From the NCBI RefSeq assembly GCF_004366035.1, contig NZ_SOEE01000012.1:1-64000 (forward strand): DNA of 64,000 bases, written 5' to 3'. Made by a program: the position numbers and the translations under genes. Numbering within the stretch: position 1 is the first letter of the stretch; every line of letters starts with the position of its first letter. Source of the DNA: Cytobacillus oceanisediminis. GTDB lineage: Bacteria; Bacillota; Bacilli; Bacillales; Cytobacillaceae. The notes beneath the pieces were generated by a model. The model was not told the DNA's origin. It saw only the letters and a program-made list of their open reading frames with translations, and did no database searches. Shown here piece by piece: positions 1-64,000 of this stretch.

Positions 1-80
1 TCCCATCTGTCCGCTCGACTTGCATGTATTAGGCACGCCGCCAGCGTTCGTCCTGAGCCAGGATCAAACTCTCCATATAA
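1..80 (-). rRNA. rrs: 16S ribosomal RNA, 5' end only
   Basis: Read on the minus strand, this begins with the conserved 16S start (GAGAGTTTGATCCTGGCTC, then GACGAACGCTGGCGGC and CATGCAAGTCGAGC). Only about the first 80 bases are present; the gene runs off the left edge. The V1 stretch just before the edge (GCGGACAGATGGGA) resembles that of Cytobacillus oceanisediminis-type bacilli as I remember it. The exact mature 5' end is estimated by analogy with B. subtilis. Confidence 0.97.
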
Positions 81-144
81 GAGTTGATTAAGCTCATAAG
101 TTGTCTTTTCAAAAAAGACTAAAGAATTAACGTTGACGTTTCTG

Positions 145-166
145 TTTTGTTTAGTTTTCAAAGAAC
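145..166 (-). promoter_or_regulatory. rrn leader boxA-like antitermination element
   Basis: On the minus strand the leader contains TTCTTTGAAAACTAAACAAA, the usual Bacillus boxA-type leader motif found upstream of 16S, where NusB/S10 antitermination complexes load. It lies between the promoters (204-354) and the start of 16S, as expected. Confidence 0.7.
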
Positions 167-203
167 TAATGCGATAACTTCTTTCGAAGTGACAACGAAA
201 TTT

Positions 204-232
204 ATCTTACCATCATCTCTTAAAGAAGTCAA
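204..232 (-). promoter_or_regulatory. rRNA operon promoter P2 (sigma-A)
   Basis: Minus-strand -35 TTGACT (227-232) and -10 TAAGAT (204-209) are separated by exactly 17 bases. Transcription runs left into the leader and the 16S gene. The tandem arrangement with the promoter at 325-354 is typical of rrn operons. Confidence 0.85.
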
Positions 233-324
233 CAATCTTTTTTTACTTTTTTCTGTTTGATGTTCAAACAGTTTGTAACTTATTTTTGCCGTCGCTGTTT
301 GAATACCTCTAAGCGACAAAAACT

Positions 325-354
325 ATCTTACAATAATTTAGGCGTAAGAGTCAA
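325..354 (-). promoter_or_regulatory. rRNA operon promoter P1 (sigma-A)
   Basis: Minus-strand -35 TTGACT (349-354) and -10 TAAGAT (325-330) with an 18-base spacer; both hexamers are identical to those of the downstream promoter at 204-232. An uninterrupted run of 16 A (363-378) lies just upstream; on the transcribed strand this is a T-run in the position of an UP element. Confidence 0.8.
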
Positions 355-430
355 TACCTTTTAAAAAAAAAAAAAAAATGCATGCACAATAAATTTTTCT
401 CACATACTGCGCACATACAGTTTCTCTTCT

Positions 431-1368
431 TTAAAGAATATACCTTTTAGCCCAATCTTCAATAATGTTCAGCATTTCAGCGCTCAGTGGCTTTGAAAGA
501 CTTCCTTTATAAATTGACTTCAGCTTTATCATTGAAGTTTCTTCTTCCTGGTCTCTAAGGAGATGGTTCATCTTCGGGACATTATAGCCCTCAGCTGGGC
601 CATTCACTTTTTCAGCAAAAAGATGCACATGTTCAGGATTTACTTGAACATCCTTCTTACCGGTAATTGCAAGAACCGGGCATGTAATCGCGGCCAAATC
701 TTCTTTCATATTATATTGAAAATGCTCTCGTGCCCACTTGGCATTAATCTTTTAAATCCTTTTTTCATCACCGGCTCTTCCGATTCCATCACCTCATCAA
801 ACACCTTTCTTTGTTTGGAAGCAGCAGTTTTATGAACTTTTAAAAAACGAAGAAGAACACCATTAACCCCCTTCATCTCTTTAACTTCCTCTTCCAGCAA
901 TCTTGCTTGTAATTCAGAGGCCTTTCTTACATTATCCGCGTGACCGGCAAGCAGGATGATACCCGCAGCATCTGCCTGCCTATTAATAGGAGGAATTAAA
1001 GAGCACCCTTCGCTATGACCCAGCAGAAAAATTCTTTCAGGATTGATTTCCGGCAGCTCTTGCGCCTCCTTCACAGCGGCTATCCCATCATTAACTAAAT
1101 CCCACATTCCTGTTTCATAAAAATTACCGCCGCTCATTCCTGCTCCCCGCTTATCATATCTGAGAACCGCCACCCCAATGGAGGAAAAAAACTCAGCAAG
1201 CATCTTATAAGCATTCATCTGCATAACCTTCGCATTGCCATCCCTGTCAACTGGACCTGAGCCATGAAATATAACAACAAGAGGAAGCTTTCCTTCTGAC
1301 TCTTTCGGAAAGCTTACTGTTCCCTTTAGATTTACATCTGTATTAAAATCAATCTCACGTTCTTTCAT
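431..1368 (-). pseudogene. alpha/beta hydrolase, frameshifted
   Basis: Two adjacent minus-strand frames together make one serine hydrolase of about 310 residues. The upstream part (to about 755) has the oxyanion region VVIFHGSGPVDRDG, the nucleophile motif GHSEG and the strand LRYDKRGAGMSGG. The downstream part resumes with KINAKWAREHF and carries ITGKKDVQV (acid region) and the catalytic His in NHLLRD. The frames join if one base is added to the T-run at 750-753, so a single-base loss in a homopolymer explains the break. It may be a true pseudogene or a sequencing error. Function would be an esterase or peptidase of the DLH/BAAT-like group; the substrate cannot be told. Confidence 0.8.
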
Positions 1369-1496
1369 TATTCAGCACCCCTTTGCAGCGACTTTACGTA
1401 TGAGACGTTTACTAATAAATATCGTTCAGTTTTTTATTAAATTTTTTAAGGCAATACTAATTGCAAATCTTATTTGCAATAGAAAGAAGGGGTTTT

Positions 1497-1823
1497 ATGC
1501 CTAAGAAAGCAGCCGCAGAAGGCAGGGATGATGCGAGCAAAAATGATATTTCAGAAAAAGCACCAAGTACAAATGAAAAAAGTGAAAATGAAGTCAGCAG
1601 GCTGAATCGGATGTTAGCTGCTGTTTTGAATTACCTATCGGATGATGAGGTGGAAGAAATCGATATCGAGTATTTGCTTGCAAATACGGAAGGCCTTCGG
1701 GAATGGTGGGATCGATATAGGGAAAATAACAAGAAACAAATCGAGGAAGAAATAAAGAAATCACTTGGCTCATTATCGCTTGAGGAGCTTGAGAGTATTC
1801 GAGAACAGATAAAGACTAAATAG
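1497..1823 (+). CDS. small charged protein of unknown function
   Basis: 108 residues when started at ATG 1497, which follows the purine-rich AGAAAGAAGGGG; an upstream in-frame start at 1461 has no ribosome site. The N-terminal 40 residues are low-complexity and charged (K/E/N/S-rich). The rest reads as acidic amphipathic helices with a conserved-looking core LREWWDRYRENNKKQI and ends in a coiled-coil-like segment LSLEELESIREQI. No catalytic motif, signal peptide or membrane segment. It stands alone and ends at a shared terminator at 1838-1879. I do not recognise the family. Confidence 0.65.
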   Translation: MPKKAAAEGRDDASKNDISEKAPSTNEKSENEVSRLNRMLAAVLNYLSDDEVEEIDIEYLLANTEGLREWWDRYRENNKKQIEEEIKKSLGSLSLEELESIREQIKTK

Positions 1824-1837
1824 CTCTGTCAAATAAA

Positions 1838-1879
1838 AAAGACTCGTTTGCCTTAAGCACACGAGTCTTTGTTTTTTTA
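1838..1879. terminator. bidirectional terminator
   Basis: A 10-bp stem AAAGACTCGT/ACGAGTCTTT (1838-1847 and 1861-1870) is followed by GTTTTTTT on the plus strand and preceded by AAATAAA, giving a U-tract on the minus strand. It ends the plus-strand small gene and the convergent ytcD transcript. Confidence 0.85.
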
Positions 1880-2206
1880 TTGTTCTAAAAGCTCTCCGCC
1901 TGTTAATTCAATATGTCCTTCCCCCCAATTGCACATTGCATCCAGAATTGGGCGGAGTGACCATCCGTAATCTGTTAATGAATAGACAACCTTAGGAGGA
2001 ACTTGATCAAAAACAGCACGGTTTACAACGCCATCCGCTTCAAGCTCGCGCAGCTGCTGAGTCAGCATTTTTTGTGTAATCCCAGGCATTAGCCGCTTAA
2101 GCTCGCTAGTTCGCTTTTCACCTTTAATTAAATGACACATGATTACAACTTTCCACTTACCGCCAATCACATCTAATGTAGCTTCCACCGGAATATTGTA
2201 AGCCAA
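1877..2206 (-). CDS. ytcD: HxlR/DUF24-family transcriptional regulator
   Basis: 109 residues, the usual length of the HxlR (DUF24) winged-helix family. The signature is visible from the start: [15 protein letters not shown], then the recognition region [21 protein letters not shown] and the wing [13 protein letters not shown]. Start is TTG at 2206 with AGGGGGG seven bases upstream. It is divergent from an MFS and an aldo/keto reductase gene, the same set as B. subtilis ytcD/ytbD/ytbE. Two near-identical 30-bp operator candidates fill the shared region (2245-2274, 2354-2383). A Cys in the first helix (IMCHL) is the position used for redox sensing in YodB/HypR-type members; redox sensing here is inference. 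Confidence 0.88.
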
Positions 2207-2244
2207 ACTCCTTCCCCCCTCTGTTTGATAGGCACAAAAAAGTA

Positions 2245-2274
2245 CCTACATTACTTTAAAGTACGTACTGTTCA
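2245..2274. promoter_or_regulatory. operator copy 1 of ytcD-ytbD region
   Basis: A 30-bp element containing the perfect palindrome TACTTTAAAGTA followed directly by ACGTACT. It recurs with two mismatches at 2354-2383. It lies 39 bases upstream of the ytcD start, where autoregulation would be expected. Known DUF24 boxes (YodB, CatR) are also TAC/GTA-type palindromes. Confidence 0.75.
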
Positions 2275-2353
2275 TTTTGAATTATGCCATCCATAATAGC
2301 ATAAGGAAGCATAAAACAAAATGGTGAAATTGACCATAAGTTACTTTCTAGTG

Positions 2354-2383
2354 CCTGCATTACTTTAAAGTACGTACTATTCA
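2354..2383. promoter_or_regulatory. operator copy 2 of ytcD-ytbD region
   Basis: Same 30-bp element as 2245-2274, same orientation, 28 of 30 identical, including TACTTTAAAGTA and ACGTACT. It lies about 107 bases before ytbD, so this copy probably controls the ytbD-ytbE operon. Confidence 0.75.
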
Positions 2384-2489
2384 CCATGTTTGGAATGCTC
2401 CATAATATCTTTCATTAAGACTGAATGACCAAGGCGCCTGGCTATGATGTCTTTGCTCCACCCCATACTTTAAATATAAGGAGGATTCA

Positions 2490-3704
2490 TTGCCAATGAG
2501 TTCTATTGCTATAAATGCACAAAAAGAAAAAGGCGGCACTCCTGCCCTGCTTGCACTCGCAATCAGCGCATTCGGAATTGGCACCACAGAGTTTGTGCCT
2601 GTTGGGCTGCTGTCGACCATTTCAGGTGATTTAGGAATTTCCATTACATTGGCCGGTTTATTGATTTCCGGCTATGCCATGGGAGTTGCCATTGGCGCAC
2701 CTGTACTAACTGCTTTGACCAGTAAAATGAACAGAAAGTCTCTGCTCATGTCATTAATGATTTTGTTTATCATCGGAAATTCCGTTGCAGCCCTGTCCAC
2801 CTCTTTTTCACTTTTGCTGGCTGCACGATTCATTACAGCTTTTTCACACGGCATCTTTTTCTCAATCGGCTCGACCATTGCCGCTGATTTAGTTCCTGAG
2901 AACAAACGCGCCAGCGCAATAGCCTTTATGTTCACTGGTTTGACTGTCGCAACCGTAACAGGTGTACCTCTCGGAACGTTTATCGGGCAGACATTTGGCT
3001 GGAGAGCCACATTCTCGGGAGTAGCGCTGCTTGGAGTAATTGGAATTATCGCCAGCGCCATTCTTGTTCCCAAAAACCTTAAACAAGCACCAGCTTCTAA
3101 GTTCAGTGAACAGCTGAAAATTCTAAGCAGCGGAAAACTGCTTTTAGCTTTTAGCATAACCGCATTGGGATATGGCGGAACGTTCGTTGCTTTTACCTAC
3201 CTGACTCCGCTTCTCGAAGATGTAACAGGATTTAGTCCAAAATGGGTCAGCATCATTCTGCTTGCTTACGGAGTGGCCGTGGCAATAGGCAATGTCCTTG
3301 GCGGAAAGGCTTCTGACAAGGATCCATTAAATGCATTGTTTTGGATGTTCACTCTGCAAGCCATTATTCTTGGCGTGCTTACCTTTGCAGCACCTTTTAA
3401 AATTCTTGGTCTTGCTGCTATTTTCCTAATGGGCTTATTTGCTTTCATGAATGTGCCGGGCCTTCAAATTCTGGTGGTGAACCTGGCTGAGAAATATGTC
3501 CCTTCTGCTGTCAATGTTGCTTCAGCATTAAATATCGCGGCTTTTAACATCGGAATTGCTATCGGCTCATTTGTTGGCGGACTGATCGTCAACTCTATCG
3601 GCTTAATTCACACACCGTGGATTGGCGGAGTAATGGTGCTTGGGGCCGTATTTCTGACGGGATGGCTAAAAAAACTTGAGAAACAAAGCAAACAAACTAA
3701 TTAA
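2490..3704 (+). CDS. ytbD: MFS transporter, DHA1 family (YtbD-like)
   Basis: About 400 residues with 12 hydrophobic segments, the full length of a DHA1 drug:proton antiporter of the AraJ/YtbD branch. It begins GIGTTEFVPVGLL, the hallmark of this branch, has the loop motif TSKMNRKSLL after TM2 and the motif-C-like GVPLGTFIGQ in TM5. Start is uncertain: TTG at 2490 is 5 bases from AAGGAGG (2478-2484) and ATG at 2496 is 11 bases away. It is followed after 12 bases by ytbE, so both are one operon under the HxlR regulator. Substrate unknown; efflux is inferred from the family. Confidence 0.88.
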   Translation: MPMSSIAINAQKEKGGTPALLALAISAFGIGTTEFVPVGLLSTISGDLGISITLAGLLISGYAMGVAIGAPVLTALTSKMNRKSLLMSLMILFIIGNSVAALSTSFSLLLAARFITAFSHGIFFSIGSTIAADLVPENKRASAIAFMFTGLTVATVTGVPLGTFIGQTFGWRATFSGVALLGVIGIIASAILVPKNLKQAPASKFSEQLKILSSGKLLLAFSITALGYGGTFVAFTYLTPLLEDVTGFSPKWVSIILLAYGVAVAIGNVLGGKASDKDPLNALFWMFTLQAIILGVLTFAAPFKILGLAAIFLMGLFAFMNVPGLQILVVNLAEKYVPSAVNVASALNIAAFNIGIAIGSFVGGLIVNSIGLIHTPWIGGVMVLGAVFLTGWLKKLEKQSKQTN

Positions 3705-3716
3705 GGAGTGTCTTAT

Positions 3717-4550
3717 ATGAATAATCTATCTTTATCTAGTACTGCAGTACTTGCAAATGGAGTTAAAATGCCCAAGGTTGGACTTGGCGTATTTAAAGTG
3801 GAAAAGGAAGAAGAGCTAATAACCGCTGTTAAATCAGCAATTGAAATTGGATATAGAAGCATCGATACAGCTTCCATCTACGGCAACGAGGAATGGGTGG
3901 GAGAAGCCATCCGCCAGTCTGGCATTAATAGAGAAGAACTCTTTATCACTTCAAAAGTCTGGAATTCCGACCAGGGCTATGAAGCAGCACTCAAGGCGTT
4001 TAACACCTCATTGGAGAAAATGGGACTTGAATATCTTGACCTTTATTTGATCCATTGGCCTGTGGAGGGAAAATACACAGAAACCTGGAGAGCACTGGAA
4101 GACTTATATAAAGAAGGTAAAATCAAAACCATCGGCGTCAGCAACTTTCAAATCCGCCATTTAGAAAGTCTATTGAAAACAGCTGAGATCAAACCAATGA
4201 TTAATCAAATTGAATTGCATCCTAAATTGGCCCAAACTGATCTCCGCGCCTTTGCAGCCAAATATGATATGCACATTGAAGCGTGGGCTCCACTAATGCA
4301 GGGCGGATTATTTGAAAATGAGATTCTGAAGAAACTGGCTGAAAAACATGGAAAATCCATTGCACAAATTGTCCTAAGGTGGCACCTGCAAAACAGTATT
4401 ATTGTCATCCCTAAGTCAACAAAACCTCATCGCATCAAAGAAAATGCAGATTTATTTGATTTTGAACTATCTCAGCAGGACATGGAATTGATTGATTCCT
4501 TAGATGAACATTTACGCGTTGGACCAGATCCTGACAACTTTGATTTTTAA
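3717..4550 (+). CDS. ytbE: aldo/keto reductase (YtbE-like)
   Basis: 277 residues, a complete AKR (beta/alpha)8 barrel. The catalytic tetrad is visible as Asp50 and Tyr55 (IDTASIYGNEE), Lys80 (ITSKVW) and His113 (LIHWP). The NADPH-binding signature IVIPKSTKPHRIKEN is near the C-terminus. ATG 3717 is chosen over GTG 3708 because AAGGAG lies eight bases before it. B. subtilis YtbE is a close family member acting on methylglyoxal-type and aromatic aldehydes. Co-transcription with an efflux pump and an HxlR regulator suggests response to a reactive carbonyl or quinone; that is inference. Confidence 0.9.
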   Translation: MNNLSLSSTAVLANGVKMPKVGLGVFKVEKEEELITAVKSAIEIGYRSIDTASIYGNEEWVGEAIRQSGINREELFITSKVWNSDQGYEAALKAFNTSLEKMGLEYLDLYLIHWPVEGKYTETWRALEDLYKEGKIKTIGVSNFQIRHLESLLKTAEIKPMINQIELHPKLAQTDLRAFAAKYDMHIEAWAPLMQGGLFENEILKKLAEKHGKSIAQIVLRWHLQNSIIVIPKSTKPHRIKENADLFDFELSQQDMELIDSLDEHLRVGPDPDNFDF

Positions 4551-4561
4551 ATAAAAGAGAC

Positions 4562-4592
4562 GAGGAGCTGCAAGCTCCTCATCCCCTTTTAT
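4562..4592. terminator. bidirectional terminator
   Basis: Stem GAGGAGCT/AGCTCCTC with a 3-base loop (4562-4580), then CCCCTTTTATTT. It separates ytbE from the convergent kinase gene. Confidence 0.75.
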
Positions 4593-4596
4593 TTGT

Positions 4597-6240
4597 TTAA
4601 CGAATTGTCTGCCTTAAAAGCGGCAATGTGATCTCTATTAAAGTACCTTCACCAATCTTGCTTTGATATACGATGCTGCCATGATGCTGCTTAATGATCT
4701 TATGGCAAATCATAAGTCCCAGACCAGTCCCTTTTTCTTTTAATGTATAAAAAGGTTCTCCAAGTCTCGGCAGAAATTCGTCAGGTATTCCGCACCCCTG
4801 ATCCTGAAAGGAGACAATGCATTCCCCTTCATTATTATCCTTGAGGGAAATCTCAATATCCCCTCCTTTTTCCATAGCCTCCATGGCGTTTTTTATGATA
4901 TTCAAAAAAACCTGCTTGATTTGATTTTTTTCACATGATATCAAAAAATCACCATCTGCAAAATTCAGCTTGAACTGGATACCGTTCATATTTGCCTGCG
5001 GGGATAATAACTCGACTGTATTCTCTATAATTTCCGTTAACTTAGCCGTGTCCATTTGAATGGCCTGCGGTTTTCCAAGCGTAAGCATTTCAGTGGTAAT
5101 ATTTTCAATTCGCGCCAATTCACTAAGCAGCAATCCATTTATTTGGCTATTGCCGCTCTTATAAAGCTGCAGGAACCCTTTGATGGTTGTAAGCGGGTTT
5201 CTGATTTCATGAGCAACCCCGGCTGCGAGCTCCCCGACAATCGATAGTTTCTCAGACTGCAAAAGAAATTCCTCTGCTTTTTTCCGCTCAGAAATATCCC
5301 TGCTGATCATGACAACATGCTCGATTACACCATTTTCGCCCTCAACCGGCATACACCGTGACTCAAATTCAATCCAATGGCCTTCTCTGTGTTTTAGGCG
5401 AAACTCCATTGCCATTCGCTCATTATTTTCGAATATCCTTTCTATGCCTGCCTGAAAATTTTCCGCTTCATCTGGATGAATAACAAAATCCACTTCCATA
5501 TTTTGCAGTTCCGCTGCTTCACATCCTAATGCAAACTCATGAGACGGAGATAAATAACTCAAACTGCGATCCCTGTCCATCACCGCAATTAAGTCTGATG
5601 TATTTTCAGCGATCAGCCGGTATTTAGACTCACTTTCTTCCAGCGTCTTTTCCATCCGTTTTTTTTCTGTGATGATTCGTATTAATCGTTCATAGGATTC
5701 AATCAGCAAACTCCCAACAATGACACCAAGCCCCACAAACAGAATATATTGCAGATGAAAAATAGGGCTGTCCCTAAAAACGTTAAAAATGATCGGTACC
5801 GTTATAATATAAATGACACAATATACACCATATAATATGGCCGTTTTTCTAACCGCCTTAAGGTGGCGGCTATATCTATGTACGACTGTAAAAGCAATCA
5901 AAATAAGCGATAATCCTATTATGGCTGGCAGCCAATTCTCACTGATTACCAGCCTTGATACAAGGGCAATTATTCCGGTAATAAACCCTGCTCCTGGCCC
6001 CAAATAGGAAAATACCAAAATCAGAATGGCGTAACGAATATCATAGGAATAACCCTGCTCCTTAAAAGATATACCCACAAGAATGGCAGAAATAATTCCT
6101 GCATACAGGCCGCCCAAAAGATGCAGATCCTTAAGCGGTTTATGACTGATAAACGAGCGTAGAATTAAAGGCACACTGACCAATAATGAAAAAATGGAGA
6201 GATTAACAATGTAGTCTAATAGTATCAAGGAGGCTCCCAC
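4597..6240 (-). CDS. orphan membrane sensor histidine kinase (5TMR-LYT, PAS)
   Basis: 547 residues. Residues 1-185 hold six or so membrane segments of the 5TM-5TMR_LYT type seen in LytS and KinB. A PAS domain follows (about 195-320), then HisKA with the H-box GVAHEIRNPLTTIKGF (about 340), and a HATPase domain with N-box NIIKNAMEAMEKGG, G1 DQGCGIPDEF and G2 KGTGLGLMI. The H-box and ATPase class are those of sporulation kinases (KinA-E), which phosphorylate Spo0F and need no adjacent regulator; none is present here. A role in sporulation phosphorelay is therefore plausible but inferred. Start GTG 6240 lacks a convincing ribosome site, so a slightly downstream start is possible. Confidence 0.85.
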   Translation of the reverse strand: MGASLILLDYIVNLSIFSLLVSVPLILRSFISHKPLKDLHLLGGLYAGIISAILVGISFKEQGYSYDIRYAILILVFSYLGPGAGFITGIIALVSRLVISENWLPAIIGLSLILIAFTVVHRYSRHLKAVRKTAILYGVYCVIYIITVPIIFNVFRDSPIFHLQYILFVGLGVIVGSLLIESYERLIRIITEKKRMEKTLEESESKYRLIAENTSDLIAVMDRDRSLSYLSPSHEFALGCEAAELQNMEVDFVIHPDEAENFQAGIERIFENNERMAMEFRLKHREGHWIEFESRCMPVEGENGVIEHVVMISRDISERKKAEEFLLQSEKLSIVGELAAGVAHEIRNPLTTIKGFLQLYKSGNSQINGLLLSELARIENITTEMLTLGKPQAIQMDTAKLTEIIENTVELLSPQANMNGIQFKLNFADGDFLISCEKNQIKQVFLNIIKNAMEAMEKGGDIEISLKDNNEGECIVSFQDQGCGIPDEFLPRLGEPFYTLKEKGTGLGLMICHKIIKQHHGSIVYQSKIGEGTLIEITLPLLRQTIR

Positions 6241-6344
6241 CTATATTGAGAAATTCTTAATATTCTTTCTTTATCATAAACCAGAGGTGGTGACCTTTCC
6301 ACTACTATTTTAGAGCCCTCTAAAGGATATGCCAGAACTGATTT

Positions 6345-6380
6345 AAAAAGGGCCCATCCCTGGAAGGATAGGCCCTTTTT
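6345..6380. terminator. bidirectional terminator
   Basis: Stem AAAAAGGGCC/GGCCCTTTTT with inner pairing ATCC/GGAT (6345-6380). On the minus strand it ends the padR-HAAS-phnA-type operon directly after the stop at 6383. Confidence 0.85.
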
Positions 6381-6382
6381 CG

Positions 6383-6724
6383 TTACACTTTCTTCACAAA
6401 CTCCGACTTCAGCTTCATGGCTCCAAAGCCATCGATCTTACAGTCAATATCATGGTCCCCACCGACGAGGCGAATATTTTTCACCTTGGTTCCAATCTTA
6501 ATAACAGAAGAAGTGCCTTTCACTTTAAGATCTTTAATGACTGATACTGTATCTCCATCAGTTAGTACATTTCCATTAGAATCCTTAATCACCTTTTCGT
6601 CTTCAAGACTGTTGGTTTCGGATTCAGCTGTCCACTCATATGCACACACAGGACATACAAAGAGCAGCCCGTCCTCGTACGTATACTCTGAACTGCATTT
6701 CGGGCAATTTGGCAAGCTAGACAT
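6383..6724 (-). CDS. PhnA/YjdM-family zinc-ribbon protein
   Basis: 113 residues from ATG 6724, which has GGAGG eight bases upstream and sits one base after the stop of the preceding gene; the longer reading from 6739 would bury that ribosome site. An N-terminal zinc ribbon ([21 protein letters not shown]) is followed by the PhnA domain ([23 protein letters not shown]). The E. coli homologue was named for phosphonate utilisation but is not part of C-P lyase, and its true role is not established. Last gene of an operon with a PadR regulator and a HAAS membrane protein. Confidence 0.85.
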
Positions 6725-6725
6725 T

Positions 6726-7499
6726 TCATTTTCCTCCATTGTTAAGCATTTTTTTCCGTTTAGCCATGAATACGAATATCATGACCGCCGCTATAATAAC
6801 GAATGCTATAACAGTATATAAGATATATGTTGGATCTTCATTCACATCCTGTGGAATAAACCGATTGGCAATAGGTCCCACAGATATACACAGAGGAATT
6901 ATAACCGTAAACCATGTTTTTGTATAAATAGCAGAAACAATAAATATAACCGCACAAACTGCCACAATTACATTATTCTGAAAGGGTGTTGCTGTAAAAA
7001 CCGGTTCAAAACCCTGTTTCTGATTCCAAAGCAACAACATAACCATTAAGCCTGTTACAGCAACGCCAGCTCCTAAAAGAAGAACTGCACTCCACTTGGA
7101 ATGAAGAAATTTAGGAAGCACTCTGAAAATCAGAACACCATAACCTCCGACTGCAATTACTCCTGCGGTGATAGCGATCCAAAGTGTTCCTTTGGATAAA
7201 GAAAAGTTCCCTTCAATTGCAGGACCTATGCTGACATAAGCTCCAAGCAAAAGGATCATCAGCGGCACCAGCCCCGCCATCTGACGATAATCGGTACTCA
7301 TTGATTCTCCGATGCTTTTCATATATTGCTTTGGGCTATCCCCGATAATATAAGACACATCCTTCCCATCGGCTTCAGCTTCCATTAAATGCACTTCAAG
7401 CTCTTCTGTTATTTCATTTATTTCATCATCATTTTTCCCTTTTGACATCAGGTAAAAACGAAGCTCTGTCAAAAACTGTTCAGACTCCTTTGAGACCAT
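6726..7499 (-). CDS. HAAS-domain membrane protein, partner of PadR regulator
   Basis: 257 residues. The N-terminus ([17 protein letters not shown]...[17 protein letters not shown]) is the HAAS/DUF1700-type helical domain that commonly accompanies PadR regulators. It is followed by about seven hydrophobic segments (residues 75-250) and a basic tail. It begins 4 bases after the end of the padR gene and its stop overlaps the ribosome site of the next gene, so the three are one operon. HAAS proteins are thought to modulate envelope or transport functions; no specific role can be read here. Confidence 0.75.
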
Positions 7500-7502
7500 T
7501 CT

Positions 7503-7832
7503 TCATATCCCCCTTTTATTCAATACATTATCAACAGATGAACTTACCTGTTCCCAGCGCCCTATAAACAGCTTCAGCTCCCGCTCGCCTTTTTCAGTTA
7601 ATGTGTAATATTTTCGTTTAGGTCCAGCTGTTGACTTTCGCAAAGTGGCACTGATCAGCCCTTCTTTTTGCATACGCAGAAGCAGCGGATAAATGGTGCC
7701 TTCGCTCAATGAGCGAAATCCATATGACTCCAATTTCGCCGCCAATTCATACCCATATATCTCCCCTTCTTTAATTATGGCTAATAAACAACCGTCCAGA
7801 ATTCCTTTTAGCATTTGCGTGGTTTCTGACAT
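7503..7832 (-). CDS. PadR-family transcriptional regulator
   Basis: 109 residues, a subfamily-2-like PadR. Winged helix with GEIYGYELAAKLESYGFRSLSEGTIYPLLLRMQKEGLI and the wing KSTAGPKRKYYTLTEKGERELK, then one C-terminal dimerisation helix. ATG 7832 is chosen because GGAGGG precedes it by ten bases; GTG 7850 is an alternative. Three CTTGTA-N-TACAAG-type boxes and a promoter lie immediately upstream (7854-7941), so autorepression of the operon is likely. Confidence 0.9.
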   Translation of the reverse strand: MSETTQMLKGILDGCLLAIIKEGEIYGYELAAKLESYGFRSLSEGTIYPLLLRMQKEGLISATLRKSTAGPKRKYYTLTEKGERELKLFIGRWEQVSSSVDNVLNKRGI

Positions 7833-7853
7833 TGACCTTACTCCCTCCACTAC

Positions 7854-7866
7854 CTTGTATTACAAG
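7854..7866. promoter_or_regulatory. PadR operator box 1
   Basis: Perfect palindrome CTTGTA-T-TACAAG, 22 bases upstream of the padR start and downstream of the promoter -10. One of three related boxes at this locus. Confidence 0.7.
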
Positions 7867-7888
7867 ATAATCACCTGCAGTTAAATAC

Positions 7889-7901
7889 CTTGCAATACAA
7901 G
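7889..7901. promoter_or_regulatory. PadR operator box 2
   Basis: CTTGCA-A-TACAAG, one half-site substitution from box 1; lies just downstream of the -10 element on the minus strand (transcribed region). Confidence 0.65.
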
Positions 7902-7911
7902 ATATATACTT

Positions 7912-7941
7912 ACTATACCTATCACTATATTGTATTGCAAG
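7912..7941 (-). promoter_or_regulatory. padR operon promoter with operator box 3 on the -35
   Basis: Minus-strand -35 TTGCAA (7935-7940) and -10 TATAGT (7912-7917) with a 17-base spacer. Box 3 (7929-7941, CTTGCA-A-TACAAT on the minus strand) covers the -35, so a bound regulator would block polymerase. Confidence 0.7.
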
Positions 7942-7950
7942 GTATTTCTG

Positions 7951-8337
7951 TAAAAAACAGGTAATTTTTTTACTTTATTTAATCAAACGTTTGATTGAAC
8001 TCTTTTTACTGCCATATCGATTGTTTTTACCCAAAGAGGGAATAATAAGTTAATGTGGACCAGTGCCTGATCATTGGCCGCCGTTTTATCCAACTGCTTA
8101 AACACATTCTCAATTATAAACTTAAATCTCATATTAGTTGAGATTGATACAGGCAAAAAAAGGGTAATTAAAACAAGGAAGAGTTATACTGTATTCAAGG
8201 AGATCAAGGCTGTTTTGAAAGTTCCATTCCGTACTGATTTGACCCTAAAAAAAGCGTAATTAAACTTTGGTGTCTTATCCTGTCATTAAAGTTTCCGCCC
8301 TTCAACCGAAAAGGATCAAAATTTCACAGCTTTTCCC
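7951..8337. other. spacer without supported gene
   Basis: About 390 bases between the divergent padR operon and ahpC. It holds one copy of the dispersed palindrome (7981-7996). A 61-codon open frame at 8074-8259 has no ribosome site and no recognisable sequence, so I do not call it. Confidence 0.6.
7981..7996. repeat. dispersed 16-bp palindrome, copy 1
   Basis: Exact AATCAAACGTTTGATT. Intergenic, between the padR operon and ahpC. See the finding on the seven copies. Confidence 0.9.
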
Positions 8338-8391
8338 TTGACAAAAAATATATCGTATATGATAATTATTACCGAATTAGAATTATTATTA
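8338..8391 (+). promoter_or_regulatory. ahpC promoter with PerR boxes
   Basis: -35 TTGACA (8338-8343), 17-base spacer, -10 GATAAT (8361-8366). A PerR-type box TTAGAATTATTATTA (8377-8391) matches the B. subtilis consensus TTATAATTATTATAA at 13 of 15, and a weaker second one overlaps the -10 (TGATAATTATTA at about 8360). Peroxide derepression of ahpCF by PerR is known in Bacillus. Confidence 0.85.
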
Positions 8392-8408
8392 AATAGTTCG
8401 CTATTTAA
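8389..8408 (+). other. 5'-UTR stem-loop before ahpC
   Basis: Perfect 8-bp stem TTAAATAG/CTATTTAA closing a TTCG loop, in the predicted leader about 43 bases before the ahpC start. It could act as a 5' mRNA stabiliser; that is inference. Confidence 0.5.
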
Positions 8409-8450
8409 TTAATAATCATATCACTCAACCATTTAAGGAGGAATTTTATC

Positions 8451-9014
8451 ATGGCATTAATCGGTTCAGAAGTACTACCATTCGCAGCAAAAGCTTACCA
8501 TAACGGTGATTTCATCGATGTTACTGAAGAAAACTTCAAAGGAAAATGGAGCGTAGTATGCTTCTACCCAGCAGACTTCACATTCGTATGCCCTACTGAG
8601 CTAGAAGACCTTCAAAATGAATATGCAACTTTAAAAGATATGGGAGCAGAAGTTTATTCTGTATCAACTGATACTCACTTCACTCATAAAGCATGGCACG
8701 ATAACTCTGAAACAATCAACAAGATTGAATACGTTATGATTGGTGACCCTAACCAGAGAATTTCCCGCAACTTCGAAGTTCTGAACGAAGAAGATGGACT
8801 GGCAGAACGCGGAACATTCATCATCGATCCAGATGGCATCATCCAAACTGTTGAAATCAACGCTGGCGGAATTGGCCGTGACGCAAGCCAGGTTGTAAGC
8901 AAGCTTAAAGCAGCTCAATATGTACGCAACAACCCAGGTGAAGTTTGCCCGGCTAAGTGGAAAGAAGGATCTGAAACACTTAAGCCAAGCCTTGATCTAG
9001 TAGGTAAAATCTAA
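8451..9014 (+). CDS. ahpC: alkyl hydroperoxide reductase subunit C (peroxiredoxin)
   Basis: 187 residues, a typical 2-Cys Prx1-class peroxiredoxin that reduces H2O2, organic peroxides and peroxynitrite. Peroxidatic Cys47 is in DFTFVCPTE and resolving Cys166 in GEVCPAKW, both at standard positions. ATG 8451 follows AAGGAGG. AhpF, its flavoprotein reductase, begins 14 bases after the stop. Expression should be under PerR (boxes at 8360-8391). Codon use is strongly biased, as expected for an abundant protein. Confidence 0.98.
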
Positions 9015-9028
9015 GGAGCACGATAATC

Positions 9029-10558
9029 ATGTTACTTGATGCAGATATAAAAGCACAATTAGCTCAATATCTTCAGATGATGGAGGGCGACATCCTTCTA
9101 AAAGTCAGCGCTGGATCAGATAAAGTATCCAGCGACATGCTGGCTTTGGTAGATGAGCTAGCCAATATGTCCTCCCACATTAAAGTTGAGCGCACTGAAT
9201 TACAAAGGACGCCAAGCTTTAGTGTAAATCGTCCAGGTGAAGATACTGGCATTACCTTTGCCGGCATTCCTCTTGGACATGAATTTACTTCCTTAGTGCT
9301 TGCTCTGCTTCAAGTTAGCGGAAGGGCACCTAAGGTTGATCAGAAAGTCATCGACCAGGTGAAGAAGGTTGAGGGCGAATATCGTTTTGAAACTTATGTC
9401 AGCTTAAGCTGCCACAACTGCCCTGATGTAGTACAGGCTCTTAACGTCATGAGTGTTCTTAACCCTAATATTTCACACACAATGATCGATGGTGCTGCTT
9501 ACAAAGAAGAAGTAGATGCTAAAGAAATTATGGCAGTGCCGACAGTTCTTCTTAATGGCGAATCATTCGGCAGCGGCCGTATGTCCCTTGAAGAAATTCT
9601 GGCGAAAATGGGAACAGGCCCTGACGCATCAGAGTTTGCAGATAAGGATCCTTATGATGTGCTTGTCATTGGAGGCGGCCCTGCGGGATCAAGCGCGGCA
9701 ATCTATGCTGCACGCAAAGGCATCCGCACCGGCATCGTTGCTGAACGCTTTGGCGGCCAGGTAATGGATACTTTAGGCATCGAAAACTTTATCAGTGTGA
9801 AGCATACAGAAGGCCCTAAGCTTGTTGCAAGCCTTGAAGAACACGTGAAAGATTATGGCATCGATGTCATGAATCTGCAGCGTGCAAAGAGACTTGAAAA
9901 GAAGGACCTTGTTGAAATTGAACTTGAAAACGGTGCTGTTCTGAAAAGTAAATCAGTCATCCTTTCAACTGGTGCACGCTGGAGAAATGTCAACGTGCCA
10001 GGTGAAGCAGAGTTCAAAAACAAAGGGGTTGCTTACTGCCCTCACTGTGATGGCCCATTATTTGAAGGCAAAGACGTAGCTGTTATCGGCGGAGGCAACT
10101 CCGGTATTGAAGCAGCCATTGACCTTGCAGGGATTGTTAATCATGTAACGGTTATCGAATTCAATCCTGAATTGAAAGCAGATGCCGTTCTGCAGGAACG
10201 TCTGAACAGCCTTCCAAACGTAACGGTTGTCACAAATGCTCAGACAACTGAAATTACCGGAACTGATAAAGTAAATGGTATTTCATACATGGATCGTGAG
10301 ACAGAAAAACTACACCATGTTGAACTGCAGGGTGTATTCGTCCAAATCGGCCTGGTTCCTAACACAGATTGGTTAGGCGACCAGATCGAGCGTACTCGCT
10401 TCGGCGAAATCGTTGTGGACAAGCACGGTGCCACAAACATCCCTGGTGTATTTGCTGCAGGAGACTGTACAGACAGTGCCTACAAGCAAATCATTATCTC
10501 CATGGGATCTGGTGCGACGGCAGCTCTAGGTGCGTTTGACTATCTGATCCGTAATTAA
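9029..10558 (+). CDS. ahpF: alkyl hydroperoxide reductase subunit F (NADH-dependent)
   Basis: 509 residues, full length. N-terminal tandem thioredoxin-like domain with redox pair SCHNCPDVV (about residue 130), then FAD-binding [10 protein letters not shown] (about 217), the second redox pair YCPHCDG (about 337), NAD-binding [10 protein letters not shown] and the C-terminal FAD motif [14 protein letters not shown]. Electrons pass from NADH via FAD and the two disulfides to AhpC. It follows ahpC with its own ribosome site (AAGGAG) and ends at a strong terminator. Confidence 0.98.
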
Positions 10559-10568
10559 TTTTTAATCT

Positions 10569-10603
10569 AAAACCGCTTACTGCCTTTGGCAGGAGCGGTT
10601 TTT
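10569..10603 (+). terminator. ahpCF terminator
   Basis: Stem AAAACCGCT/AGCGGTTTT with inner GCC/GGC pairing, followed by TTTCTATT. Confidence 0.85.
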
Positions 10604-10649
10604 CTATTGGGCTATCCCATTTCTTCAAAGTCGGCCAATGTATTCTACT

Positions 10650-10757
10650 CTAAGTTGGAAGCTCAGACTTAATCCCTGCTTCTGCTGTCCGAATGGCATT
10701 AGGTTCAGTCTTTTTTGTTAAGTGCCCTGGTACAATCGCAATTTGAAAGGCGACAGC
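10650..10757 (-). pseudogene. possible gene remnant (C-terminal fragment)
   Basis: A minus-strand frame ending at TAG 10650 reads EAVAFQIAIVPGHLTKK and on to KSELPT; its composition is coding-like, but there is no start codon. Upstream it runs straight into a copy of the dispersed palindrome (10762-10777), which carries an in-frame stop. About 35 residues. Family not recognised. I read it as the decayed tail of a gene, with limited confidence. Confidence 0.3.
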
Positions 10758-10761
10758 TTCC

Positions 10762-10777
10762 AATCAAACGTTTGATC
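10762..10777. repeat. dispersed 16-bp palindrome, copy 2 (one mismatch)
   Basis: AATCAAACGTTTGATC, one substitution at the last base relative to the other six copies. It abuts the remnant at 10650-10757. Confidence 0.8.
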
Positions 10778-10822
10778 GAAATAGAAAAAGAGCACAGACA
10801 TAGCCTGAGCCCTTACATTCTA

Positions 10823-10996
<174 letters not shown>

Positions 10997-11614
10997 TTAA
11001 TTCACCGCCATCCTCCCCAGCGGCCCATTTTCATCAATAATATCCTGCAGTGCATAAACGGATATCGGAAACATCGGGAATCCATAAGCATAAGGCGTTA
11101 TTTCATAGAGCTGGAAATAGATGATCAGAGCTTTGTCTGCTATATAAAAGTCCTGGTCAGGCCTAATGCCTTTGAAGTCTACAAGCAGCGGAATGTCACG
11201 CTGTTTAATTTGAACTGAGATCAGCTCAGACAGGCGTTTTACATAATTACTGCCCGGCTTAAATAAATCCTTTAAGGAAACCTGCTTCCCCTTTTGCAGA
11301 TCAAACGTCAGGGATTTTATAACTGTCATACCATGTGCCGCATGATAATGATACACGTAATTGGATAAAGACAAGCTCAGGACGTCTCGCTGATTACTTT
11401 TAATCTCATAGTATCCATACAAATCAACCACGGTTGTATCCATATTGCCTGTCTGCTCGTTAATGAGCTGCTGGTTTTCTCGGACAATGGTACTGTTGAT
11501 AACATGCTGCAGCTGCTTATTTTGCATTCCTGTCACACGGGGATAATAAACGACTTTGGTGGGCCCGGTCCTGATTGTCATCGTTTTGATGCCTACCGGA
11601 AAGTTGATTGCCAC
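10997..11614 (-). CDS. DUF3298/DUF4163-type protein (RsiV/PdaC-like domain)
   Basis: 205 residues from GTG 11614, which is preceded by GGATGG; a longer reading from 11644 has a poorer site. The C-terminal half has the DUF3298 pattern (QVSLKDLFKPGSNYVKRLSE and DKALIIYFQLYEITPYAYG) and the N-terminal half the DUF4163 pattern (VINSTIVRENQQLINEQ, YEIKSNQRDVLSLSLSNYVY). In RsiV and PdaC this module is extracellular, but here no signal peptide or membrane anchor is visible, so location is uncertain. Function unknown. Confidence 0.7.
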   Translation of the reverse strand: MAINFPVGIKTMTIRTGPTKVVYYPRVTGMQNKQLQHVINSTIVRENQQLINEQTGNMDTTVVDLYGYYEIKSNQRDVLSLSLSNYVYHYHAAHGMTVIKSLTFDLQKGKQVSLKDLFKPGSNYVKRLSELISVQIKQRDIPLLVDFKGIRPDQDFYIADKALIIYFQLYEITPYAYGFPMFPISVYALQDIIDENGPLGRMAVN

Positions 11615-11696
11615 GGCTATCCATCCTTTTTGGGTTTTTAACACATCCTATTCATCGGATAGGCGTTAAGGTGCATAACAGGTAATGGAAGTTTCA

Positions 11697-11722
11697 ATGT
11701 TATATAATGATATCGATATATA
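11697..11722. promoter_or_regulatory. AT-rich dyad and -10 upstream of bmrA
   Basis: TATAAT at 11702-11707 sits inside the imperfect dyad TTATATAATGATATCGATAT, which contains the perfect ATATCGATAT. A regulator of the MarR or TetR type could bind here. No good -35 is visible. Confidence 0.4.
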
Positions 11723-11741
11723 AGAGACAGGAGCACACAAA

Positions 11742-13475
11742 ATGGATAAAAAGCAAACCAGCCTTAAACCATTCATTTCACTCATACTATCAACAAAAAT
11801 TCCAAAGACTGCCCTCATCATTGGTTTAACAGCCAGCATTTTAACCACCTTAACTGGCCTTCTCGTACCGCTGCTGACCAAAAATCTGGTGGACGGTTTT
11901 TCTGTTGAATCTTTAAGCGTTCCGCTCATAATCGGAATTGGGGCAGCCTTTATCGTCCAGGCCATCATCAGCGGAATCTCCATCTACCTGCTCAGCTATG
12001 TAGGCCAAAAAGTGGTGGCACGGCTTCGGGACCGGATGTGGATGAAGCTCATAAGGCTGCCGGTCAGTTATTTTGATAAGCAATCCAGCGGCCGGACAGT
12101 CAGCCGCGTAGTTAATGATACTAGCATTGTCAGGGAGCTGATTACCAATCACTTTCCACAATTTATTACCGGGATTATCAGTATTATCGGTGCAATTATT
12201 ATCCTGCTTGTGATGGACTGGAAAATGACACTGCTCATGCTCACTTCTGTTCCTATTACACTGGCAATCATGATTCCACTCGGCCGAAAGATGGCAAAAA
12301 TATCTCGGGGCCTTCAAGATGAAACTGCCATCTTTACCGGAAACATTACCCAAACACTTGGTGAAATCCGCTTAATGAAGTCTTCTACCGCAGAACAAAA
12401 TGAAGAAGAAAAAGGATTGGATGGCATCGACAAACTGCTTGGCTTCGGTTTGCGGGAAGCCCGCATTTTTGCAATGATTGGCCCGACTATGTACCTGATT
12501 ATGATGGTTGTTATTGTCATGATCATCGCCTATGGAGGCATGCGTGTGGCCAGCGGAACGATGTCAACGGGTTCTCTTGTAGCCTTTTTGCTGTACTTAT
12601 TCCAGATTATTATGCCAATCACCTCATTTGCGATGTTTTTTACTCAGCTGCAAAAAGCAAAAGGCGCCACAGAGCGGATCATAGAAATTTTGGAGGAGCC
12701 ATTAGAAGATGGGCAAGACGGCATCGAATTGGATATCAGCAGCAAACCGATTTTAATCGATAACGTCTCATTCTCCTATAGCGCAGAAGAGAGTGTTCTG
12801 GAAAATATCTCACTGGAAGCCCAGCCAGGTCAGATGATTGCACTGGCAGGTCCAAGCGGAAGCGGAAAAACCACTCTGTTTGGTTTGCTTGAACGATTTT
12901 ACGAGCCAACTAATGGTGAAATTAAAATTGGCGATACACACATCCAGCAGATATCCCTTAAATCCTGGCGCAGCCAAATTGGCTATGTTTCACAGGAAAG
13001 TGCCATGATGGCAGGTACGATCCGTGAGAATTTATGCTATGGGCTGGAAAATTCCAAAAGCATTGCAGATGAGAAATTATGGGAAGTTGCGAAAATGGCA
13101 TACGCTGACCAATTCATCGCTGATTTTCCGAAGGGGCTTGACACAGAAGTTGGTGAGCGGGGGGTGAAGCTTTCCGGAGGACAACGGCAGCGTATTGCTA
13201 TAGCGCGGGCTTTCCTGCGCGACCCTAAAATATTGATGATGGACGAAGCTACCGCCAGCCTTGACAGCCAATCTGAAGGCATCGTCCAGCAGGCCCTTAC
13301 CCGCCTAATGGAAGGCCGGACAACTTTCGTCATCGCCCACCGCCTTTCCACAATTGTTGACGCAGACCAAATTGTTTTCATTGAAAAAGGACGGGTCACA
13401 GGCATTGGCACACATTCCGAATTGACACAATCACATGATCTATATCGTGAATTTGCCGAGCAGCAGCTTGCATAA
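11742..13475 (+). CDS. bmrA: multidrug ABC exporter, BmrA-like half transporter
   Basis: 577 residues: an N-terminal six-helix ABC membrane domain (1-310) and a C-terminal ATPase domain (about 330-575). Visible motifs are Walker A GPSGSGKTTLF, Q-loop YVSQES, signature LSGGQRQRIAIARAF, Walker B ILMMDEATASLD and the switch His in VIAHRLST. Similarity to B. subtilis BmrA runs the length of the protein (for example LLVPLLTKNLVDGFS and LPVSYFDKQSSG). BmrA works as a homodimer exporting hydrophobic drugs such as cervimycin. Single-gene unit with its own terminator. Confidence 0.92.
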   Translation: MDKKQTSLKPFISLILSTKIPKTALIIGLTASILTTLTGLLVPLLTKNLVDGFSVESLSVPLIIGIGAAFIVQAIISGISIYLLSYVGQKVVARLRDRMWMKLIRLPVSYFDKQSSGRTVSRVVNDTSIVRELITNHFPQFITGIISIIGAIIILLVMDWKMTLLMLTSVPITLAIMIPLGRKMAKISRGLQDETAIFTGNITQTLGEIRLMKSSTAEQNEEEKGLDGIDKLLGFGLREARIFAMIGPTMYLIMMVVIVMIIAYGGMRVASGTMSTGSLVAFLLYLFQIIMPITSFAMFFTQLQKAKGATERIIEILEEPLEDGQDGIELDISSKPILIDNVSFSYSAEESVLENISLEAQPGQMIALAGPSGSGKTTLFGLLERFYEPTNGEIKIGDTHIQQISLKSWRSQIGYVSQESAMMAGTIRENLCYGLENSKSIADEKLWEVAKMAYADQFIADFPKGLDTEVGERGVKLSGGQRQRIAIARAFLRDPKILMMDEATASLDSQSEGIVQQALTRLMEGRTTFVIAHRLSTIVDADQIVFIEKGRVTGIGTHSELTQSHDLYREFAEQQLA

Positions 13476-13479
13476 GAAG

Positions 13480-13508
13480 TGGCCAGTCTATCAAAGACTG
13501 GCCATTTT
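13480..13508 (+). terminator. bmrA terminator
   Basis: Stem TGGCCAGTCT/AGACTGGCCA with a short loop, then TTTT. Confidence 0.85.
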
Positions 13509-13652
13509 ACTGCTGATCTTGATTCCAGCCCCTTTAAAACCGAATCTTATGATAAAATGTGACAAATTATCCATATAAACATGATAGTGGATTCCTTATA
13601 ATGGAATTAAGATCTCAGTTAGTCATGCCAATCCAAAAGGAGGCTAAAGACT

Positions 13653-13871
13653 ATGTCAATAGATCACACACTTAACATGCTTGAAACATTGAAATATTAT
13701 TGTGACTCTGAAATCACTCAGACCTTTTCAAATGACAAACAGCAGGTTTTATCTGTATGTTACTTGAAAAACAATCATTCTTTTGAAATTACCTACACAG
13801 AAACAAATATAAAGAAAAATTTCCGCCACATAGAATCAGCAGCAGAAGCAATCGAAAAAGCCTTAAGGTGA
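13653..13871 (+). CDS. small YkuJ/DUF1797-like protein
   Basis: 72 residues, ATG 13653 with AAGGAGG upstream. The pattern VLSVCYLKNNHSFEITYTE followed by a short C-terminal helix resembles the B. subtilis YkuJ family (structure solved, function unknown). No membrane segment. Single gene. The family call is from pattern only. Confidence 0.6.
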   Translation: MSIDHTLNMLETLKYYCDSEITQTFSNDKQQVLSVCYLKNNHSFEITYTETNIKKNFRHIESAAEAIEKALR

Positions 13872-14251
13872 TTAAAACATCCTTAAAGCTTTTTTTGATT
13901 GTTCTCTTCCATGTGATTTTCGAGATGCAGGATACTATTCCCCGTATCTTTTCATTTAGGAGAAATCATACTGCAACCTAAATCAATCAAACGTTTGATT
14001 GACTTTTTTCTGTCTGTTATACGGCTTTCTCAGACTCAAAAACTCTCATAATTTCCTTGCTGTCTTTTGTCAGTATGTCTTTCACATTTAGTCCAAACCA
14101 TTTCCAGAGAAGCATCCATTTCCATTAAATTCGAAGTCTCTTAAGAACATCCTGTAATCTACCGCTCCTTCAAATAATGAAACTATGCCCTCCCTGCTGC
14201 ACCTGGAAAGGCACGGGACTGAAAGCTTAATAGATAGCAAACACATAAAAA
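13872..14251. other. spacer with palindrome and decayed coding traces
   Basis: About 380 bases without an intact gene. It holds one palindrome copy (13985-14000). Between about 14030 and 14220 the minus strand has coding-like scraps in two frames (REGIVSLFEGAVDYRMFLRD; MEMDASLEMVWTKCERHTDK) without a start, which may be a degenerate regulator gene. Confidence 0.45.
13985..14000. repeat. dispersed 16-bp palindrome, copy 3
   Basis: Exact AATCAAACGTTTGATT, extended to a perfect 20-bp palindrome (13983-14002) and followed by CTTTTTT. Confidence 0.9.
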
Positions 14252-14287
14252 AATGCCCATTCAAAAATCCCTTTATGAATGGGCATT
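14252..14287 (-). terminator. heme monooxygenase gene terminator
   Basis: 12-bp stem AATGCCCATTCA/TGAATGGGCATT (14252-14263 and 14276-14287), followed on the minus strand by TTTTTTATG. It begins just after the stop at 14293. Confidence 0.85.
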
Positions 14288-14292
14288 GCACT

Positions 14293-14628
14293 TTATTTAA
14301 CTTCAGCTGGCTCACGGTATTGCTTCTGGCCCAATGAATGATAGACATCCTGACGGCTATCAATAATATATTCCGGCTTCGGCTTGCCGCGGTTTGCCTT
14401 GTGCCCAGCAATATGTACATCACTTGTTTCCCACGCCTTCCAGGCTTCTTCCGATTCCCAGCGAATCATGACGGCCACTTCTTCGTCCCCGCTGCGCTGT
14501 TTCTTCTTTAAAACATTCAAATCAATAAATCCGGGCTGCTCTTCGATTATTCCTTCCCCTGCAAAGCGCTCGATTAACTTATTTGAATGGCCTTCTTTCA
14601 CCATAATTGTTTTTAATTGAATAAACAT
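14293..14628 (-). CDS. hmoA: heme-degrading monooxygenase, HmoA/IsdG family
   Basis: 111 residues, the usual size of the dimeric ferredoxin-like ABM fold. It aligns along its length with B. subtilis HmoA (KLIERFAGEGIIEEQPGF, IRWESEEAWKAWETSD, GHKANRGKPKPEYIID), with the Trp in IRWES and the His in VHIAGH that surround heme. The family's N-terminal active-site Asn appears to be Lys6 here (FIQLKTIM), which could alter activity. A Fur box lies 38 bases upstream (14666-14680), fitting iron recovery from heme. Confidence 0.85.
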   Translation of the reverse strand: MFIQLKTIMVKEGHSNKLIERFAGEGIIEEQPGFIDLNVLKKKQRSGDEEVAVMIRWESEEAWKAWETSDVHIAGHKANRGKPKPEYIIDSRQDVYHSLGQKQYREPAEVK

Positions 14629-14665
14629 ATCTGTTCCTCCCCTGCTTCTTTTCTGTTATTATAAT

Positions 14666-14680
14666 TGATAACGATTTTCA
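14666..14680. promoter_or_regulatory. Fur box between hmoA and MFS gene
   Basis: TGATAACGATTTTCA matches the 7-1-7 Fur consensus TGATAATNATTATCA at 12 of the 14 defined bases. It sits in the divergent promoter region, 90 bases from the plus-strand MFS start, and could control both genes. Confidence 0.8.
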
Positions 14681-14769
14681 TTTTCAACTATCTTAAAAAA
14701 TAGATTCATTATTTCCTTGGTTTATAGTATCTTTAGATTATCGAATTAATCAGAAAACGGGGCCTAAGT

Positions 14770-15984
14770 ATGTGGAAAAATAAAAATGTATGGATTTTAT
14801 TAACCGGGGAGTTTATAGCAGGGCTGGGCTTGTGGCTCGGTATAATAGGGAATCTAGAATTTATGCAGGAAAAGGTTCCCTCAGATTTTCTAAAGTCGCT
14901 TATTTTGGCTGGCGGATTGCTGGCAGGGATTGCTGTGGGACCCTGGGCAGGAAGAATAACTGACCAAATCAGCAAGAAAACGGTCATGCTGGCTTCTGGC
15001 TTCGCCCGGGCATTGAGCGTTGTTTTTATGTTAATTGCCATACAAACCGGGTCAGTCTGGTGGATGGTTATTTTTCTGGTATTCCTGCAAATCTCAGCAG
15101 CCTTCTATTTTCCAGCTCTACAGGCTGCCATCCCGCTGGTTGTGGAAGATAAGGACCTGCTGCAGCTGAATGGAGTCCATATGAATGTGTCCACTCTTTC
15201 CAGAATATTAGGTACTGCTTTAGCTGGCGTTTTGTTAGTTATCTTGCCATTATCAATGCTTTACATCGCTTCGCTTGTGGCCTATCTAATTCTCTTTATA
15301 ATCACCTTTTTTATGGATTTTGAAGAATCCTTCTCAAAGGAAAGCACAGGAAGAAAATCAGCGAAAGGCGGCGGAGGATTCAAGGAAGTATTCCCAATTA
15401 TTCAAGGTCTGCCCATTGTGTTTATGACATTGATCCTTACCTTGGTTCCGCTTCTGTTCCTTGGCGGATTTAACTTAATGGTCATTAATATCAGTGAGCT
15501 TCAAGACAGCTCATCCATTAAAGGCTTAATCTATACGGCAGAAGGACTCGGCTTCATGCTTGGCGCATTCATTGTCAAACAACTCAGCCAAAAACGTTCG
15601 CCTTATGCGATCCTGTTTTTCTTCTCCTTCATCATCGGACTATCACAGCTGCTTCTGTACTTTGCAGATGTGCCTGTTCTATCCATCTTGGCTTTCTTTA
15701 TTTTTGGATTTGCGGTCGGCTGTTTCTTCCCGACTGCCGCCACCATTTTCCAAACAAGAGTGCCCAAGGAATTTCACGGAAGATTCTTCTCCTTCCGAAA
15801 CATGCTTGACCGTGTAACTTTTCAGATTGTCCTGCTTCTGACTGGATTCCTGCTGGATGCAGTCGGCCTTCAGTTAATGGTCGTGATCTTTGGAATACTG
15901 TCGCTGATCATGACGGCAGCATTCTTTGCTAAATTCAGGCAAATTAGGACAGAAATTCAGGTAAAAGAAAAGATCAGTACGTAA
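14770..15984 (+). CDS. MFS transporter (DHA3-like), probably iron-linked
   Basis: 404 residues with 12 hydrophobic segments. N-terminal WILLTGEFIAGLGLWLGIIG, the loop GRITDQISKKTVML after TM2, and a long cytoplasmic loop with a GGGG run between TM6 and TM7 fit the DHA3 (MefA/YkuC-like) branch. It shares a Fur-box region with hmoA and lies beside a siderophore importer, so a siderophore exporter or iron-related efflux role is reasonable inference. Strong terminator follows. Confidence 0.8.
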   Translation: MWKNKNVWILLTGEFIAGLGLWLGIIGNLEFMQEKVPSDFLKSLILAGGLLAGIAVGPWAGRITDQISKKTVMLASGFARALSVVFMLIAIQTGSVWWMVIFLVFLQISAAFYFPALQAAIPLVVEDKDLLQLNGVHMNVSTLSRILGTALAGVLLVILPLSMLYIASLVAYLILFIITFFMDFEESFSKESTGRKSAKGGGGFKEVFPIIQGLPIVFMTLILTLVPLLFLGGFNLMVINISELQDSSSIKGLIYTAEGLGFMLGAFIVKQLSQKRSPYAILFFFSFIIGLSQLLLYFADVPVLSILAFFIFGFAVGCFFPTAATIFQTRVPKEFHGRFFSFRNMLDRVTFQIVLLLTGFLLDAVGLQLMVVIFGILSLIMTAAFFAKFRQIRTEIQVKEKIST

Positions 15985-15986
15985 AA

Positions 15987-16017
15987 AAAACCGGTCCACA
16001 TCGTGTGGGCCGGTTTT
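15987..16017 (+). terminator. MFS gene terminator
   Basis: 14-bp stem AAAACCGGTCCACA/TGTGGGCCGGTTTT then TTCA. Confidence 0.85.
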
Positions 16018-16044
16018 TCACTGATATTCCGCCTTAATTCCAGG

Positions 16045-16158
16045 CATTTTTTCAGTTTAAGTGCGGATAGACTTATTTTATGTCCGGATAAAATTTTTTC
16101 TGTGTGCATTACCCAGTTTTATGTGCGGATAAAAAAATTTATGTGCGCTTAGTTTTTA
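16045..16158. repeat. degenerate short repeats of GTGCGGATAA type
   Basis: Spacer built from drifting units of about 20 bases: AAGTGCGGATAGACTTATTT, ATGTCCGGATAAAATTTTTT, ATGTGCGGATAAAAAAATTT and ATGTGCGC. It lies between two convergent genes. Comparable arrays are at 28943-29278, 39161-39370 and 58620-58715. Confidence 0.55.
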
Positions 16159-16160
16159 CC

Positions 16161-17210
16161 CTAGTGCACAAGCTGCTTCACCAATTCCCGATTCCGTTTT
16201 TTAAAGACATCATTATGGGAAGAAACCATCGCAGCTGCGGCAGCATCCGGTTCAATATACTGCTTCGCTTTGTTTACTGCATTGGCAGCATCCTGGAATG
16301 CCCCGGCAATTAAGTGAAGTTTGCCGTCATGCTTAAGGATGTCCCCTGCAGCATATAGCCCTTCAACCGACGTTTCGCTGTTAGCATTGCCTGCAATATA
16401 GAAATCTTCGAGCATTTCAATATTCAGATTGCTATTTTTTAAGAGTTCCGTATCCTGTTCATAGCCATGATTAATTACTACTTCATCAATCTGCAGATAA
16501 GAAACTTCCCCTGTTTCATTATTCGTCAATTCCACCTGTTCAATTTCCTCATGATTTCCGCCGGCAATTAATTTTGTGATGGACGTATGGTTAATGCAGA
16601 TAACCGAACTATTCATAAGCTGTGATACCTGTGCTTCATGCCCAGTCAAAGCATCTCTCCTGCATGTGATGTATACCTGCTTGGCAACGGGTTCCAATTC
16701 ATTTGCCCAGTCTACTGCAGAATTTCCTCCGCCCGAAACAATTACAGTCTTATCTTTAAAATGTTTAAGCGATTTGACCGTATAATTCAGATTGGAAACT
16801 TCAAAACGCTCTGCCCCTTCTATCTTCAGTTTTTGCGGCTTTAAAATTCCGCTTCCAACAGCGACAATGACGGTTTTCGAATAGTGTTCTTCTCCAGAAG
16901 AGCCTTTTAAGACAAATAGACCATCTTCATTTTTGGCAATGGATTCTACCTTTTCATTAAGAACAACCGTTGGATTAAACGTTAGTCCCTGCTCCACCAG
17001 CTGTTCAATCAGTTTTGCCCCTGGTGTCGGGGTCAGGCCGCCCACATCCCAGATCATTTTCTCCGGATATACATGAACTTTACCGCCAAGCATTGGCTGA
17101 AACTCAATCAGCTTTGTTTTCATTTTCCTTAATCCGCTGTAGAAAGTAGAATAAAGACCCGCAGGTCCGCCTCCAATAACCGTCACATCAAACACTTCAG
17201 CATTTTTCAT
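16161..17210 (-). CDS. ycgT: ferredoxin/flavodoxin-NADP+ reductase, TrxB-like (YcgT type)
   Basis: 349 residues, the thioredoxin-reductase-like FNR of Firmicutes (YumC/YcgT). FAD motif GGGPAGLYSTFYSG at residue 13, NADPH motif SGGGNSAVDWA at about 160, and C-terminal GLYAAGDILKH; the CxxC of thioredoxin reductase is absent, as expected for FNR. In B. subtilis the ycgT paralogue is Fur-regulated. Here a Fur box lies 30 bases upstream (17241-17255) and the divergent operon is a siderophore importer, so a role in reducing Fe(III)-siderophore is plausible. Confidence 0.88.
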   Translation of the reverse strand: MKNAEVFDVTVIGGGPAGLYSTFYSGLRKMKTKLIEFQPMLGGKVHVYPEKMIWDVGGLTPTPGAKLIEQLVEQGLTFNPTVVLNEKVESIAKNEDGLFVLKGSSGEEHYSKTVIVAVGSGILKPQKLKIEGAERFEVSNLNYTVKSLKHFKDKTVIVSGGGNSAVDWANELEPVAKQVYITCRRDALTGHEAQVSQLMNSSVICINHTSITKLIAGGNHEEIEQVELTNNETGEVSYLQIDEVVINHGYEQDTELLKNSNLNIEMLEDFYIAGNANSETSVEGLYAAGDILKHDGKLHLIAGAFQDAANAVNKAKQYIEPDAAAAAMVSSHNDVFKKRNRELVKQLVH

Positions 17211-17240
17211 TTTCCGTTCACTCCTATAACCAATTACTAT

Positions 17241-17255
17241 TGATTATCATTCTCA
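17241..17255. promoter_or_regulatory. Fur box of the ycgT-type gene
   Basis: TGATTATCATTCTCA; on the minus strand it reads TGAGAATGATAATCA, 12 of 14 defined positions of the Fur consensus. Confidence 0.8.
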
Positions 17256-17326
17256 TTTCAACTATACGACCTTTCTACTCCTTTGACAATGAAATTTTTT
17301 CTGAATACTTTTCCTTTAAAATACTA

Positions 17327-17386
17327 TTGACATAAAAATCAGATAGACTTATAGTAAAAAAGAACCGATACTGATAATCATTATCA
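17327..17386 (+). promoter_or_regulatory. siderophore importer promoter with perfect Fur box
   Basis: -35 TTGACA (17327-17332), 17-base spacer, -10 TATAGT (17350-17355). The Fur box TGATAATCATTATCA (17372-17386) is a perfect match and lies just past the expected transcription start, where bound Fur would block initiation or escape. Confidence 0.92.
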
Positions 17387-17421
17387 GTAAAATATATTCT
17401 CAACTAAACGGAGGTTACATA

Positions 17422-18267
17422 ATGGTCCGCCTATATACAGATGGCTTGAACATTGGATATAGTGAACGCTTGATTGTAAAAGACCTAAGTGTCCAGATTC
17501 CCGATAAGAAGATCACGACTATCATCGGCCCGAATGGCTGCGGAAAATCAACCCTTTTAAAAGCGATTACACGAATCATTTCTCATCAATCAGGCACTGT
17601 CATTTTGGACGGCGAGAACATTTCAAAGGAAAATACAAAGATCCTCGCCAAGAAAATGGCGATTTTGCCGCAAACACCCGAAAGTGCAAGCGGTTTAACA
17701 GTGGGCGAACTGGTCTCATACGGTCGCTTTCCTTATCAGAAAGGATTTGGCAGATTAACGAAAAGGGACTATGAAGTCATTGATTGGGCTCTTGACGTTA
17801 CTGGGATCAAGGATTTCAAATTTCGTCCGGTTGATGCCCTTTCCGGCGGCCAGCGACAGAGGGTCTGGATCGCAATGGCTCTTGCTCAGGAAACAGACAT
17901 CATTTTCCTTGATGAACCAACCACTTACTTGGATATGGCCCATCAGCTTGAGGTTCTTGAGCTTCTCCAAAAGCTGAACCAGGAACAGGAACGCACCATT
18001 GTAATGGTCCTTCATGATTTAAACCAGGCAGCCCGTTTTGCTGACCATATCGTTGCATTAAAAGATGGTGAAATTGTTAAATCAGGAAGCTATGAGGAAG
18101 TCATTACACAAGATGTCTTAAGGAAAGTGTTCAATATTGATGCAGTCATCGGACGCGATCCCCGCACAAACAAGCCAATGTGTATTACTTATAATTTACT
18201 AAAAGGAGAAAATCAACATGAAGAAACTATTGATCCCGTTTACGATCTTGCTGCTTCTGCTTATTAG
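17422..18267 (+). CDS. siderophore ABC transporter ATPase (FecE/YusV type)
   Basis: 281 residues. Walker A GPNGCGKSTLL, Q-loop LPQTP, signature LSGGQRQRVWIAMAL, Walker B IIFLDEPTTYLD and switch His VLHDLNQA are all intact. It is the ATPase of a type II iron-siderophore importer and resembles B. subtilis YusV, which serves several siderophore systems. Its reading frame runs 50 bases into the next gene, whose ribosome site (AAAGGAG) and start lie inside it; this gives a C-terminal tail longer than usual. First gene after the Fur-controlled promoter. Confidence 0.92.
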   Translation: MVRLYTDGLNIGYSERLIVKDLSVQIPDKKITTIIGPNGCGKSTLLKAITRIISHQSGTVILDGENISKENTKILAKKMAILPQTPESASGLTVGELVSYGRFPYQKGFGRLTKRDYEVIDWALDVTGIKDFKFRPVDALSGGQRQRVWIAMALAQETDIIFLDEPTTYLDMAHQLEVLELLQKLNQEQERTIVMVLHDLNQAARFADHIVALKDGEIVKSGSYEEVITQDVLRKVFNIDAVIGRDPRTNKPMCITYNLLKGENQHEETIDPVYDLAASAY

Positions 18268-19144
18268 CGCCTGCGGCAATACAGAGCAAGGAGAATCAAA
18301 AGAAGCAGAACCAAAAGAAGATAAAAAATCAGGCACCTTTACTTATGAATCTGAAACCGGGCCGGTTGAAGTACCGGCTGATCCTAAGAGAGTCGTCCTC
18401 CTTTCCGGGTTTACAGGAAATGTAATGCAATTAGGTGTAAATATCGTCGGTGTGGACACATGGTCCAAGAATAACCCCCGTTTTGAAGAAGAATTGAAAG
18501 ATGCTGAAGAAGTATCTGAAGATAACCTTGAAAAAATAATAGAATTAGAACCAGACCTGATCATTGCATTATCTACTGTAAAAAACTACGATAAACTTAA
18601 GGAAATTGCACCAACAGTAACTTATACATGGGGTAAATTAGATTATCTGTCACAGCATGAGGAAATCGGCAAGCTTCTTAATAAAGAAGAAGAAGCAAAG
18701 AAATGGGTAGCAGACTTTAAACAGCGTGCTGAAGCAGCTGGTGAAGACATCCGTGCGAAAATTGGCGAAGATGCAACCGTTTCTGTTTTTGAAATCTTTG
18801 ATAAACAGCTTTATGTGTTTGGCGATAACTGGGCACGCGGAACTGAAATCCTGTACCAGGCAATGGACTTAAAAATGCCTGAAAAAGTGAAGGAAATGGC
18901 TCTTAAAGATGGGTATTACGCTATTTCCACAGAAGTTCTTCCTGAATATTCCGGAGATTACATTATTCTGAGCAAATACTCTGACGCTGACCATTCGTTC
19001 CAGGAAACGAATACGTACAAAAATATCCCTGCTGTAAAAAATAACCGCGTCTTTGAAATGGAAGGCAATGGTGCTTCCTTCAGTGATCCTATCACACTTG
19101 ATGCACAGCTGGAGTTCTTTAAAGAATCATTTTTAGGAAAGTAA
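18218..19144 (+). CDS. iron-siderophore binding lipoprotein (YfiY/FhuD-like)
   Basis: 308 residues. Lipoprotein signal peptide with lipobox ISAC (Cys about 20), a charged linker, then a two-lobed class III binding fold (PKRVVLLSGFTGNVMQLGV; IIELEPDLIIALS) joined by the long helix. Membrane-anchored receptor that delivers ferric siderophore to the two permeases encoded after the 19190-19280 repeat. The YfiYZ-YfhA set of B. subtilis imports schizokinen/arthrobactin-type carboxylate-hydroxamate siderophores; the ligand here is inferred only from that resemblance. Confidence 0.9.
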   Translation: MKKLLIPFTILLLLLISACGNTEQGESKEAEPKEDKKSGTFTYESETGPVEVPADPKRVVLLSGFTGNVMQLGVNIVGVDTWSKNNPRFEEELKDAEEVSEDNLEKIIELEPDLIIALSTVKNYDKLKEIAPTVTYTWGKLDYLSQHEEIGKLLNKEEEAKKWVADFKQRAEAAGEDIRAKIGEDATVSVFEIFDKQLYVFGDNWARGTEILYQAMDLKMPEKVKEMALKDGYYAISTEVLPEYSGDYIILSKYSDADHSFQETNTYKNIPAVKNNRVFEMEGNGASFSDPITLDAQLEFFKESFLGK

Positions 19145-19152
19145 TAATGCAG

Positions 19153-19186
19153 GAGGGATTCTTATTTTGAGGAATTCCTCTTTCCT
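19153..19186 (+). terminator. intra-operon hairpin after the binding-protein gene
   Basis: Stem GAGGGATTC/GAATTCCTC (19153-19161 and 19172-19180, one G-T pair) followed by TTTCCTATTT. It could act as a partial terminator that lowers permease expression relative to the binding protein. Confidence 0.5.
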
Positions 19187-19189
19187 ATT

Positions 19190-19280
19190 TAGAAAAGCGG
19201 AAGCGCCTTATCAATTCTGTTATTATAAGAACAGCGCAAGGCTCCCGCCTGTCAGCTGGAACTAGACAGTTTTCGAAGTT
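19190..19280 (+). repeat. modular dispersed repeat, copy A
   Basis: 91-bp member of a family of five. 5' end TAGAAAAGCGGAAGCGCC, 3' end GGAACTAGACAGTTTTCGAAGTT. It contains the inverted pair TCTGTTATTATAAGAACAG. It sits between the binding-protein gene and the permease genes of the siderophore operon, in sense orientation. Confidence 0.75.
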
Positions 19281-19319
19281 TAAGGCAGTTCTGATCCCAT
19301 AAAGAAAGATGAGAGTACA

Positions 19320-20330
19320 ATGACAAAAGATGCTCAACCCTTCATTCCATTTATCTATAAACTCGCCGCAGGCTTTGTTATCTTTGCCGGCATGTTTGTG
19401 GCTGCGTGTGTGTTTGGAGCTGCGGATGTCACGGTCAGAGATGTTTGGCTGGCGCTTGCTTCCAATGCTTCTGGAGAAAAAATTTCGATTATTCGTGAAA
19501 TCCGGCTGCCGCGTGAAATTGCTGCGGTCTTCGTTGGAGCTGCACTTAGCATTTCCGGGGCCATTATGCAGGGAATGACAAGAAACCCTCTTGCAGACCC
19601 AGGCTTACTCGGATTAACGGCTGGAGCAAATGCCGCACTTGCATTAACTCTTGTGCTCATTCCTTCAGCAAATTACATAGGGATTCTCTTCGCCTGTTTT
19701 ATCGGTGCAGCGGTCGGAGCTGGGCTGGTTTTCGGCATTGGCGCCATGAAAAAAGGAGGGTTTTCTCCAATTCGGATCGTATTGGCCGGTGCCGCGGTTT
19801 CCGCCTTCCTTTTCGCAATAGCCGAAGGAGTCGGCATCTATTTTAAAATATCAAAAGATGTCAGCATGTGGACGGCAGGCGGAATCATCGGCACATCCTG
19901 GAGCCAGCTGCAAGTAATTGTCCCGGTTATTTCCATTGGCATTCTTGTTTCGCTTTTTCTGTCCAAGCAGCTGACTATCTTAAGCTTAAATGAGGAAGTG
20001 GCAGTAGGCCTGGGGCAGAATACATCTCAGATTAAGACCATCCTATTCATCTTAGTGACCCTGCTTGCTGGCGCATCAGTGGCACTCGTTGGAAATATGG
20101 CTTTTATCGGGCTGATGGTGCCTCATATTGTCCGTGCTATTGTAGGTACAGATTACCGTTTTATTCTTCCTATGTCTGCCCTGACAGGAGCTGCTTTTAT
20201 GCTTCTGGCCGATACACTCGGGAGAACCATCAATGCTCCTTACGAAACACCGGCAGCAGCTATTATCGCTGTTATGGGGCTTCCTTTCTTCCTGTTTATT
20301 GTTCATAAAGGAGGTAAGGCGTTCTCATGA
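19320..20330 (+). CDS. siderophore ABC permease (FecCD family, YfiZ-like)
   Basis: 336 residues with about nine to ten membrane helices. Typical FecCD features: RLPREIAAVFVGAALSISGAIMQGMTRNPLADPGLLGL near the start and the ATPase-coupling segment AVGLGQN with FIGLMVPHIVR later, ending in DTLGRT and PAAAIIAVMGLPFFLFIV. It overlaps the next permease gene by four bases (ATGA), so the two form a translationally coupled heterodimer. Separated from the binding protein gene by 175 bases holding repeat A. Confidence 0.9.
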   Translation: MTKDAQPFIPFIYKLAAGFVIFAGMFVAACVFGAADVTVRDVWLALASNASGEKISIIREIRLPREIAAVFVGAALSISGAIMQGMTRNPLADPGLLGLTAGANAALALTLVLIPSANYIGILFACFIGAAVGAGLVFGIGAMKKGGFSPIRIVLAGAAVSAFLFAIAEGVGIYFKISKDVSMWTAGGIIGTSWSQLQVIVPVISIGILVSLFLSKQLTILSLNEEVAVGLGQNTSQIKTILFILVTLLAGASVALVGNMAFIGLMVPHIVRAIVGTDYRFILPMSALTGAAFMLLADTLGRTINAPYETPAAAIIAVMGLPFFLFIVHKGGKAFS

Positions 20331-21334
20331 TTCAGCCAGAGTTAGTAAAAAAACAGCGAATTTTAATGGCTGTTTTATCAGCACTCATTATTGTTACCAT
20401 TGTGATTGGAATGGGATTAGGCTACGCCTCCCTTTCATATGACCGATTGATCCCGACTATTATGGGACAGGGCACATTTAAAGAAGAATTTGTGTTATTC
20501 TCCATTCGGCTGCCGCGTGTATTTATCACTGTCTTGGCCGGCATGGCACTCGCATTATCCGGTGCTATTTTACAAGGGATTACACGCAATGACCTGGCAG
20601 ATCCAGGCATCATTGGCATAAACTCCGGTGCCGGGGTTGCTATAGCGGTTTTCTTTCTGTTCTTTCCGATTGAAGCTGGGACTTTCATATACATGCTGCC
20701 TTTATGCGCATTTTTCGGCGCTTTACTTACTGCAATCCTCATCTATGCTTTTTCCTATAAAAAAAGCGAGGGGCTTCAGCCTGTAAAGATGGTGTTGGTC
20801 GGGGTGGGATTTTCCATGGCGCTTTCCGGTGTCATGATTGTCCTGATTTCTTCAGCAGAAAGAGAGAAAGTCGACTTTATAGCTAAATGGCTATCAGGGA
20901 ATATCTGGGGAACAGATTGGCCGTTCATTTGGGCACTCCTCCCCTGGCTTCTTCTGCTGATCCCATTTACTTTATATAAAGCAAACCGTTTGAATCTATT
21001 AAGCTTAAGCGAGCCTGTCGCCATCGGAATAGGAGTATCCATTGAAAAAGAACGGATCATCCTTCTGCTTACAGCCGTTGCATTGGCCGCTTCAGCTGTG
21101 TCGGTGACCGGCGGAATCGCCTTTATCGGCTTAATTGCACCGCACATGGCTAAAGCGCTTGTTGGACCGCGGAACCAGCTTTTCATTCCGATTGCTATTC
21201 TTTTAGGAGGATGGCTTCTCTTATTCGCCGATACGCTTGGCCGGAACCTGGTTGATCCTGACGGCCTGCCAGCCGGCATTATGGTTGCGCTGATCGGTGC
21301 TCCTTATTTCATGTATTTACTGTTAAAAAAATAG
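20327..21334 (+). CDS. siderophore ABC permease (FecCD family, YfhA-like)
   Basis: 335 residues, second half of the permease heterodimer. Same landmarks: RLPRVFITVLAGMALALSGAILQG, NDLADPGIIGI, the coupling loop AIGIGVS, FIGLIAPHMAKAL and DTLGRN. Start ATG overlaps the preceding stop. A terminator follows at 21341-21370, closing the operon. Confidence 0.9.
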   Translation: MIQPELVKKQRILMAVLSALIIVTIVIGMGLGYASLSYDRLIPTIMGQGTFKEEFVLFSIRLPRVFITVLAGMALALSGAILQGITRNDLADPGIIGINSGAGVAIAVFFLFFPIEAGTFIYMLPLCAFFGALLTAILIYAFSYKKSEGLQPVKMVLVGVGFSMALSGVMIVLISSAEREKVDFIAKWLSGNIWGTDWPFIWALLPWLLLLIPFTLYKANRLNLLSLSEPVAIGIGVSIEKERIILLLTAVALAASAVSVTGGIAFIGLIAPHMAKALVGPRNQLFIPIAILLGGWLLLFADTLGRNLVDPDGLPAGIMVALIGAPYFMYLLLKK

Positions 21335-21340
21335 CTGATT

Positions 21341-21370
21341 AAAAAGATGTGTTCGCACGTCTTTTTTTCT
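21341..21370 (+). terminator. siderophore operon terminator
   Basis: Stem AAAAAGATGTG/CACGTCTTTTT with a TTCG loop (one T-G pair) and a long T tract. Confidence 0.85.
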
Positions 21371-21410
21371 TTTTAAATGTAATAGTAATATATTAATTTC
21401 TTAAAACCAT

Positions 21411-21436
21411 GTTTCTTCCTGCTTTTTTCAGGGCAA
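21411..21436 (+). promoter_or_regulatory. possible sigma-B promoter of manganese catalase gene
   Basis: GTTTCT (21411-21416), 14-base spacer, GGGCAA (21431-21436), compared with the sigma-B consensus GTTTAA-N12-14-GGGTAT. The spacing is right and the -10 is imperfect. General-stress control of a catalase would fit. Confidence 0.4.
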
Positions 21437-21482
21437 TAGATACAGTGTATATTTGGAAATCTATAGCATAGGAGGAATTTAG

Positions 21483-22304
21483 ATGTTTTTTCATGTAAAA
21501 GAATTGCAATTTGAAGCTAAGCCGGAACGTCCGGATCCCGTTTTTGCCAAAAAGCTTCAGGAATTGATCGGCGGCCAATATGGTGAAATGACGGTTGCCA
21601 TGCAGTACATGTTTCAGGGCTGGGCAACTCGTGGAAATGAAAAGTATCGCGACCTTCTGCTGGATATTGGGACTGAAGAAATTGGACATGTGGAAATGCT
21701 CGCAACAATGGTTGCCAGACTAATGGACGACGCCCCTGTTAATCAGCAGGAAGAAGCAGCAAAGGATCCGGTGGTTGGAGCGATTATGGGCGGAATGAAC
21801 CCGCAGCATGCCATTGTCTCCGGACTTGGTGCCCGTCCGACTGACAGTGTAGGGAACCCTTGGATGGGCACTTATATTACAGCCAGCGGAAATTTATTAG
21901 CAGACTTCCGTTCAAACTTGAATGCAGAGTCCCAGGGCCGTCTGCAGGCTGCACGTCTCTATGAAATGACTGATGATAAGGGCATTAAAGATCTGCTTTC
22001 AGTTCTGATTGCCAGAGACGCTTACCACCAAAACCAATGGGCTGCTGCGATTGCGGAGCTTGAAGAAAAAGAAGGCCTGCTCGTCCCCAGCACCTTCCCT
22101 CGTGAAAAAGAACGCACAGATATCTCTTACACACTCTACAACCTATCAGCAGGCGAAGAAAGCAGCACAGGCAGATGGGCACAGGGCCCTGCTCTGGATG
22201 GCCAGGGAGAATACAAATATGTAAGCAATCCAAAGCCTGAGGGGGACAAGCCTATGCTAAAGCCTGCACCACCAAACCTCCATAACACATTACCGATGGA
22301 TTAA
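21483..22304 (+). CDS. ydbD: manganese (non-heme) catalase, YdbD-like
   Basis: 273 residues, full length. Four-helix bundle with the di-manganese ligands visible as Glu and His pairs in QYGEMTVAMQYMFQG, GTEEIGHVEMLATMV and the later RLYEMTDD and ARDAYHQNQW; then the C-terminal tail with FPREKERTDISYTLYN. Dismutates H2O2 without heme, useful under iron limitation; it lies directly after a Fur-controlled siderophore operon but on its own transcript. ATG 21483 follows AGGAGG. Confidence 0.92.
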   Translation: MFFHVKELQFEAKPERPDPVFAKKLQELIGGQYGEMTVAMQYMFQGWATRGNEKYRDLLLDIGTEEIGHVEMLATMVARLMDDAPVNQQEEAAKDPVVGAIMGGMNPQHAIVSGLGARPTDSVGNPWMGTYITASGNLLADFRSNLNAESQGRLQAARLYEMTDDKGIKDLLSVLIARDAYHQNQWAAAIAELEEKEGLLVPSTFPREKERTDISYTLYNLSAGEESSTGRWAQGPALDGQGEYKYVSNPKPEGDKPMLKPAPPNLHNTLPMD

Positions 22305-22314
22305 TAATAGATTT

Positions 22315-22348
22315 AACAAAACAGGCTGAATCATCAGCTTGTTTTGTT
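22315..22348 (+). terminator. manganese catalase terminator
   Basis: 15-bp stem AACAAAACAGGCTGA/TCAGCTTGTTTTGTT with one G-T pair. It ends three bases before palindrome copy 4. Confidence 0.8.
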
Positions 22349-22353
22349 AGTTC

Positions 22354-22369
22354 AATCAAACGTTTGATT
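22354..22369. repeat. dispersed 16-bp palindrome, copy 4
   Basis: Exact AATCAAACGTTTGATT, symmetrical over 22 bases (22351-22372), immediately after the catalase terminator. Confidence 0.9.
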
Positions 22370-22562
22370 GAATTGGACATTGCTTTCCTCTTTAATATCC
22401 GTCCTCTCCATTGACTTCCTTCAGATTTTTTATATGATAAAACCATCCTACCCTTAGACATGAATGGAATTTTCCTTACATTTACTCTGAACATTAAGGT
22501 TACCCTCACTATAAAAGGGGAATGAAAATAAGTGATACACCTCCGGAAAGGATCTAGTTTGC

Positions 22563-23270
22563 ATGATTTATTTTTTTACCGCCGTACTGATTATATTTAT
22601 TAGTTACGCAGTTTTGCCCACTGTACTCATACGATCGCTGAATTGGGGAATTGTAAAAGAAATATCCGAACCAAATTCCATTGCTTTAACCTTTGATGAT
22701 GGACCGGATCCACAATATACAGCGAGGCTTCTGGATGTCTTAAAAAAGCATGAAGCAAAGGCAGCCTTTTTCGTTGTCGGGGAAAATGCAGCAAAGCATC
22801 CATTGCTGCTTAAAAGAATGCAGGAGGATGGACATACAATTGGCATCCATCATTACCGGCATATCTCAAGCTGGTTCCTTTCACCGGGATGTTTAAAAAG
22901 ACAGCTGGAGCAAACAAAAAAAATTATTGAAGAAACGATTAATGAAGAGGTCTATTTCTATCGTCCGCCATGGGGACACTTCAATTTATTTACCCTCTGG
23001 ATGGCTAGAAAGTATAAGATTATTATGTGGTCGGGCATTTTCAAGGATTGGAAAATTCGGCATATCAGGGACACCCTTTCAGAGTCGCTGGCAAATGAAA
23101 CCGTGCCTGGCCGGATTTTTCTACTCCACGACAGTGGTGAAACTCTTGGCGCAGATCCCCATGCACCTGAATATATGATTGGCCATCTGGACCAGTATTT
23201 GCAGCAGGCAGCACTAAAAGGGATCCATTTTGTTTCTTTAAAAGAAGGATATCAGGGGCATCACACATGA
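22563..23270 (+). CDS. membrane-anchored polysaccharide deacetylase (NodB domain)
   Basis: 235 residues. One N-terminal membrane anchor (about 2-22), then a NodB/CE4 domain: motif 1 TFDDGPDP, motif 2 HHYRH (HxxxH metal ligands, with His in place of the usual Ser/Thr), motif 3 RPPWG, and LLHDSGE near the end. Metal-dependent removal of acetyl groups from a cell-wall or extracellular glycan. First of three overlapping or closely spaced genes with a DedA protein and a glycosyltransferase, which suggests an envelope-lipid or wall-polymer module. Confidence 0.88.
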   Translation: MIYFFTAVLIIFISYAVLPTVLIRSLNWGIVKEISEPNSIALTFDDGPDPQYTARLLDVLKKHEAKAAFFVVGENAAKHPLLLKRMQEDGHTIGIHHYRHISSWFLSPGCLKRQLEQTKKIIEETINEEVYFYRPPWGHFNLFTLWMARKYKIIMWSGIFKDWKIRHIRDTLSESLANETVPGRIFLLHDSGETLGADPHAPEYMIGHLDQYLQQAALKGIHFVSLKEGYQGHHT

Positions 23271-23854
23271 GTACTGAAACAATTATTGAATTTATTTCGT
23301 CCTACGGGTATTGGATTATCTTTTTATTTTTATTTTTCGGGATTGTCGGCATTCCTGCTCCGGAAGAATCGCTATTATTTCTTATTGGCGTGTTAATTGG
23401 AAATCACAAGTTAAGCTTTGCCGAATCTGCAGTCTGTGCAGAAGCAGGTGTGCTGCTTGGGATGCTTTCAGCGTATTGGATCGGTAAAAAAGCAGGTACA
23501 CCTTTTCTCAAAAAATATGGCAGATATATTGGGATCACGGAAAAAAGATGGAATACCGCCCAGAAAAAATACTTGGAGAATCATCGTTTTATGATCTTTG
23601 CGGGTTTTTATATGCCGGGAATACGACAGATAAGTCCTTACTTTGCCGGCATATCCAAAGTTCCTTTTCATCAGTACCTTCTATATTCTGCAGCAGGCTC
23701 CCTTAGCTGGGTGCTCCCTATAATTGCCGCGGGATACTTTGCCGGAAGCTTATTTGATATAAATCCTGAATATGTGCCATATCTGGGGATTGTGTTATTA
23801 TTTGTATTCGTAATCTACATGCTCTTTAAGTATGCAAAAAATAAATTCAAGTGA
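23267..23854 (+). CDS. DedA-family membrane protein
   Basis: 195 residues, five to six hydrophobic segments. The DedA/VTT signature is present: GIPAPEES, GMLSAYWIGKKAG, FAGFYMPGIRQISPYFAG. DedA members of Bacillus (UptA-type) flip undecaprenyl phosphate or other lipids across the membrane. The start overlaps the deacetylase stop by four bases (ATGA), so the two are translationally coupled. Confidence 0.88.
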   Translation: MSTETIIEFISSYGYWIIFLFLFFGIVGIPAPEESLLFLIGVLIGNHKLSFAESAVCAEAGVLLGMLSAYWIGKKAGTPFLKKYGRYIGITEKRWNTAQKKYLENHRFMIFAGFYMPGIRQISPYFAGISKVPFHQYLLYSAAGSLSWVLPIIAAGYFAGSLFDINPEYVPYLGIVLLFVFVIYMLFKYAKNKFK

Positions 23855-23870
23855 TAGAAAGGAGGGTATT

Positions 23871-25016
23871 ATGAAAGTTCTCCTGCTCCCTTTATTCCAA
23901 TTCCCCACAGGACATTCCAAAGTTGCCAAAACACTTCAGGACAATATTCAAAGCCAATATCCTGATGCGGAAATCAAAGTAGTCGACTTTCTTGCCTATT
24001 GCAGTGACAAGCTTGAAAAGCTGGTCTCAGGTATATATTTAAAAGGGTTCCTGGGTGCCCCTTTCCTTTACAGGGCATTATATTACACCATTATGTATAA
24101 ACAGCATCCTTTTAAATTGCAGCCTGATTTACAGGTTCTGTCCTATTACTTTGAAAGAAAGATGCAGAAGTTTCTTGATGAAGAAAATCCGGATTTAATA
24201 TTTTGCACTCATTCCTTTCCATCTGGAATCATCAGTTCACTAAAGCAAAAGGGACGATACCGGGACGTCACTGTGGTCAATGTATACACGGACTTTTTTA
24301 TTAATGATATATGGGGAAAACGCGGAATTGATTTTCATTTCGTTCCTCATCCTGAGGCGAAGGAAAAGCTTATCAGAAAGCACCACATTCCTGATGAGCA
24401 AATTTTTGTAACGGGCATTCCGGTTCATTCAGCCTATCACCTCCCGGTTCCATTTAAGAAAGATAACCGGATACGCCATATCCTGGTTGCAGGAGGAAAC
24501 AGCGGCTTAGTAAACTGTGATTTTATAGACGCTATGCGGAAGGTTCCCCATATTCGATTTCTGATCCTTTGCGGAAATAATGACGAATTATATAGCTCAC
24601 TCCAAGCACTTAATTCAAAGCAGATCGAGCCCATTGGATATATTGATGACCCTTTTGAAATGAACCAGCTATATAATAAAGCGGATGCTATTTTGACCAA
24701 ACCGGGCGGAGTTACAATTAGTGAAGCACTGCAAAAGAAACTTCCGATTCTGGTCCATACCTCACTCCCCGGACAAGAGGAAATTAATTTGGACTATTTG
24801 CTTGAGAAAAATCTGGTGCTTGTCATTAATGACAAGCACCTTGCTGAACAGCTTAATAATGAAGAAGCTATACTAAGCCTAAGAAAACACATTGAATCCT
24901 ATCTGGCAAAAGTTTATTGCCCATTGGACTATGCCATCTTCATTTCAATTAAAAGCACCGGCAGAAAAACGCCTGAAACTGTACATTCCATAAGAGCTAT
25001 CCCAACTTTAAAGTGA
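23871..25016 (+). CDS. glycosyltransferase, MGDG synthase/UgtP-like (GT28 type)
   Basis: 381 residues from ATG 23871, which follows AAAGGAGGG; the longer reading from 23832 overlaps dedA. N-terminal MGDG-synthase-type acceptor domain (PLFQFPTGHSKVAKTL, then CTHSFPSGI), C-terminal GT-B nucleotide-sugar domain (HILVAGGNSG, GYIDDPFEMNQLYNKADAILTKPGGVTISEAL). Such enzymes glycosylate diacylglycerol or a related lipid at the inner membrane face. Operon with deacetylase and DedA points to a lipid-linked glycan. Substrate unknown. The last 40 residues are unlike the family core. Confidence 0.85.
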   Translation: MKVLLLPLFQFPTGHSKVAKTLQDNIQSQYPDAEIKVVDFLAYCSDKLEKLVSGIYLKGFLGAPFLYRALYYTIMYKQHPFKLQPDLQVLSYYFERKMQKFLDEENPDLIFCTHSFPSGIISSLKQKGRYRDVTVVNVYTDFFINDIWGKRGIDFHFVPHPEAKEKLIRKHHIPDEQIFVTGIPVHSAYHLPVPFKKDNRIRHILVAGGNSGLVNCDFIDAMRKVPHIRFLILCGNNDELYSSLQALNSKQIEPIGYIDDPFEMNQLYNKADAILTKPGGVTISEALQKKLPILVHTSLPGQEEINLDYLLEKNLVLVINDKHLAEQLNNEEAILSLRKHIESYLAKVYCPLDYAIFISIKSTGRKTPETVHSIRAIPTLK

Positions 25017-25064
25017 AACTTCAATCTGCTGGGCTTTAGAAGTAAGACTCCCGATAAATAAATT

Positions 25065-25090
25065 ACAGCCTGGAATTTCCAGGCTGTTTT
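25065..25090. terminator. terminator after envelope operon
   Basis: Stem ACAGCCTGG/CCAGGCTGT then TTTTCC. It lies between convergent genes, five bases before palindrome copy 5. Confidence 0.8.
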
Positions 25091-25095
25091 CCATT

Positions 25096-25929
25096 TCAAT
25101 CAAACGTTTGATTGATCAAACCCTCTTCATAAAGAATATCCTCAATACCAGGGCCATTTCCTTGGTCATCCATGTCCTCACAGCCAACCGAAAAATAGGT
25201 ATACGAATATTCATATCCATCTCCCTGTACACCGCCTGATCCGCCATGTGAAATACAGCTTTCTGATATCGCTTCACGCTTCCCCTTTTCATCCACATAA
25301 TAGTACAAGTCATCAATATATCCTTCACTTTGCGGTAAAGAGGTAATGGCATATCCTCTATCATTCACCCGAACTACATCGTATTTCCCTTCTGTCTCAG
25401 GCTTAGGGGCATTCTCTATTTCATGAACAATTCTTACCTGACCTGTATACCCTTTTGGAATCAGGTAAAGATCATGAGTTTTTTCTTCCAGATCAGCCTG
25501 CTGGAGCATCCAAAAAGATCCCATTGGCAGCAGGAAAGTGACTAGAAGACCTGCTGTATTCAAGGCAACCCTCCTGCCCCCTGGCATCTCGCGGTCCCAT
25601 TTCCGCCACTCGTCCACTAAAAAGAAAAGCACCGAAGCAATTAATACGTAAAAAGCAAACCCTTCCATAATAAAATAAGTGAGCGAAGCCAAAAAGGTAT
25701 GTATAAAAGCCGCCGCTGGAAACCGCCATACTGCTAGATTTTTAGTAAAAAGCTCAGAAAGCAGCGACACTGGAACACCGTATATCACATTTCCGAAAAG
25801 GCAGTATAAAAAAATGATAATCAGGAAGAAAGAAAACAGCCCCCCTTCAGAAAAGAAAAAGAGAAGCCAAAAACCAAATGTAAAAAGAATAGAAGCCTGC
25901 AGGGCCGTTTTTAATTTTAATCTCAGCAT
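25096..25929 (-). CDS. membrane protein with DUF6843-type C-terminal domain
   Basis: 277 residues. Four to five hydrophobic segments in residues 10-145, then a soluble C-terminal domain beginning YLIPKGYTGQVRIVHEI, which resembles the domain now called DUF6843, with two Cys (SESCISHGG; SVGCEDMDD) that could pair outside the cell. The last six residues and the stop (INQTFD) are encoded by palindrome copy 5. A TGTGA-N6-TCACA box lies 26 bases upstream of the start. Function unknown. Confidence 0.7.
   Translation of the reverse strand: MLRLKLKTALQASILFTFGFWLLFFFSEGGLFSFFLIIIFLYCLFGNVIYGVPVSLLSELFTKNLAVWRFPAAAFIHTFLASLTYFIMEGFAFYVLIASVLFFLVDEWRKWDREMPGGRRVALNTAGLLVTFLLPMGSFWMLQQADLEEKTHDLYLIPKGYTGQVRIVHEIENAPKPETEGKYDVVRVNDRGYAITSLPQSEGYIDDLYYYVDEKGKREAISESCISHGGSGGVQGDGYEYSYTYFSVGCEDMDDQGNGPGIEDILYEEGLINQTFD
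25098..25113. repeat. dispersed 16-bp palindrome, copy 5
   Basis: Exact AATCAAACGTTTGATT, here forming the last codons and stop of the minus-strand gene 25096-25929. Confidence 0.9.
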
Positions 25930-25955
25930 AAGAATAAATTAACCTCCTCTTTTTT

Positions 25956-25971
25956 TGTGAATAATTTCACA
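25956..25971. promoter_or_regulatory. Fnr/Crp-type box upstream of DUF6843 gene
   Basis: TGTGAATAATTTCACA is a perfect TGTGA-N6-TCACA palindrome, the B. subtilis Fnr consensus. It is close to the start codon (26 bases), so it would act as a block if bound. Confidence 0.5.
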
Positions 25972-26074
25972 TGTTAGTATACATACAAGGTATTTCCCAT
26001 ACTTACTATAATAAGTAATATCATTAACCTTTCATTTTCAACCTGCACAAAATTTATGCAGGCGCCCTGCTTCC

Positions 26075-26908
26075 CTAACTAACAGATCCTTCCTCGATCA
26101 CCTCTATTGCCCACCCGATTCCTTCTTCTACCATCTTTTCCGGAGGGTTCGTGTGTGGAGTGTATTCCATGACAAAAAATACATCCTTGCATTCTTTAGC
26201 TAAAAAATCTATCAGCTTCTTAATTTTATGATGACTGCTATCATTCTCATGAGATGGATGCACAGGCACCCAAATATATTTATCACCCTGGTATTCAACA
26301 TTATGTAAATGAACCACTCTCACAAACTCGGACCATTTTTCTATATAATTTATGGCCTCCTCGCCTGCGGCCAATATATAGTCCCCTATATCGACACAGA
26401 GGCTAAGTCCGTATTTCTTCCATGTCTCTACAGGAAAGCGGTCAAGATAATGAATCCCTGCTGGCGATTGCTTGAATCCCAATTTAGGTTCACACACAAT
26501 CATAATCCCATATTTTCTTTGAAGCGCACTGAGTTTCTTGAGTCCCTCCTCAATGATCTCTGCCGGATTCCCACTGGTTTCCTTTTTAAAGTAATGGAAG
26601 TGCACCAATATGTATTCAGCTCCAAGCCGGGAGATTCTTTCCACTTCCGTCTCAAATTGGACCCAGGCTTCCTCCGGATTCATACCGATCTTTTCCAGCA
26701 GATCGTATTTGCTTTGTCCCCGGAAAAGAGGCGAATGAAGACCAAAGCTTTTGTTTGTTTTGCCCAGCATTTCAATAAAACAACGGAAGGATTCCTCATC
26801 TTGAAATTCGCCTATCTCAATATGCGGCAAATGACGTTTAAAAAGTTCATGAAACAGCTTGCTGTCTGACCAGATGACACTTCCCGATATCCCTATATGA
26901 TGAGCCAT
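26075..26908 (-). CDS. sugar phosphate isomerase/epimerase-like TIM barrel
   Basis: 277 residues with the AP-endonuclease-2 TIM-barrel pattern: GISGSVIWSD at the start, GLHSPLF, LVHFHYFK, VCEPKLGFKQSPAG, CVDIGDYILA, VVHLHNVEYQGDKYIWVPVHP and FVMEYTP. The His/Glu/Asp series fits a divalent-metal site as in xylose isomerase-like enzymes. No neighbours in the same pathway, so the substrate is unknown. Single-gene unit. Confidence 0.8.
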   Translation of the reverse strand: MAHHIGISGSVIWSDSKLFHELFKRHLPHIEIGEFQDEESFRCFIEMLGKTNKSFGLHSPLFRGQSKYDLLEKIGMNPEEAWVQFETEVERISRLGAEYILVHFHYFKKETSGNPAEIIEEGLKKLSALQRKYGIMIVCEPKLGFKQSPAGIHYLDRFPVETWKKYGLSLCVDIGDYILAAGEEAINYIEKWSEFVRVVHLHNVEYQGDKYIWVPVHPSHENDSSHHKIKKLIDFLAKECKDVFFVMEYTPHTNPPEKMVEEGIGWAIEVIEEGSVS

Positions 26909-27012
26909 GATATCCCCTCTTTTATATATTCTTATAACAATCTTATCATACCCCCATGTAACATATTGGAAAATGGTACCGTCTAATCATTAAAATAAAT
27001 GAGGAGGCTTCT

Positions 27013-27720
27013 ATGATAAAAAGAGTGTGCGCTTCCATAATCGGAATACTGTTATTATTCATTCTTTTATTTCGAGGCGGAATCATTCTGGATTCCATCG
27101 GCATTCATTTTGAAAATCCTTTGGCTGCCAAAATAGCAGTGCCTGCTGATTATTCAAAAGCCGATTCAAATCAAAACGGCATTGCCGATCCGCTTGATAT
27201 GGTCCTGACAGCCAGAAAAGAAGTGGATCAGCGTACGCAATATAAAAGTGCCTACTATGCGGGGGGCTATCCGCCCGATGGCGAGGGTGTCTGTACAGAT
27301 GTGATTTGGAGGGGATTCCAGGGGGCTGATGTTTCTATAAAGGATCTTATTGATCAGGATATTGCCGAGAATACGGACTTGTATTCAAGAGTGAAGGGCA
27401 GTCCGGATCCAAACATTGATTTCAGGAGGGTGCCAAACCAGAATGTCTTTTTTAGCCGCTTCGCAAAGTCATTAACAACAGAACTGATTCCAGGAGATGT
27501 TAAGAACCTTCAGAAATGGCAGCCGGGTGACATCGTGGTTTTCCTTTCTCCTAAATTCGACCATGTTGCAATCATTTCTGACAAACGGACAAAAGATGGC
27601 ATTCCATACGTCATACATAACTCCACACCATTTGCAGCGGAAGTAAAACTCTCTTCTTTTAAGACTCCTATTACCGCTCATTACAGATGGGATTTTGAAA
27701 AAACGCCTGCACTGCCATAA
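27013..27720 (+). CDS. DUF1287 protein, NlpC/P60-like fold
   Basis: 235 residues. An N-terminal hydrophobic segment (4-22) acts as signal or anchor. The DUF1287 core follows: GGYPPDGEGVCTDVIWRGFQ with the candidate catalytic Cys, NIDFRRVPNQ, and WQPGDIVVFLSPKFDHVAIISDKR with the candidate His. The fold family includes amidases acting on peptidoglycan or peptides, but DUF1287 itself is not characterised. ATG 27013 follows GAGGAGG. The terminator stem overlaps its stop codon. Confidence 0.82.
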   Translation: MIKRVCASIIGILLLFILLFRGGIILDSIGIHFENPLAAKIAVPADYSKADSNQNGIADPLDMVLTARKEVDQRTQYKSAYYAGGYPPDGEGVCTDVIWRGFQGADVSIKDLIDQDIAENTDLYSRVKGSPDPNIDFRRVPNQNVFFSRFAKSLTTELIPGDVKNLQKWQPGDIVVFLSPKFDHVAIISDKRTKDGIPYVIHNSTPFAAEVKLSSFKTPITAHYRWDFEKTPALP

Positions 27721-27740
27721 AGCAGGTGCAGGCGTTATTC
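27702..27740 (+). terminator. terminator overlapping DUF1287 stop codon
   Basis: 11-bp stem AACGCCTGCAC/GTGCAGGCGTT (27702-27712 and 27726-27736), then ATTCTT. The stop codon (27718-27720) lies in the loop, so translating ribosomes would mask the stem. Confidence 0.75.
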
Positions 27741-27768
27741 TTATTAAATAAGAAAGTATAAAATTTTG

Positions 27769-28060
27769 AACTTCGATAACTGTCTGGCTACCCCCTCAAG
27801 GTCACAAGCTTGTCTAGTTGCGGATCCTGAGCAGCCGCCTCCACATTTTGGGCAAGCCACCCAAAAGGCAAAGAACGCCTTTCCGGGAGGCTCGTCTTGT
27901 GCTTGAGGCCCACAGGACAAGGAAGGCTTCGACAGCTTAAACATCGCACGACCGAAAGCGACAGCTTTTGGGAGGATGTGGGTCATTCACAGACGTTGCC
28001 ACAGGACGTGGTGCTCTTAGTCTGCGTTCCTTTTTGAGCGAGGCGCTTGCGCTTTTCTTA
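27769..28060 (-). repeat. modular dispersed repeat, copy B
   Basis: 292-bp member. On the minus strand it starts TAAGAAAAGCGCAAGCGCC, whose TAA is the tenA stop codon, and ends GCCAGACAGTTATCGAAGTT. It shares CACGTCCTGTGGCAACGTC with copy C, TTTAAGCTGTCGAAGC and TTCCTTGT with copy E, and GACGAGCC...GTTCTTTG with copy D. GC content is well above the surrounding spacers. Confidence 0.8.
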
Positions 28061-28747
28061 TCTTACTGCTGCAGGATTGCCCGCCGGCCACTCTTCGCAG
28101 GTATAAGCCATCTCCCAGAAGCCAAGCTCCAGCTGGCAGCTTTTTCGGAAAGCATCCTTCATTCGCTGCCTTTCTTCCGGTGATGCCGCATCAGCAAGCT
28201 CATCCAAACGGTTTCTCATATTCATGGTCACAGCTTCGACCCTTAAATTTGCATAAAATGAGATCCATGGATAAAACGGATGGTTCTCATCTGGCTCATA
28301 TTGCTTCATGAGCTCAAGCCCAATCTCCCAATAAGTCCATGGACAAGGCAATAATGCAGCAAGGATTTCACCCATGCCGCCGGTGTGGGCATGATACATC
28401 ATATGCTTAACATAATGATCAGCTGTTGGAGGGAGCGGATAACCCTGCAATGCTTCGTAACCCACGCCAATCTGCTGGCAAAAATTATGGTGGGGATGTA
28501 CTTCGCTGTTCAATACGAATTCTATCTGCTGATTAAAATAAGCAATATCCTTACGCTCTGCTGACTTCGAAATGGCAATACCATAAATATGCATGAACGC
28601 ATTCAAATACTCAAAGTCCGCTTTAATATAATGGGCCAGTGCCTCTTTCGGCACGTCCCCTCTCCCGATACCCTGGACAAATGGGTGCTCAAATATCAGC
28701 TGAAACAAATCTTCATTTTCCTTGCGCAGAATCTCTGAAAAAGTCAT
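28058..28747 (-). CDS. tenA: TenA-family aminopyrimidine aminohydrolase (thiaminase II)
   Basis: 229 residues, full length. Catalytic Cys135 lies in LLPCPWTYWEIG, at the same number as in B. subtilis TenA, and the acidic partner in LELGFWEMAY. TenA hydrolyses aminopyrimidine from degraded thiamine, feeding HMP salvage. It is controlled by a TPP riboswitch (28820-28905) and terminator (28787-28824) in its leader. Its stop codon coincides with the first bases of repeat B. Start has an AGGAGG site (rc of 28757-28762). Confidence 0.93.
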   Translation of the reverse strand: MTFSEILRKENEDLFQLIFEHPFVQGIGRGDVPKEALAHYIKADFEYLNAFMHIYGIAISKSAERKDIAYFNQQIEFVLNSEVHPHHNFCQQIGVGYEALQGYPLPPTADHYVKHMMYHAHTGGMGEILAALLPCPWTYWEIGLELMKQYEPDENHPFYPWISFYANLRVEAVTMNMRNRLDELADAASPEERQRMKDAFRKSCQLELGFWEMAYTCEEWPAGNPAAVR

Positions 28748-28786
28748 AAAAAATAGCCTCCTTATTAATTACAGAAGCTGCCGGGG

Positions 28787-28824
28787 AAAAAGCATGAGGA
28801 TATATAACGAGGTCCTCACTGCTT
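28787..28824 (-). terminator. riboswitch-controlled terminator of tenA
   Basis: Minus-strand stem AAGCAGTGAGGA/TCCTCATGC followed by TTTTTCCCC. The 5' side begins in the last bases of the TPP aptamer, as in transcription-terminating THI elements. Confidence 0.75.
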
Positions 28825-28905
28825 CCCTGCGCTGGCATTATCCAGATCAGGTTCCAAGGGACAAAGGAAAAGCTCCTTATCTCAGCCGTAGCGCCCCTAG
28901 CAGTT
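28820..28905 (-). ncRNA. TPP riboswitch (THI element) upstream of tenA
   Basis: Minus strand carries the conserved TPP aptamer: CTAGGGGCGC, GGCTGAGA, CCTTGGAACCTGATCTGGAT, AATGCCAGCGCAGGGAAGC. TPP binding should promote the terminator at 28787-28824 and switch tenA off. Confidence 0.96.
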
Positions 28906-28942
28906 TTCTTATTTTAAATTTTTTACCGATTTTCTAACTTGA

Positions 28943-29278
28943 CGTTTTTCGCTCATAAGTTTTGGATTTCGCTTTTAACTGTTGAAAATCGCTCATAAAT
29001 TTTGAATTTCGCCCATAACTCTTGAGAATCGCTCATAAATTTGAATTTCGCCCATAACTCTTGAAAATCTCTCATAAATTTTGAATTTCGCCCATAACTC
29101 TTGAAAATCGCTCATAAATTTCGAATTTCGCCCATAACTCTTGAAAATCGCTCATAAATTTTAAATTTCGCCCATAACTCTTGAAAATCGCTCATAAATT
29201 TTAAATTTCGCCCATAACTCTTGAAAATCGCTCATGAATTTTAAATTTCGCCCATAACTCTTGAAAATCGCTCATAAG
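28943..29278. repeat. 40-bp tandem repeat array
   Basis: About eight copies of a 40-base unit made of two related 20-base halves, CGCTCATAAATTTTGAATTT and CGCCCATAACTCTTGAAAAT. Copies differ by single substitutions, one lacks a base, and the outermost left copy is most diverged. Fills the space between the tenA riboswitch and thiW. No open frame is kept and there are no CRISPR-like unique spacers. Confidence 0.92.
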
Positions 29279-29342
29279 ATCAGCTTGCTATGCTGATCTC
29301 CTCTTATCTGCTTACTCATCTAGCTTCTCAGGCCCAAAATCA

Positions 29343-29831
29343 TCACATATTCTGAACCAAGTTCTTCTCTTTAACCTTCGCCAAAACCATCCAGCCTATG
29401 GCCGCACCGGTAATGCTGCTGACCAGGAATGGCGGCACAAAGAAGAATGCCCCAGCTGCGCTCCCCATGAGAACCTTTGCAAAAGGGACTGCAAACAATG
29501 CACCGATTATGCCGGTACCTACCACTTCTCCAACAGCAGCCCATATTTTCCGGCCGAACTTCAAATAAAGCACACCTGCCAAAAACGCACCGATCATGCC
29601 GCCTGGAAAGGCAAGCAGCGTCCCGAATCCAAGCAAATTACGAAGCAGGCCAATCATAAATGCCACAGCTGCTGCAGGCAGGGGTCCAAGCGTCACCGCT
29701 GCCAATACATTCACCGCATGCTGGACCGGATAGGCCTTGGCTATGCCTGCCGGAAACCAGAGCAAATGGGATCCCAGTGTCCCAATTGCCACAAATAAAG
29801 CCATCGTAGTTAACAATCGGGTTCTGTTCAT
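29343..29831 (-). CDS. thiW: ThiW, ECF-type thiamine precursor transporter S component
   Basis: 162 residues, five to six hydrophobic segments. ThiW-family pattern: TMALFVAIGTLGSHLLWFPAG at the start, then AYPVQHAVNVLAAVTLGPLPAA, LLRNLLGFGTLLAFPGGMIGAFLAG. S components capture a vitamin precursor (for ThiW, probably hydroxyethylthiazole) and dock on shared EcfAAT. A TPP riboswitch with a terminator lies just upstream. ATG preceded by AGGAGG. Confidence 0.92.
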   Translation of the reverse strand: MNRTRLLTTMALFVAIGTLGSHLLWFPAGIAKAYPVQHAVNVLAAVTLGPLPAAAVAFMIGLLRNLLGFGTLLAFPGGMIGAFLAGVLYLKFGRKIWAAVGEVVGTGIIGALFAVPFAKVLMGSAAGAFFFVPPFLVSSITGAAIGWMVLAKVKEKNLVQNM

Positions 29832-29888
29832 TTAAACCTCCTTTCTAAATGGCCGCCTGATTGCTTATCAGGATGAGAAGTATGTATA

Positions 29889-29922
29889 CAAAAAAGCCAG
29901 ATTCCCATAAGGACCTGGCTTG
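29889..29922 (-). terminator. riboswitch-controlled terminator of thiW
   Basis: Minus-strand stem AAGCCAGGTCC/GGGAATCTGGCTT then TTTTTG, between the TPP aptamer and thiW. Confidence 0.8.
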
Positions 29923-29954
29923 GTTTAAGTATATGAATTGACATATAGTCAAAT

Positions 29955-30057
29955 CCTACTTCCCTCCGCTGGCATTAACCAGATCAGGTCCATAAGAGTC
30001 AGAAAGCTATAACGCGCTTTCCTCTCAGCCCGCACATTCGGGGCACCCCTAGTAGTT
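29955..30057 (-). ncRNA. TPP riboswitch upstream of thiW
   Basis: Minus strand: ACTAGGGGTGCC, GGGCTGAGAGGAAAGCGCG, GGACCTGATCTGGTTAATGC, CAGCGGAGGGAAGTAGG. All conserved aptamer blocks are present; the P3 extension is longer than in the tenA copy. Confidence 0.96.
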
Positions 30058-30184
30058 GCATAGATATTTAGTTTGATAAGCTATCTCAAGCTTAACAAAA
30101 TATTCAGTCGCTGTCATCATTCTTTTTGCTTAAATACATTTCTTGATGGAATGGAATAGGGGCTCTTCAATTTCTGCTGAGAAA

Positions 30185-31294
30185 CTATCTAATTAGCTGC
30201 AGACCTGCCAGCTCCTTTAGACTCCCCACTCCTGCCAGAGAAAGCGACACTTTCGTTTCTTCAATAAAGTTGGCAAGCACATTTTCAACTCCAGCCTGCC
30301 CGCCAATCGCCAAACCGTACACATACGGCCGTCCCAGGCAAACTGCGTCGGCTCCTAATGCCAGTGCTTTGACCACATCGGAACCGCGGCGAATGCCGCT
30401 GTCAAACAATACTGGAATTCGTCCTTTGACTTCCTTCACGATCGGTCCAAGCGCATCAATCGCCGCAATCACTCCATCAAGCTGCCTGCCGCCATGATTG
30501 GAGACTATGATTCCGTCTATCCCCTTTTCAACGGCCAGCCTGGCATCTTCCGGATGGAGAATACCCTTTAATAGAATCGGCAGACTTGTTTTCTCTCTTA
30601 ACCTTGCAATATGCTCCCAGCTCAATGTTGGATGATGGATATTATCAAGGATTCCCTGAACTACATCACCGTCATGGAGAGTGGCCATAAAGACTGGATC
30701 GCTCTCATAGTTTGCTTTTCCATAGCCGAGCTTTAAAGGTGAAAAATTGTTTCTTAGATCAGCTTCCCTCCACCCCATCATCACCGTATCTACTGTTAAC
30801 ACAATCGCTTCATAGCCTGATGCCTCCGCCCGGCGCACCATACTGAACGCAGCATCTTCATAATTGGACCAATATAATTGGAACCATTTTGGACTCGTGC
30901 CTGTTGCATCAGCGATTTCTTCAATGGAATAACTGGATACCGTGCTCTGGATAAAAGGAATTCCAAACGAAGCTGCTGCACGGGCAGATGCAAGCTCTCC
31001 CTCACTGTGTTCAAGGCGCTGCATTCCTATAGGTGCCAGGAAAACTGGATAAGGATATGTTTTTCCAAATAAATTCACACTTGTATCCGGTACTGATACA
31101 TCTCTAAGCATTCTCGGCACAATTGAGTATTTTGCAAAGGATTCGATATTCTTTTTCAGCGTTTCTTCTCCGCCTGCTCCTGATTGGACATAGCCAAATC
31201 CGCCAGCTCCCATCACTTTCTCTGCTTCTTTTTCCAGTTCCTTAAATGAAATAGGAAAGTTTTCTGCGAAACTAATATTCTCTACTTTTGACAT
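30185..31294 (-). CDS. FMN-dependent alpha-hydroxy-acid oxidase (lactate oxidase type)
   Basis: 369 residues from ATG 31294; the longer reading to 31417 is an N-terminal extension not seen in the family. TIM-barrel FMN enzyme: active-site His in VSNHGGRQLDG, Lys in LLKGILHPEDA, Arg in FDSGIRRGSDVVKALALGADAVCLGRPYVYG, and IGMQRLEHSEGELASARAA for FMN. Bacillus relatives are annotated as lactate oxidase or alpha-hydroxy-acid oxidising protein. It would oxidise L-lactate or a similar hydroxyacid using O2. Substrate not certain. Single gene. Confidence 0.85.
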   Translation of the reverse strand: MSKVENISFAENFPISFKELEKEAEKVMGAGGFGYVQSGAGGEETLKKNIESFAKYSIVPRMLRDVSVPDTSVNLFGKTYPYPVFLAPIGMQRLEHSEGELASARAAASFGIPFIQSTVSSYSIEEIADATGTSPKWFQLYWSNYEDAAFSMVRRAEASGYEAIVLTVDTVMMGWREADLRNNFSPLKLGYGKANYESDPVFMATLHDGDVVQGILDNIHHPTLSWEHIARLREKTSLPILLKGILHPEDARLAVEKGIDGIIVSNHGGRQLDGVIAAIDALGPIVKEVKGRIPVLFDSGIRRGSDVVKALALGADAVCLGRPYVYGLAIGGQAGVENVLANFIEETKVSLSLAGVGSLKELAGLQLIR

Positions 31295-31482
31295 ATTCCA
31301 GCCCTGCCTTTTTTTGAATTTATTGAAAATAATAACACTTTTTTGGATTTTAAGAAACCATGTAATAAAATCATAAATTCGCAGTAATGCAGCCTTTCCT
31401 ATACAAATTAAGCTCAATAAGCAGGGATTTCACAAAAAATCGTGAATAAATATTTTAACTTAATGAAATTGGAGTGTACAAA

Positions 31483-31854
31483 ATGCAAATCAAACAGCCT
31501 TTTGATGATTTTCTGAAATTCCATTACGAAAGAGTCAGTGAAAGCAAAATGAAAGTTACTTTGCCAATCCAGCCGCTCTTTATTAACAGCGCAGGGCTGG
31601 TTCATGGAGGCATCATTTCCACTCTTGCGGATGTAGCGATGGGGAATATTTTCGAGCCGGATGAAAACCAGATGCAATCCGTAGTAACAGCTGATTTAAA
31701 GGTCACTTTCCTAAAGGGTGCGACAGGTGAATTTCTTATCGCCAATGCTCACCTTGTGAAAAGAGGGCGCACCCTCAACCACACAGACTGCCTGATTTAT
31801 AACGACCAGGATCAGCTGGTTGCCAAAGCATCGGGAATCTTCGCATCTATCTAG
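31483..31854 (+). CDS. PaaI-family hotdog thioesterase
   Basis: 123 residues from ATG 31483 (GGAG eight bases before; GTG 31474 is too close to it). Hotdog fold with the signature NSAGLVHGGIISTLADVAMG, the catalytic Asp in TLADVA, then ADLKVTFLKGA and LVKRGRTLNHTDCLIYN. Hydrolyses acyl-CoA thioesters; aryl-CoA preference is known for PaaI but cannot be shown here. Confidence 0.85.
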   Translation: MQIKQPFDDFLKFHYERVSESKMKVTLPIQPLFINSAGLVHGGIISTLADVAMGNIFEPDENQMQSVVTADLKVTFLKGATGEFLIANAHLVKRGRTLNHTDCLIYNDQDQLVAKASGIFASI

Positions 31855-31928
31855 AGTGATCCTATCGATGCCTGAATAGTTTCGCTGACAGAGATAGGAG
31901 AAACAACCATTAAAGGTTACAGACAATC

Positions 31929-32762
31929 TTAATAGTTCCTATTCTTCTTCTTTTTATACAAGTGAGATACACTGTAGAATACCCCTATCACAGCCGAAAC
32001 GACTAATAAAAGCTGTGAGCCAGATAAAGATAAGGCATTGGCCCATGAAAGTGAGTATGCCAGCAGCAAGGAAGTTGCCATTTTGGAAATAGACGCAATT
32101 CCCAGGAACTTTTTAAATGAAACACCACCTATACCTGCTCCAACACAAATGATCTCATCTGGCAATATCGGAATAACAAACAGCAGCATTAATATGGTGT
32201 TTTCATTTCTCTCCATGTATTTTTGGTATTTGATCAGATGCCGCTCATTAATAAACCGAGCTACAAGCTTTAATCCTCCTATCCTTGCAGTCAAGAACAT
32301 AACAATAATCCCCGAAAGTGTACCTGTGAATCCAAGAAAGGCAGCAGCAGCGGGACCGAAAACGGCACTTCCGGCAGGCAGTGTTACGGCTTCAGGAATC
32401 GGCAAAAGAATGGGCTGTAAAAAGCAAACCAAGAAAAAGATGAGCTTGCCCTCCGCTTCATATTCCCTCAGCATTCTCTCAAACCCATAGGCATCAGTCA
32501 GAACAAGTATCTTTGTTAAATAAAAGGTCATAAAAACAATTAACAGCAGACTGAACATATAAATCAGTGCCAGTCTGCTGTATTTCAATCGGGATAACTT
32601 GCCTGCAGCAAAAAAGTAAAAGTCCATCACTAATATGACAGCCATGCCTGCAATCATAATCCATTTATAAACCGGCAAAAGTGTCGGCATATAATTAAAC
32701 AATGTATACAATGCTATTAAAATGATAAGTCCATGAAAACTAACTTCAATTTTTCCATTCAT
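31929..32762 (-). CDS. TVP38/TMEM64-family (VTT domain) membrane protein
   Basis: 277 residues. Four N-terminal hydrophobic segments precede a VTT domain: FLQPILLPIPEAVTLPAGSA, FLGFTGTLSGIIVMFLTARIGG and FVIPILPDEIICVGAGIGGVSFKKF. Same superfamily as DedA; members move or scramble lipids. The first 110 residues are an extension not found in plain TVP38 proteins. Single gene with its own start region; no functional neighbours. Confidence 0.82.
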   Translation of the reverse strand: MNGKIEVSFHGLIILIALYTLFNYMPTLLPVYKWIMIAGMAVILVMDFYFFAAGKLSRLKYSRLALIYMFSLLLIVFMTFYLTKILVLTDAYGFERMLREYEAEGKLIFFLVCFLQPILLPIPEAVTLPAGSAVFGPAAAAFLGFTGTLSGIIVMFLTARIGGLKLVARFINERHLIKYQKYMERNENTILMLLFVIPILPDEIICVGAGIGGVSFKKFLGIASISKMATSLLLAYSLSWANALSLSGSQLLLVVSAVIGVFYSVSHLYKKKKNRNY

Positions 32763-32867
32763 ACATTTTCCCCTTCTTGCTTTTCTTAACTATAGTTTAG
32801 AGGATAATACTAGGAGGATTAAGCTCCCTTAGCATTAAAATAATCTAAGGCCAGAGACTTAAATATA

Positions 32868-32897
32868 AAAAAAGCAGGACTTATCCTGCTTTTTTTA
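32868..32897. terminator. terminator at end of small 45-residue gene
   Basis: Stem AAAAAGCAGGA/TCCTGCTTTTT with a CTTA loop and T tracts on both strands. Confidence 0.85.
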
Positions 32898-33032
32898 ATA
32901 CTCTATCTCATCATAATCCTTAGGCTGCGGAACCGGCTGATCCCCTTTATATTTTCCAAACTCATTGACAAGTTCCCTCTCTTCTTTTGGGCCTTGTGTC
33001 TGTTTCTTATTTTGCTCATCTTTTCTAGACAA
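32895..33032 (-). CDS. small hydrophilic protein, 45 residues
   Basis: Too short for ordinary ORF listing but well supported: TTG start (33032) with GGAG eight bases upstream, coding-like composition, and a terminator at the stop. The product is very polar: SRKDEQNKKQTQGPKEER, then ELVNEFGKYKGDQPVPQPKD and an acidic YDEIEY tail. No Cys, no membrane segment; probably disordered. Family not recognised. Confidence 0.65.
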   Translation of the reverse strand: MSRKDEQNKKQTQGPKEERELVNEFGKYKGDQPVPQPKDYDEIEY

Positions 33033-33358
33033 CTCATTCGCTCCTTCCTTATAGTTCTTTAAATTAATATGTACTCATTACTTTCATTTCACGCATAATT
33101 AGAAGGATTTTTCCTGCACTCTGTGCAATAGGTAAAAAACAGCAATAGAAAAGGAGGATCCAAATGTTTATTACAGGCGCATGTAACGTGCTGCATAGAG
33201 GTCAATAAAGAAAATAAACCTCAAGCCCTGCTGCTATTTACAGACCATGCCGATAGATACAGCCATTTCCCCATTTATAAAGTCATTTAACAACATGGGA
33301 AAAAGGTTGAACAACTGAGATTAAAACCATTCAGATTAATAATAAGAAGGAGATTCCC
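33033..33358. other. spacer with a strong ribosome site and a 14-codon frame
   Basis: AAAGGAGG (about 33150-33157) is followed after six bases by ATG 33164 and the reading MFITGACNVLHRGQ to a stop at 33208. The ribosome site is better than that of most real genes here. It may be a tiny gene, a leader peptide or the start of a decayed gene. The remainder shows nothing I can support. Confidence 0.35.
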
Positions 33359-33907
33359 ATGATAAAATTAGAACCTTTTACAGAAAAAGATTTCAATTTG
33401 CTCATCAGCTGGATCAGCACACCAGAATTAATGGTTCAGTGGAGCGGTGCCCATTTTAAATTCCCCCTTAATCATGAGCAGCTTGCTAAGTATATAAGCT
33501 CTGCAAACCTGGAAACCAGCTCGGAATATATCTACAAAGTTATGGCAAACGATGAAATCGTCGGTCACATTTCCCTTGGCAGAGTTGACCGTATCAACGA
33601 AACTGCGAGGATCGGCAAGGTTTTCATCTGCCCCGCAGCACGGGGGAAAGGGTATGCTTCAGAAATGATTCATCAAATCCTGAACTTAGCGTTCCAAGAG
33701 CTGAAATTAAATAGAGTCAGTCTCGGGGTTTTCGATTTTAATTTGCCTGCTATTAAGATTTACGAGCAGGCAGGGTTCCAAAAAGAAGGACTTCTTAGGC
33801 AGACCAATAAAGTTAGAAATATATATTGGAACTTGATAGAAATGAGCATCCTGAAAACTGAATGGCAGGCAAGCCCCGGGCTCATGGGTATTCAATCAAA
33901 CGTTTGA
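33359..33907 (+). CDS. GNAT N-acetyltransferase (RimJ/RimL-like)
   Basis: 182 residues, ATG after AAGGAG. GNAT landmarks: IKLEPFTEKDFNLLISWI at the start, VGHISLGRVD, the acetyl-CoA loop VFICPAARGKGYASEMIHQ and NLPAIKIYEQAGFQKEGLLRQ. It would acetylate a protein N-terminus, ribosomal protein or small molecule. The last codons (IQSNV and stop) are encoded by palindrome copy 6, so the C-terminus may have been altered by that element. Confidence 0.88.
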   Translation: MIKLEPFTEKDFNLLISWISTPELMVQWSGAHFKFPLNHEQLAKYISSANLETSSEYIYKVMANDEIVGHISLGRVDRINETARIGKVFICPAARGKGYASEMIHQILNLAFQELKLNRVSLGVFDFNLPAIKIYEQAGFQKEGLLRQTNKVRNIYWNLIEMSILKTEWQASPGLMGIQSNV

Positions 33908-33909
33908 TT
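33894..33909. repeat. dispersed 16-bp palindrome, copy 6
   Basis: Exact AATCAAACGTTTGATT, symmetrical over 22 bases (33891-33912); supplies the stop of the GNAT gene. Confidence 0.9.
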
Positions 33910-33925
33910 GAATGATCATCTACAT

Positions 33926-33949
33926 AAAAAAAGGCGGATATACTCCGCC
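33926..33949. terminator. terC terminator
   Basis: Stem GGCGGA/TCCGCC with a five-base loop; followed on the minus strand by TTTTTTT, so it mainly ends the terC transcript. Confidence 0.8.
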
Positions 33950-33958
33950 CCGCTTGAT

Positions 33959-34741
33959 TCAGCTTGCTTTTTCTTCAGCCGGCACTTCCTGTTTTTCCTT
34001 GGAAAGGAACCATCCAGCTAGTGCTATTCCAATTAAGACTACATAGAAAGTAACTTTCCATTCGGTCGACTTGGCAAATCCTTCAGGCAGGATCGCCAGC
34101 GCCGGATGGGACATGGTATAGACAGCCAATTTGACACCAACCCAGCCGACAATACCAAATGCTGCAACCTCAAGTCCAGGTCTCCTGTGAAGCAGATCCA
34201 CAAAGAGGTTTGCAGCAAAACGCATAATGATCAATCCGATCATACCGCCTGCAAAGATGACAAAGAACTTTCCGCCGTCAAGTCCGCCTATATGGCCAAG
34301 TCCTGAATCCGGAAGAGCCACGGCGAGAGCTACCGCTGCCAGAATGGAATCTACAGCGAAAGCTATATCAGCCAGCTCAACTTTAAATACTGTCAGCCAA
34401 AAACCAGATTGTTTCTTTTCTTTCGTTACTCCTGCTTCTTCCTCGCCTTTTTTCACAAGGAATTTTCTTAATATGTGATTAGCCGCGATAAACAGAAGGT
34501 ATAGTGCTCCAATGGCTTGAACCTGCCATACATCTACTAAATATGAAATCGCAAATAACGATCCAAAGCGGAAAACAAACGCTCCAGCCAACCCGTAAAA
34601 TAAAGCCTTCTTCCTCTGCTCCTCCGGAAGGTGCTTAACCATAATCGCCAGCACCAGCGCGTTATCAGCAGCCAATAAACCCTCCAGCGCCACAAGCAGC
34701 AGCAATACCCATCCATATTCAAGTATTAATGATAATTCCAT
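33959..34741 (-). CDS. TerC-family manganese exporter (YkoY/MeeY-like)
   Basis: 260 residues, seven or so membrane helices. TerC signatures: the acidic LEGLLAADNALVLAIMVKHLP in TM1-2 and ELADIAFAVDSILAAVALA in mid-protein, both carrying the Asp/Glu expected to bind metal. B. subtilis YkoY (MeeY) and YceF export Mn2+ and help metallate secreted enzymes. A yybP-ykoY Mn2+ riboswitch lies upstream (35050-35145), with a small FbpB-type gene between, which strongly supports a manganese role. Confidence 0.9.
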   Translation of the reverse strand: MELSLILEYGWVLLLLVALEGLLAADNALVLAIMVKHLPEEQRKKALFYGLAGAFVFRFGSLFAISYLVDVWQVQAIGALYLLFIAANHILRKFLVKKGEEEAGVTKEKKQSGFWLTVFKVELADIAFAVDSILAAVALAVALPDSGLGHIGGLDGGKFFVIFAGGMIGLIIMRFAANLFVDLLHRRPGLEVAAFGIVGWVGVKLAVYTMSHPALAILPEGFAKSTEWKVTFYVVLIGIALAGWFLSKEKQEVPAEEKAS

Positions 34742-34755
34742 CTAAACACCCTCCC

Positions 34756-34881
34756 TTATTTCACCTTTGTGTATTTTTCGTCTAAACGTTTTTCAATTTT
34801 GGCCAGCAATTCTTGATCTCTCATCAGCTCTTCTTTGTTTTTCTTAATTAATTCTGCAAATGATACTTTAGCTTTTTTCAT
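34756..34881 (-). CDS. FbpB-family small basic protein (riboswitch-linked)
   Basis: 41 residues, ATG 34881 with AAAGGGG six bases before it. Sequence MKKAKVSFAELIKKNKEELM then RDQELLAKIEKRLDEKYTKV fits the FbpB/DUF3901 pattern: short basic head, S-F/M-x-E-L/M-I-x-x-N-K-E-E-L-L and a charged coiled helix. FbpB of B. subtilis works with the small RNA FsrA in iron-sparing. This gene is 14 bases before terC and downstream of the Mn2+ riboswitch, so both should be co-controlled by manganese. No Fur box is visible. A paralogue is at 39420-39545. Confidence 0.8.
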   Translation of the reverse strand: MKKAKVSFAELIKKNKEELMRDQELLAKIEKRLDEKYTKVK

Positions 34882-34984
34882 CTTGGTCCCCTTTCTTTCT
34901 ATTTATTAAGTATTGAAAGCTTCGCACTGTTTCCCTGCAGTTATGTCGATTGAGGATTTCCATTGCCAAGCTATATCAGGCAAT

Positions 34985-35017
34985 AAAAAAACCTCTACCA
35001 GCAAGCGGTAAAGGTTT
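34985..35017 (-). terminator. second terminator after Mn riboswitch
   Basis: Minus-strand stem AAACCTTTACC/GGTAGAGGTTT followed by TTTATTG. Tandem with the one at 35026-35059. Confidence 0.7.
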
Positions 35018-35025
35018 AAAAAAAC

Positions 35026-35059
35026 AAAAAGACCTTTACCCGAAACAGGCAAAGGTCTT
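35026..35059 (-). terminator. Mn riboswitch expression-platform terminator
   Basis: Minus-strand stem AAGACCTTTGCC/GGGTAAAGGTCTT followed by TTTTGTTTTTTT. The left arm is also the 3' edge of the aptamer, giving the usual mutually exclusive pairing. Confidence 0.85.
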
Positions 35060-35145
35060 GCTAACAACGTTAAGGTTGCCAACAAAGCCGGGAGCTCTTA
35101 ACTCCGAAATGACGACTCTGCTGTAAAAGCTACTCCCCTTTAGGA
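35050..35145 (-). ncRNA. yybP-ykoY manganese riboswitch
   Basis: Minus strand has the conserved blocks AAAGGGGAGTAGC, GTCGTCATTTCGGAG, CCCGGCTTTGTTGGCAACC and GCAAGACCTTTGCC. This class senses Mn2+ and turns on exporters; the terC gene downstream is a classical target. Two terminators follow in series. Confidence 0.92.
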
Positions 35146-35199
35146 GAAACTATTCAACTATACCCTAATCATATTCTATTTTTCTTAAGGTGTCAACTC

Positions 35200-36195
35200 T
35201 TATGCAAATCTGTAATAAACCAGAATGAAGGTCGCAAGGACGAAAATAAAGTTCAGGAAAACAAACACAAATTGATCAGCCTTGGTTTTATGAAGCTTAA
35301 TAGGCGGGTTATAGAAAGACACTCCTTCAATGATGAAGATAATCAGCACAATATGGATCATAAAATGGCCGATTACTTCTGTCATTCCAAACAGCATCGT
35401 GGTTGTAATAAAAATAACCGTCACCACGAAGCCAACTACCCGATTAAGGATCCCTACCACTAGAAGGTAACCGACAACAAACTCAATGAAGGCAGCCATA
35501 ACAACGAATGCAGCCGGTGCAAAGCCGAATGTGGGAACTCCATGATTGGCTACAATATCGAGAGACATGCTTGGATATACCCATTTTTCAACAGCTACCC
35601 AGCATAAAGATAAACCTGTGCCTAAATACAGGAATGGAAAGCCAACCTGCTCAAGCTTTGTGCTTCCGACCAGCAAGACTCCAATAATGGCAACATAATA
35701 TCCATAATCAAGCATATGGAAAATGCCATTCTGTAGGGTAACGTACACAAATAGCCCAAATAAAATAACGGCTCCGGCCTTTGTAGAGATGTGATGCGGA
35801 ATAAGCAGAAAGCCAATCGCTATCCAAGTTAGAATCATTGCAATCGTATTGGTTAAATGAAATTCAGGCGCAAATAATGTTCCATTCGTCGCCTGTATTA
35901 TTAATGCCGCGGCTGTACCATACTTAAGGATATGCCTGCTGTATTTGCGGAATCCCGAGAGCCAGTCATCCAGCTTTTTAACCTTGCCCCATTGCGCTGT
36001 CCTTGGGATAATCAATGTCAGCATCGCAAGTACAATAGCAGCTGTCAGTGCCAGTCCCATAAATAATGGTGATAATATATTTTCAATCGTTTCTTTTTGA
36101 GGCGTCACATTCGTGAACCATTTCACATGTGCGTTTGCAAAAAAAGGCGTCATGACCAACCCTGCTATTAATGAAAACTGGAATATTTTTTTCAT
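35200..36195 (-). CDS. DoxX-like membrane protein with exposed N-terminal His
   Basis: 331 residues. A signal peptide (1-22, ending FFANA) is followed directly by HVKWFTNV, so cleavage would leave a mature N-terminal His. Nine or so membrane segments follow; the C-terminal half has DoxX-type helices (GTGLSLCWVAVEKWVYPSM, FVVGYLLVVGILNR). N-terminal His after signal cleavage is a known copper-ligand arrangement in other families, so metal binding is worth considering, as inference only. A TGTGA-N6-TCACA box lies about 100 bases upstream. Confidence 0.7.
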   Translation of the reverse strand: MKKIFQFSLIAGLVMTPFFANAHVKWFTNVTPQKETIENILSPLFMGLALTAAIVLAMLTLIIPRTAQWGKVKKLDDWLSGFRKYSRHILKYGTAAALIIQATNGTLFAPEFHLTNTIAMILTWIAIGFLLIPHHISTKAGAVILFGLFVYVTLQNGIFHMLDYGYYVAIIGVLLVGSTKLEQVGFPFLYLGTGLSLCWVAVEKWVYPSMSLDIVANHGVPTFGFAPAAFVVMAAFIEFVVGYLLVVGILNRVVGFVVTVIFITTTMLFGMTEVIGHFMIHIVLIIFIIEGVSFYNPPIKLHKTKADQFVFVFLNFIFVLATFILVYYRFA

Positions 36196-36296
36196 GATGA
36201 TCGGGCCTCCCTGATGGCATTTTAGATAAACAATATAAGTACAGTATTAATATATAATACCTTTCATTCCAGTGGATTATTCAAAAATGAACAATA

Positions 36297-36312
36297 TGTG
36301 AAACCATTCACA
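36297..36312. promoter_or_regulatory. Fnr/Crp-type box upstream of DoxX-like gene
   Basis: TGTGAAACCATTCACA matches TGTGA-N6-TCACA exactly. It is 102 bases upstream of the minus-strand start; a TATTAT -10 candidate lies at 36254-36259. Confidence 0.5.
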
Positions 36313-36325
36313 AATTGTCCCCAAT

Positions 36326-36360
36326 AAAAATACAGGCTCATTCGCTTCGCCTGTATTTTT
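36326..36360. terminator. phoD-tatA operon terminator
   Basis: Stem AAAAATACAGGC/GCCTGTATTTTT; on the minus strand it is followed by ATTGG and ends six bases after the tatA stop. Confidence 0.75.
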
Positions 36361-36365
36361 ATTCC

Positions 36366-36572
36366 CTACTTTTCTTTTTTTAGAGCTGAAAGTACCGGCT
36401 TTTTCTCTTCATTCTTTCCCTCATCAGAAACTAAATCCTTTGCCGCGCTTTTAAACTCCGTTAAGGTCCGCCCAAATGCCCTCCCGATTTCGGGAAGCTT
36501 GGATGGCCCAAATATGATTAAGGCAATGACAAGAACCAGAATTAAGCCTGGAATGCCAATGTTGGATATCAT
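36366..36572 (-). CDS. tatA: twin-arginine translocase subunit TatA
   Basis: 68 residues: one membrane helix ([19 protein letters not shown]), the [17 protein letters not shown] hinge and amphipathic helix, and a charged tail ([16 protein letters not shown]). Forms the protein-conducting oligomer of the Tat pathway. It begins 15 bases after phoD, matching the B. subtilis phoD-tatAd arrangement for a dedicated export system. No tatC follows; it must lie elsewhere. Confidence 0.93.
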
Positions 36573-36587
36573 CTTCTCACCGTCCCA

Positions 36588-38342
36588 TTAATGTAATACC
36601 TTTTCTCGCTTTTTCTTAAGCTGCTTTTCATGCGCCTTTGAGTGAGCTTGATGGCGATCTTCTTCCACCTCAGAAGAGATTCCAGCTCCCTGAGGTACAG
36701 CAGATGCCGATACCTGCTTCAAGCCAGCCTGATCTTTTTCAAAAACAAATGATGCTCTTGTTGAAATATCAGCTCCAGGCTCTGTTACGAAAGGAAGAAC
36801 CCGATAATCTGCACGCCATTGCTCTGGTGTTACCCGGCAGCGGACATAGCCTCTATAATTATTAAAGAACTTAATATGCGGATTTTCTGCAAGCGTCTTT
36901 TCCGTATCCGCTCTCACATCTGATCCGTTTCCTCCTGATGTGATAGAGGTTCCGACAAATTCGGCCCCAATTAGCTTTGCATTTGGATCATTATAGTCTG
37001 TTAGAATATTGGAAGCCCAGCTTGCATGAACATCCCCAGTCAGAACAATCAGGTTTCCGATATTGTTTGAAACAGCAAAATCAGCCAAACGCTTTCGGGC
37101 AGCAGGGTAACCATCCCATGCATCCATGCTGAACTTCGGCGAAGCAATTGTCCCGAAATTTCTCTGGGCAAAGAACACCTGCTGTGCAAGTACATTCCAA
37201 TGCGCATTGGAGCTGGCTAGATTGCCTTCCACCCACTGTTCCTGTTGATTGCCAAGAAGAGTGCGGTTCGGATCAAGCGACTCCGGTGTATGAGGCTTGC
37301 TGCCATCCCCATTTGCCTGGTCATCCCGATATTGCCGGGAGTCAAGCACAAGGAATGACGCTAGGCTGCCATAGCTGAAATCCCTATACAGCTGCATACC
37401 ATCACCATTTGGCATGGAAGATAATCGGAGCGGCATGTGCTCATAGTAAGCCTGATAAGCAGCAGCACGGCGTTTAATGAACTCTTCAGCTGACTGGCCT
37501 TTCTCTGGAATCCCTGCTGCATAGTTATTTTCCACTTCATGATCATCCCATGTTACTACCCAAGGGAAAGCGGCATGCGCTTCTCTCAGATGCGGATCCG
37601 TTTTGTACTGGGCATGGCGATTCCGATAATCTTCGATAGAGATAATTTCCGGCCCGCTATGATGGCGGACGTTTCCTGTTGGTGAAATATATTCATTTGG
37701 TCCATATTCATATATGTAGTCGCCAAGGTGAATAACAAAATCCAGATTTTCCTTTGCCATATGCTGATAGGCTGTAAAAAATCCATGTTCATACTGCTGG
37801 CATGAAGCAAATGCAAATGATAGCCCTGAAACTTTGGCTCCCGCAGCCGGAAGCGTCTTTGTTTTGCCGATTGGGCTTAATTCATTGCCGCTTTTAAAAC
37901 GATAATAATAGACAGTGTCCGGCATTAAGCCTTCTGCCTCCACATGCACGGAATGCGCCAAATCCGGCACTGCCATTTCTGTTCCGCGCTTAACAACTGT
38001 TCGGAAGTGTTCATCTGCAGCAACCTCCCATTTGACTGGCACCGCATGATGAGGCATCCCGCCTCCATTAAGCGGATCTGGTGCAAGCCTTGTCCATAAA
38101 ACCACACTGTCCGAAAGCGGATCTCCTGATGCCACACCGAGGGTAAAAGGATATTTGCTGAACTTAGGAGCAGCATCAACTGTTAGATTACCTGCCCCTA
38201 ATGACTGCGCCAAAGCCAGTGCAAGCGAAAAACCGGCTATTTTTCCTGCACCAGATAGAAAGCTCCGGCGGTCAATATCCCTCTTCAAGTTCTCTTCATT
38301 AAACTTCCTAATTAAATCATCAATCGATCTCTCATGTCCCAT
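36588..38342 (-). CDS. phoD: alkaline phosphatase/phosphodiesterase PhoD, Tat-exported
   Basis: 584 residues. Twin-arginine signal with Arg25-Arg26 (DRRSFLSGAGK) and hydrophobic stretch to about 55. PhoD fold with metal ligands visible in FASCQQYEHG, HLGDYIYEYGP, WDDHEVENNYA and LTGDVHASW, and the short-helix lid C-terminus. Secreted phosphodiesterase/phosphatase active on wall teichoic acid and other phosphoesters. PhoP-like repeats upstream (38397-38434) suggest phosphate-starvation control, and tatA follows in the operon. Confidence 0.95.
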   Translation of the reverse strand: MGHERSIDDLIRKFNEENLKRDIDRRSFLSGAGKIAGFSLALALAQSLGAGNLTVDAAPKFSKYPFTLGVASGDPLSDSVVLWTRLAPDPLNGGGMPHHAVPVKWEVAADEHFRTVVKRGTEMAVPDLAHSVHVEAEGLMPDTVYYYRFKSGNELSPIGKTKTLPAAGAKVSGLSFAFASCQQYEHGFFTAYQHMAKENLDFVIHLGDYIYEYGPNEYISPTGNVRHHSGPEIISIEDYRNRHAQYKTDPHLREAHAAFPWVVTWDDHEVENNYAAGIPEKGQSAEEFIKRRAAAYQAYYEHMPLRLSSMPNGDGMQLYRDFSYGSLASFLVLDSRQYRDDQANGDGSKPHTPESLDPNRTLLGNQQEQWVEGNLASSNAHWNVLAQQVFFAQRNFGTIASPKFSMDAWDGYPAARKRLADFAVSNNIGNLIVLTGDVHASWASNILTDYNDPNAKLIGAEFVGTSITSGGNGSDVRADTEKTLAENPHIKFFNNYRGYVRCRVTPEQWRADYRVLPFVTEPGADISTRASFVFEKDQAGLKQVSASAVPQGAGISSEVEEDRHQAHSKAHEKQLKKKREKVLH

Positions 38343-38380
38343 TTTTCTTCACCTCTTAACTCAATCTGGATTCACAGTTG

Positions 38381-38434
38381 ATTATAAGAGGCTATTTTTA
38401 AAGCAATATGAAGATATGTAAAGGAGAATGACAA
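38381..38434 (-). promoter_or_regulatory. phoD promoter with PhoP-like repeats
   Basis: Minus-strand hexamers TTGTCA (38429-38434), TTTACA (38417-38422), TTCATA (38407-38412) and TTTAAA (38397-38402) are spaced 10-12 bases apart, resembling Pho boxes (TTAACA-like), and precede TATAAT at 38381-38386. Confidence 0.55.
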
Positions 38435-38656
38435 TACCTCTGCCTATTTCATCAGGACTTTGTAAGGATTTGGTTGTTCATTCAACCCATAATCCAGACT
38501 TGCAGCCAAAATGCCTTTGTGCCCCTGTATCATTTGTCCCAGCTATTTTTACAATATATACATAGAAGATTAACGAATCCTGTCAAAATCTTTTAGTTTA
38601 CTAATCTATAAATAGTGTTTATGATGATAGTTATAATATTGAAAAGGGGTGAGGGA

Positions 38657-38977
38657 ATGAAAAAAATGAAGTTACTGCCACTTTTAATGCTGTCTGTATT
38701 TTTATCCTTCCTCATCACCCAATACCCTGGTGTCCATTTTAATGATATTCCTATGGACCAAAGCAAAGCAGTAACGGTTTCGGATTTTAACGAGAGCTTT
38801 CTATTAAAAGATGACCCTAAAAAATATATCTTCACACAGGGTTTGCTTTCTTTAGCCATCACAAACCTAACCATTATTCTTTTTGTATACAGTGCCCTGC
38901 ACATCATCGCCCGCAGAAAAAAGATATTTTATACCCCCATCTTCTACGAGGCGAATTATGTAATCCACACTCCTTAA
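38657..38977 (+). CDS. small membrane protein of unknown function
   Basis: 106 residues from ATG 38657, preceded by GGGGTGAGGG; longer readings lack a ribosome site. N-terminal hydrophobic segment (LLPLLMLSVFLSFLITQYPG), an extracytoplasmic-looking 45-residue loop, a second segment (LAITNLTIILFVYSALHII) and a basic tail. Followed after 35 bases by another small membrane protein. No family recognised. Confidence 0.65.
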   Translation: MKKMKLLPLLMLSVFLSFLITQYPGVHFNDIPMDQSKAVTVSDFNESFLLKDDPKKYIFTQGLLSLAITNLTIILFVYSALHIIARRKKIFYTPIFYEANYVIHTP

Positions 38978-39012
38978 TTGTCCAACAAAACAATTAAAGG
39001 AGGAAACGAATA

Positions 39013-39126
39013 ATGTGGATTCGATTCTTAATGATTGGCTTATTTTCATTAACAGCTTCCAGTCTGTTCTTTTATCAGGGAATGGAAATGTATCATGCTT
39101 TCACAGATTTCTTTAGACAAAAATAA
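39013..39126 (+). CDS. 37-residue single-span membrane peptide
   Basis: ATG 39013 is preceded by AAAGGAGGAAACGAATA, a good ribosome site. Sequence begins MWIRFLMIGLFSLTASSLFF and ends in HAFTDFFRQK: one hydrophobic helix then a short amphipathic tail. Likely co-transcribed with the 106-residue membrane protein; a terminator follows nine bases after the stop. Confidence 0.65.
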   Translation: MWIRFLMIGLFSLTASSLFFYQGMEMYHAFTDFFRQK

Positions 39127-39134
39127 GAAGTTGG

Positions 39135-39160
39135 CGCCCAGGGACTCCCTGGGCGTTTTT
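39135..39160 (+). terminator. terminator after small membrane genes
   Basis: 9-bp stem CGCCCAGGG/CCCTGGGCG with a 3-base loop and TTTTTAATT. Confidence 0.9.
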
Positions 39161-39370
39161 AATTCTTTCGATCAAGAAGGATTAGTTTCCTTCGTCCCCT
39201 TTTCCTCTTCTTCCGGGCACACTATTTCATCCTTATTAGTTCCCTACACATCTTCTTGCCTCTCCTCCAATGCCCTTCATCCTCATTAGCTCCCTTCGTT
39301 CATTTCCTGCTTTTCCCGCAGGCATTTATCCTTAATACGTCTCGCTCCATTTTCACTTTTTAACTCAGCT
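39161..39370. repeat. pyrimidine-rich degenerate repeat spacer
   Basis: About 210 bases strongly biased to C/T on the plus strand, with drifting units such as CATCCTTATTAGTTCCCT, CATCCTCATTAGCTCCCTTC and ATCCTTAATACGTCTCGC. No gene. Similar in style to the arrays at 16045, 28943 and 58620. Confidence 0.5.
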
Positions 39371-39374
39371 TCAT

Positions 39375-39413
39375 AAAAAAACACCCGGCCTGTTTTATTC
39401 CCAGGCCGGGTGT
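39375..39413 (-). terminator. terminator of second FbpB-type gene
   Basis: 12-bp stem ACACCCGGCCTG/CAGGCCGGGTGT followed on the minus strand by TTTTTT. Confidence 0.9.
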
Positions 39414-39419
39414 ACATTC

Positions 39420-39545
39420 TTACTGTGCTTTTGCATATTTATCGTCTATTTTCTTTTCGATTTTTTCAAGCTCCCGGCTATCTTTTAAAAGTTCTTCTTT
39501 ATTTGCCTTAATCATTTCAAGCATTGATAATTTCTTCTTTTTCAT
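39420..39545 (-). CDS. FbpB-family small basic protein, paralogue 2
   Basis: 41 residues: MKKKKLSMLEMIKANKEELL then KDSRELEKIEKKIDDKYAKA. Same length and pattern as the gene at 34756-34881 (basic head, MI/LIK-x-NKEEL, I-E-K-x-D-x-KY). GAAGGTG upstream of ATG 39545 serves as ribosome site; strong terminator after. Family link to FbpB (iron-sparing partner protein in B. subtilis) is by pattern. Stands alone; no Fur box seen in the 80 bases upstream. Confidence 0.75.
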   Translation of the reverse strand: MKKKKLSMLEMIKANKEELLKDSRELEKIEKKIDDKYAKAQ

Positions 39546-39629
39546 TTCTGTTCACCTTCTCTCATGATGTCTGTAATCTCCTTGATGCTGGATCTATTTT
39601 TTTGACAGAGTATGGTGTCTGTCTGTCAC

Positions 39630-40496
39630 CTAAAAAACAATCGTCTTATTTCCATGCACAATGACTTTGTTTTCCACATGCCAGGCGACTGCCTGGGCGA
39701 GGACCTGTCTTTCCACATGTCGTCCTGCAATTTTGAGATCCTGTGCAGTGTGGCGGTGATTAACCCGCTGGACATCCTGCTCAATGATCGGGCCTTCATC
39801 CAAATCATTCGTTACATAATGAGCTGTTGCCCCAATCAGCTTGACTCCGCGGTTAAACGCCCGTGCATAAGGATTGGCTCCCACGAAGGCTGGCAGAAAG
39901 CTATGATGGATATTGATAATCCTGTTTGGAAATTTGGATATAAAGCTGGGCGAAAGGATCTGCATATATCTTGCGAGTACAATGAAATCCACTTTTCCAT
40001 CCAGCAGCTCCACAGACTTTTGCTCAGCTTCAGCTTTCGTGTCAGGCGTAATCGGAACATGATGATAAGGTATTCCGAAACCTTCCACCACTTCCCTCAT
40101 GTCGGGATGATTGCTGATCACCAGGGGAATATCCACTTCAAGCTCCTTCGATTTCCAGCGCCATAACAGCTCCAGCAGACAGTGATCCATCTTAGAGACA
40201 TAAATGGCCATCCGCTTGCGCTCGCCTTTGCCGCTCAGCTTCCACTCCATTGAGTATTCCCTGGCCATTTCAGGCAGATCCTCTTTCAGTTTTGAAAAGG
40301 ACTCATCAAAATGGTTCATATCGAATTCAATCCGCATAAAGAAGATGCCTGCCAGCGGATCGGTTGTATGCTGGTCAAAATGGACAATATTTGCCTTATG
40401 CTCCAGCAGGAAATTGGAGACTGTGGAGATTATGCCTGGCCTCTCAGGACAGGATATCAGCAATGTCGCCCTGTTTGCATTGATATTTGTATTCAT
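39630..40496 (-). CDS. purU: formyltetrahydrofolate deformylase
   Basis: 288 residues from ATG 40496, seven bases after GGAGG; the longer reading lacks a site. N-terminal ACT domain (LISCPERPGIISTVSNFLLEH), C-terminal formyltransferase fold with the catalytic Asn/His/Asp series in INIHHSFLPAFVGANPY, GATAHYVTNDLDEGPII. Releases formate from 10-formyl-THF, keeping the folate pool balanced with glycine cleavage. The tandem glycine riboswitch upstream fits that link. Confidence 0.95.
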   Translation of the reverse strand: MNTNINANRATLLISCPERPGIISTVSNFLLEHKANIVHFDQHTTDPLAGIFFMRIEFDMNHFDESFSKLKEDLPEMAREYSMEWKLSGKGERKRMAIYVSKMDHCLLELLWRWKSKELEVDIPLVISNHPDMREVVEGFGIPYHHVPITPDTKAEAEQKSVELLDGKVDFIVLARYMQILSPSFISKFPNRIINIHHSFLPAFVGANPYARAFNRGVKLIGATAHYVTNDLDEGPIIEQDVQRVNHRHTAQDLKIAGRHVERQVLAQAVAWHVENKVIVHGNKTIVF

Positions 40497-40538
40497 ATAG
40501 ATTCCTCCATCTGCATTTCCCGAAGCTGCCATCCATAT

Positions 40539-40586
40539 AAAAAGGACAGAAAAAAGGCGGCTTCTTCATCCCCCTTCTCTGTCCTT
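40539..40586 (-). terminator. glycine-riboswitch terminator before purU
   Basis: Minus-strand stem AAAAGGACAG/CTGTCCTTTTT; its left arm is the 3' end of the second glycine aptamer, so ligand binding could prevent it forming. Confidence 0.75.
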
Positions 40587-40740
40587 TTACCTGAGAGTTT
40601 AACCCCTTTGGTGTCGCAGGATTCCTGCGCGCTCTCCAGAGATGCGTCCGACTGCGGTTCTGTCTACCTGAGAGATTGGCTTCAAGGGTATTTTTGAAGC
40701 TTGCTCCTTCGGTGGCTACTGAATGCTCTCTCCCGCAGCC
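40575..40740 (-). ncRNA. tandem glycine riboswitch upstream of purU
   Basis: Minus strand shows two aptamers: GGGAGAGAGC...GCCACCGAAGGAGCAAG...AATCTCTCAGG, then TCTGGAGAGCGC...CACCAAAGGGG...AACTCTCAGGTAAAAGGACA. The short linker between them (ACAGAACCGC...GGACGC) is typical of the cooperative gcvT class. Confidence 0.95.
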
Positions 40741-40884
40741 GTCATTCGCTCAATATTTTTGTTATTTTCAGAATAATACATTATTTAGACTATGTCAATC
40801 GAACTGCGTTTCTTTCACAAAATTGCCACAATTGTAATTTAACTATTTTTTTTCCATATCATTTGCATAGGATAAAGGGCAAAT

Positions 40885-40918
40885 AAAAAAAACCTGAAGA
40901 CAATGTCTCCAAGCCTTT
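40885..40918 (-). terminator. MFS gene terminator
   Basis: Minus-strand stem CTTGGAGAC/GTCTTCAGG (with G-U pairs) followed by TTTTTTTT, just after the stop at 40921. Confidence 0.7.
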
Positions 40919-40920
40919 TT

Positions 40921-42108
40921 CTATACAGCCGCTTTCGGTTTCGGCTCCTTTTTTTGCCAGGCAATCGTGATAAACAATGTAACGATCAATAGGGCGAGAC
41001 CGAGCACAAACGGATAGGTTATCCGTACATCGTAAAGTACGCCGGCAATCGTTGGGCCAAGCACGTTTCCAATGCTCATATAAGCATTATTCATCCCCAT
41101 CGCAAATCCCTGCTCATTGCCAGCCATTTTTGAGATAAGCGTGGTTAAAACCGGACGCAGAATGGAAGTGGCCAGGAAAATGATCAGCGAAATGACAAAG
41201 AAAAGTGCATAGCTTCCTGCAAACAGCGATACAAGGAAGCCTGACGCCGCAACAGCCAAAAAGATATTCAATACCTTTCCTTCTCCGAATTTATTAACCA
41301 CCCGATCGACTACAAATAGCTGAACAATAACACTAATGACCCCCGTTGAAGTCACCATAATGGCAATTTCCTGCGGAGTAGCAGCAAACTCATTATCAAG
41401 GTACAGCCCCAGCACTGATTCATACGCCATTAAACCAAAACTCATCACCAATGTGATGACAAGCGGAATAAAATATGGCTTCTTAACAGACATTGCCAGC
41501 TTCTTGACCATTGGTTCCTCGTCAGGCATTTCTCCCGGCACCGTCTGCAATGTGCTGCTTTCTTCGAGGAGCACAATTGAAAAAATAACTGCCACTAGAG
41601 ATACAAGCGCTGAAATCAGAAAAGGCATTTTCAATCCGAAGTCTGCCAAAAATCCGCCAATTCCAGGTCCAACCACAATTCCAAGTGACATTGCAGCTGA
41701 GACAAGGCCATTCCCTTTTGCACGCTGCTCCATAGTTGTAATATCCGCAATGTAAGCAAAAATAGCTGGAATCAGCAATGCTGCTCCAATGCCTCCGATT
41801 ACGCGTGAAAAATAAAGCAGCCAAATGGAATCCACTGCATAAAAGACAAGCATGGATAATGTCAAACCAGCTAATCCGTAAATAATCATCTTTCTTCGGC
41901 CGTATTGGTCTGCCCATTTCCCTGCAATGGGTGAAAAAATCAGCTGGGCACCCGCAAAAATGGCAATCATCAAGCCAGCTGCCGTTCCACCCTGATTAAT
42001 GGATTCCAAATAAGCCGGCAAAATCGGAATAATAATCCCAAAGCTTCCGATCGCAATAAACATATTGATCATTAAAATGACCATCTTTTTCTTTTGATCC
42101 CCAGACAT
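40921..42108 (-). CDS. MFS multidrug efflux transporter (Bmr/NorA-like DHA1)
   Basis: 395 residues, 12 membrane segments. Features of the DHA1 drug:H+ antiporters: GIIIPILPAYLESI in TM1, motif A GKWADQYGRRKMI, and motif C GIVVGPGIGGFLAD in TM5. ATG 42108 with GGAGGGG upstream. A perfect 16-bp palindrome ATTTAGCACGCTAAAT lies 45 bases upstream, probably the operator of a MarR- or TetR-type repressor encoded elsewhere. Substrate not predictable. Confidence 0.88.
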   Translation of the reverse strand: MSGDQKKKMVILMINMFIAIGSFGIIIPILPAYLESINQGGTAAGLMIAIFAGAQLIFSPIAGKWADQYGRRKMIIYGLAGLTLSMLVFYAVDSIWLLYFSRVIGGIGAALLIPAIFAYIADITTMEQRAKGNGLVSAAMSLGIVVGPGIGGFLADFGLKMPFLISALVSLVAVIFSIVLLEESSTLQTVPGEMPDEEPMVKKLAMSVKKPYFIPLVITLVMSFGLMAYESVLGLYLDNEFAATPQEIAIMVTSTGVISVIVQLFVVDRVVNKFGEGKVLNIFLAVAASGFLVSLFAGSYALFFVISLIIFLATSILRPVLTTLISKMAGNEQGFAMGMNNAYMSIGNVLGPTIAGVLYDVRITYPFVLGLALLIVTLFITIAWQKKEPKPKAAV

Positions 42109-42152
42109 AGCGGATACCCCTCCTTCTATATGTGAAAAATTTACATTAATTT

Positions 42153-42168
42153 ATTTAGCACGCTAAAT
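42153..42168. promoter_or_regulatory. operator-like palindrome upstream of MFS gene
   Basis: ATTTAGC-AC-GCTAAAT, perfect two-fold symmetry, 45 bases before the start codon. Single copy in this window. TTTAGC half-sites fit MarR-type operators. Confidence 0.55.
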
Positions 42169-42209
42169 AGCTTATAATGAGACAGGCTGCTTTGTCAAAG
42201 GAAAAATAA

Positions 42210-42242
42210 GAGAAGCTCCAGCATATGCTGAAGCCTCTTGTA
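42210..42242. terminator. terminator of secreted helical protein gene
   Basis: Stem GAAGCTCCAGCA/TGCTGAAGCCTC with G-T pairs; followed on the minus strand by TTATTTTT. Confidence 0.65.
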
Positions 42243-42243
42243 T

Positions 42244-42882
42244 TCACCCTTTGAATTTGTCCGGGAATTGCTTCACAACTGCTTTTGAAATGGCATCTGC
42301 CATTATGATAATATGCGACAATCCATCATCAATTGAAACAATTCTTGCATCCCAATCCTTAACCAGGCTCGCTGTTAAATCATCTGTCACCAATTCGAGG
42401 TGCGTGTATAGCAATTTTTTTACATCTTCATTTTGCAAATTCGGATTGGCTCCGCTTAGAAAAGCAGCAATCTCATCTGCATTGCGATGCCATTTTTTGT
42501 TCAGCTGATTCACTTTGGCGCCTTGCCCGCTTTTGGCAGCTTCAACAATATCTCCGGCAATAACAATATGCTCCTTAAGCAGCTCTGTAAGCTTATTTCC
42601 TGCAGCATCTCCATAATAAGGCTTTATTGAATTCCCGATTTCCTCCTGATTTTTCAAAAGCCTTGCCAGAACCTGCTTCTGATCCTCCGCACCGGCTGTT
42701 GTGGCACTTGTAATATAATTGCTTGTCCATAATACATTGTTCATCCATAACCTGCGGAATTCATTTTCAAACTTAACCTCTGATTGTGTGATACACGGTT
42801 TCTGTGCAGCTGCATTGCCTGGAGCTGCCAGCGTATTCAGCGGCAGCAGCAGCATTATTCCCAATATCAGTAATTTCTTCAT
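42244..42882 (-). CDS. secreted four-helix-bundle-like protein, unknown function
   Basis: 212 residues. Signal peptide (1-20, cleavage near LAAPGNA), then an all-helical region. One His sits in each of four predicted helices (LKEHIVIAGD, KKWHRNADEI, LYTHLELVTDD, DGLSHIIIMAD) together with Trp/Asn near the start (LWMNNVLWTSNYITS). That layout would suit a metal or heme site in a helical bundle. Relatives in Bacillus are often labelled glycosyltransferase, which I see no support for. Single gene with its own terminator. Confidence 0.65.
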   Translation of the reverse strand: MKKLLILGIMLLLPLNTLAAPGNAAAQKPCITQSEVKFENEFRRLWMNNVLWTSNYITSATTAGAEDQKQVLARLLKNQEEIGNSIKPYYGDAAGNKLTELLKEHIVIAGDIVEAAKSGQGAKVNQLNKKWHRNADEIAAFLSGANPNLQNEDVKKLLYTHLELVTDDLTASLVKDWDARIVSIDDGLSHIIIMADAISKAVVKQFPDKFKG

Positions 42883-42950
42883 ATCCTTTTCTCCTTCCAG
42901 ATTGAAAAAGTTTCCTTCTTATTTTGATTATCTTAAGAGTTTTCATTCCA

Positions 42951-42985
42951 AAAAAATAAAGCTCGAGGCTAATGCCCCAAGCTTT
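42951..42985 (-). terminator. terminator downstream of aspartokinase
   Basis: Minus-strand stem AAAGCTTGGGGC/GCCTCGAGCTTT followed by ATTTTTTT. The next palindrome copy begins four bases away. Confidence 0.65.
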
Positions 42986-42988
42986 TTC

Positions 42989-43004
42989 AATCAAACGTTT
43001 GATT
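42989..43004. repeat. dispersed 16-bp palindrome, copy 7
   Basis: Exact AATCAAACGTTTGATT beside a terminator in the spacer between the aspartokinase gene and the secreted helical protein gene. It is the last copy in the window. Confidence 0.9.
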
Positions 43005-43136
43005 TATTTGCCATAGCTTGCTGAATAGGAATTTTATTGCACTAATTTGCATATAGGCATATTTTACTTTCAGGTAAATCATTATACTTTCGTATAAATA
43101 ACCCCTCGGATAAACAAAATTACTATTGTACAGTTA

Positions 43137-44501
43137 TCACACCACTGCTGCCGCAGCAAAGAACTCATTGTAAAGCGCCTGTACCGCGCGTTTTTCATCC
43201 ACTGCCTGTACGCCAAACATCATGCTCACTTCAGATGAGCCCTGATTGATCATTTCCATATTTACTTTCGCTTTAGCGAGGGCCTTGGATGCCCGGGCCA
43301 TTGTTCCGATGTTTTGGCGCATCCCCTCACCAACCACCATGATAAGCGACAGGCTATGCTGGATTTTCACCTCATCCGCGTGAAGTTCATGTTGAATGCG
43401 GCTCAGAATTTCTTCCTCCACACCATTAGTAAATTGGTTTTCCCGAAGAATAATGGAGATATCATCAATTCCTGAAGGTGTATGCTCATAGCTGAGTCCA
43501 TACTCTTCCAAAATGGTCAGCAGCTTCCTCCCGAAGCCGACTTCCCTGTTCATTAAGTATTTGCCGACGTATATGCTGCAGAATCCCTGATCACTGGCAA
43601 TCCCGATCACAGGTCCGTTTGTGTTATCGCGCTCGTTCACAATCCTCGTGCCAGGAGCAGATGGATTATTCGTATTTTTAATCTGCACAGGAATTCCAGC
43701 CCTGAATGCCGGCACTAGCGCTTCATCATGCAGGACAGTAAAACCTGCATAGGAAAGCTCCCGCATTTCGCGGTATGTCAGTTCTTTGATTTCTTTAGGA
43801 CTTTCCACAATAAATGGATTTACCGAATAAACAGCATCCACATCTGTAAAATTTTCATACAAGTCCGCTTTGGCTGCTCCAGCCAAAATGGAACCTGTCA
43901 CATCCGATCCGCTCCTTGAAAATGTGAAAACCTGCCCATCCCTGCTATACCCAAAGAAACCTGGAAAAATGATAATCCCGTCCTGTTCCCTTAGGGAATA
44001 TAGATTCTCATATGCCTCGGGAAGAACCTGTGCATTTCCAGGCTCCGGGCTTACAAGCAATCCCGCTTCTTTCGGGTTCACATACCTTGCTTCCACTCCC
44101 TGCTGCTGAAAATAAGCTGCAACAAGCTTAGCGTTATTATCCTCTCCGCTCGCTTTGATTAGATCCATAAAAACTTCAGGATCATCTGTATCGCTGGAGA
44201 GCCTTGTAAAAAGATCCTCCCTAATCATATCTTTAATGTCCAGACCCAGCTCTAATTCATCAGCGATTTGGCTATATCGATCCAATACAGCTTCAGCCAA
44301 GTCATCTGCTGCTTCTCCCAGAATCCGTTTCTCTGCACATGCAATTAATAAATCAGTAACCTTATTATCTGCTGAAAATCGCTTTCCAGGAGCCGAGACG
44401 ACTATTATCTTCCGCTCTGGATCAGCATTTACAATATTGAAAACCTTTTCGAGTTGCTTTCCGGATGCTAAAGAAGATCCTCCGAACTTCACGACTTTCA
44501 T
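43137..44501 (-). CDS. aspartate kinase, monofunctional (YclM/ThrD type)
   Basis: 454 residues. Amino-acid-kinase domain with KFGGSSLASG (4-13), TFSRSGSDVTGSILAGA and NFTDVDAVYSVNP; C-terminal tandem ACT domains from about 300. Length and the SLASGKQ start fit the aspartokinase III-type YclM of B. subtilis rather than LysC or DapG. First step of the aspartate pathway (Lys, Thr, Met, diaminopimelate). I see no lysine or T-box element upstream, so feedback is probably allosteric through the ACT domains. Confidence 0.92.
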   Translation of the reverse strand: MKVVKFGGSSLASGKQLEKVFNIVNADPERKIIVVSAPGKRFSADNKVTDLLIACAEKRILGEAADDLAEAVLDRYSQIADELELGLDIKDMIREDLFTRLSSDTDDPEVFMDLIKASGEDNNAKLVAAYFQQQGVEARYVNPKEAGLLVSPEPGNAQVLPEAYENLYSLREQDGIIIFPGFFGYSRDGQVFTFSRSGSDVTGSILAGAAKADLYENFTDVDAVYSVNPFIVESPKEIKELTYREMRELSYAGFTVLHDEALVPAFRAGIPVQIKNTNNPSAPGTRIVNERDNTNGPVIGIASDQGFCSIYVGKYLMNREVGFGRKLLTILEEYGLSYEHTPSGIDDISIILRENQFTNGVEEEILSRIQHELHADEVKIQHSLSLIMVVGEGMRQNIGTMARASKALAKAKVNMEMINQGSSEVSMMFGVQAVDEKRAVQALYNEFFAAAAVV

Positions 44502-44686
44502 CCTGACATCTCCTAATCTCTGAAAATTTAATCTTTATTTTACTCTTATCCGAATAGAAATCAAGAGAAATTCTATCCTGAAAACACATATGTTCACCAT
44601 AAAAACACACAAAAATATATAAATATATTAAATATGATTAACTTGTGTGATTATATCGCTTCATAATATTATTTAAGAATAATAAA

Positions 44687-44700
44687 AGAAAACGCTTACA
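44687..44700. promoter_or_regulatory. cre-like site
   Basis: AGAAAACGCTTACA differs from the CcpA consensus TGNAANCGNTNNCA only in the first two positions. It lies 65 bases upstream of the sigma-B -35. Confidence 0.4.
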
Positions 44701-44764
44701 AGAAACATTTTATTTTATCCCGTTCTGCCGAATTGCCCAAAGCAAAAAAACTATTAATATTATG

Positions 44765-44790
44765 GTTTTTCCCTTTCCAAAACGGGGTAT
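44765..44790 (+). promoter_or_regulatory. sigma-B promoter of rsbY-like gene
   Basis: GTTTTT (44765-44770), 14-base spacer, GGGTAT (44785-44790). The -10 is a perfect sigma-B match and the -35 keeps GTTT. The start codon is 60 bases downstream. Confidence 0.8.
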
Positions 44791-44849
44791 ATGTTAAGGA
44801 TATTTATATAAAGATTTAAATCGTAAAAACACGGGAAGGGAAAAAGTCT

Positions 44850-45992
44850 ATGGGAATCCTAGTTGTGGACGATAATCAAGCCAATTTGTTTGTCATTCAG
44901 CATATATTAAAACGCGCCGGGTATAAAGACCATTTAACGTTTTCTTCTGCAAAGGATATGTTTCAGCATCTTCAGGGATATTCACCTTTCTCAGCTGATA
45001 TAAAAGCAGACATTATCTTAATGGATATTATGATGCCGGAGATGGATGGAATTGAAGCATGCCGGCGGCTTCAGCAGATTCCACATTTAAAGGATATACC
45101 GGTGATTTTTGTAACTGCATTGGAAGATTCAAATAAGGTAGCAGAAGCTCTTGATGCGGGCGGAACTGATTATGTTATGAAGCCCATAAATAAAACGGAA
45201 CTGCTTGCCCGGATTCGTGCTGCATTAAGACTTAAGTATGAAAAGGACTGGCATAAGGAGCAGGAAAATAAAATCAAGAATGAATTGGATTTATCCATGC
45301 AGGTGCAGACCAGCATGCTGAGCGAGCCGATTTATCATGAGTACACACTGTTAAAAGCTTCCTACCTCCCAGCCAACAAACTTGCAGGGGACATGTATTA
45401 CTGGTACCAAATCGATGAACATCGCTTTGCTGCCATCCAGCTGGACATGATGGGCCACGGAATTTCAGCATCCCTTGTATGCATGTTTATCTCTTCTGTT
45501 CTAAGGGATGCCATCAGAACATGCAGCGATCCTGAATACGTCATGAAGGAACTAAATCGGTGGATGAATTCCCTTAATCAGCGCAATCAGCGGATTCCAT
45601 ATTATTTTACAGCCATTTACCTCGTCCTTAATAAAAAAGACAAAACCGTCGAGTATGTAAATGCCGGGCATCCAACCGGATACGCACTAACAGATAAGAA
45701 GGAAATGGTCAGCTTACCCAGCAATATGTGTGCAGTAGGCTTTTTTGAAGATATTACGATTCAAAAAGAAACAATTCCCTATATAGACTCCATCCAGCTG
45801 CTCCTGTTTACGGACGGAGTGGAAGAAGCAGTGGAGCAGAATAATCTTAACCCTTGTGAATACCTTCAGCGCTTCGCATCCTTCCATTGGAATGCAGCCA
45901 GAACTGCAGAACCAATCGATATGATTCTGACTAAACAGCAGCAGGCAAGCGCTGATGATGATATGTGTGTTGTTCTGGTTCAGGCAGATTAG
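44850..45992 (+). CDS. rsbY: response regulator with PP2C phosphatase domain (RsbY-like)
   Basis: 380 residues. Receiver domain 1-120 with Asp7-Asp8, phosphoacceptor Asp59 (ILMDIMMPEMDG), TALED and Lys in VMKPIN. A helical linker joins a SpoIIE/RsbU-type PP2C domain: metal Asp in AGDMYYWY, LDMMGHGISASL, VNAGHPTGY, LLLFTDGVEEA and ADDDMCVVLV. In the B. cereus group RsbY, activated by kinase RsbK, dephosphorylates anti-anti-sigma RsbV and frees sigma-B. Here the kinase and methyltransferase genes lie just downstream on the opposite strand, and a sigma-B promoter precedes this gene, suggesting positive feedback. Confidence 0.85.
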   Translation: MGILVVDDNQANLFVIQHILKRAGYKDHLTFSSAKDMFQHLQGYSPFSADIKADIILMDIMMPEMDGIEACRRLQQIPHLKDIPVIFVTALEDSNKVAEALDAGGTDYVMKPINKTELLARIRAALRLKYEKDWHKEQENKIKNELDLSMQVQTSMLSEPIYHEYTLLKASYLPANKLAGDMYYWYQIDEHRFAAIQLDMMGHGISASLVCMFISSVLRDAIRTCSDPEYVMKELNRWMNSLNQRNQRIPYYFTAIYLVLNKKDKTVEYVNAGHPTGYALTDKKEMVSLPSNMCAVGFFEDITIQKETIPYIDSIQLLLFTDGVEEAVEQNNLNPCEYLQRFASFHWNAARTAEPIDMILTKQQQASADDDMCVVLVQAD

Positions 45993-46018
45993 GGTGTATA
46001 CATAATATTTTTGCAAAA

Positions 46019-46062
46019 AAAACAGAGTACAGTCCCTCAAATAGGGTCCGCACTCTGTTTTT
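46019..46062 (+). terminator. rsbY-like gene terminator
   Basis: Outer stem AAAACAGAGT/ACTCTGTTTT with inner CCCT/AGGG pairing, then TATA. Confidence 0.75.
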
Positions 46063-46091
46063 ATATAAAGATAAAAATGTGATTATTTTTG

Positions 46092-46227
46092 AACCTTAAA
46101 TATTGTTTAGCTCCATAAGGAACGCTTCGGCAGCTTTTGGGATGATGCGTGTCATGCTGACGTTGCCACAGGACGTGGCGTTCATGATCTTCGTTCCTTT
46201 GCGGGCAAGGGGCTTCCGCTTTTCTTA
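46092..46227 (-). repeat. modular dispersed repeat, copy C
   Basis: 136-bp member. On the minus strand it starts TAAGAAAAGCGGAAGCCCC, whose TAA is the stop codon of the methyltransferase gene, and ends GGAGCTAAACAATATTTAAG. Internal block CACGTCCTGTGGCAACGTC is identical in copy B, and GCCGAAGCGTTCCTTATGGA resembles copy E. Confidence 0.8.
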
Positions 46228-47040
46228 TGCTGGAGCAGTCTTCCTGAAAATCTTTTCCTGCAGGTTGATTTCTTCAAATACAGGCACTTCCATCCTCAGC
46301 GCTTCCTTGCTTCCAAGTCCCAGAACTCCCCCCATGCTGAGGCTTTCATTGAAAAGATTAAAAACATGGCTTTGCAGATCAGTATTAAAATATATCATGA
46401 CATTGCGGCATATAATCACATGAAATTCATTAAAAGAACCATCGGTCACCAGATTATGCTGCGCAAAAACCATTCGATTAAGCAGAGATGATTTTAAATA
46501 AGCTGCTTCACAATCTGTAGTGTAGTATTCTGAAAATGATTTTTTTCCGCCTGCCATAATGTAATTCTTTGTGTAGAGCTGCATTTTTTGCAGAGGGATC
46601 ATTCCGCTCTCTGCTTTTTTTAACACTTTTTCATTGATGTCTGTGGCATAAATTTTAGTTCGTTCTCCCAGACCTTCTTCTTCCATCAAAATAGACATGG
46701 AATAGGCTTCCTCTCCAGTCGAACAGCCTGCATGCCAAATTCTGATCTCAGGCAATTCTCTGAGCATCGGGACTACCTCATTTCGAAAAGCTTTAAAAAA
46801 CGAAGGATCCCGGAACATTTCGGTAACATTGATTGAAAAATCGCTCAGGACCTTTTGCAGATACCCTTCTTCATGTATAACCTTCTCTGTGAGGCTTGTT
46901 ATGCTGGGCAGCCGATCCCTGCTAATGCGATTTTGGATCCTCCTTGCAATAGAAGAGCGCATATATTGCCGGAAATCATACCCTGATAAACCGTAAATGG
47001 CCTTTAAAAGTAAATCTATCTCTAATTCTTCCTTTTTCAA
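46225..47040 (-). CDS. rsbM: CheR-type methyltransferase (RsbM-like)
   Basis: 271 residues, complete CheR fold: N-terminal helical domain (SGYDFRQYMRSSIARRI), SAM-binding HAGCSTGEEAYSMSILM, YATDINEKVL, and HNLVTDGSFNEFHVIICRNVMIYF. No chemotaxis genes are nearby. It precedes (on the map) the hybrid kinase gene transcribed in the same direction, 98 bases away, as for RsbM, which methylates RsbK and keeps it inactive in B. cereus. Its stop codon is shared with repeat C. Confidence 0.85.
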   Translation of the reverse strand: MKKEELEIDLLLKAIYGLSGYDFRQYMRSSIARRIQNRISRDRLPSITSLTEKVIHEEGYLQKVLSDFSINVTEMFRDPSFFKAFRNEVVPMLRELPEIRIWHAGCSTGEEAYSMSILMEEEGLGERTKIYATDINEKVLKKAESGMIPLQKMQLYTKNYIMAGGKKSFSEYYTTDCEAAYLKSSLLNRMVFAQHNLVTDGSFNEFHVIICRNVMIYFNTDLQSHVFNLFNESLSMGGVLGLGSKEALRMEVPVFEEINLQEKIFRKTAPA

Positions 47041-47137
47041 TTCTATTCATTCCTCAACTTTCGAGAATAAAATTATGGCTGCGGGGAAAGCTCCTCATTC
47101 TGTCCGTACATTAGAAATGGCGCTCCTCCTGTTCCTT

Positions 47138-49933
47138 CTATGAAAGCCACACCCTCATAACGGACAGCAGCTGGTCCAGTTTTAATGGCTTGCTGATATA
47201 ATCTGTTGCACCCGCTTCCATGCACTTTTCCCTATCGCCTTTCATTGCCTTGGCAGTAAGGGCAATGATTGGAACATCCTGATGCCTGTCCAGCCCGCGA
47301 AGCCTCTTCATGGTTTCATAACCATCCATAACCGGCATCATAATATCCATCAGCACAATATCAATCTTTTCTGTACCCATTAGTAAATCCAGACATTGCA
47401 TCCCGTTTTCTGCTGTAAGGACATTCATGCCTTCTTTATTTAATGCATTTTTCAGCGCATATATATTTCTGTGATCATCATCTACGACAATGACTGTTTT
47501 ATCTTTAAGCTCAGTACCTGTATGCTGATGCTCTGCTTCACTATTTCCTTCAGCAGCTAGGGGTTCTGCTGCCTCATACACTTCCTCCAGAGGTTCAGCG
47601 GTTACTGCAGCTTCTTCAAAAGCAAGCGTTCCTGCCTCAATTTCAGGCATGCCGTTTGGCAAATTCGGAATGACCAGTGTAAAACGGCTTCCTTTTCCTT
47701 CTTCACTCTCCACTTTGCAAATGCCGCCGAGCAGCTGGGCAAATTCCTTGGAGATGGACAATCCCAGGCCCGTTCCGCCATATTTTCTCATCGTGGCTCC
47801 ATCGGCCTGCTGGAAGGCTTCAAAAATCAGCTGCTGCTTTTCTGCTGGAATGCCAATGCCTGTATCCAGCACTGTTATTTTAAGCCAATCATCTGTATAG
47901 GTGGATAACGGCAAACCAAAGAAATCGCTCTGTGCGGCTTTTTCAAAAGTGACTGCTACTGAACCTTCTTCCGTAAATTTAAATGCATTTGACAGGAGAT
48001 TTTTCACAATTTGCTGCAGCCGCTGCTCATCGGTATTGAATACAGGCGGCACTTCTTCTGAAGAGCTTACAGTAAACTCAAGGTTTTTATGCTTTGCCAC
48101 TTGTGTAAAATGCTGCTTCATACGCTGCGACATTTCACCCATATTGACTTCCTCAAAACTGATCTCCAATTTTCCTACTTCTACTTTTGAAAGGTCCAGA
48201 ATATCATTGATCAGGGTAAGCAAATCCTGTCCTGATGTATGAATAACTTTGGAAAACTCCCTCTGTTCCTCAGTGAGCATTTGATCCGGGTCTTCTGTCA
48301 GCATCTCTGATAAAAGCAATATGCTGTTAAGCGGCGTGCGCAGCTCATGAGACATATTTGCCAGGAATTCTGACTTGTATTTTGAGCTTAAACTCAGCTG
48401 CTTTGCTTTTTCCTCCAGCTCTTCCTTGGCAGCCTGAAGTTCTTCGGATTTCATTTCCGCATCTCTGGAGCGCTCTTCAAGCTGTTCATTAATCATACGC
48501 AGCTCTTCAGATTGACTTTGCATTTCTTCAGATTGCGCCTGCAGCTCCTCCGACTGGGACTGCAGCTCTTCAGCCTGTGCCTGCAGTTCCTCTGTCTGTG
48601 CCTGAGATTCTGCCAATAAGCGTTCGATCTCCATTCTTCCTGAAATATTCGTAATGGCTATTCCTAATGTTTCAATTACTTTTTCCAGGAGCTTGATCTG
48701 TACATCAGTGAACTGCCTCAAACTTGCCAATTCTACAACTGCAACGACCTCGTCTTTGAGCATGACGGGTGCCATCATGATGCTTTTCGGCCTGACATCT
48801 CCCAAACCGGTTGATAGGACCTTGTAGTCCTCAGGAACATCATGAAGGAATATTGTTTTCTTATCCCTGACTGTTTGCCCTGCCATTCCTTCCCCAGCAA
48901 AGAAAAAGTCTCTTCCCGCATCTTCCGCCCCATCGGCATAAGCAGCTTGTTTTTTAAATACAGGTTTGCTTCCGCTGTCATCTTTTACGTAAAAGACTCC
49001 GAGATTGGCTCCGGCGGCAGGAGCAAGCCTGGAAATAAAATCATCTGCCAAATTTGCTATAGTCACATGCTGGCTATAAATGCTTACTAATGCAGCAGAC
49101 TGGCTTTGAATCCAGTTCTGCTCACTGATTTCAGCCGAATAGCGCTGTTCTTTTACGTAATAGTTCTCGAGTGAATCAGCCATAGAGTTGAAGGCTATTG
49201 CGATTTCACCAATCTCATCTTTTGTTTCGATATTCAGCCTTGAAATGGAAGAAAGGTCTTGATAATCAATATCCTTAATCCCTTTTATAATTAAGCTGAT
49301 GCTTCTGCCTGTACTTCTAATCACCCAAACTGTCACTCCGATGATTAAAATAATGGCTATTGCAACCGCAGCAACCAAAGTCGATAGTAACTGGCTATAC
49401 GTTTCATTTGCACTTTCCAGGGAATCAGCCATGATGGATTCCTGATATTCTTTAAATTCAGCCAGCTTTACTAGAAGAGAGTTTCGGTTTTCCCTTTCAT
49501 CCCTGTACAGATCTTCCAAGGAATCCAGATCTCCGCTTCCCATTAATCCAATGAAGCTGTTTTGCATTTGGGCATAAGATTCATATGCCTGTTCTACTTC
49601 CTTTAATAGCAGGCTGGATTTCTGTCTATTTAATTCATTTTCCAATTTAAAAATCCGGGTTTTTATCCCTTCATGGTTTGCCTCAATCAATTCAGCCGTC
49701 ATGGCTGGATCTGCCGATTCTATGTCGGTGAGCACACTCAGCAGCTGCTGATCTGTCTGGTAAAAAAGCTGTCTGATCTCTGTAGCCTGGTTTACCTTAT
49801 AATAGCGATCCTCCACAATTTCCAGCATATTTGCCTTCATTCCGTTCACCATAGACAGAATGACAAACATTAGAATAAACATAAAAAATACGGTTAGGCC
49901 CAAACCCATTATTTGCTTTCTCTTAAAGCTCAC
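47138..49933 (-). CDS. rsbK: hybrid sensor histidine kinase (RsbK-like)
   Basis: 931 residues from GTG 49933, which follows AAGGAGA; TTG 49957 is the longer alternative. Order: TM1 (about 8-30), extracytoplasmic helical sensor, TM2 (about 185-205), HAMP, GAF (about 280-420), a long coiled coil of QAQxEEL heptads (about 425-525), HisKA with FLANMSHELRTPLNSI, HATPase (DTGIGIPAEKQ, GGTGLGLSI), an acidic linker and a C-terminal receiver with VLMDIMMPVMDG. This matches RsbK of B. cereus, which phosphorylates RsbY; the receiver may tune that flow. Stimulus unknown. Confidence 0.85.
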   Translation of the reverse strand: MSFKRKQIMGLGLTVFFMFILMFVILSMVNGMKANMLEIVEDRYYKVNQATEIRQLFYQTDQQLLSVLTDIESADPAMTAELIEANHEGIKTRIFKLENELNRQKSSLLLKEVEQAYESYAQMQNSFIGLMGSGDLDSLEDLYRDERENRNSLLVKLAEFKEYQESIMADSLESANETYSQLLSTLVAAVAIAIILIIGVTVWVIRSTGRSISLIIKGIKDIDYQDLSSISRLNIETKDEIGEIAIAFNSMADSLENYYVKEQRYSAEISEQNWIQSQSAALVSIYSQHVTIANLADDFISRLAPAAGANLGVFYVKDDSGSKPVFKKQAAYADGAEDAGRDFFFAGEGMAGQTVRDKKTIFLHDVPEDYKVLSTGLGDVRPKSIMMAPVMLKDEVVAVVELASLRQFTDVQIKLLEKVIETLGIAITNISGRMEIERLLAESQAQTEELQAQAEELQSQSEELQAQSEEMQSQSEELRMINEQLEERSRDAEMKSEELQAAKEELEEKAKQLSLSSKYKSEFLANMSHELRTPLNSILLLSEMLTEDPDQMLTEEQREFSKVIHTSGQDLLTLINDILDLSKVEVGKLEISFEEVNMGEMSQRMKQHFTQVAKHKNLEFTVSSSEEVPPVFNTDEQRLQQIVKNLLSNAFKFTEEGSVAVTFEKAAQSDFFGLPLSTYTDDWLKITVLDTGIGIPAEKQQLIFEAFQQADGATMRKYGGTGLGLSISKEFAQLLGGICKVESEEGKGSRFTLVIPNLPNGMPEIEAGTLAFEEAAVTAEPLEEVYEAAEPLAAEGNSEAEHQHTGTELKDKTVIVVDDDHRNIYALKNALNKEGMNVLTAENGMQCLDLLMGTEKIDIVLMDIMMPVMDGYETMKRLRGLDRHQDVPIIALTAKAMKGDREKCMEAGATDYISKPLKLDQLLSVMRVWLS

Positions 49934-50087
49934 CTGTTCTCTCCTTCTTTCCCCCAATATTTCTTTATCTTTGTTTCCGTTCTCAAGTTCATGTTCACGT
50001 TTATGAGTTTAGGATTTTAATAGACTAGCTTCTTTACCCTTATCCGTTATAAATCAAACCTGCTTTTCTATTTTTTTCATAAAAAAA

Positions 50088-50110
50088 AGGAAGGAAAACT
50101 CCTTCCTGAT
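50088..50110 (-). terminator. terminator of dynamin-like gene
   Basis: Minus-strand stem AGGAAGG/CCTTCCT then TTTTTTTT, just after the stop at 50113. Confidence 0.8.
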
Positions 50111-50112
50111 GT

Positions 50113-52863
50113 TTAACGATATTCCTTAACTTTTTCCCCTGCTGAAGTTATCCATTCAAACTGGCGGAGCTTCAGGTCAAATAGTGTCAGAGGATCCTGG
50201 TAAATCTCAGGATTTTTGCGCATATCGCTTAAAGCTTCTTTATTTTCTGCAATGTCCTTGTAGGTCTCTTCAACCGTATGATTCAATACATCGAACGGAT
50301 TTCTGAAAAACATTTTTATATCCCGTTCAAGCGATTTCTCGAAAAGTTCAAATTGCTGCATGAATTTATTGGTGATGGATTCTGCGATCTCGCTATAGTC
50401 TTCATGTTCAATGAACTGTTTATATTTATTATGGAGCATGGCTTTATTCTGCTGGATCGCACCAAGCAGCTTGCCTGCACTCTTCAGCAGGAACTGCGAT
50501 GGAGAAAAGCGGTTTAGAATGTTTGCCTTATCCAGCTGAACACTTCCCCGCGTCATTCGATCCGCGTCGCGGCGCCAGTCATCCAGAACCCTGAAGTCAC
50601 AGTCCAGCGAGATTTTCTCTTCGCCATCATATAGCTCATTGAAGCTTTCGCTCATTTCATCCAGATATGCCTGGCTGCTTCTGAACTCTCCTTCACTTTC
50701 AGCAATCCATTCCTGAATGGAAACATGGAAATCCGGCAAAACAGTCTCTTCAATATATTCATGTACCCGATTATTCATTTCGTCATTGAGTTCAGTATGG
50801 ATTTTTCCAAAATCACTGTCCTCTGTCACCATTTCTGAACAATTCCGAAGCAGTTCCGGAATCCTTTTCTCAAGATCCTGTCTCATTTTATCTTTAATTT
50901 GGCTGTAGGACTTTTTAATTGTCCGGATCTTTTCTTCTTCCATATCACTCAGCTGATTGTTAGCACCCTTAAGTTTTGTTACCATTTCTTCGTTCCATTT
51001 AATAGTATCAATCAAGCTGTTTTCCATCTCAACGCGCTTTTCAAGAAGGAATTTGATCGATTTTTTAATATAGTAAAGAACCTTTGCTGTACGCTCTTCT
51101 TTCCGGTTCCGTCCATCCATTATCGACTTGATAAAGACTGCTAAATCATTCAGCTGGCTTTCGCTTTCATAATAGGCGGAGAAAGCAAACACCTTTGCTT
51201 TTGGAAAGTAGGTATGAACACGGGACTGAGTTTCATCAAGAAGATCCATAGCATCCTGGCTGTCTGGAATCCGGTCCATTTTACTGAGAAGGAAATGAAT
51301 AGGCAATTCCGGAGCCTGTTCTCTCATTCTTACAGCAAGATCCAGCTCTTTATCTGTCAGAGGCGAATCTGCATTCAGGACAAACAGCATGCTGTCTGCG
51401 AAATGGAGATATTGGAACACACCATTTCTGAACTTGCTTTGCCCCGCAAGACCTGGCGTATCAATGACAGCAAGTCTATTATTCTGTAAAAAGGCGAATG
51501 GCATTCTGCAGCGGATAAGCGTCTGCTGGCTTTTTTCTGCGCTTTGCCTAAAGTCCTCCAGGTCAGAAATACTCCGCACTTCCTCGTCCGTAACGGCATG
51601 AATTTCCGCTTCATCACTATCCTTGAACAGCACTGAAGCAGAAGTGGAATCCCCCATCAGCTCTTCACCGAGAAGAGTGTTCACAAACGAGGATTTCCCA
51701 TTTGAAGCCGCGCCGGCAATCAGCAAATGCCCTGCATCCAAATCAAGGAGTTCACGGACCATCCATTCAAAGCGTTCACCCATCAGAACGCCCTTTTCCT
51801 TCGCCCATTTCATGACATTTTCAAATAGCTTGAAGCTTTCCTCCAAGCCATCCTGATAGCGGACAGAGCGATTCACAAGGCCTTCTGCCTCGCTGACAGC
51901 TGAAGAATCAATATTAGACGGGAAAATTTCGCTCCAGGCCAGCACTGCTGAGGCCGAAACAAGGGAATGTGAAGGTGAAGCTATTTTCACCCAGTTAGTT
52001 ATATGATTCGGTATCAGGTGTGATAAGTCCCTGATAAGATGCTTACCGCTGATTAGTTCAAAATAAGTATCCTTGTAAAGCTCGGAAAGCAGGCTCCATG
52101 TATGTGAGCGCCCTGGCTCCATATTAAGGAGAAGATGGTTATATTCTTTCAGCCATGAGAAATACAGATCTGATTTCTTGTAGCTATTCCACAGAGCGGC
52201 TGATAAACTCTCAAAATGAGCCTGGTCCACACGGTATAACACCGAAAGCGCCTCACTGAAATAGTTTGGCTCCATTTTAGCTGTCCGCCCCTGGTCCACA
52301 TACGAATGAAGAACTTCAAACCAGGATAGGGATTCCGTCCTGATTGCTTCATTGACAGCCAGCTCCACCGCATTTCCCCAATCGCTGTGTTCTTCAAAGA
52401 ATCCGCGTGCCAGATCAGTCACATCCGGATAATCCGGATTTAATCGGACCGCTTCCTTAATGGATTCAACAGCCATTTCAAGCTTGCCGCGCTGTATGTA
52501 AAGTGAAAACAGCTGAAGGAGCACCTCGGTTTTTAGCACTTCTGAATCTGTCTCAATAGATTTGTAAAAGTCCTCTGCATTTGAAAGCAAATCCAATTCA
52601 AAATAGGCATCAGCCATATTTTTCTGTGCCCATGGCCCCAATTCATTCGGAATGCTCTCCCATTTAAAAATGGCCGCTTCATAATCCTTGTTAAGGAAAT
52701 ACACCTCACCCTGGGCGAAACGGATATTGGTTAAATCGGGCACTTCGTTCTGCTGCTCAGCAACATACAGTTCACCCAAAACCCTGATCGGATGCACATT
52801 TTCATTAGATTCCATGAAGGTCTCATAAAAGGTTTTGCTGATTAGCTGCTTCTCTAAAGTCAT
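50113..52863 (-). CDS. TPR-dynamin-like GTPase
   Basis: 916 residues. Residues 1-200 are TPR-like helical pairs (NIRFAQGEVYFLNKDYEAAIF, LFSLYIQRGKLEMAVESIKEA, VRLNPDYPDVTDLARGF). The dynamin-type G domain starts near 378: G1 GAASNGKSSFVNTLLG, G2 STSAS, G3 VIDTPGL, G4 LLSKMD. A long helical stalk with coiled coils follows (LKGANNQLSDMEEEKIR). No membrane helix. Bacterial dynamins remodel or guard membranes (DynA of B. subtilis is a phage and pore defence), but the TPR fusion differs from DynA. Function here unknown. Alone on its transcript. Confidence 0.8.
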   Translation of the reverse strand: MTLEKQLISKTFYETFMESNENVHPIRVLGELYVAEQQNEVPDLTNIRFAQGEVYFLNKDYEAAIFKWESIPNELGPWAQKNMADAYFELDLLSNAEDFYKSIETDSEVLKTEVLLQLFSLYIQRGKLEMAVESIKEAVRLNPDYPDVTDLARGFFEEHSDWGNAVELAVNEAIRTESLSWFEVLHSYVDQGRTAKMEPNYFSEALSVLYRVDQAHFESLSAALWNSYKKSDLYFSWLKEYNHLLLNMEPGRSHTWSLLSELYKDTYFELISGKHLIRDLSHLIPNHITNWVKIASPSHSLVSASAVLAWSEIFPSNIDSSAVSEAEGLVNRSVRYQDGLEESFKLFENVMKWAKEKGVLMGERFEWMVRELLDLDAGHLLIAGAASNGKSSFVNTLLGEELMGDSTSASVLFKDSDEAEIHAVTDEEVRSISDLEDFRQSAEKSQQTLIRCRMPFAFLQNNRLAVIDTPGLAGQSKFRNGVFQYLHFADSMLFVLNADSPLTDKELDLAVRMREQAPELPIHFLLSKMDRIPDSQDAMDLLDETQSRVHTYFPKAKVFAFSAYYESESQLNDLAVFIKSIMDGRNRKEERTAKVLYYIKKSIKFLLEKRVEMENSLIDTIKWNEEMVTKLKGANNQLSDMEEEKIRTIKKSYSQIKDKMRQDLEKRIPELLRNCSEMVTEDSDFGKIHTELNDEMNNRVHEYIEETVLPDFHVSIQEWIAESEGEFRSSQAYLDEMSESFNELYDGEEKISLDCDFRVLDDWRRDADRMTRGSVQLDKANILNRFSPSQFLLKSAGKLLGAIQQNKAMLHNKYKQFIEHEDYSEIAESITNKFMQQFELFEKSLERDIKMFFRNPFDVLNHTVEETYKDIAENKEALSDMRKNPEIYQDPLTLFDLKLRQFEWITSAGEKVKEYR

Positions 52864-52977
52864 CTTGATCCCCCGCAGTGCTATTTTTAAAAGTACGCCT
52901 AAAGGCGCCGGCTTTTAAAAGAGTTTTATTGAATAGCCTGCTGATTCCCTAATTTCATAGGCTTTATCAGCATGCTT

Positions 52978-53240
52978 TATAAAAAAAGCGGAAGGCGCCC
53001 GCCTATCGGCGACAAGCATAAGACGAGCCGGCTGAAAGGTTGTTCTTTGACCTTTTGGCCGGATTGAAAGAACTGTTGAGGCGACTGCCCAGGGACGACT
53101 AGCATAAGACGGTCCCTGTAAGAAGGTGTTTTTTCCTTCTGGAAGGGAGCGGCTTATGACCTCGAGTCCCTAGGAGCCGAAACAAGACAAGCTTATGACC
53201 TCGAGCCGATGGCACCTGGAGCTAGACTGTTATCTAACTT
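52978..53240 (+). repeat. modular dispersed repeat, copy D
   Basis: 263-bp member. 5' end TATAAAAAAAGCGGAAGGCG, 3' end TGGAGCTAGACTGTTATCTA. Rich in internal inverted repeats (GCCGGCTGAAAGG/CCTTTTGGCCGG; AGAAGG/CCTTCT) and has TTATGACCTCGAG twice. Lies between the 5' end of the dynamin-type gene and the 3' end of an MFS gene, antisense to both. Confidence 0.75.
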
Positions 53241-53436
53241 CAGAATTTACCTTCTTATCTTTAAAAAAACGCATAATGCGCCAATTTTCATCCTTTATCC
53301 TTATATTGTAACAAAAATTTTTCTGCAAAAAATTTCATTTCTCTATCATTTTTGAAACATTGCTGTATTCCTGTGTAATATTCTTAATAGTTAGAACCAG
53401 CTTCTATATATTAATACCACCTCAATCAAAATAAAA
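53241..53436. other. spacer without visible gene
   Basis: About 200 AT-rich bases after repeat D; I see no gene or clear regulatory site. Confidence 0.6.
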
Positions 53437-53477
53437 ACTGGCAGACAGAAATATATATTCATGCCTGCCAGTTTTTA
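53437..53477. terminator. MFS gene terminator
   Basis: 11-bp stem AAAACTGGCAG/CTGCCAGTTTT with a long AT loop; T tracts on both sides. Confidence 0.8.
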
Positions 53478-53484
53478 TTCTTCA

Positions 53485-54681
53485 TCAAGAGGCTTGCTGC
53501 GGCCGGGCAGCTGAGCGCCGTCTGCCATAGAGGATTGTAACAGCCATGCCAAGAATCAGGAACACACTTGATATTTGGAATAGTGCTGCCGTTTCCACAA
53601 ACTGTGCAAGCACACCAAACACAAGGCCGCTTAGCCCAATGCCAAGGTCGATGGATGAGAAGAACATTCCGTTTGCCACACCCCTGCGGTTGGATGGTGT
53701 CATTGATAGCGTCCATGACTGCAGAGTAGGAATCAATGATCCAAAGCCAATTCCGAACAAAATTCCGCTTATGATAATAAACAAATTCGAGTGAGCCAAA
53801 GAAAGTACCCACATGCCGACAAAGGTCAGGAACGTGCAAAGCAGTACAAGTCCCCTTGGCCCCCGCTGGTCAAACCATTTTCCGGCAATCGGCCTCGAAA
53901 GCGATGCCATAATTGCATTGAACAGGTAGAAAAGGAAAATCTGATCAATACCGCGCTCTTCTCCAAAAATAACGATGAACGTTACGATGGAGCCATATCC
54001 AAATGTCACAATAATCGTAATAAAGGCAGGAAACCAGCTGGATTTTTCGATTAAAGAGCCTAAGTAAGAGAATTTCAGATCCTCTTTCCTTGTTTTCAGA
54101 ACAGCTTCAGGTGTTTCGTAGCGAACAATAGATAGGAGCCCAATGGCAATTACGCCAAGTATACTCGAAATATAAATAAGATTGGTAAAAGAGGTAATCT
54201 GATAAAGATAGATACCAAGACTCGGAGCGATGATCATCCCGATCGTAACGCTGAGGCCATAGTAACCCATTCCCTCTCCAAGACGGGAATTAGGCACTAC
54301 ATCCACAGCTGCTGTCCCATTCACAGTAGTTGACCAGCCCCAAGCGAGTCCGTGGATGAACCGGAACAGCAGAAAAATCATCACCACGCTTGACAGCGGA
54401 TAAATAACCGTTATGGCCAGAAGTGCCGCTGCCCCAATCAGCACCAGCTTCTTCCTTGCTCTATATTCAAGCATGAATCCGATGAAAGGCCTGCTCAGAA
54501 CGGCTCCAATCGAAAACAGCGCTGTAACCAGCCCAATTTCAAGACCAGTTGCACCTATGGACTTTATATATGGAGGCAGTGTGGGAATCAGCATCTGAAA
54601 CGACATAAAGACAAATAAATTCCCGACCATCAGCATAATGAAAGACTTTGTCCACAAAGTCTCTTTTACAGCCTTTACCAT
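53485..54681 (-). CDS. MFS transporter (DHA1, YfkF/YwoG-like)
   Basis: 398 residues, 12 membrane helices; ATG 54681 preceded by GGGGG. DHA1 features: QMLIPTLPPYIKSIGA in TM1, GFMLEYRARKKLVL after TM2, and SVTIGMIIAPSLGIYLY in TM5. A basic tail GRRRSAARPQQ ends the protein. No regulator or enzyme beside it, so substrate is unknown. Confidence 0.85.
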   Translation of the reverse strand: MVKAVKETLWTKSFIMLMVGNLFVFMSFQMLIPTLPPYIKSIGATGLEIGLVTALFSIGAVLSRPFIGFMLEYRARKKLVLIGAAALLAITVIYPLSSVVMIFLLFRFIHGLAWGWSTTVNGTAAVDVVPNSRLGEGMGYYGLSVTIGMIIAPSLGIYLYQITSFTNLIYISSILGVIAIGLLSIVRYETPEAVLKTRKEDLKFSYLGSLIEKSSWFPAFITIIVTFGYGSIVTFIVIFGEERGIDQIFLFYLFNAIMASLSRPIAGKWFDQRGPRGLVLLCTFLTFVGMWVLSLAHSNLFIIISGILFGIGFGSLIPTLQSWTLSMTPSNRRGVANGMFFSSIDLGIGLSGLVFGVLAQFVETAALFQISSVFLILGMAVTILYGRRRSAARPQQAS

Positions 54682-54840
54682 CTGCATCCCCCGCTTTCCT
54701 TTATCTAAAGAATAAATCAGTTAATTATTTCGGATCACTAAATACTACCATAACTGATTGGAAAAAGGAACGGGAATTTTGCATCACTTCAAGGGATAGA
54801 ACTTTATTGAGACAATGAAAACCTTCAATTAAAGTCAATA

Positions 54841-54866
54841 AAAAAAGGAGCCAGATTAAGCTCCCC
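54841..54866 (-). terminator. esterase gene terminator
   Basis: Minus-strand stem GGAGC/GCTCC followed by TTTTTTTATT; the 5' arm abuts the stop at 54869. Confidence 0.65.
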
Positions 54867-54868
54867 CA

Positions 54869-55633
54869 TCACCCCTGCAGACTGCTTGTTTCCAGTACCC
54901 GCTGCAGAAAATGCAGTGTTCTTTCTATAATGATGTCCTGATCGTTATCCAATGTTGCCACATGATAGCTATTGTCCAGGGTGACCAATTCCTTTGCAGC
55001 TGATTTAATGCTGCTGTATATTTCCTGCGAATTGGAAGGCGGAACTACATGATCTTCTTTTGAGACAAAAATCAGCGCAGGACAATTCACTTTTCTTAAA
55101 TCGGCTTTGACCTTCATCATCAGTTCCGTTATTTCACCAAGCGATTTAACCGGTGTCTTTTCATAGGCAAGCTCTTTTATATCAGGGTTTTTAATGTCTG
55201 AACCAATTGCATCCAGGAAGCGGACATCCTCCAGGCTGGCTGCTGCCGCCATATCAGAAATCTCAATAGCTGCATTAATCGGGATAATCCCCTTAATCTC
55301 CGGATATTTCTCGGCCATATACAATGTCAGGGTGCCGCCCATCGACAGACCTGTAACGAATATCGTACTGCAGCGCTCTTTCAGCCACTGATAGCCCTCT
55401 TCAACAGAATGAATCCAATCCTGATAGGTCGTTGTTTCCATTTCTTCATAATGAGTGCCGTGTCCCATCAGCCTTGGACCGCAGACCGTATACCCTGCAT
55501 TTGCATAAGCTTCCCCAAGCGGACGCATACTTTGAGTTGAACCGGTAAAACCATGCGAAACCAGAATCCCAATCTCATTTCCCTCAAAATAAAAAGGTTC
55601 CGCGCCTTCTAAAATCGGATACTTTTCAGACAT
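54869..55633 (-). CDS. carboxylesterase/monoacylglycerol lipase-type hydrolase
   Basis: 254 residues from ATG 55633 with GGAGG upstream. Alpha/beta hydrolase of the Est30/bMGL group: HGFTGSTQSM oxyanion loop, nucleophile GLSMGG, Asp in FVSKEDHVVPP and His in NSYHVATLD. Geobacillus Est30 and Bacillus MGL hydrolyse short acyl esters or monoacylglycerols. Cytoplasmic; single gene. Confidence 0.9.
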   Translation of the reverse strand: MSEKYPILEGAEPFYFEGNEIGILVSHGFTGSTQSMRPLGEAYANAGYTVCGPRLMGHGTHYEEMETTTYQDWIHSVEEGYQWLKERCSTIFVTGLSMGGTLTLYMAEKYPEIKGIIPINAAIEISDMAAAASLEDVRFLDAIGSDIKNPDIKELAYEKTPVKSLGEITELMMKVKADLRKVNCPALIFVSKEDHVVPPSNSQEIYSSIKSAAKELVTLDNSYHVATLDNDQDIIIERTLHFLQRVLETSSLQG

Positions 55634-55854
55634 GATCCTTCCTCCATTCAATAGATTAATTCCTATTAAAGATATTCTTTTCACATCCCTCTATCCCTTC
55701 TTATTTGAAAGTATTTAACATTTTTGTAAAACTTCGCATCCAGTCTTCATAAAAACTTTTTTTCCAGCATCGTCTTGTTTATAATAGATAGAATGAATAA
55801 AGAAAAAAGCAGCATTGCCCTATAAACAAAAAGCAAGCCTTAGGAGCGCAGCAA

Positions 55855-55883
55855 CGGGAAGTTTCGCTTTATTTTCCTTCCCG
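55855..55883 (+). other. leader hairpin upstream of glnS
   Basis: Stem CGGGAAG/CTTCCCG (55855-55861 and 55877-55883) with no T tract after it, about 50 bases before the glnS start. No T-box sequence (AGGGTGGNACCGCG) is present, so this is not a tRNA-sensing leader. Confidence 0.4.
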
Positions 55884-55933
55884 ATATTATTAAAATAAGT
55901 ACTAACTACATAAACAGAAAGGCTGATACCGGT

Positions 55934-57625
55934 TTGGAAAACAATTCAAATTTTATACGAACGATTATTAAAGAGGATCTGGAGTCGGGAAAGCGCAAAG
56001 AGGTCATTACCCGTTTCCCGCCTGAGCCGAACGGTTATCTTCATATCGGACATGCCAAATCGATTGTCATCAACTTCGGCCTGGCAGATGATTTTAACGG
56101 CAGGACGAACCTCCGTTTTGATGATACGAATCCGCTAAAGGAAGATCAGGAATTTGTGGATGCCATTAAAGAAGATGTTAAATGGCTTGGCTACGACTGG
56201 GAGGAGCTTCACTTTGCTTCGAATTATTTCGGGGAAATGTATAACCGTGCAGTTCTTTTAATCAAGAAAGGAAAAGCATATGTGGATGACTTAAGCCAGG
56301 AAGAGATCCGCCAATACCGCGGAACCCTGACAGAGCCTGGAAAAGAAAGCCCATACCGCAGCCGTTCAGCTGAAGAGAATCTTGATTTATTTGAACGTAT
56401 GCGGAATGGAGAATTTGAAAATGGAGCAAAAGTTCTCAGAGCAAAGATCGACATGTCATCACCGAACCTGAACTTGCGCGATCCGGTTATCTATCGTGTT
56501 TCACATGCAACTCACCACAATACGGGTGATACGTGGTGCATCTATCCGATGTATGCTTTTGCCCACCCGCTTGAGGATGCAATTGAAGGAGTTACCCATT
56601 CCTTATGTACAACCGAGTTTGAAGATCAGCGTCCGCTATATAACTGGGTTGTCTCAGAGTGTGAAATGGAAAGCACACCGCAGCAAATCGAGTTTGGCCG
56701 CCTGAATATTTCTAATACAGTTATGAGCAAAAGAAAACTGAAGCAGCTTGTGGAAGAGAATTATGTTGATGGCTGGGATGATCCGCGCATGCCTACGATT
56801 TCCGGTCTAAGACGCAAGGGCTATACTCCGGAAGCAATCCGCGAGTTCGTAAAAGAAACGGGTGTTTCAAAAGGTTCCGGTGTAGTGGATGAAGCTATGC
56901 TTGAGCATTATGTCCGCGAAGACCTGAAATTGAAAGCCCCTCGTACAATGGGCGTACTTCGTCCGTTAAAGGTTGTGATCACGAACTACCCGGAAGATCA
57001 GACTGAAATGCTTGATGCGGAAATCAATCCGGAAAATCCGGAAATGGGCATGCGTCAAATTCCTTTCTCGAGGGAGATTTTTGTAGAACAGGACGATTTC
57101 ATGGAAGATCCGCCGAAAAAATATTTCCGCCTCTTCCCTGGCAATGAAGTACGCTTAAAGCATGCATACTTCATCAAGTGCAACGATGTCATCAAGGATG
57201 AGGATGGCAATGTTGTTGAGCTGCATTGCACATATGACCCTGAAACGAAGAGCGGAACAGGTTTTACAGGCCGAAAAGTGAAGGGCACGCTTCATTGGGT
57301 GGATGCAAAGAGTGCCATTCCGGCTGAATTTCGTTTATACGAGCCATTGATTCTGGACGAAGATGCCGATCGGAACGCTGAGGCAGACACAGATGATGCT
57401 GCTGAAAACGATGCTGAAGGAAAAACGTTCCTTGACTATGTGAACCCGAACTCACTTGAAATTGTTAATGGTTTCATTGAACCTAACATGAAGGATGTAA
57501 AAGCCCAGGATAAATTCCAATTTTTCCGTCATGGCTATTTCAATGTTGACCCGAAACACACAACAGCAGAAAAACCTGTTTTTAACAGGATTGTATCGCT
57601 GAAGAGTTCATTTAAGTTAAAGTAA
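55934..57625 (+). CDS. glnS: glutaminyl-tRNA synthetase
   Basis: 563 residues, TTG start (AAAGG 12 bases before, so not ideal). Class I signatures HIGH ([17 protein letters not shown]) and KMSKS-type (VMSKRKL); the GlnRS-specific residues [19 protein letters not shown], then an anticodon-binding beta-barrel half. The sequence is GlnRS not GluRS. Most Bacillus make Gln-tRNA by GatCAB from Glu-tRNA, so GlnRS is unusual and may reflect transfer, though several Bacillaceae carry it. Near the C-terminus is an acidic insertion ([20 protein letters not shown]). Confidence 0.95.
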
Positions 57626-57630
57626 TTTCT

Positions 57631-57664
57631 AAGCTTGAGGAAGGGTTTCCTCAAGCTTTTTTTG
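57631..57664 (+). terminator. glnS terminator
   Basis: 12-bp stem AAGCTTGAGGAA/TTCCTCAAGCTT then TTTTTTG. Confidence 0.9.
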
Positions 57665-57754
57665 TAAAAAACTGTTCTTAAACACATCTACCTTCCGGTT
57701 TGAAAATATGGTAAGGTTTAAAAGGTAAGCATTTACATAAGGAGGAATAGCATA

Positions 57755-58105
57755 ATGTCAAATCAGCATGATCCAAATACATTACCGCCAAAAACATGTT
57801 CCGTAGACCGAATGGTCACAGTTAAAGAGGACGTTGAGAAGGTTCTTGCAGGAAAAAAAACAGCCACACGCCGTAATGGCAGGTATGCTGATGTCGGGGA
57901 AATCATGACACTTGAAGGCCAGGACTTTGTTGTAGATAAAGTTTATTCCCAATCCCTTGGTGAGTTAACAGACGATCATGCCCGCCAGGAAGGCTTTGAA
58001 AGCTTAGAAGACTACAAACAATCAATCCTTTCGATGCATCCGGGAATGCCTTGGCTGCCGCAAATGCGTGTATGGGTTCATGAATTCAGCGCAGTGAAGA
58101 AGTAA
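57755..58105 (+). CDS. ASCH-domain protein
   Basis: 116 residues, ATG after AAGGAGG. ASCH pattern: VLAGKKTATRRNGRYADVGEIM then DFVVDKVYSQSLGELTDDHARQEGFESLEDYKQS. ASCH folds resemble PUA and bind RNA or nucleic acid bases; E. coli YqfB hydrolyses N4-acetylcytidine. Whether this one has that activity cannot be told. A membrane-protein gene follows after nine bases. Confidence 0.85.
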   Translation: MSNQHDPNTLPPKTCSVDRMVTVKEDVEKVLAGKKTATRRNGRYADVGEIMTLEGQDFVVDKVYSQSLGELTDDHARQEGFESLEDYKQSILSMHPGMPWLPQMRVWVHEFSAVKK

Positions 58106-58114
58106 TCTGCCGGG

Positions 58115-58555
58115 ATGGACATACTGTACCGAATACTGCTGTACATCCATGTCAGCAGTGCCATACTTTCTGTTGGCCCATTTTTTGTTCTGATTCCAAT
58201 TGTCAATAAATTGGAAACGGCCGAGCCAGGGGTTCAGCAGGCTTACATAGGCATCTTCAGGACATCCGTGCGCCTTGTCAAGCATGCAGGACATGTACTT
58301 GTAGGCTCGGGTGTCCTTCTTATCGTGAACAGCCACTGGGACTGGACGACATCCTGGATCGTTGCGACCCTGGCGGTGATGGGAGGCTCAGTCTTTTTTC
58401 TTGCCCGTGCCTTCTCTCCTGTTCTGAAGAAATTTGATGAGCCTGGAGCAGATCAGCATTTTCTTGTCAGGAAGCTTACCCGCTCAGTCTGGATCTACCT
58501 TTTTCTATTAATGCTCATGCTCTGGTTCATGGTGGCTAAGCCTGTACTTTGGTAG
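58115..58555 (+). CDS. four-helix membrane protein (DUF2269-like)
   Basis: 146 residues, four membrane helices. LLYIHVSSAILSVGPFFVLIP, then VKHAGHVLVGSGVLLIV and a C-terminal YLFLLMLMLWFMVAKP. Conserved His (IHVSS and KHAGH) could ligate heme as in related families. It starts nine bases after the ASCH gene, so probably co-transcribed. Ribosome site weak. Function unknown. Confidence 0.65.
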   Translation: MDILYRILLYIHVSSAILSVGPFFVLIPIVNKLETAEPGVQQAYIGIFRTSVRLVKHAGHVLVGSGVLLIVNSHWDWTTSWIVATLAVMGGSVFFLARAFSPVLKKFDEPGADQHFLVRKLTRSVWIYLFLLMLMLWFMVAKPVLW

Positions 58556-58565
58556 AGTTAACTAA

Positions 58566-58598
58566 AAACAAGCGCTGAAGATCCGCGCTTGTTTTTTT
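58566..58598 (+). terminator. terminator
   Basis: Stem AACAAGCGC/GCGCTTGTT then TTTTTG, ending the ASCH operon. Confidence 0.85.
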
Positions 58599-58619
58599 GA
58601 TGCCATTCTTCAGCATGGC

Positions 58620-58715
58620 ATTAGAATCCTTGGTTATATCCGAATGTCCACTGATAAATCCAAATTTCCGCGAGTACATTGAATGTTTCGTGAATAAATG
58701 AAATTTACGCAGGCA
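58620..58715. repeat. degenerate short repeats, ATAAATxxAAATTT type
   Basis: Short drifting units ACTGATAAATCCAAATTTCC and GTGAATAAATGAAATTTACG in a convergent spacer; resembles the 20-base half-units at 28943-29278. Weaker than the other arrays. Confidence 0.4.
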
Positions 58716-58724
58716 ATAAACTCT

Positions 58725-59450
58725 TTATTTCAAAAACCTTTCCGGAAAATCGGTCATGATTACTTCCACTCCCGCACTATTTAAAAATCTGCTGCGGGTT
58801 TCATCATTTACGGTATATACCCGCAGGGGAAACCCCGCATCTTTTGCTTTCCTGCCAAATCCCGATAGAGCAAATCCCTCTTCACAATGAATGCTGTTTG
58901 CCCCGATTTTTTTCGCCATTTCGAGTGTGTTTTCAGGGATGCCTTCAATCAAGTAGCCCGTATGCAAAGTGGCATGCAATTCCCGGACTCTTTTCAGACT
59001 CTCTGCATTGAAAGATGATATTATGACACGCTGTTCCAATTTATATTTTAGGATAAGGTCAATAACCTTTTCTTCCATACCGGGATATTCAATCAAATCA
59101 TTTTTTAATTCAATATTAATCAGGAGTTCGTTTCCTTCCCTAATTGCCCATTGTAAAAGCTGATCCAGATCCGGAATTGTTTCGCCCGTGTAAACATTCC
59201 CAAACCAGCTCCCTGCATCAAGCCGCAGGATTTCATCGAAGGTCATGTCTTTTATATAACCGGTGCCGCCTGTCGTTCTATCCACAGTTTCATCATGAAT
59301 GATCACCAGCTTCCCATCCTTAGCCATCTGCACATCCAATTCAATTCCATCTGCCCCTGCCTCCAATGCACCCTGGAATGCGGCCATCGTGTTTTCTGGA
59401 AAATGTCCGCTGACGCCGCGGTGTGCAAAGACTTTTGCTCTTTTATTCAA
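58725..59450 (-). CDS. glycerophosphodiester phosphodiesterase
   Basis: 241 residues, TTG start (59450) with AGGAGG upstream. GDPD TIM barrel: HRGVSGHFPENT, the metal pair GIELDVQMAKDG and HDETVDRTTGGTG, ELK in INIELKNDLIEYPG. No signal peptide, so cytoplasmic (UgpQ-like). Releases glycerol-3-phosphate from deacylated phospholipids. Single gene. Confidence 0.92.
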   Translation of the reverse strand: MNKRAKVFAHRGVSGHFPENTMAAFQGALEAGADGIELDVQMAKDGKLVIIHDETVDRTTGGTGYIKDMTFDEILRLDAGSWFGNVYTGETIPDLDQLLQWAIREGNELLINIELKNDLIEYPGMEEKVIDLILKYKLEQRVIISSFNAESLKRVRELHATLHTGYLIEGIPENTLEMAKKIGANSIHCEEGFALSGFGRKAKDAGFPLRVYTVNDETRSRFLNSAGVEVIMTDFPERFLK

Positions 59451-59607
59451 ATTATCTCCTCCTATGTCAATAACATCATGATTAATATTCTATTCTACGG
59501 TCTGTCCCAAAACCATTTTTTCATCCTCAGAATAGCCGCTCAAGTTTTACTTCGCTTCCAATTCCCTTATAATGAAAACTATGAAACTTCTTTCTACTCA
59601 GAACGTA

Positions 59608-59746
59608 TAAAAAGAAAAGAGGAAACGCCTTGCCCATCCACGACACCTCGAAGGGGTAGGCGCTCCTCCTAAAAGCCAGTGCTTTTAGTTGTGCGATGAT
59701 TAAGCTGTCGAAGCGTTCCTTGTGGAGCTAGACAGTTCTCCGAAGT
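59608..59746 (+). repeat. modular dispersed repeat, copy E
   Basis: 139-bp member. 5' end TAAAAAGAAAAGAGGAAACG and GCC, 3' end GTGGAGCTAGACAGTTCTCC then GAAGT. Contains GATTAAGCTGTCGAAGCGTT, nearly the same as in copies B and C. Sits in the leader region of the TerD-TerB fusion gene. Confidence 0.75.
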
Positions 59747-59794
59747 ACATAGTTATTAAATTCTAAGTATAAAAACAAATTAGGAGTGAAATCT

Positions 59795-61213
59795 GTGGGA
59801 GTTCGATTGAGCAAGGGACAAAAAGTAGATTTGACCAAAACCAATCCTGGTTTGCAGGTTGTAGTGGCAGGATTGGGCTGGGATGTCAGTCATAATCAAT
59901 CGCAATATGACCTGGACGCTTCAGCCTTTTTAACAGGTGCATCCGGCAAAGTTCAAAGTGATAGTGACTTTGTGTTTTATAATAATCCATCCGGTGGAAA
60001 CGGTTCGATCCTATATAGCAGTGATAATAGAACTGGGGCAGGCGGCGGGGATGATGAGCAGATCCGCATCGAGTTAAATAAGGTGCCGCAGCATATCCAT
60101 CGAATTGCTTTTACTATTACCATTCATGATGCCCAGATGAAAGGGCAGAACTTTGGGCAAGTTTCCAATGCTTATGTGAGAATTTTTAATGCTATGACAA
60201 ATGAAGAGCTTCTCCGCTTCGACCTTGGGCGGGATTTTACTGTTGAAACAGCAATCGTCGCTGCAGAGCTTTACCGTCACAATGGCGAGTGGAAATTCAA
60301 TGCCATTGCAAGCGGATTCCAGGGCGGATTAGCTGCCCTTTGCCGCAATTTCGGCGTTTCCGTAGATGATGAGCCTGCTCCAAGTCAGCAGCCCTCATTC
60401 AGCCAGGGTCAGTATCAGCAGCAATCCCATTTTGGCCAGCAGGCACAACCAGGATACAGCCCATCGTCCTTTGGCCAGCCTGCCTACAATCAGACTTCTT
60501 ACAACACGCCACCTTCTCAGCCAACTTCATTTGGCGGGCAGACAGGTATTGGGCAGCCGGTGCAGGCTCAATCCTATACAGATGGAAATATCGTCTGCAC
60601 CCGTTGCGGATCTACTAACATCCGGACTGGCCAAAAAGGATTTGGCCTTGGAAAAGCGGCGATTGGCGGACTCATCCTGGGGCCTGTAGGACTTCTTGGC
60701 GGCTTTATCGGAAAAAACCAGCTGAAGCTTACCTGTAATTCCTGCGGCAATTCATGGTCACCTAATCAGACGGATTACGCACAGTGGGCCAATGACCAAA
60801 AGCGCCGTGCCCAGGAGCTGTTTACACGATTCAAAAGCCAGGATGTTCTGGACGCCGTTGTAGCTTCATGCGCCCTTGTCGGCATGGCAGATGGCAGGCT
60901 GGATCCAACTGAACGTCAAAAGATGGTCGAGTTTGTAAACAGCAGCCAGGAATTAAAAGTGTTTGATACACAAAAAGTGATACAGCAATTCAATATGTTC
61001 GTCCAGCGGATTGAGATGGATCCGATCATCGGCCGGGCCGAAGCCTTCAAAGCAGTTGGCCGGGTAAGAAATAAGCCTGAGATCGCCCGCCTCGTAGCCC
61101 GTTATTGCATCGCGATCGGTTATGCTGACGGGAACTTTGATCAAAATGAAAAACAGGCTGTTACAGAGATCTGCATGGAACTCGGATTAAATCCGCATGA
61201 ATTTCTATCTTAA
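59795..61213 (+). CDS. TerD / zinc-ribbon / TerB fusion protein
   Basis: 472 residues from GTG 59795, eight bases after AGGAG (GTG 59786 overlaps the site). TerD/CABP1 domain (1-190): VRLSKGQKVDLTKTNPGL, LGWDVSHNQ, DLDASAFLTG and GGDDEQIRIEL with Ca2+-ligand Asp. Then a Q/S/P/F-rich flexible linker, a four-Cys zinc ribbon (VCTRCGSTNI...CNSCGNSW) flanking a Gly-rich hydrophobic patch, and a C-terminal TerB domain (CALVGMADGRLDPTERQKM; IAIGYADGNFDQNEKQAV). TerD and TerB are usually separate genes of the tellurite/stress Ter system. Role probably membrane-proximal stress response. Confidence 0.9.
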   Translation: MGVRLSKGQKVDLTKTNPGLQVVVAGLGWDVSHNQSQYDLDASAFLTGASGKVQSDSDFVFYNNPSGGNGSILYSSDNRTGAGGGDDEQIRIELNKVPQHIHRIAFTITIHDAQMKGQNFGQVSNAYVRIFNAMTNEELLRFDLGRDFTVETAIVAAELYRHNGEWKFNAIASGFQGGLAALCRNFGVSVDDEPAPSQQPSFSQGQYQQQSHFGQQAQPGYSPSSFGQPAYNQTSYNTPPSQPTSFGGQTGIGQPVQAQSYTDGNIVCTRCGSTNIRTGQKGFGLGKAAIGGLILGPVGLLGGFIGKNQLKLTCNSCGNSWSPNQTDYAQWANDQKRRAQELFTRFKSQDVLDAVVASCALVGMADGRLDPTERQKMVEFVNSSQELKVFDTQKVIQQFNMFVQRIEMDPIIGRAEAFKAVGRVRNKPEIARLVARYCIAIGYADGNFDQNEKQAVTEICMELGLNPHEFLS

Positions 61214-61227
61214 TATGTGATACACCC

Positions 61228-61260
61228 AAGCTCTGCCTAATTTCAGGCAGAGCTTTTTTT
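61228..61260 (+). terminator. terminator
   Basis: 11-bp stem AAGCTCTGCCT/AGGCAGAGCTT then TTTTT. Confidence 0.9.
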
Positions 61261-61369
61261 GCATTTATTCCCTGCTCCTCCTGAATATGCCGCATACAAA
61301 GTTCACATGCGGGTATACTCAAAAAGATAAATGCCCTTTATTTCTAAAATTACTAAGGAGGTAATATCC

Positions 61370-62218
61370 TTGAAGGAAAGTTCATCTACTGAACGCTATA
61401 TGCCCATGACTTCCTCCACGAGTGGAATGATTGTTAATGAAGCAGATGGAGTCTACTGCCTGACAGTACAGATTGTGAATGTTTGTTTTGTGCGTATATC
61501 AGAAAAGCCTGGTGACTGGGTTCTCGTTGACGCAGGCATGCCAAAATCTGCAGAGAAAATCATGGATGCGGCGGAAGAACTATTTGGAGAGAACGCCAGA
61601 CCGAAAGCCATTATACTTACACATGGCCACTTTGACCATGTTGGTGCAATTATTGATTTAGTTGAGCGCTGGCAGGTTCCTGTATACGCTCATACACTTG
61701 AAATGCCATTCTTAACGGGACAGCAGGATTATCCAAAACCTGACTCGAGTGTTGAAGGCGGACTTGTCGCAAAGATGTCCCCCACTTTTCCGCATGAAGG
61801 CATTGATCTTGGCACCCATATTCAGCCTTTGCCTGGAGACGGAAATGTTCCCCATATGGAAGGATGGAAGTGGCTTCACACACCAGGTCATACTCCCGGC
61901 CACGTTTCCTTATTCAGGGAGTCTGATCGCGTGCTGATTGCAGGTGACGCTTTCGTAACAGTGAAGCAGGAGTCCTTATACAGTGTGCTCACCCAGGAAC
62001 AGGAAATCAGCGGCCCGCCCCGCTACCTCACAACTGATTGGGATTCTGCCCGGACTTCCGTACAGAAACTTGAAGCCCTTCAGCCAGATGTCGCCATCAC
62101 AGGTCATGGCATTCCAATGGCTGCTGCTGTATTAAGGGAAAGCCTCGCCAAACTCGTAAATGATTTTGATGAAATTGCCGTTCCTGACCACGGAAAATAT
62201 GTAGACGGGGAAGGCTAA
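61370..62218 (+). CDS. MBL-fold metallohydrolase
   Basis: 282 residues from TTG 61370, eight bases after AAGGAGG; the ATG at 61331 lies upstream of that site and is less likely. Metallo-beta-lactamase signatures: THGHFDHVG (HxHxDH), the second His in HTPGHTPGHVS, Asp in IAGDAF and a final His in ITGHGIP. Group resembles glyoxalase II/YtnP-like hydrolases with two metal ions. Substrate unknown (thioester, lactone or phosphoester). Confidence 0.88.
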   Translation: MKESSSTERYMPMTSSTSGMIVNEADGVYCLTVQIVNVCFVRISEKPGDWVLVDAGMPKSAEKIMDAAEELFGENARPKAIILTHGHFDHVGAIIDLVERWQVPVYAHTLEMPFLTGQQDYPKPDSSVEGGLVAKMSPTFPHEGIDLGTHIQPLPGDGNVPHMEGWKWLHTPGHTPGHVSLFRESDRVLIAGDAFVTVKQESLYSVLTQEQEISGPPRYLTTDWDSARTSVQKLEALQPDVAITGHGIPMAAAVLRESLAKLVNDFDEIAVPDHGKYVDGEG

Positions 62219-62259
62219 AAAAAAGCAAGGTTCACCAAATCGGGTGGATCTTGCTTTTT
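62219..62259 (+). terminator. terminator
   Basis: Stem AAAAAGCAAG/CTTGCTTTTT with inner CACC/GGTG pairing. Confidence 0.85.
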
Positions 62260-62329
62260 TGATGTTTAAAACAATCAAAAAAAGGAAGAGTATAATAAAA
62301 CGAATTTTAATAGTTCAGGAGGTTCATGT

Positions 62330-62677
62330 ATGCACCTTGAAAACTTTACAGGTCAAAAAATTCAAATAAAATTTAAGAACTTTCCAAATGATCTCGTCGG
62401 CTCCATCACAGGCATTTATCAGCCCGATGAATGGTACCTTGTTAAACTGATCAAGACTGAAAGCATGGGAATATGGGTTGAGAATCCTTGCTTCAAACGT
62501 ACAATGGTCAAAGAGGAAGACGGTACTGACATCCCAGAAGAACAGCAAAAGGAAGAAGATTGCGTCACCCATTTTATGATCCGCTGGGATTATATCAGTT
62601 CTGTCATTACCTTCCCGGATAAACAGACACTCGGTGTTGATAAGAAAGCAAAATTAATAGGTTTTCAGCCCTCTTAA
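62330..62677 (+). CDS. small beta-rich protein of unknown function
   Basis: 115 residues, ATG after AGGAGG. LENFTGQKIQIKFKNFPNDL, ITGIYQPDEWYLVKLI and MIRWDYISSVITFPD suggest a small Sm-like or PRC-barrel-like beta fold, with an acidic loop KEEDGTDIPEEQQKEED in the middle. No signal or membrane part. Own terminator. Family not recognised. Confidence 0.7.
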   Translation: MHLENFTGQKIQIKFKNFPNDLVGSITGIYQPDEWYLVKLIKTESMGIWVENPCFKRTMVKEEDGTDIPEEQQKEEDCVTHFMIRWDYISSVITFPDKQTLGVDKKAKLIGFQPS

Positions 62678-62687
62678 CAGATAGTTA

Positions 62688-62716
62688 AGCCCCCGGTTCC
62701 AGCGCCAGGGGGCTCT
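62688..62716 (+). terminator. terminator
   Basis: Stem AGCCCCC/GGGGGCT with inner GG/CC pairs, then CTTTTG. Confidence 0.85.
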
Positions 62717-62888
62717 TTTGTTTTCATATTACTCAACCTAAACTAACTTATTTAGCGCATGGTGTTTGATTGAAATTCCTCTGATTTCTATGCTATTTTT
62801 CATTTTATTAGAAAATTTCACTTTTATAGTTTTATAGACTATGATATATTTACCGACTTTTCAAAAAATAAAACTTGGAGGAACATAC

Positions 62889-63851
62889 ATGTCAAAAAGA
62901 ACCTGTATCGTCACACATGATCTGGAACCCTCACAGATTGATAAAATTAAAGAGATCATTCCCGATTGGGAGCTCATTTCCGGAAAAGATTCAGCAAACT
63001 GGCACAATGAGCTGAAAAAAGCGGAAGTGATCGCCGGCTGGAAAAAGGAACTAAAAGAGATGGTCCTTGAGGGAAACAGCAACCTCCGCTGGTTCCAGTC
63101 CTGGAGTGCCGGGGTCGATTCCCTGCCCCTGGCAGAAATGGAGTCACAGGGCATCCAGATTACCAGCGCAAACGGAGTGCATGCTAACCCCATTTCAGAA
63201 ACGATCTTCGCATTAATGCTTGGGCTCACCCGCAAAATCCATACATATGTAAAAAATCAGCAAGCTAAAGTATGGCACCATTCTGGAATGAAGCTTGAAA
63301 TTCACAATAAAACCATCGGCATGATTGGCACAGGAGCCATCGGGAGGGAAACTGCCAAGATTGCCAAAGCATTCGGCATGAAGGTGATTGGAGTTCGGCA
63401 CTCCGGAAAACCTGAAGAGCATATAGATGAAATGTATACTTCCAGCCAGCTGAACGATGTGCTTCCTCTATGTGACTATGTTGTCGTCACACTTCCGCTA
63501 ACACAGGAAACACGGCAGCTATTCGGAGCCGAACAGTTTACCCGCATGAAGGATTCTGCTTTCTTCATCAATATCGGCCGGGGTGAAATTGTAAAAGAAA
63601 CAGATTTGATTGCCGCACTGCAGAACGGACATATTGCCGGTGCAGGGCTGGATGTATTTGAAAAAGAACCGCTTTCTGAAGACAGCCCGCTATGGGAACA
63701 TGATAATGTCATCATTACTCCGCATACTGCCGGATCGACGGAATACTACACTAAGCGTGTGATTGAAGATATTTTCATTCCTAATTTAAAGGAGTACATA
63801 AACAGCGGTACTCCCGGCATTAATCAAGTAGATTATATAAAGGGATATTAA
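62889..63851 (+). CDS. D-2-hydroxyacid dehydrogenase
   Basis: 320 residues from ATG 62889, seven bases after GGAGG. NAD-dependent D-isomer hydroxyacid dehydrogenase: NAD motif GMIGTGAIGRETAKIAKAFG (about 145), catalytic Arg in NIGRGEIV, Glu in FEKEPL and His in TPHTAGSTE. The WSAGVDSLPLAEM segment recognises the carboxylate, as in GhrA/phosphoglycerate dehydrogenase relatives. Likely reduces glyoxylate, hydroxypyruvate or a related 2-ketoacid; substrate not defined. Single gene. Confidence 0.9.
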   Translation: MSKRTCIVTHDLEPSQIDKIKEIIPDWELISGKDSANWHNELKKAEVIAGWKKELKEMVLEGNSNLRWFQSWSAGVDSLPLAEMESQGIQITSANGVHANPISETIFALMLGLTRKIHTYVKNQQAKVWHHSGMKLEIHNKTIGMIGTGAIGRETAKIAKAFGMKVIGVRHSGKPEEHIDEMYTSSQLNDVLPLCDYVVVTLPLTQETRQLFGAEQFTRMKDSAFFINIGRGEIVKETDLIAALQNGHIAGAGLDVFEKEPLSEDSPLWEHDNVIITPHTAGSTEYYTKRVIEDIFIPNLKEYINSGTPGINQVDYIKGY

Positions 63852-63867
63852 TAGGGATATTAATAAA

Positions 63868-63901
63868 GAGAGCCTTGCAACATTCGCAAGGCTCATTTTT
63901 T
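63868..63901. terminator. terminator shared by convergent genes
   Basis: Stem GAGCCTTGC/GCAAGGCTC then ATTTTTT; the right arm overlaps the stop of the partial minus-strand gene. Confidence 0.85.
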
Positions 63902-64000
63902 ATAAGATACGATATAAAACCCTTCTTCTTCCGACCACTCTGCACAGAAAATATCTTTGATATGATGGCAGCCTTCCGTTTTAATAGACTCCCTCAGCCA
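63893..64000 (-). CDS. partial C-terminus of a minus-strand gene
   Basis: An open minus-strand frame enters from the right edge and ends at TGA 63893: WLRESIKTEGCHHIKDIFCA, then EWSEEEGFYIVSYKK. 35 residues. The LRE...IKDI-x-x-AEW...GFYIV pattern resembles the C-terminal repeat of DUF421/YetF membrane proteins, but the fragment is too short to be sure. Confidence 0.5.
   Translation of the reverse strand, partial: WLRESIKTEGCHHIKDIFCAEWSEEEGFYIVSYKK

Follow-up and report, generated by a model that had tools for sequence, protein, structure and literature searches.

A perfect 16-bp palindrome scattered through gene ends and spacers of this genome is, with high probability, the motif bound by RefZ (RefZ-binding motif, RBM) in this Bacillus-like species, and would serve in septum placement and chromosome capture. 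We directly established the sites themselves, their conservation, a two-band layout around dnaA in relatives, a RefZ equivalog in the genome, and an RBM-like layout of related sites in B. spizizenii. The system is most likely a richer version of the known RefZ system rather than a new one, and its novelty is one of degree: the palindromes are perfect, they number up to 27, and two relatives carry arrays.

Palindrome copies in the window and across the genome

We searched the window (the whole 64-kb stretch of DNA analysed) for the 16-mer, allowing up to 3 mismatches and using 100 shuffles as the null. This returned six exact copies and one copy with a single mismatch, at exactly the seven places claimed by an earlier note on this DNA, and no further match at ≤3 mismatches; the shuffled windows (n = 100) contained a mean of 0.80 matches, with a maximum of 3, at the same threshold. 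The sites, to which no strand is assigned, are as follows, with symmetry counted about the centre.

7981..7996, no strand, RBM-like palindrome, exact; flanked by diverging ORFs, 7503-7850 (minus) and 8451-9014 (plus, AhpC/TSA-family); symmetry 16 bp
10762..10777, no strand, RBM-like palindrome, one mismatch (final base C); symmetry 14 bp; spacer uncovered in all four aligned relatives
13985..14000, no strand, RBM-like palindrome, exact; between convergent ORFs; symmetry 20 bp
22354..22369, no strand, RBM-like palindrome, exact; 3' of a Mn-catalase-family gene (21483-22304, plus); symmetry 22 bp; exact in 4/4 relatives
25098..25113, no strand, RBM-like palindrome, exact; over the 3'-terminal codons of ORF 25096-25929 (minus); symmetry 20 bp; exact in 4/4 relatives
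33894..33909, no strand, RBM-like palindrome, exact; extends into the 3' end of ORF 33359-33907 (plus, acetyltransferase-family); symmetry 24 bp
42989..43004, no strand, RBM-like palindrome, exact; just past an inverted repeat that resembles a terminator, with a T run (by eye); symmetry 16 bp; exact in 4/4 relatives

The earlier description of several sites as symmetric over 20-22 bp was approximately right (20, 20, 22, and 24 bp at four sites), as was its placement of the 25098 and 33894 copies over the 3' codons of ORFs. Its statement that no copy follows 43 kb holds for the window and fails for the contig, where another copy lies at 70231. That copy is embedded in a perfect palindrome of 44 bp, with a T run after it.

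Across the whole genome (61 contigs), the exact 16-mer occurs 16 times, compared with 0 for a reversed-pattern control, and at ≤2 mismatches there are 25 matches versus 2 in the control. The exact copies are clustered, with seven on contig C12 (100 kb), three each on C5 and C8, two on C6, and one on C9, and none on the other 56 contigs, including C1-C4. On contig C5, dnaA is at 459928 and the three copies lie ∼320-449 kb away, all on one side; when we looked on this contig for an origin-near copy, the nearest to dnaA was ∼320 kb away.

Conservation and layout in relatives

We aligned the orthologous spacers in four relatives (G001, G003, G012, and G035), and in these the 16-mer is kept while the flanks diverge. 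All seven covered copies are exact in G001 (∼0.5 expected from flank identity) and all six in G003 (∼0.6 expected), and G012 and G035 each have four of six exact and two of six with a one-base change (∼1.5 and ∼1.4 exact expected, respectively). The 7981 site is exact in G001, its spacer being uncovered in the other three; G001 and G003 both keep the 13985 site exact (in short alignments beginning at the site) and likewise the 33894 site, and G012 and G035 show a one-base change in each. Lost copies show single base substitutions, and no empty or insertion-like spacer was found among those covered in the four relatives.

For the layout around the origin, we hand-picked 20 complete or near-complete genomes (few contigs, at least one copy) from 151 relatives, and 183 of their 194 copies were listed, the other 11 belonging to G028 (1), G055 (4), and G068 (6); G055 is assembled in 10 contigs, the largest of which was taken as a full circle. 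Plotted relative to the origin, as had been proposed, the copies form two origin-flanking bands, one per arm. Of 148 places among the matches listed, 138 are separated from dnaA by 4-20% of the chromosome and only two lie within 4%; the median distance is 10.2% of the chromosome, and the two arms hold 88 and 60 places, respectively. The outliers include five of the eight copies in G054, 1.3-2.0 Mb from dnaA, and one far copy of this type in each of G085 and G087. With these exceptions, both arms of the 20 relatives carry copies at a conserved distance from oriC, the own genome being placed directly by C5 alone; the origin-near site described for B. subtilis has no general counterpart, and we do not take it as defining for this clade. 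Exact copy number ranges over 2-26 among 35 other genus members, reaches 27 in the family, and spans 0-27 overall, and G055 and G120 carry tandem arrays of 6-9 copies.

RefZ and the competing explanations

The genome encodes RefZ, identified as an NF037937 equivalog (268 bits; cut-off 180) whose best solved-structure match is 6mj1/YttP (E 1.8e-51). Among the 151 relatives, each of the five genomes lacking a RefZ match also lacks the motif (Fisher p 0.006, uncorrected for kinship), and 51 of the 146 RefZ-bearing relatives have zero exact copies. A second set of 183 family genomes, at least 95% complete and overlapping most family members of the 151, has RefZ in 182 and the motif in 164, and its sole RefZ-less genome is without the motif. 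Whether the RefZ recognition helix co-varies with motif form (43 loci) is kept as a lead: NPANI(A/S)YYF-type helices are common beside the perfect palindrome and NVAHISYYF is seen alongside AAACAAACGTTTGATT, but the pattern is broken by G101 and G146 (NPANIS, neither form) and by G119 (NSATIS, seven perfect copies).

The B. subtilis literature describes RBMs on both chromosome arms plus one near oriC (2+2+1, five in all) which mark the DNA captured in the forespore and are needed for precise chromosome capture (PMC6657595). In B. spizizenii, whose RefZ is 98% identical to that of B. subtilis and whose record has a DnaA-like ORF at 409-1749, we found eight distinct AAACGTTT-core sites carrying 1-3 mismatches in a 3-mismatch scan that covered 243 kb. 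Five of these fit the published 2+2+1 layout, matched by layout and not by letters, at 38.7; 455.5 and 481.3; and 3702.6 and 3752.6 kb of 4207 kb (38665, 455493, 481327, 3702641, and 3752561), and three (1376648, 1587620, and 4206534) fall outside it. At ≤2 mismatches, B. spizizenii has 14 matches versus 1 in the control, and Sutcliffiella halmapala has 21 versus 6. The latter has 14 one-mismatch copies, every one AAACAAACGTTTGATT, at 399-731 and 4203-4530 kb of 4696 kb, in record coordinates that are not origin-anchored and begin with 3 kb of N. The 16-, 14-, and 12-mer strings were not found printed in the main texts of the literature searched.

By analogy with the B. subtilis papers, RefZ would bind the copies and the binding would act as it does there. 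RefZ, a TetR-family dimer produced early in sporulation, would occupy copies in two bands ∼0.2-1 Mb on each side of oriC; in a stretched chromosome whose origin is at the pole, both bands would lie near the future polar septum, where bound RefZ could tune the position of FtsZ assembly so that the forespore captures a reproducible portion of the chromosome. More tentatively, the family may have increased the number of its RefZ sites and perfected them, giving two broad bands (up to 27 exact palindromes, some in arrays of 6-9) where two sites per arm would be the alternative; a graded RefZ zone along the chromosome, and not single boundary marks, could then set the septum, with the recognition helix of RefZ tuned to the perfect palindrome; we regard this as possible, though somewhat less probable than its opposite.

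The earlier note had offered a nucleoid or segregation site, a TetR/LacI regulon, or a mobile palindrome. RefZ, a TetR-family protein of chromosome capture and septum placement, agrees with the first option and with one half of the second, TetR; the LacI regulon is not supported. The central CG of the palindrome is typical of LacI-family sites, the 7981 copy separates divergent genes, and tandem genes flank 6 of the 16 genomic copies, so placed that these could be upstream of a gene; three of ten scanned window proteins are peroxide-defence-like (AhpC/TSA family, AhpF-like reductase, and Mn catalase). In addition, the sequence AACAAACGTTTGTT, recognised by a Thermus TetR-family transcriptional repressor (PMC6651687), closely resembles the palindrome. 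Nevertheless, we give the copies a very slim chance of being operators for a metabolic repressor from the LacI or TetR family, because by a simple ORF caller 5 of the 16 copies are between convergent genes, where spacers are expected to be without a promoter, and only 1 is between divergent genes. The remaining scanned proteins are of mixed families, a placement of the copies in promoters of a shared pathway was not found, and a regulon of the LacI, PurR, or cre kind does not predict two origin-flanking bands. A LacI operator, prompted also by the second base from the centre, which varies between A and T, was rejected on this two-band layout. Separately, a LacI-like ORF was seen by eye near an array in one relative (L022).

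A site for another chromosome organiser with a RefZ-like layout (ParB/Noc-like, a condensin boundary, or a novel factor) is highly unlikely in our judgement. The strict 16-bp palindrome has the length of parS, its copies are few, and they form bands around the origin, but its sequence presumably differs from parS and Noc sites, the five B. spizizenii sites match the layout reported for the RBMs of RefZ, and the five RefZ-less genomes also have no motif. We give next to no credence to a small mobile palindrome spread by transposition, as the earlier note had suggested: the arrays in G055 and G120 and the several copies adjoining terminator-like hairpins would suit it, but the with/without spacer comparison in the four relatives gave the site or a one-base variant in every covered spacer, with no insertion footprint and no clean presence/absence by insertion. 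By eye, the own copies share no sequence beyond the palindrome and its immediate edges. A terminator or RNA element was set aside as secondary, for although several copies are near or in terminator-like hairpins, the flanks vary and a stem is not present at every copy (by eye).

The strict motif means that probable RefZ sites can be mapped by exact string search in many spore-formers. The clade offers a natural experiment on the captured chromosome fraction, with a median of ∼10% per arm (matches listed) and copy numbers of 0-27, and the array-bearing species provide a means to ask whether copy number alters capture or septum position.

Comparison with known systems

SlmA of E. coli, a TetR-family nucleoid occlusion protein, binds palindromic chromosomal sites and steers FtsZ, and RefZ is likewise a TetR-family reader of palindromic chromosomal sites acting on FtsZ. 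Unlike SlmA sites, the palindrome forms bands that flank the origin, and the RefZ literature reports no significant sequence similarity between the two proteins and different loss-of-function substitutions (PMC6657595). TTHA0973 of Thermus thermophilus, also of the TetR family, has the very similar recognition sequence AACAAACGTTTGTT given above; in contrast to the palindrome, its sites are described as lying in promoters of phenylacetic-acid genes, where it acts as a repressor and not as a marker of chromosome position (PMC6651687).

Like the B. subtilis RBMs, the palindrome is a palindromic site in a genome with RefZ, and the arm distances compare well (∼10.8-12% from the origin in B. spizizenii versus a median of 10.2% in this clade, among the matches listed). 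It differs from them in being a perfect 16-bp palindrome where theirs is nearly palindromic, in its 16 copies in the own genome versus the five reported, and in usually having no oriC-near copy in this clade, with tandem arrays in two relatives.

Counts and conservation of the palindrome

A scan of the window with up to three mismatches found six exact copies of the 16-bp palindrome AATCAAACGTTTGATT (7981, 13985, 22354, 25098, 33894 and 42989) and one single-mismatch copy (10762), just as the earlier note had claimed, and no match beyond these seven; 100 shuffles of the window gave a mean of 0.80 matches at the same tolerance, with a maximum of 3. The genome-wide count that the note had proposed gave 16 exact copies in the source genome (5.84 Mb, 61 contigs) and 0 for the reversed 16-mer used as a control. 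Raising the tolerance to two mismatches added only 9 matches (control 2), so the site is unusually strict. The copies are clustered, with 7 of the 16 exact ones on the 100-kb contig that contains the window. Two copies of a variant, AATCAATCGTTTGATT, lie 31 bp apart on contig C8 of the same genome (196364 and 196395); this variant carries the same central change as copies within another species' array, and pairs of exact copies at the same spacing occur in the relatives G001, G003 and G035.

At least one exact copy is present in 95 of 151 genomes (our own plus relatives), including all 35 other members of the genus (2-26 copies each), and the control was absent from every one of the 151. In a set of 183 family genomes (completeness at least 95%), which overlaps the first set, 164 carry exact copies, with a maximum of 27. 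Neither the 16-mer nor its 14- or 12-base core is printed in the main texts of the literature searched.

We aligned the spacers of the seven exact copies on the window's contig to four relatives. All seven copies were exact in G001 and all six covered copies in G003, and in G012 and G035 four of six were exact in each, the remaining two differing by one base; these counts leave out the copy at 10762, where no relative was covered. From flank identity, about 0.5, 0.6, 1.5 and 1.4 exact survivals were expected in G001, G003, G012 and G035, respectively, with the flank identity one-sided at 13985 (G001, G003) and 33894 (G003), where the local alignments begin at the site. Some aligned pieces were fetched because they contained copies; in G001, all seven of our copies were examined. 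Every covered orthologous spacer holds the exact site or a one-base change, and none of the aligned spacers showed a clean insertion.

Tandem arrays of the palindrome in relatives, and other elements of the window, are as follows.

Loci L016 and L017 (genome G055), L021 and L022 (genome G120): tandem palindrome arrays, 6-9 copies
Window 1-79, minus strand: 5' end of a 16S rRNA gene, at the contig edge
Window 27958-28036: Bacillaceae-1 RNA family match
Window 28807-28908, minus strand: TPP riboswitch
Window 28947-29277: tandem repeat array, about eight 40-bp units, 94% matches, between the two TPP riboswitches
Window 29944-30060, minus strand: TPP riboswitch
Window 40645-40745, minus strand: glycine riboswitch
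Window 46142-46203: Bacillaceae-1 RNA family match, barely above threshold

The four palindrome arrays have periods of about 52, 102-103 or 125 bp, or alternate between 44 and 104 bp; in L021, the palindrome alternates with a one-base variant, TCAAACGATTGA. On the window's contig, at about 70.2 kb, a perfect palindrome of 44 bp (6217-6260 of locus L031) is centred on the copy at 70231 and a T run comes after it, so this candidate RefZ-binding motif (RBM) may double as a terminator.

Position relative to dnaA and to genes

dnaA was found in all 151 genomes. For the layout, we used 183 of the 194 copies in 20 hand-picked complete or near-complete genomes with copies, merging those at most 5 kb apart into 148 places. 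Of these, 138 lie at 4%-20% of the chromosome from dnaA (median 10.2%), with both arms occupied. Plotted against the origin, as the note had suggested, the positions form two bands flanking dnaA in these 20 relatives, most clearly in G081 (14 copies at 342-738 kb on one side, 10 at 368-753 kb on the other). There are real exceptions. G054 has five copies 1.3-2.0 Mb from dnaA; rearrangement is possibly the cause, since refZ lies about 0.25 Mb from dnaA there versus about 1.5 Mb in its congener G085. G085 and G087 have one outlier copy each. In our genome, dnaA (459928) shares contig C5 with three copies (11136, 109464 and 139717). By alignment, the window copies correspond to parts of the G001 and G012 chromosomes that lie about 0.43-0.48 Mb from dnaA, so collinearity, our own contigs being unjoined, would place the window in one of the two bands.

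An improbable alternative is that the sites are operators. A simple ORF caller classed the 16 copies as 6 tandem, 5 convergent, 1 divergent and 4 overlapping an ORF. Among the last, the copies at 25098 and in locus L004 extend into an ORF's last codons, one lies inside a short, probably spurious ORF (about 85 aa), and the fourth falls close to where a called ORF begins. Although classed convergent, the copy at 33894 also reaches an ORF's last codons, so that the overlap noted earlier at 25098 and 33894 is borne out. Since a tandem copy might sit upstream of a gene, placement by itself does not decide against an operator role; the two-band layout weighs more heavily against one. Of 10 window proteins scanned, three resemble peroxide-defence proteins and the others are mixed.

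RefZ and its candidate motif in related species

Because of the two-band layout, we considered the RefZ system. Passages of PMC6657595 describe how TetR-family RefZ of B. subtilis binds five nearly palindromic RBMs, two per arm and one near oriC, and how the arm RBMs delimit the DNA captured in the forespore; the system is also treated in parts of PMC11154705. Our genome encodes a RefZ equivalog (profile match), whose best solved-structure match is 6mj1, B. subtilis RefZ/YttP. Of the 151 genomes, 146 have RefZ; those with no match at E 1e-30 (G048, G102, G130, G147 and G148) have zero copies of either motif form; G048 is also the sole genome without RefZ among the 183 of the family. The converse fails: 51 RefZ-bearing genomes of the 151 lack an exact copy, which is consistent with, without proving, motif drift between clades. 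In one single-contig relative, the RefZ match has an internal stop (G057:C1:2682850-2683431); this genome has zero exact 16-mers and one AAACAAACGTTTGATT. Sutcliffiella halmapala has 14 one-mismatch copies, every one AAACAAACGTTTGATT, which fall into two stretches, one towards each end of its scaffold; the first 3 kb of the scaffold are N, which leaves the origin unplaced.

B. spizizenii TU-B-10 served as a stand-in for B. subtilis; the RefZ proteins of the two are 98% identical, and the TU-B-10 record starts at a DnaA-like ORF. With up to two mismatches allowed, the 16-mer matches this genome 14 times, versus once for the control. Within 243 kb scanned at up to three mismatches (on the left arm, 3.60-3.82 Mb only), there were eight distinct AAACGTTT-core sites. 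Five match the published 2+2+1 layout of B. subtilis: two on the right arm (455.5 and 481.3 kb), two on the left (454.7 and 504.6 kb, counted from the record end) and one at 38.7 kb. Three fall outside it (1376648, 1587620 and 4206534).

Proposed mechanism and comparison with the known system

What is observed here is how the sites are laid out on the DNA, that they are conserved, and that a RefZ gene is present; by analogy with B. subtilis, RefZ would bind the copies and they would serve the same function. As sporulation begins and the chromosome is stretched out, RefZ dimers would sit on palindrome copies near the pole, and there RefZ might tune the position of FtsZ assembly, so that chromosome capture always covers the same share. 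The RefZ/RBM system is already known, and any novelty may lie in degree: the palindromes are perfect, each arm has many copies, and G055 and G120 have tandem arrays.
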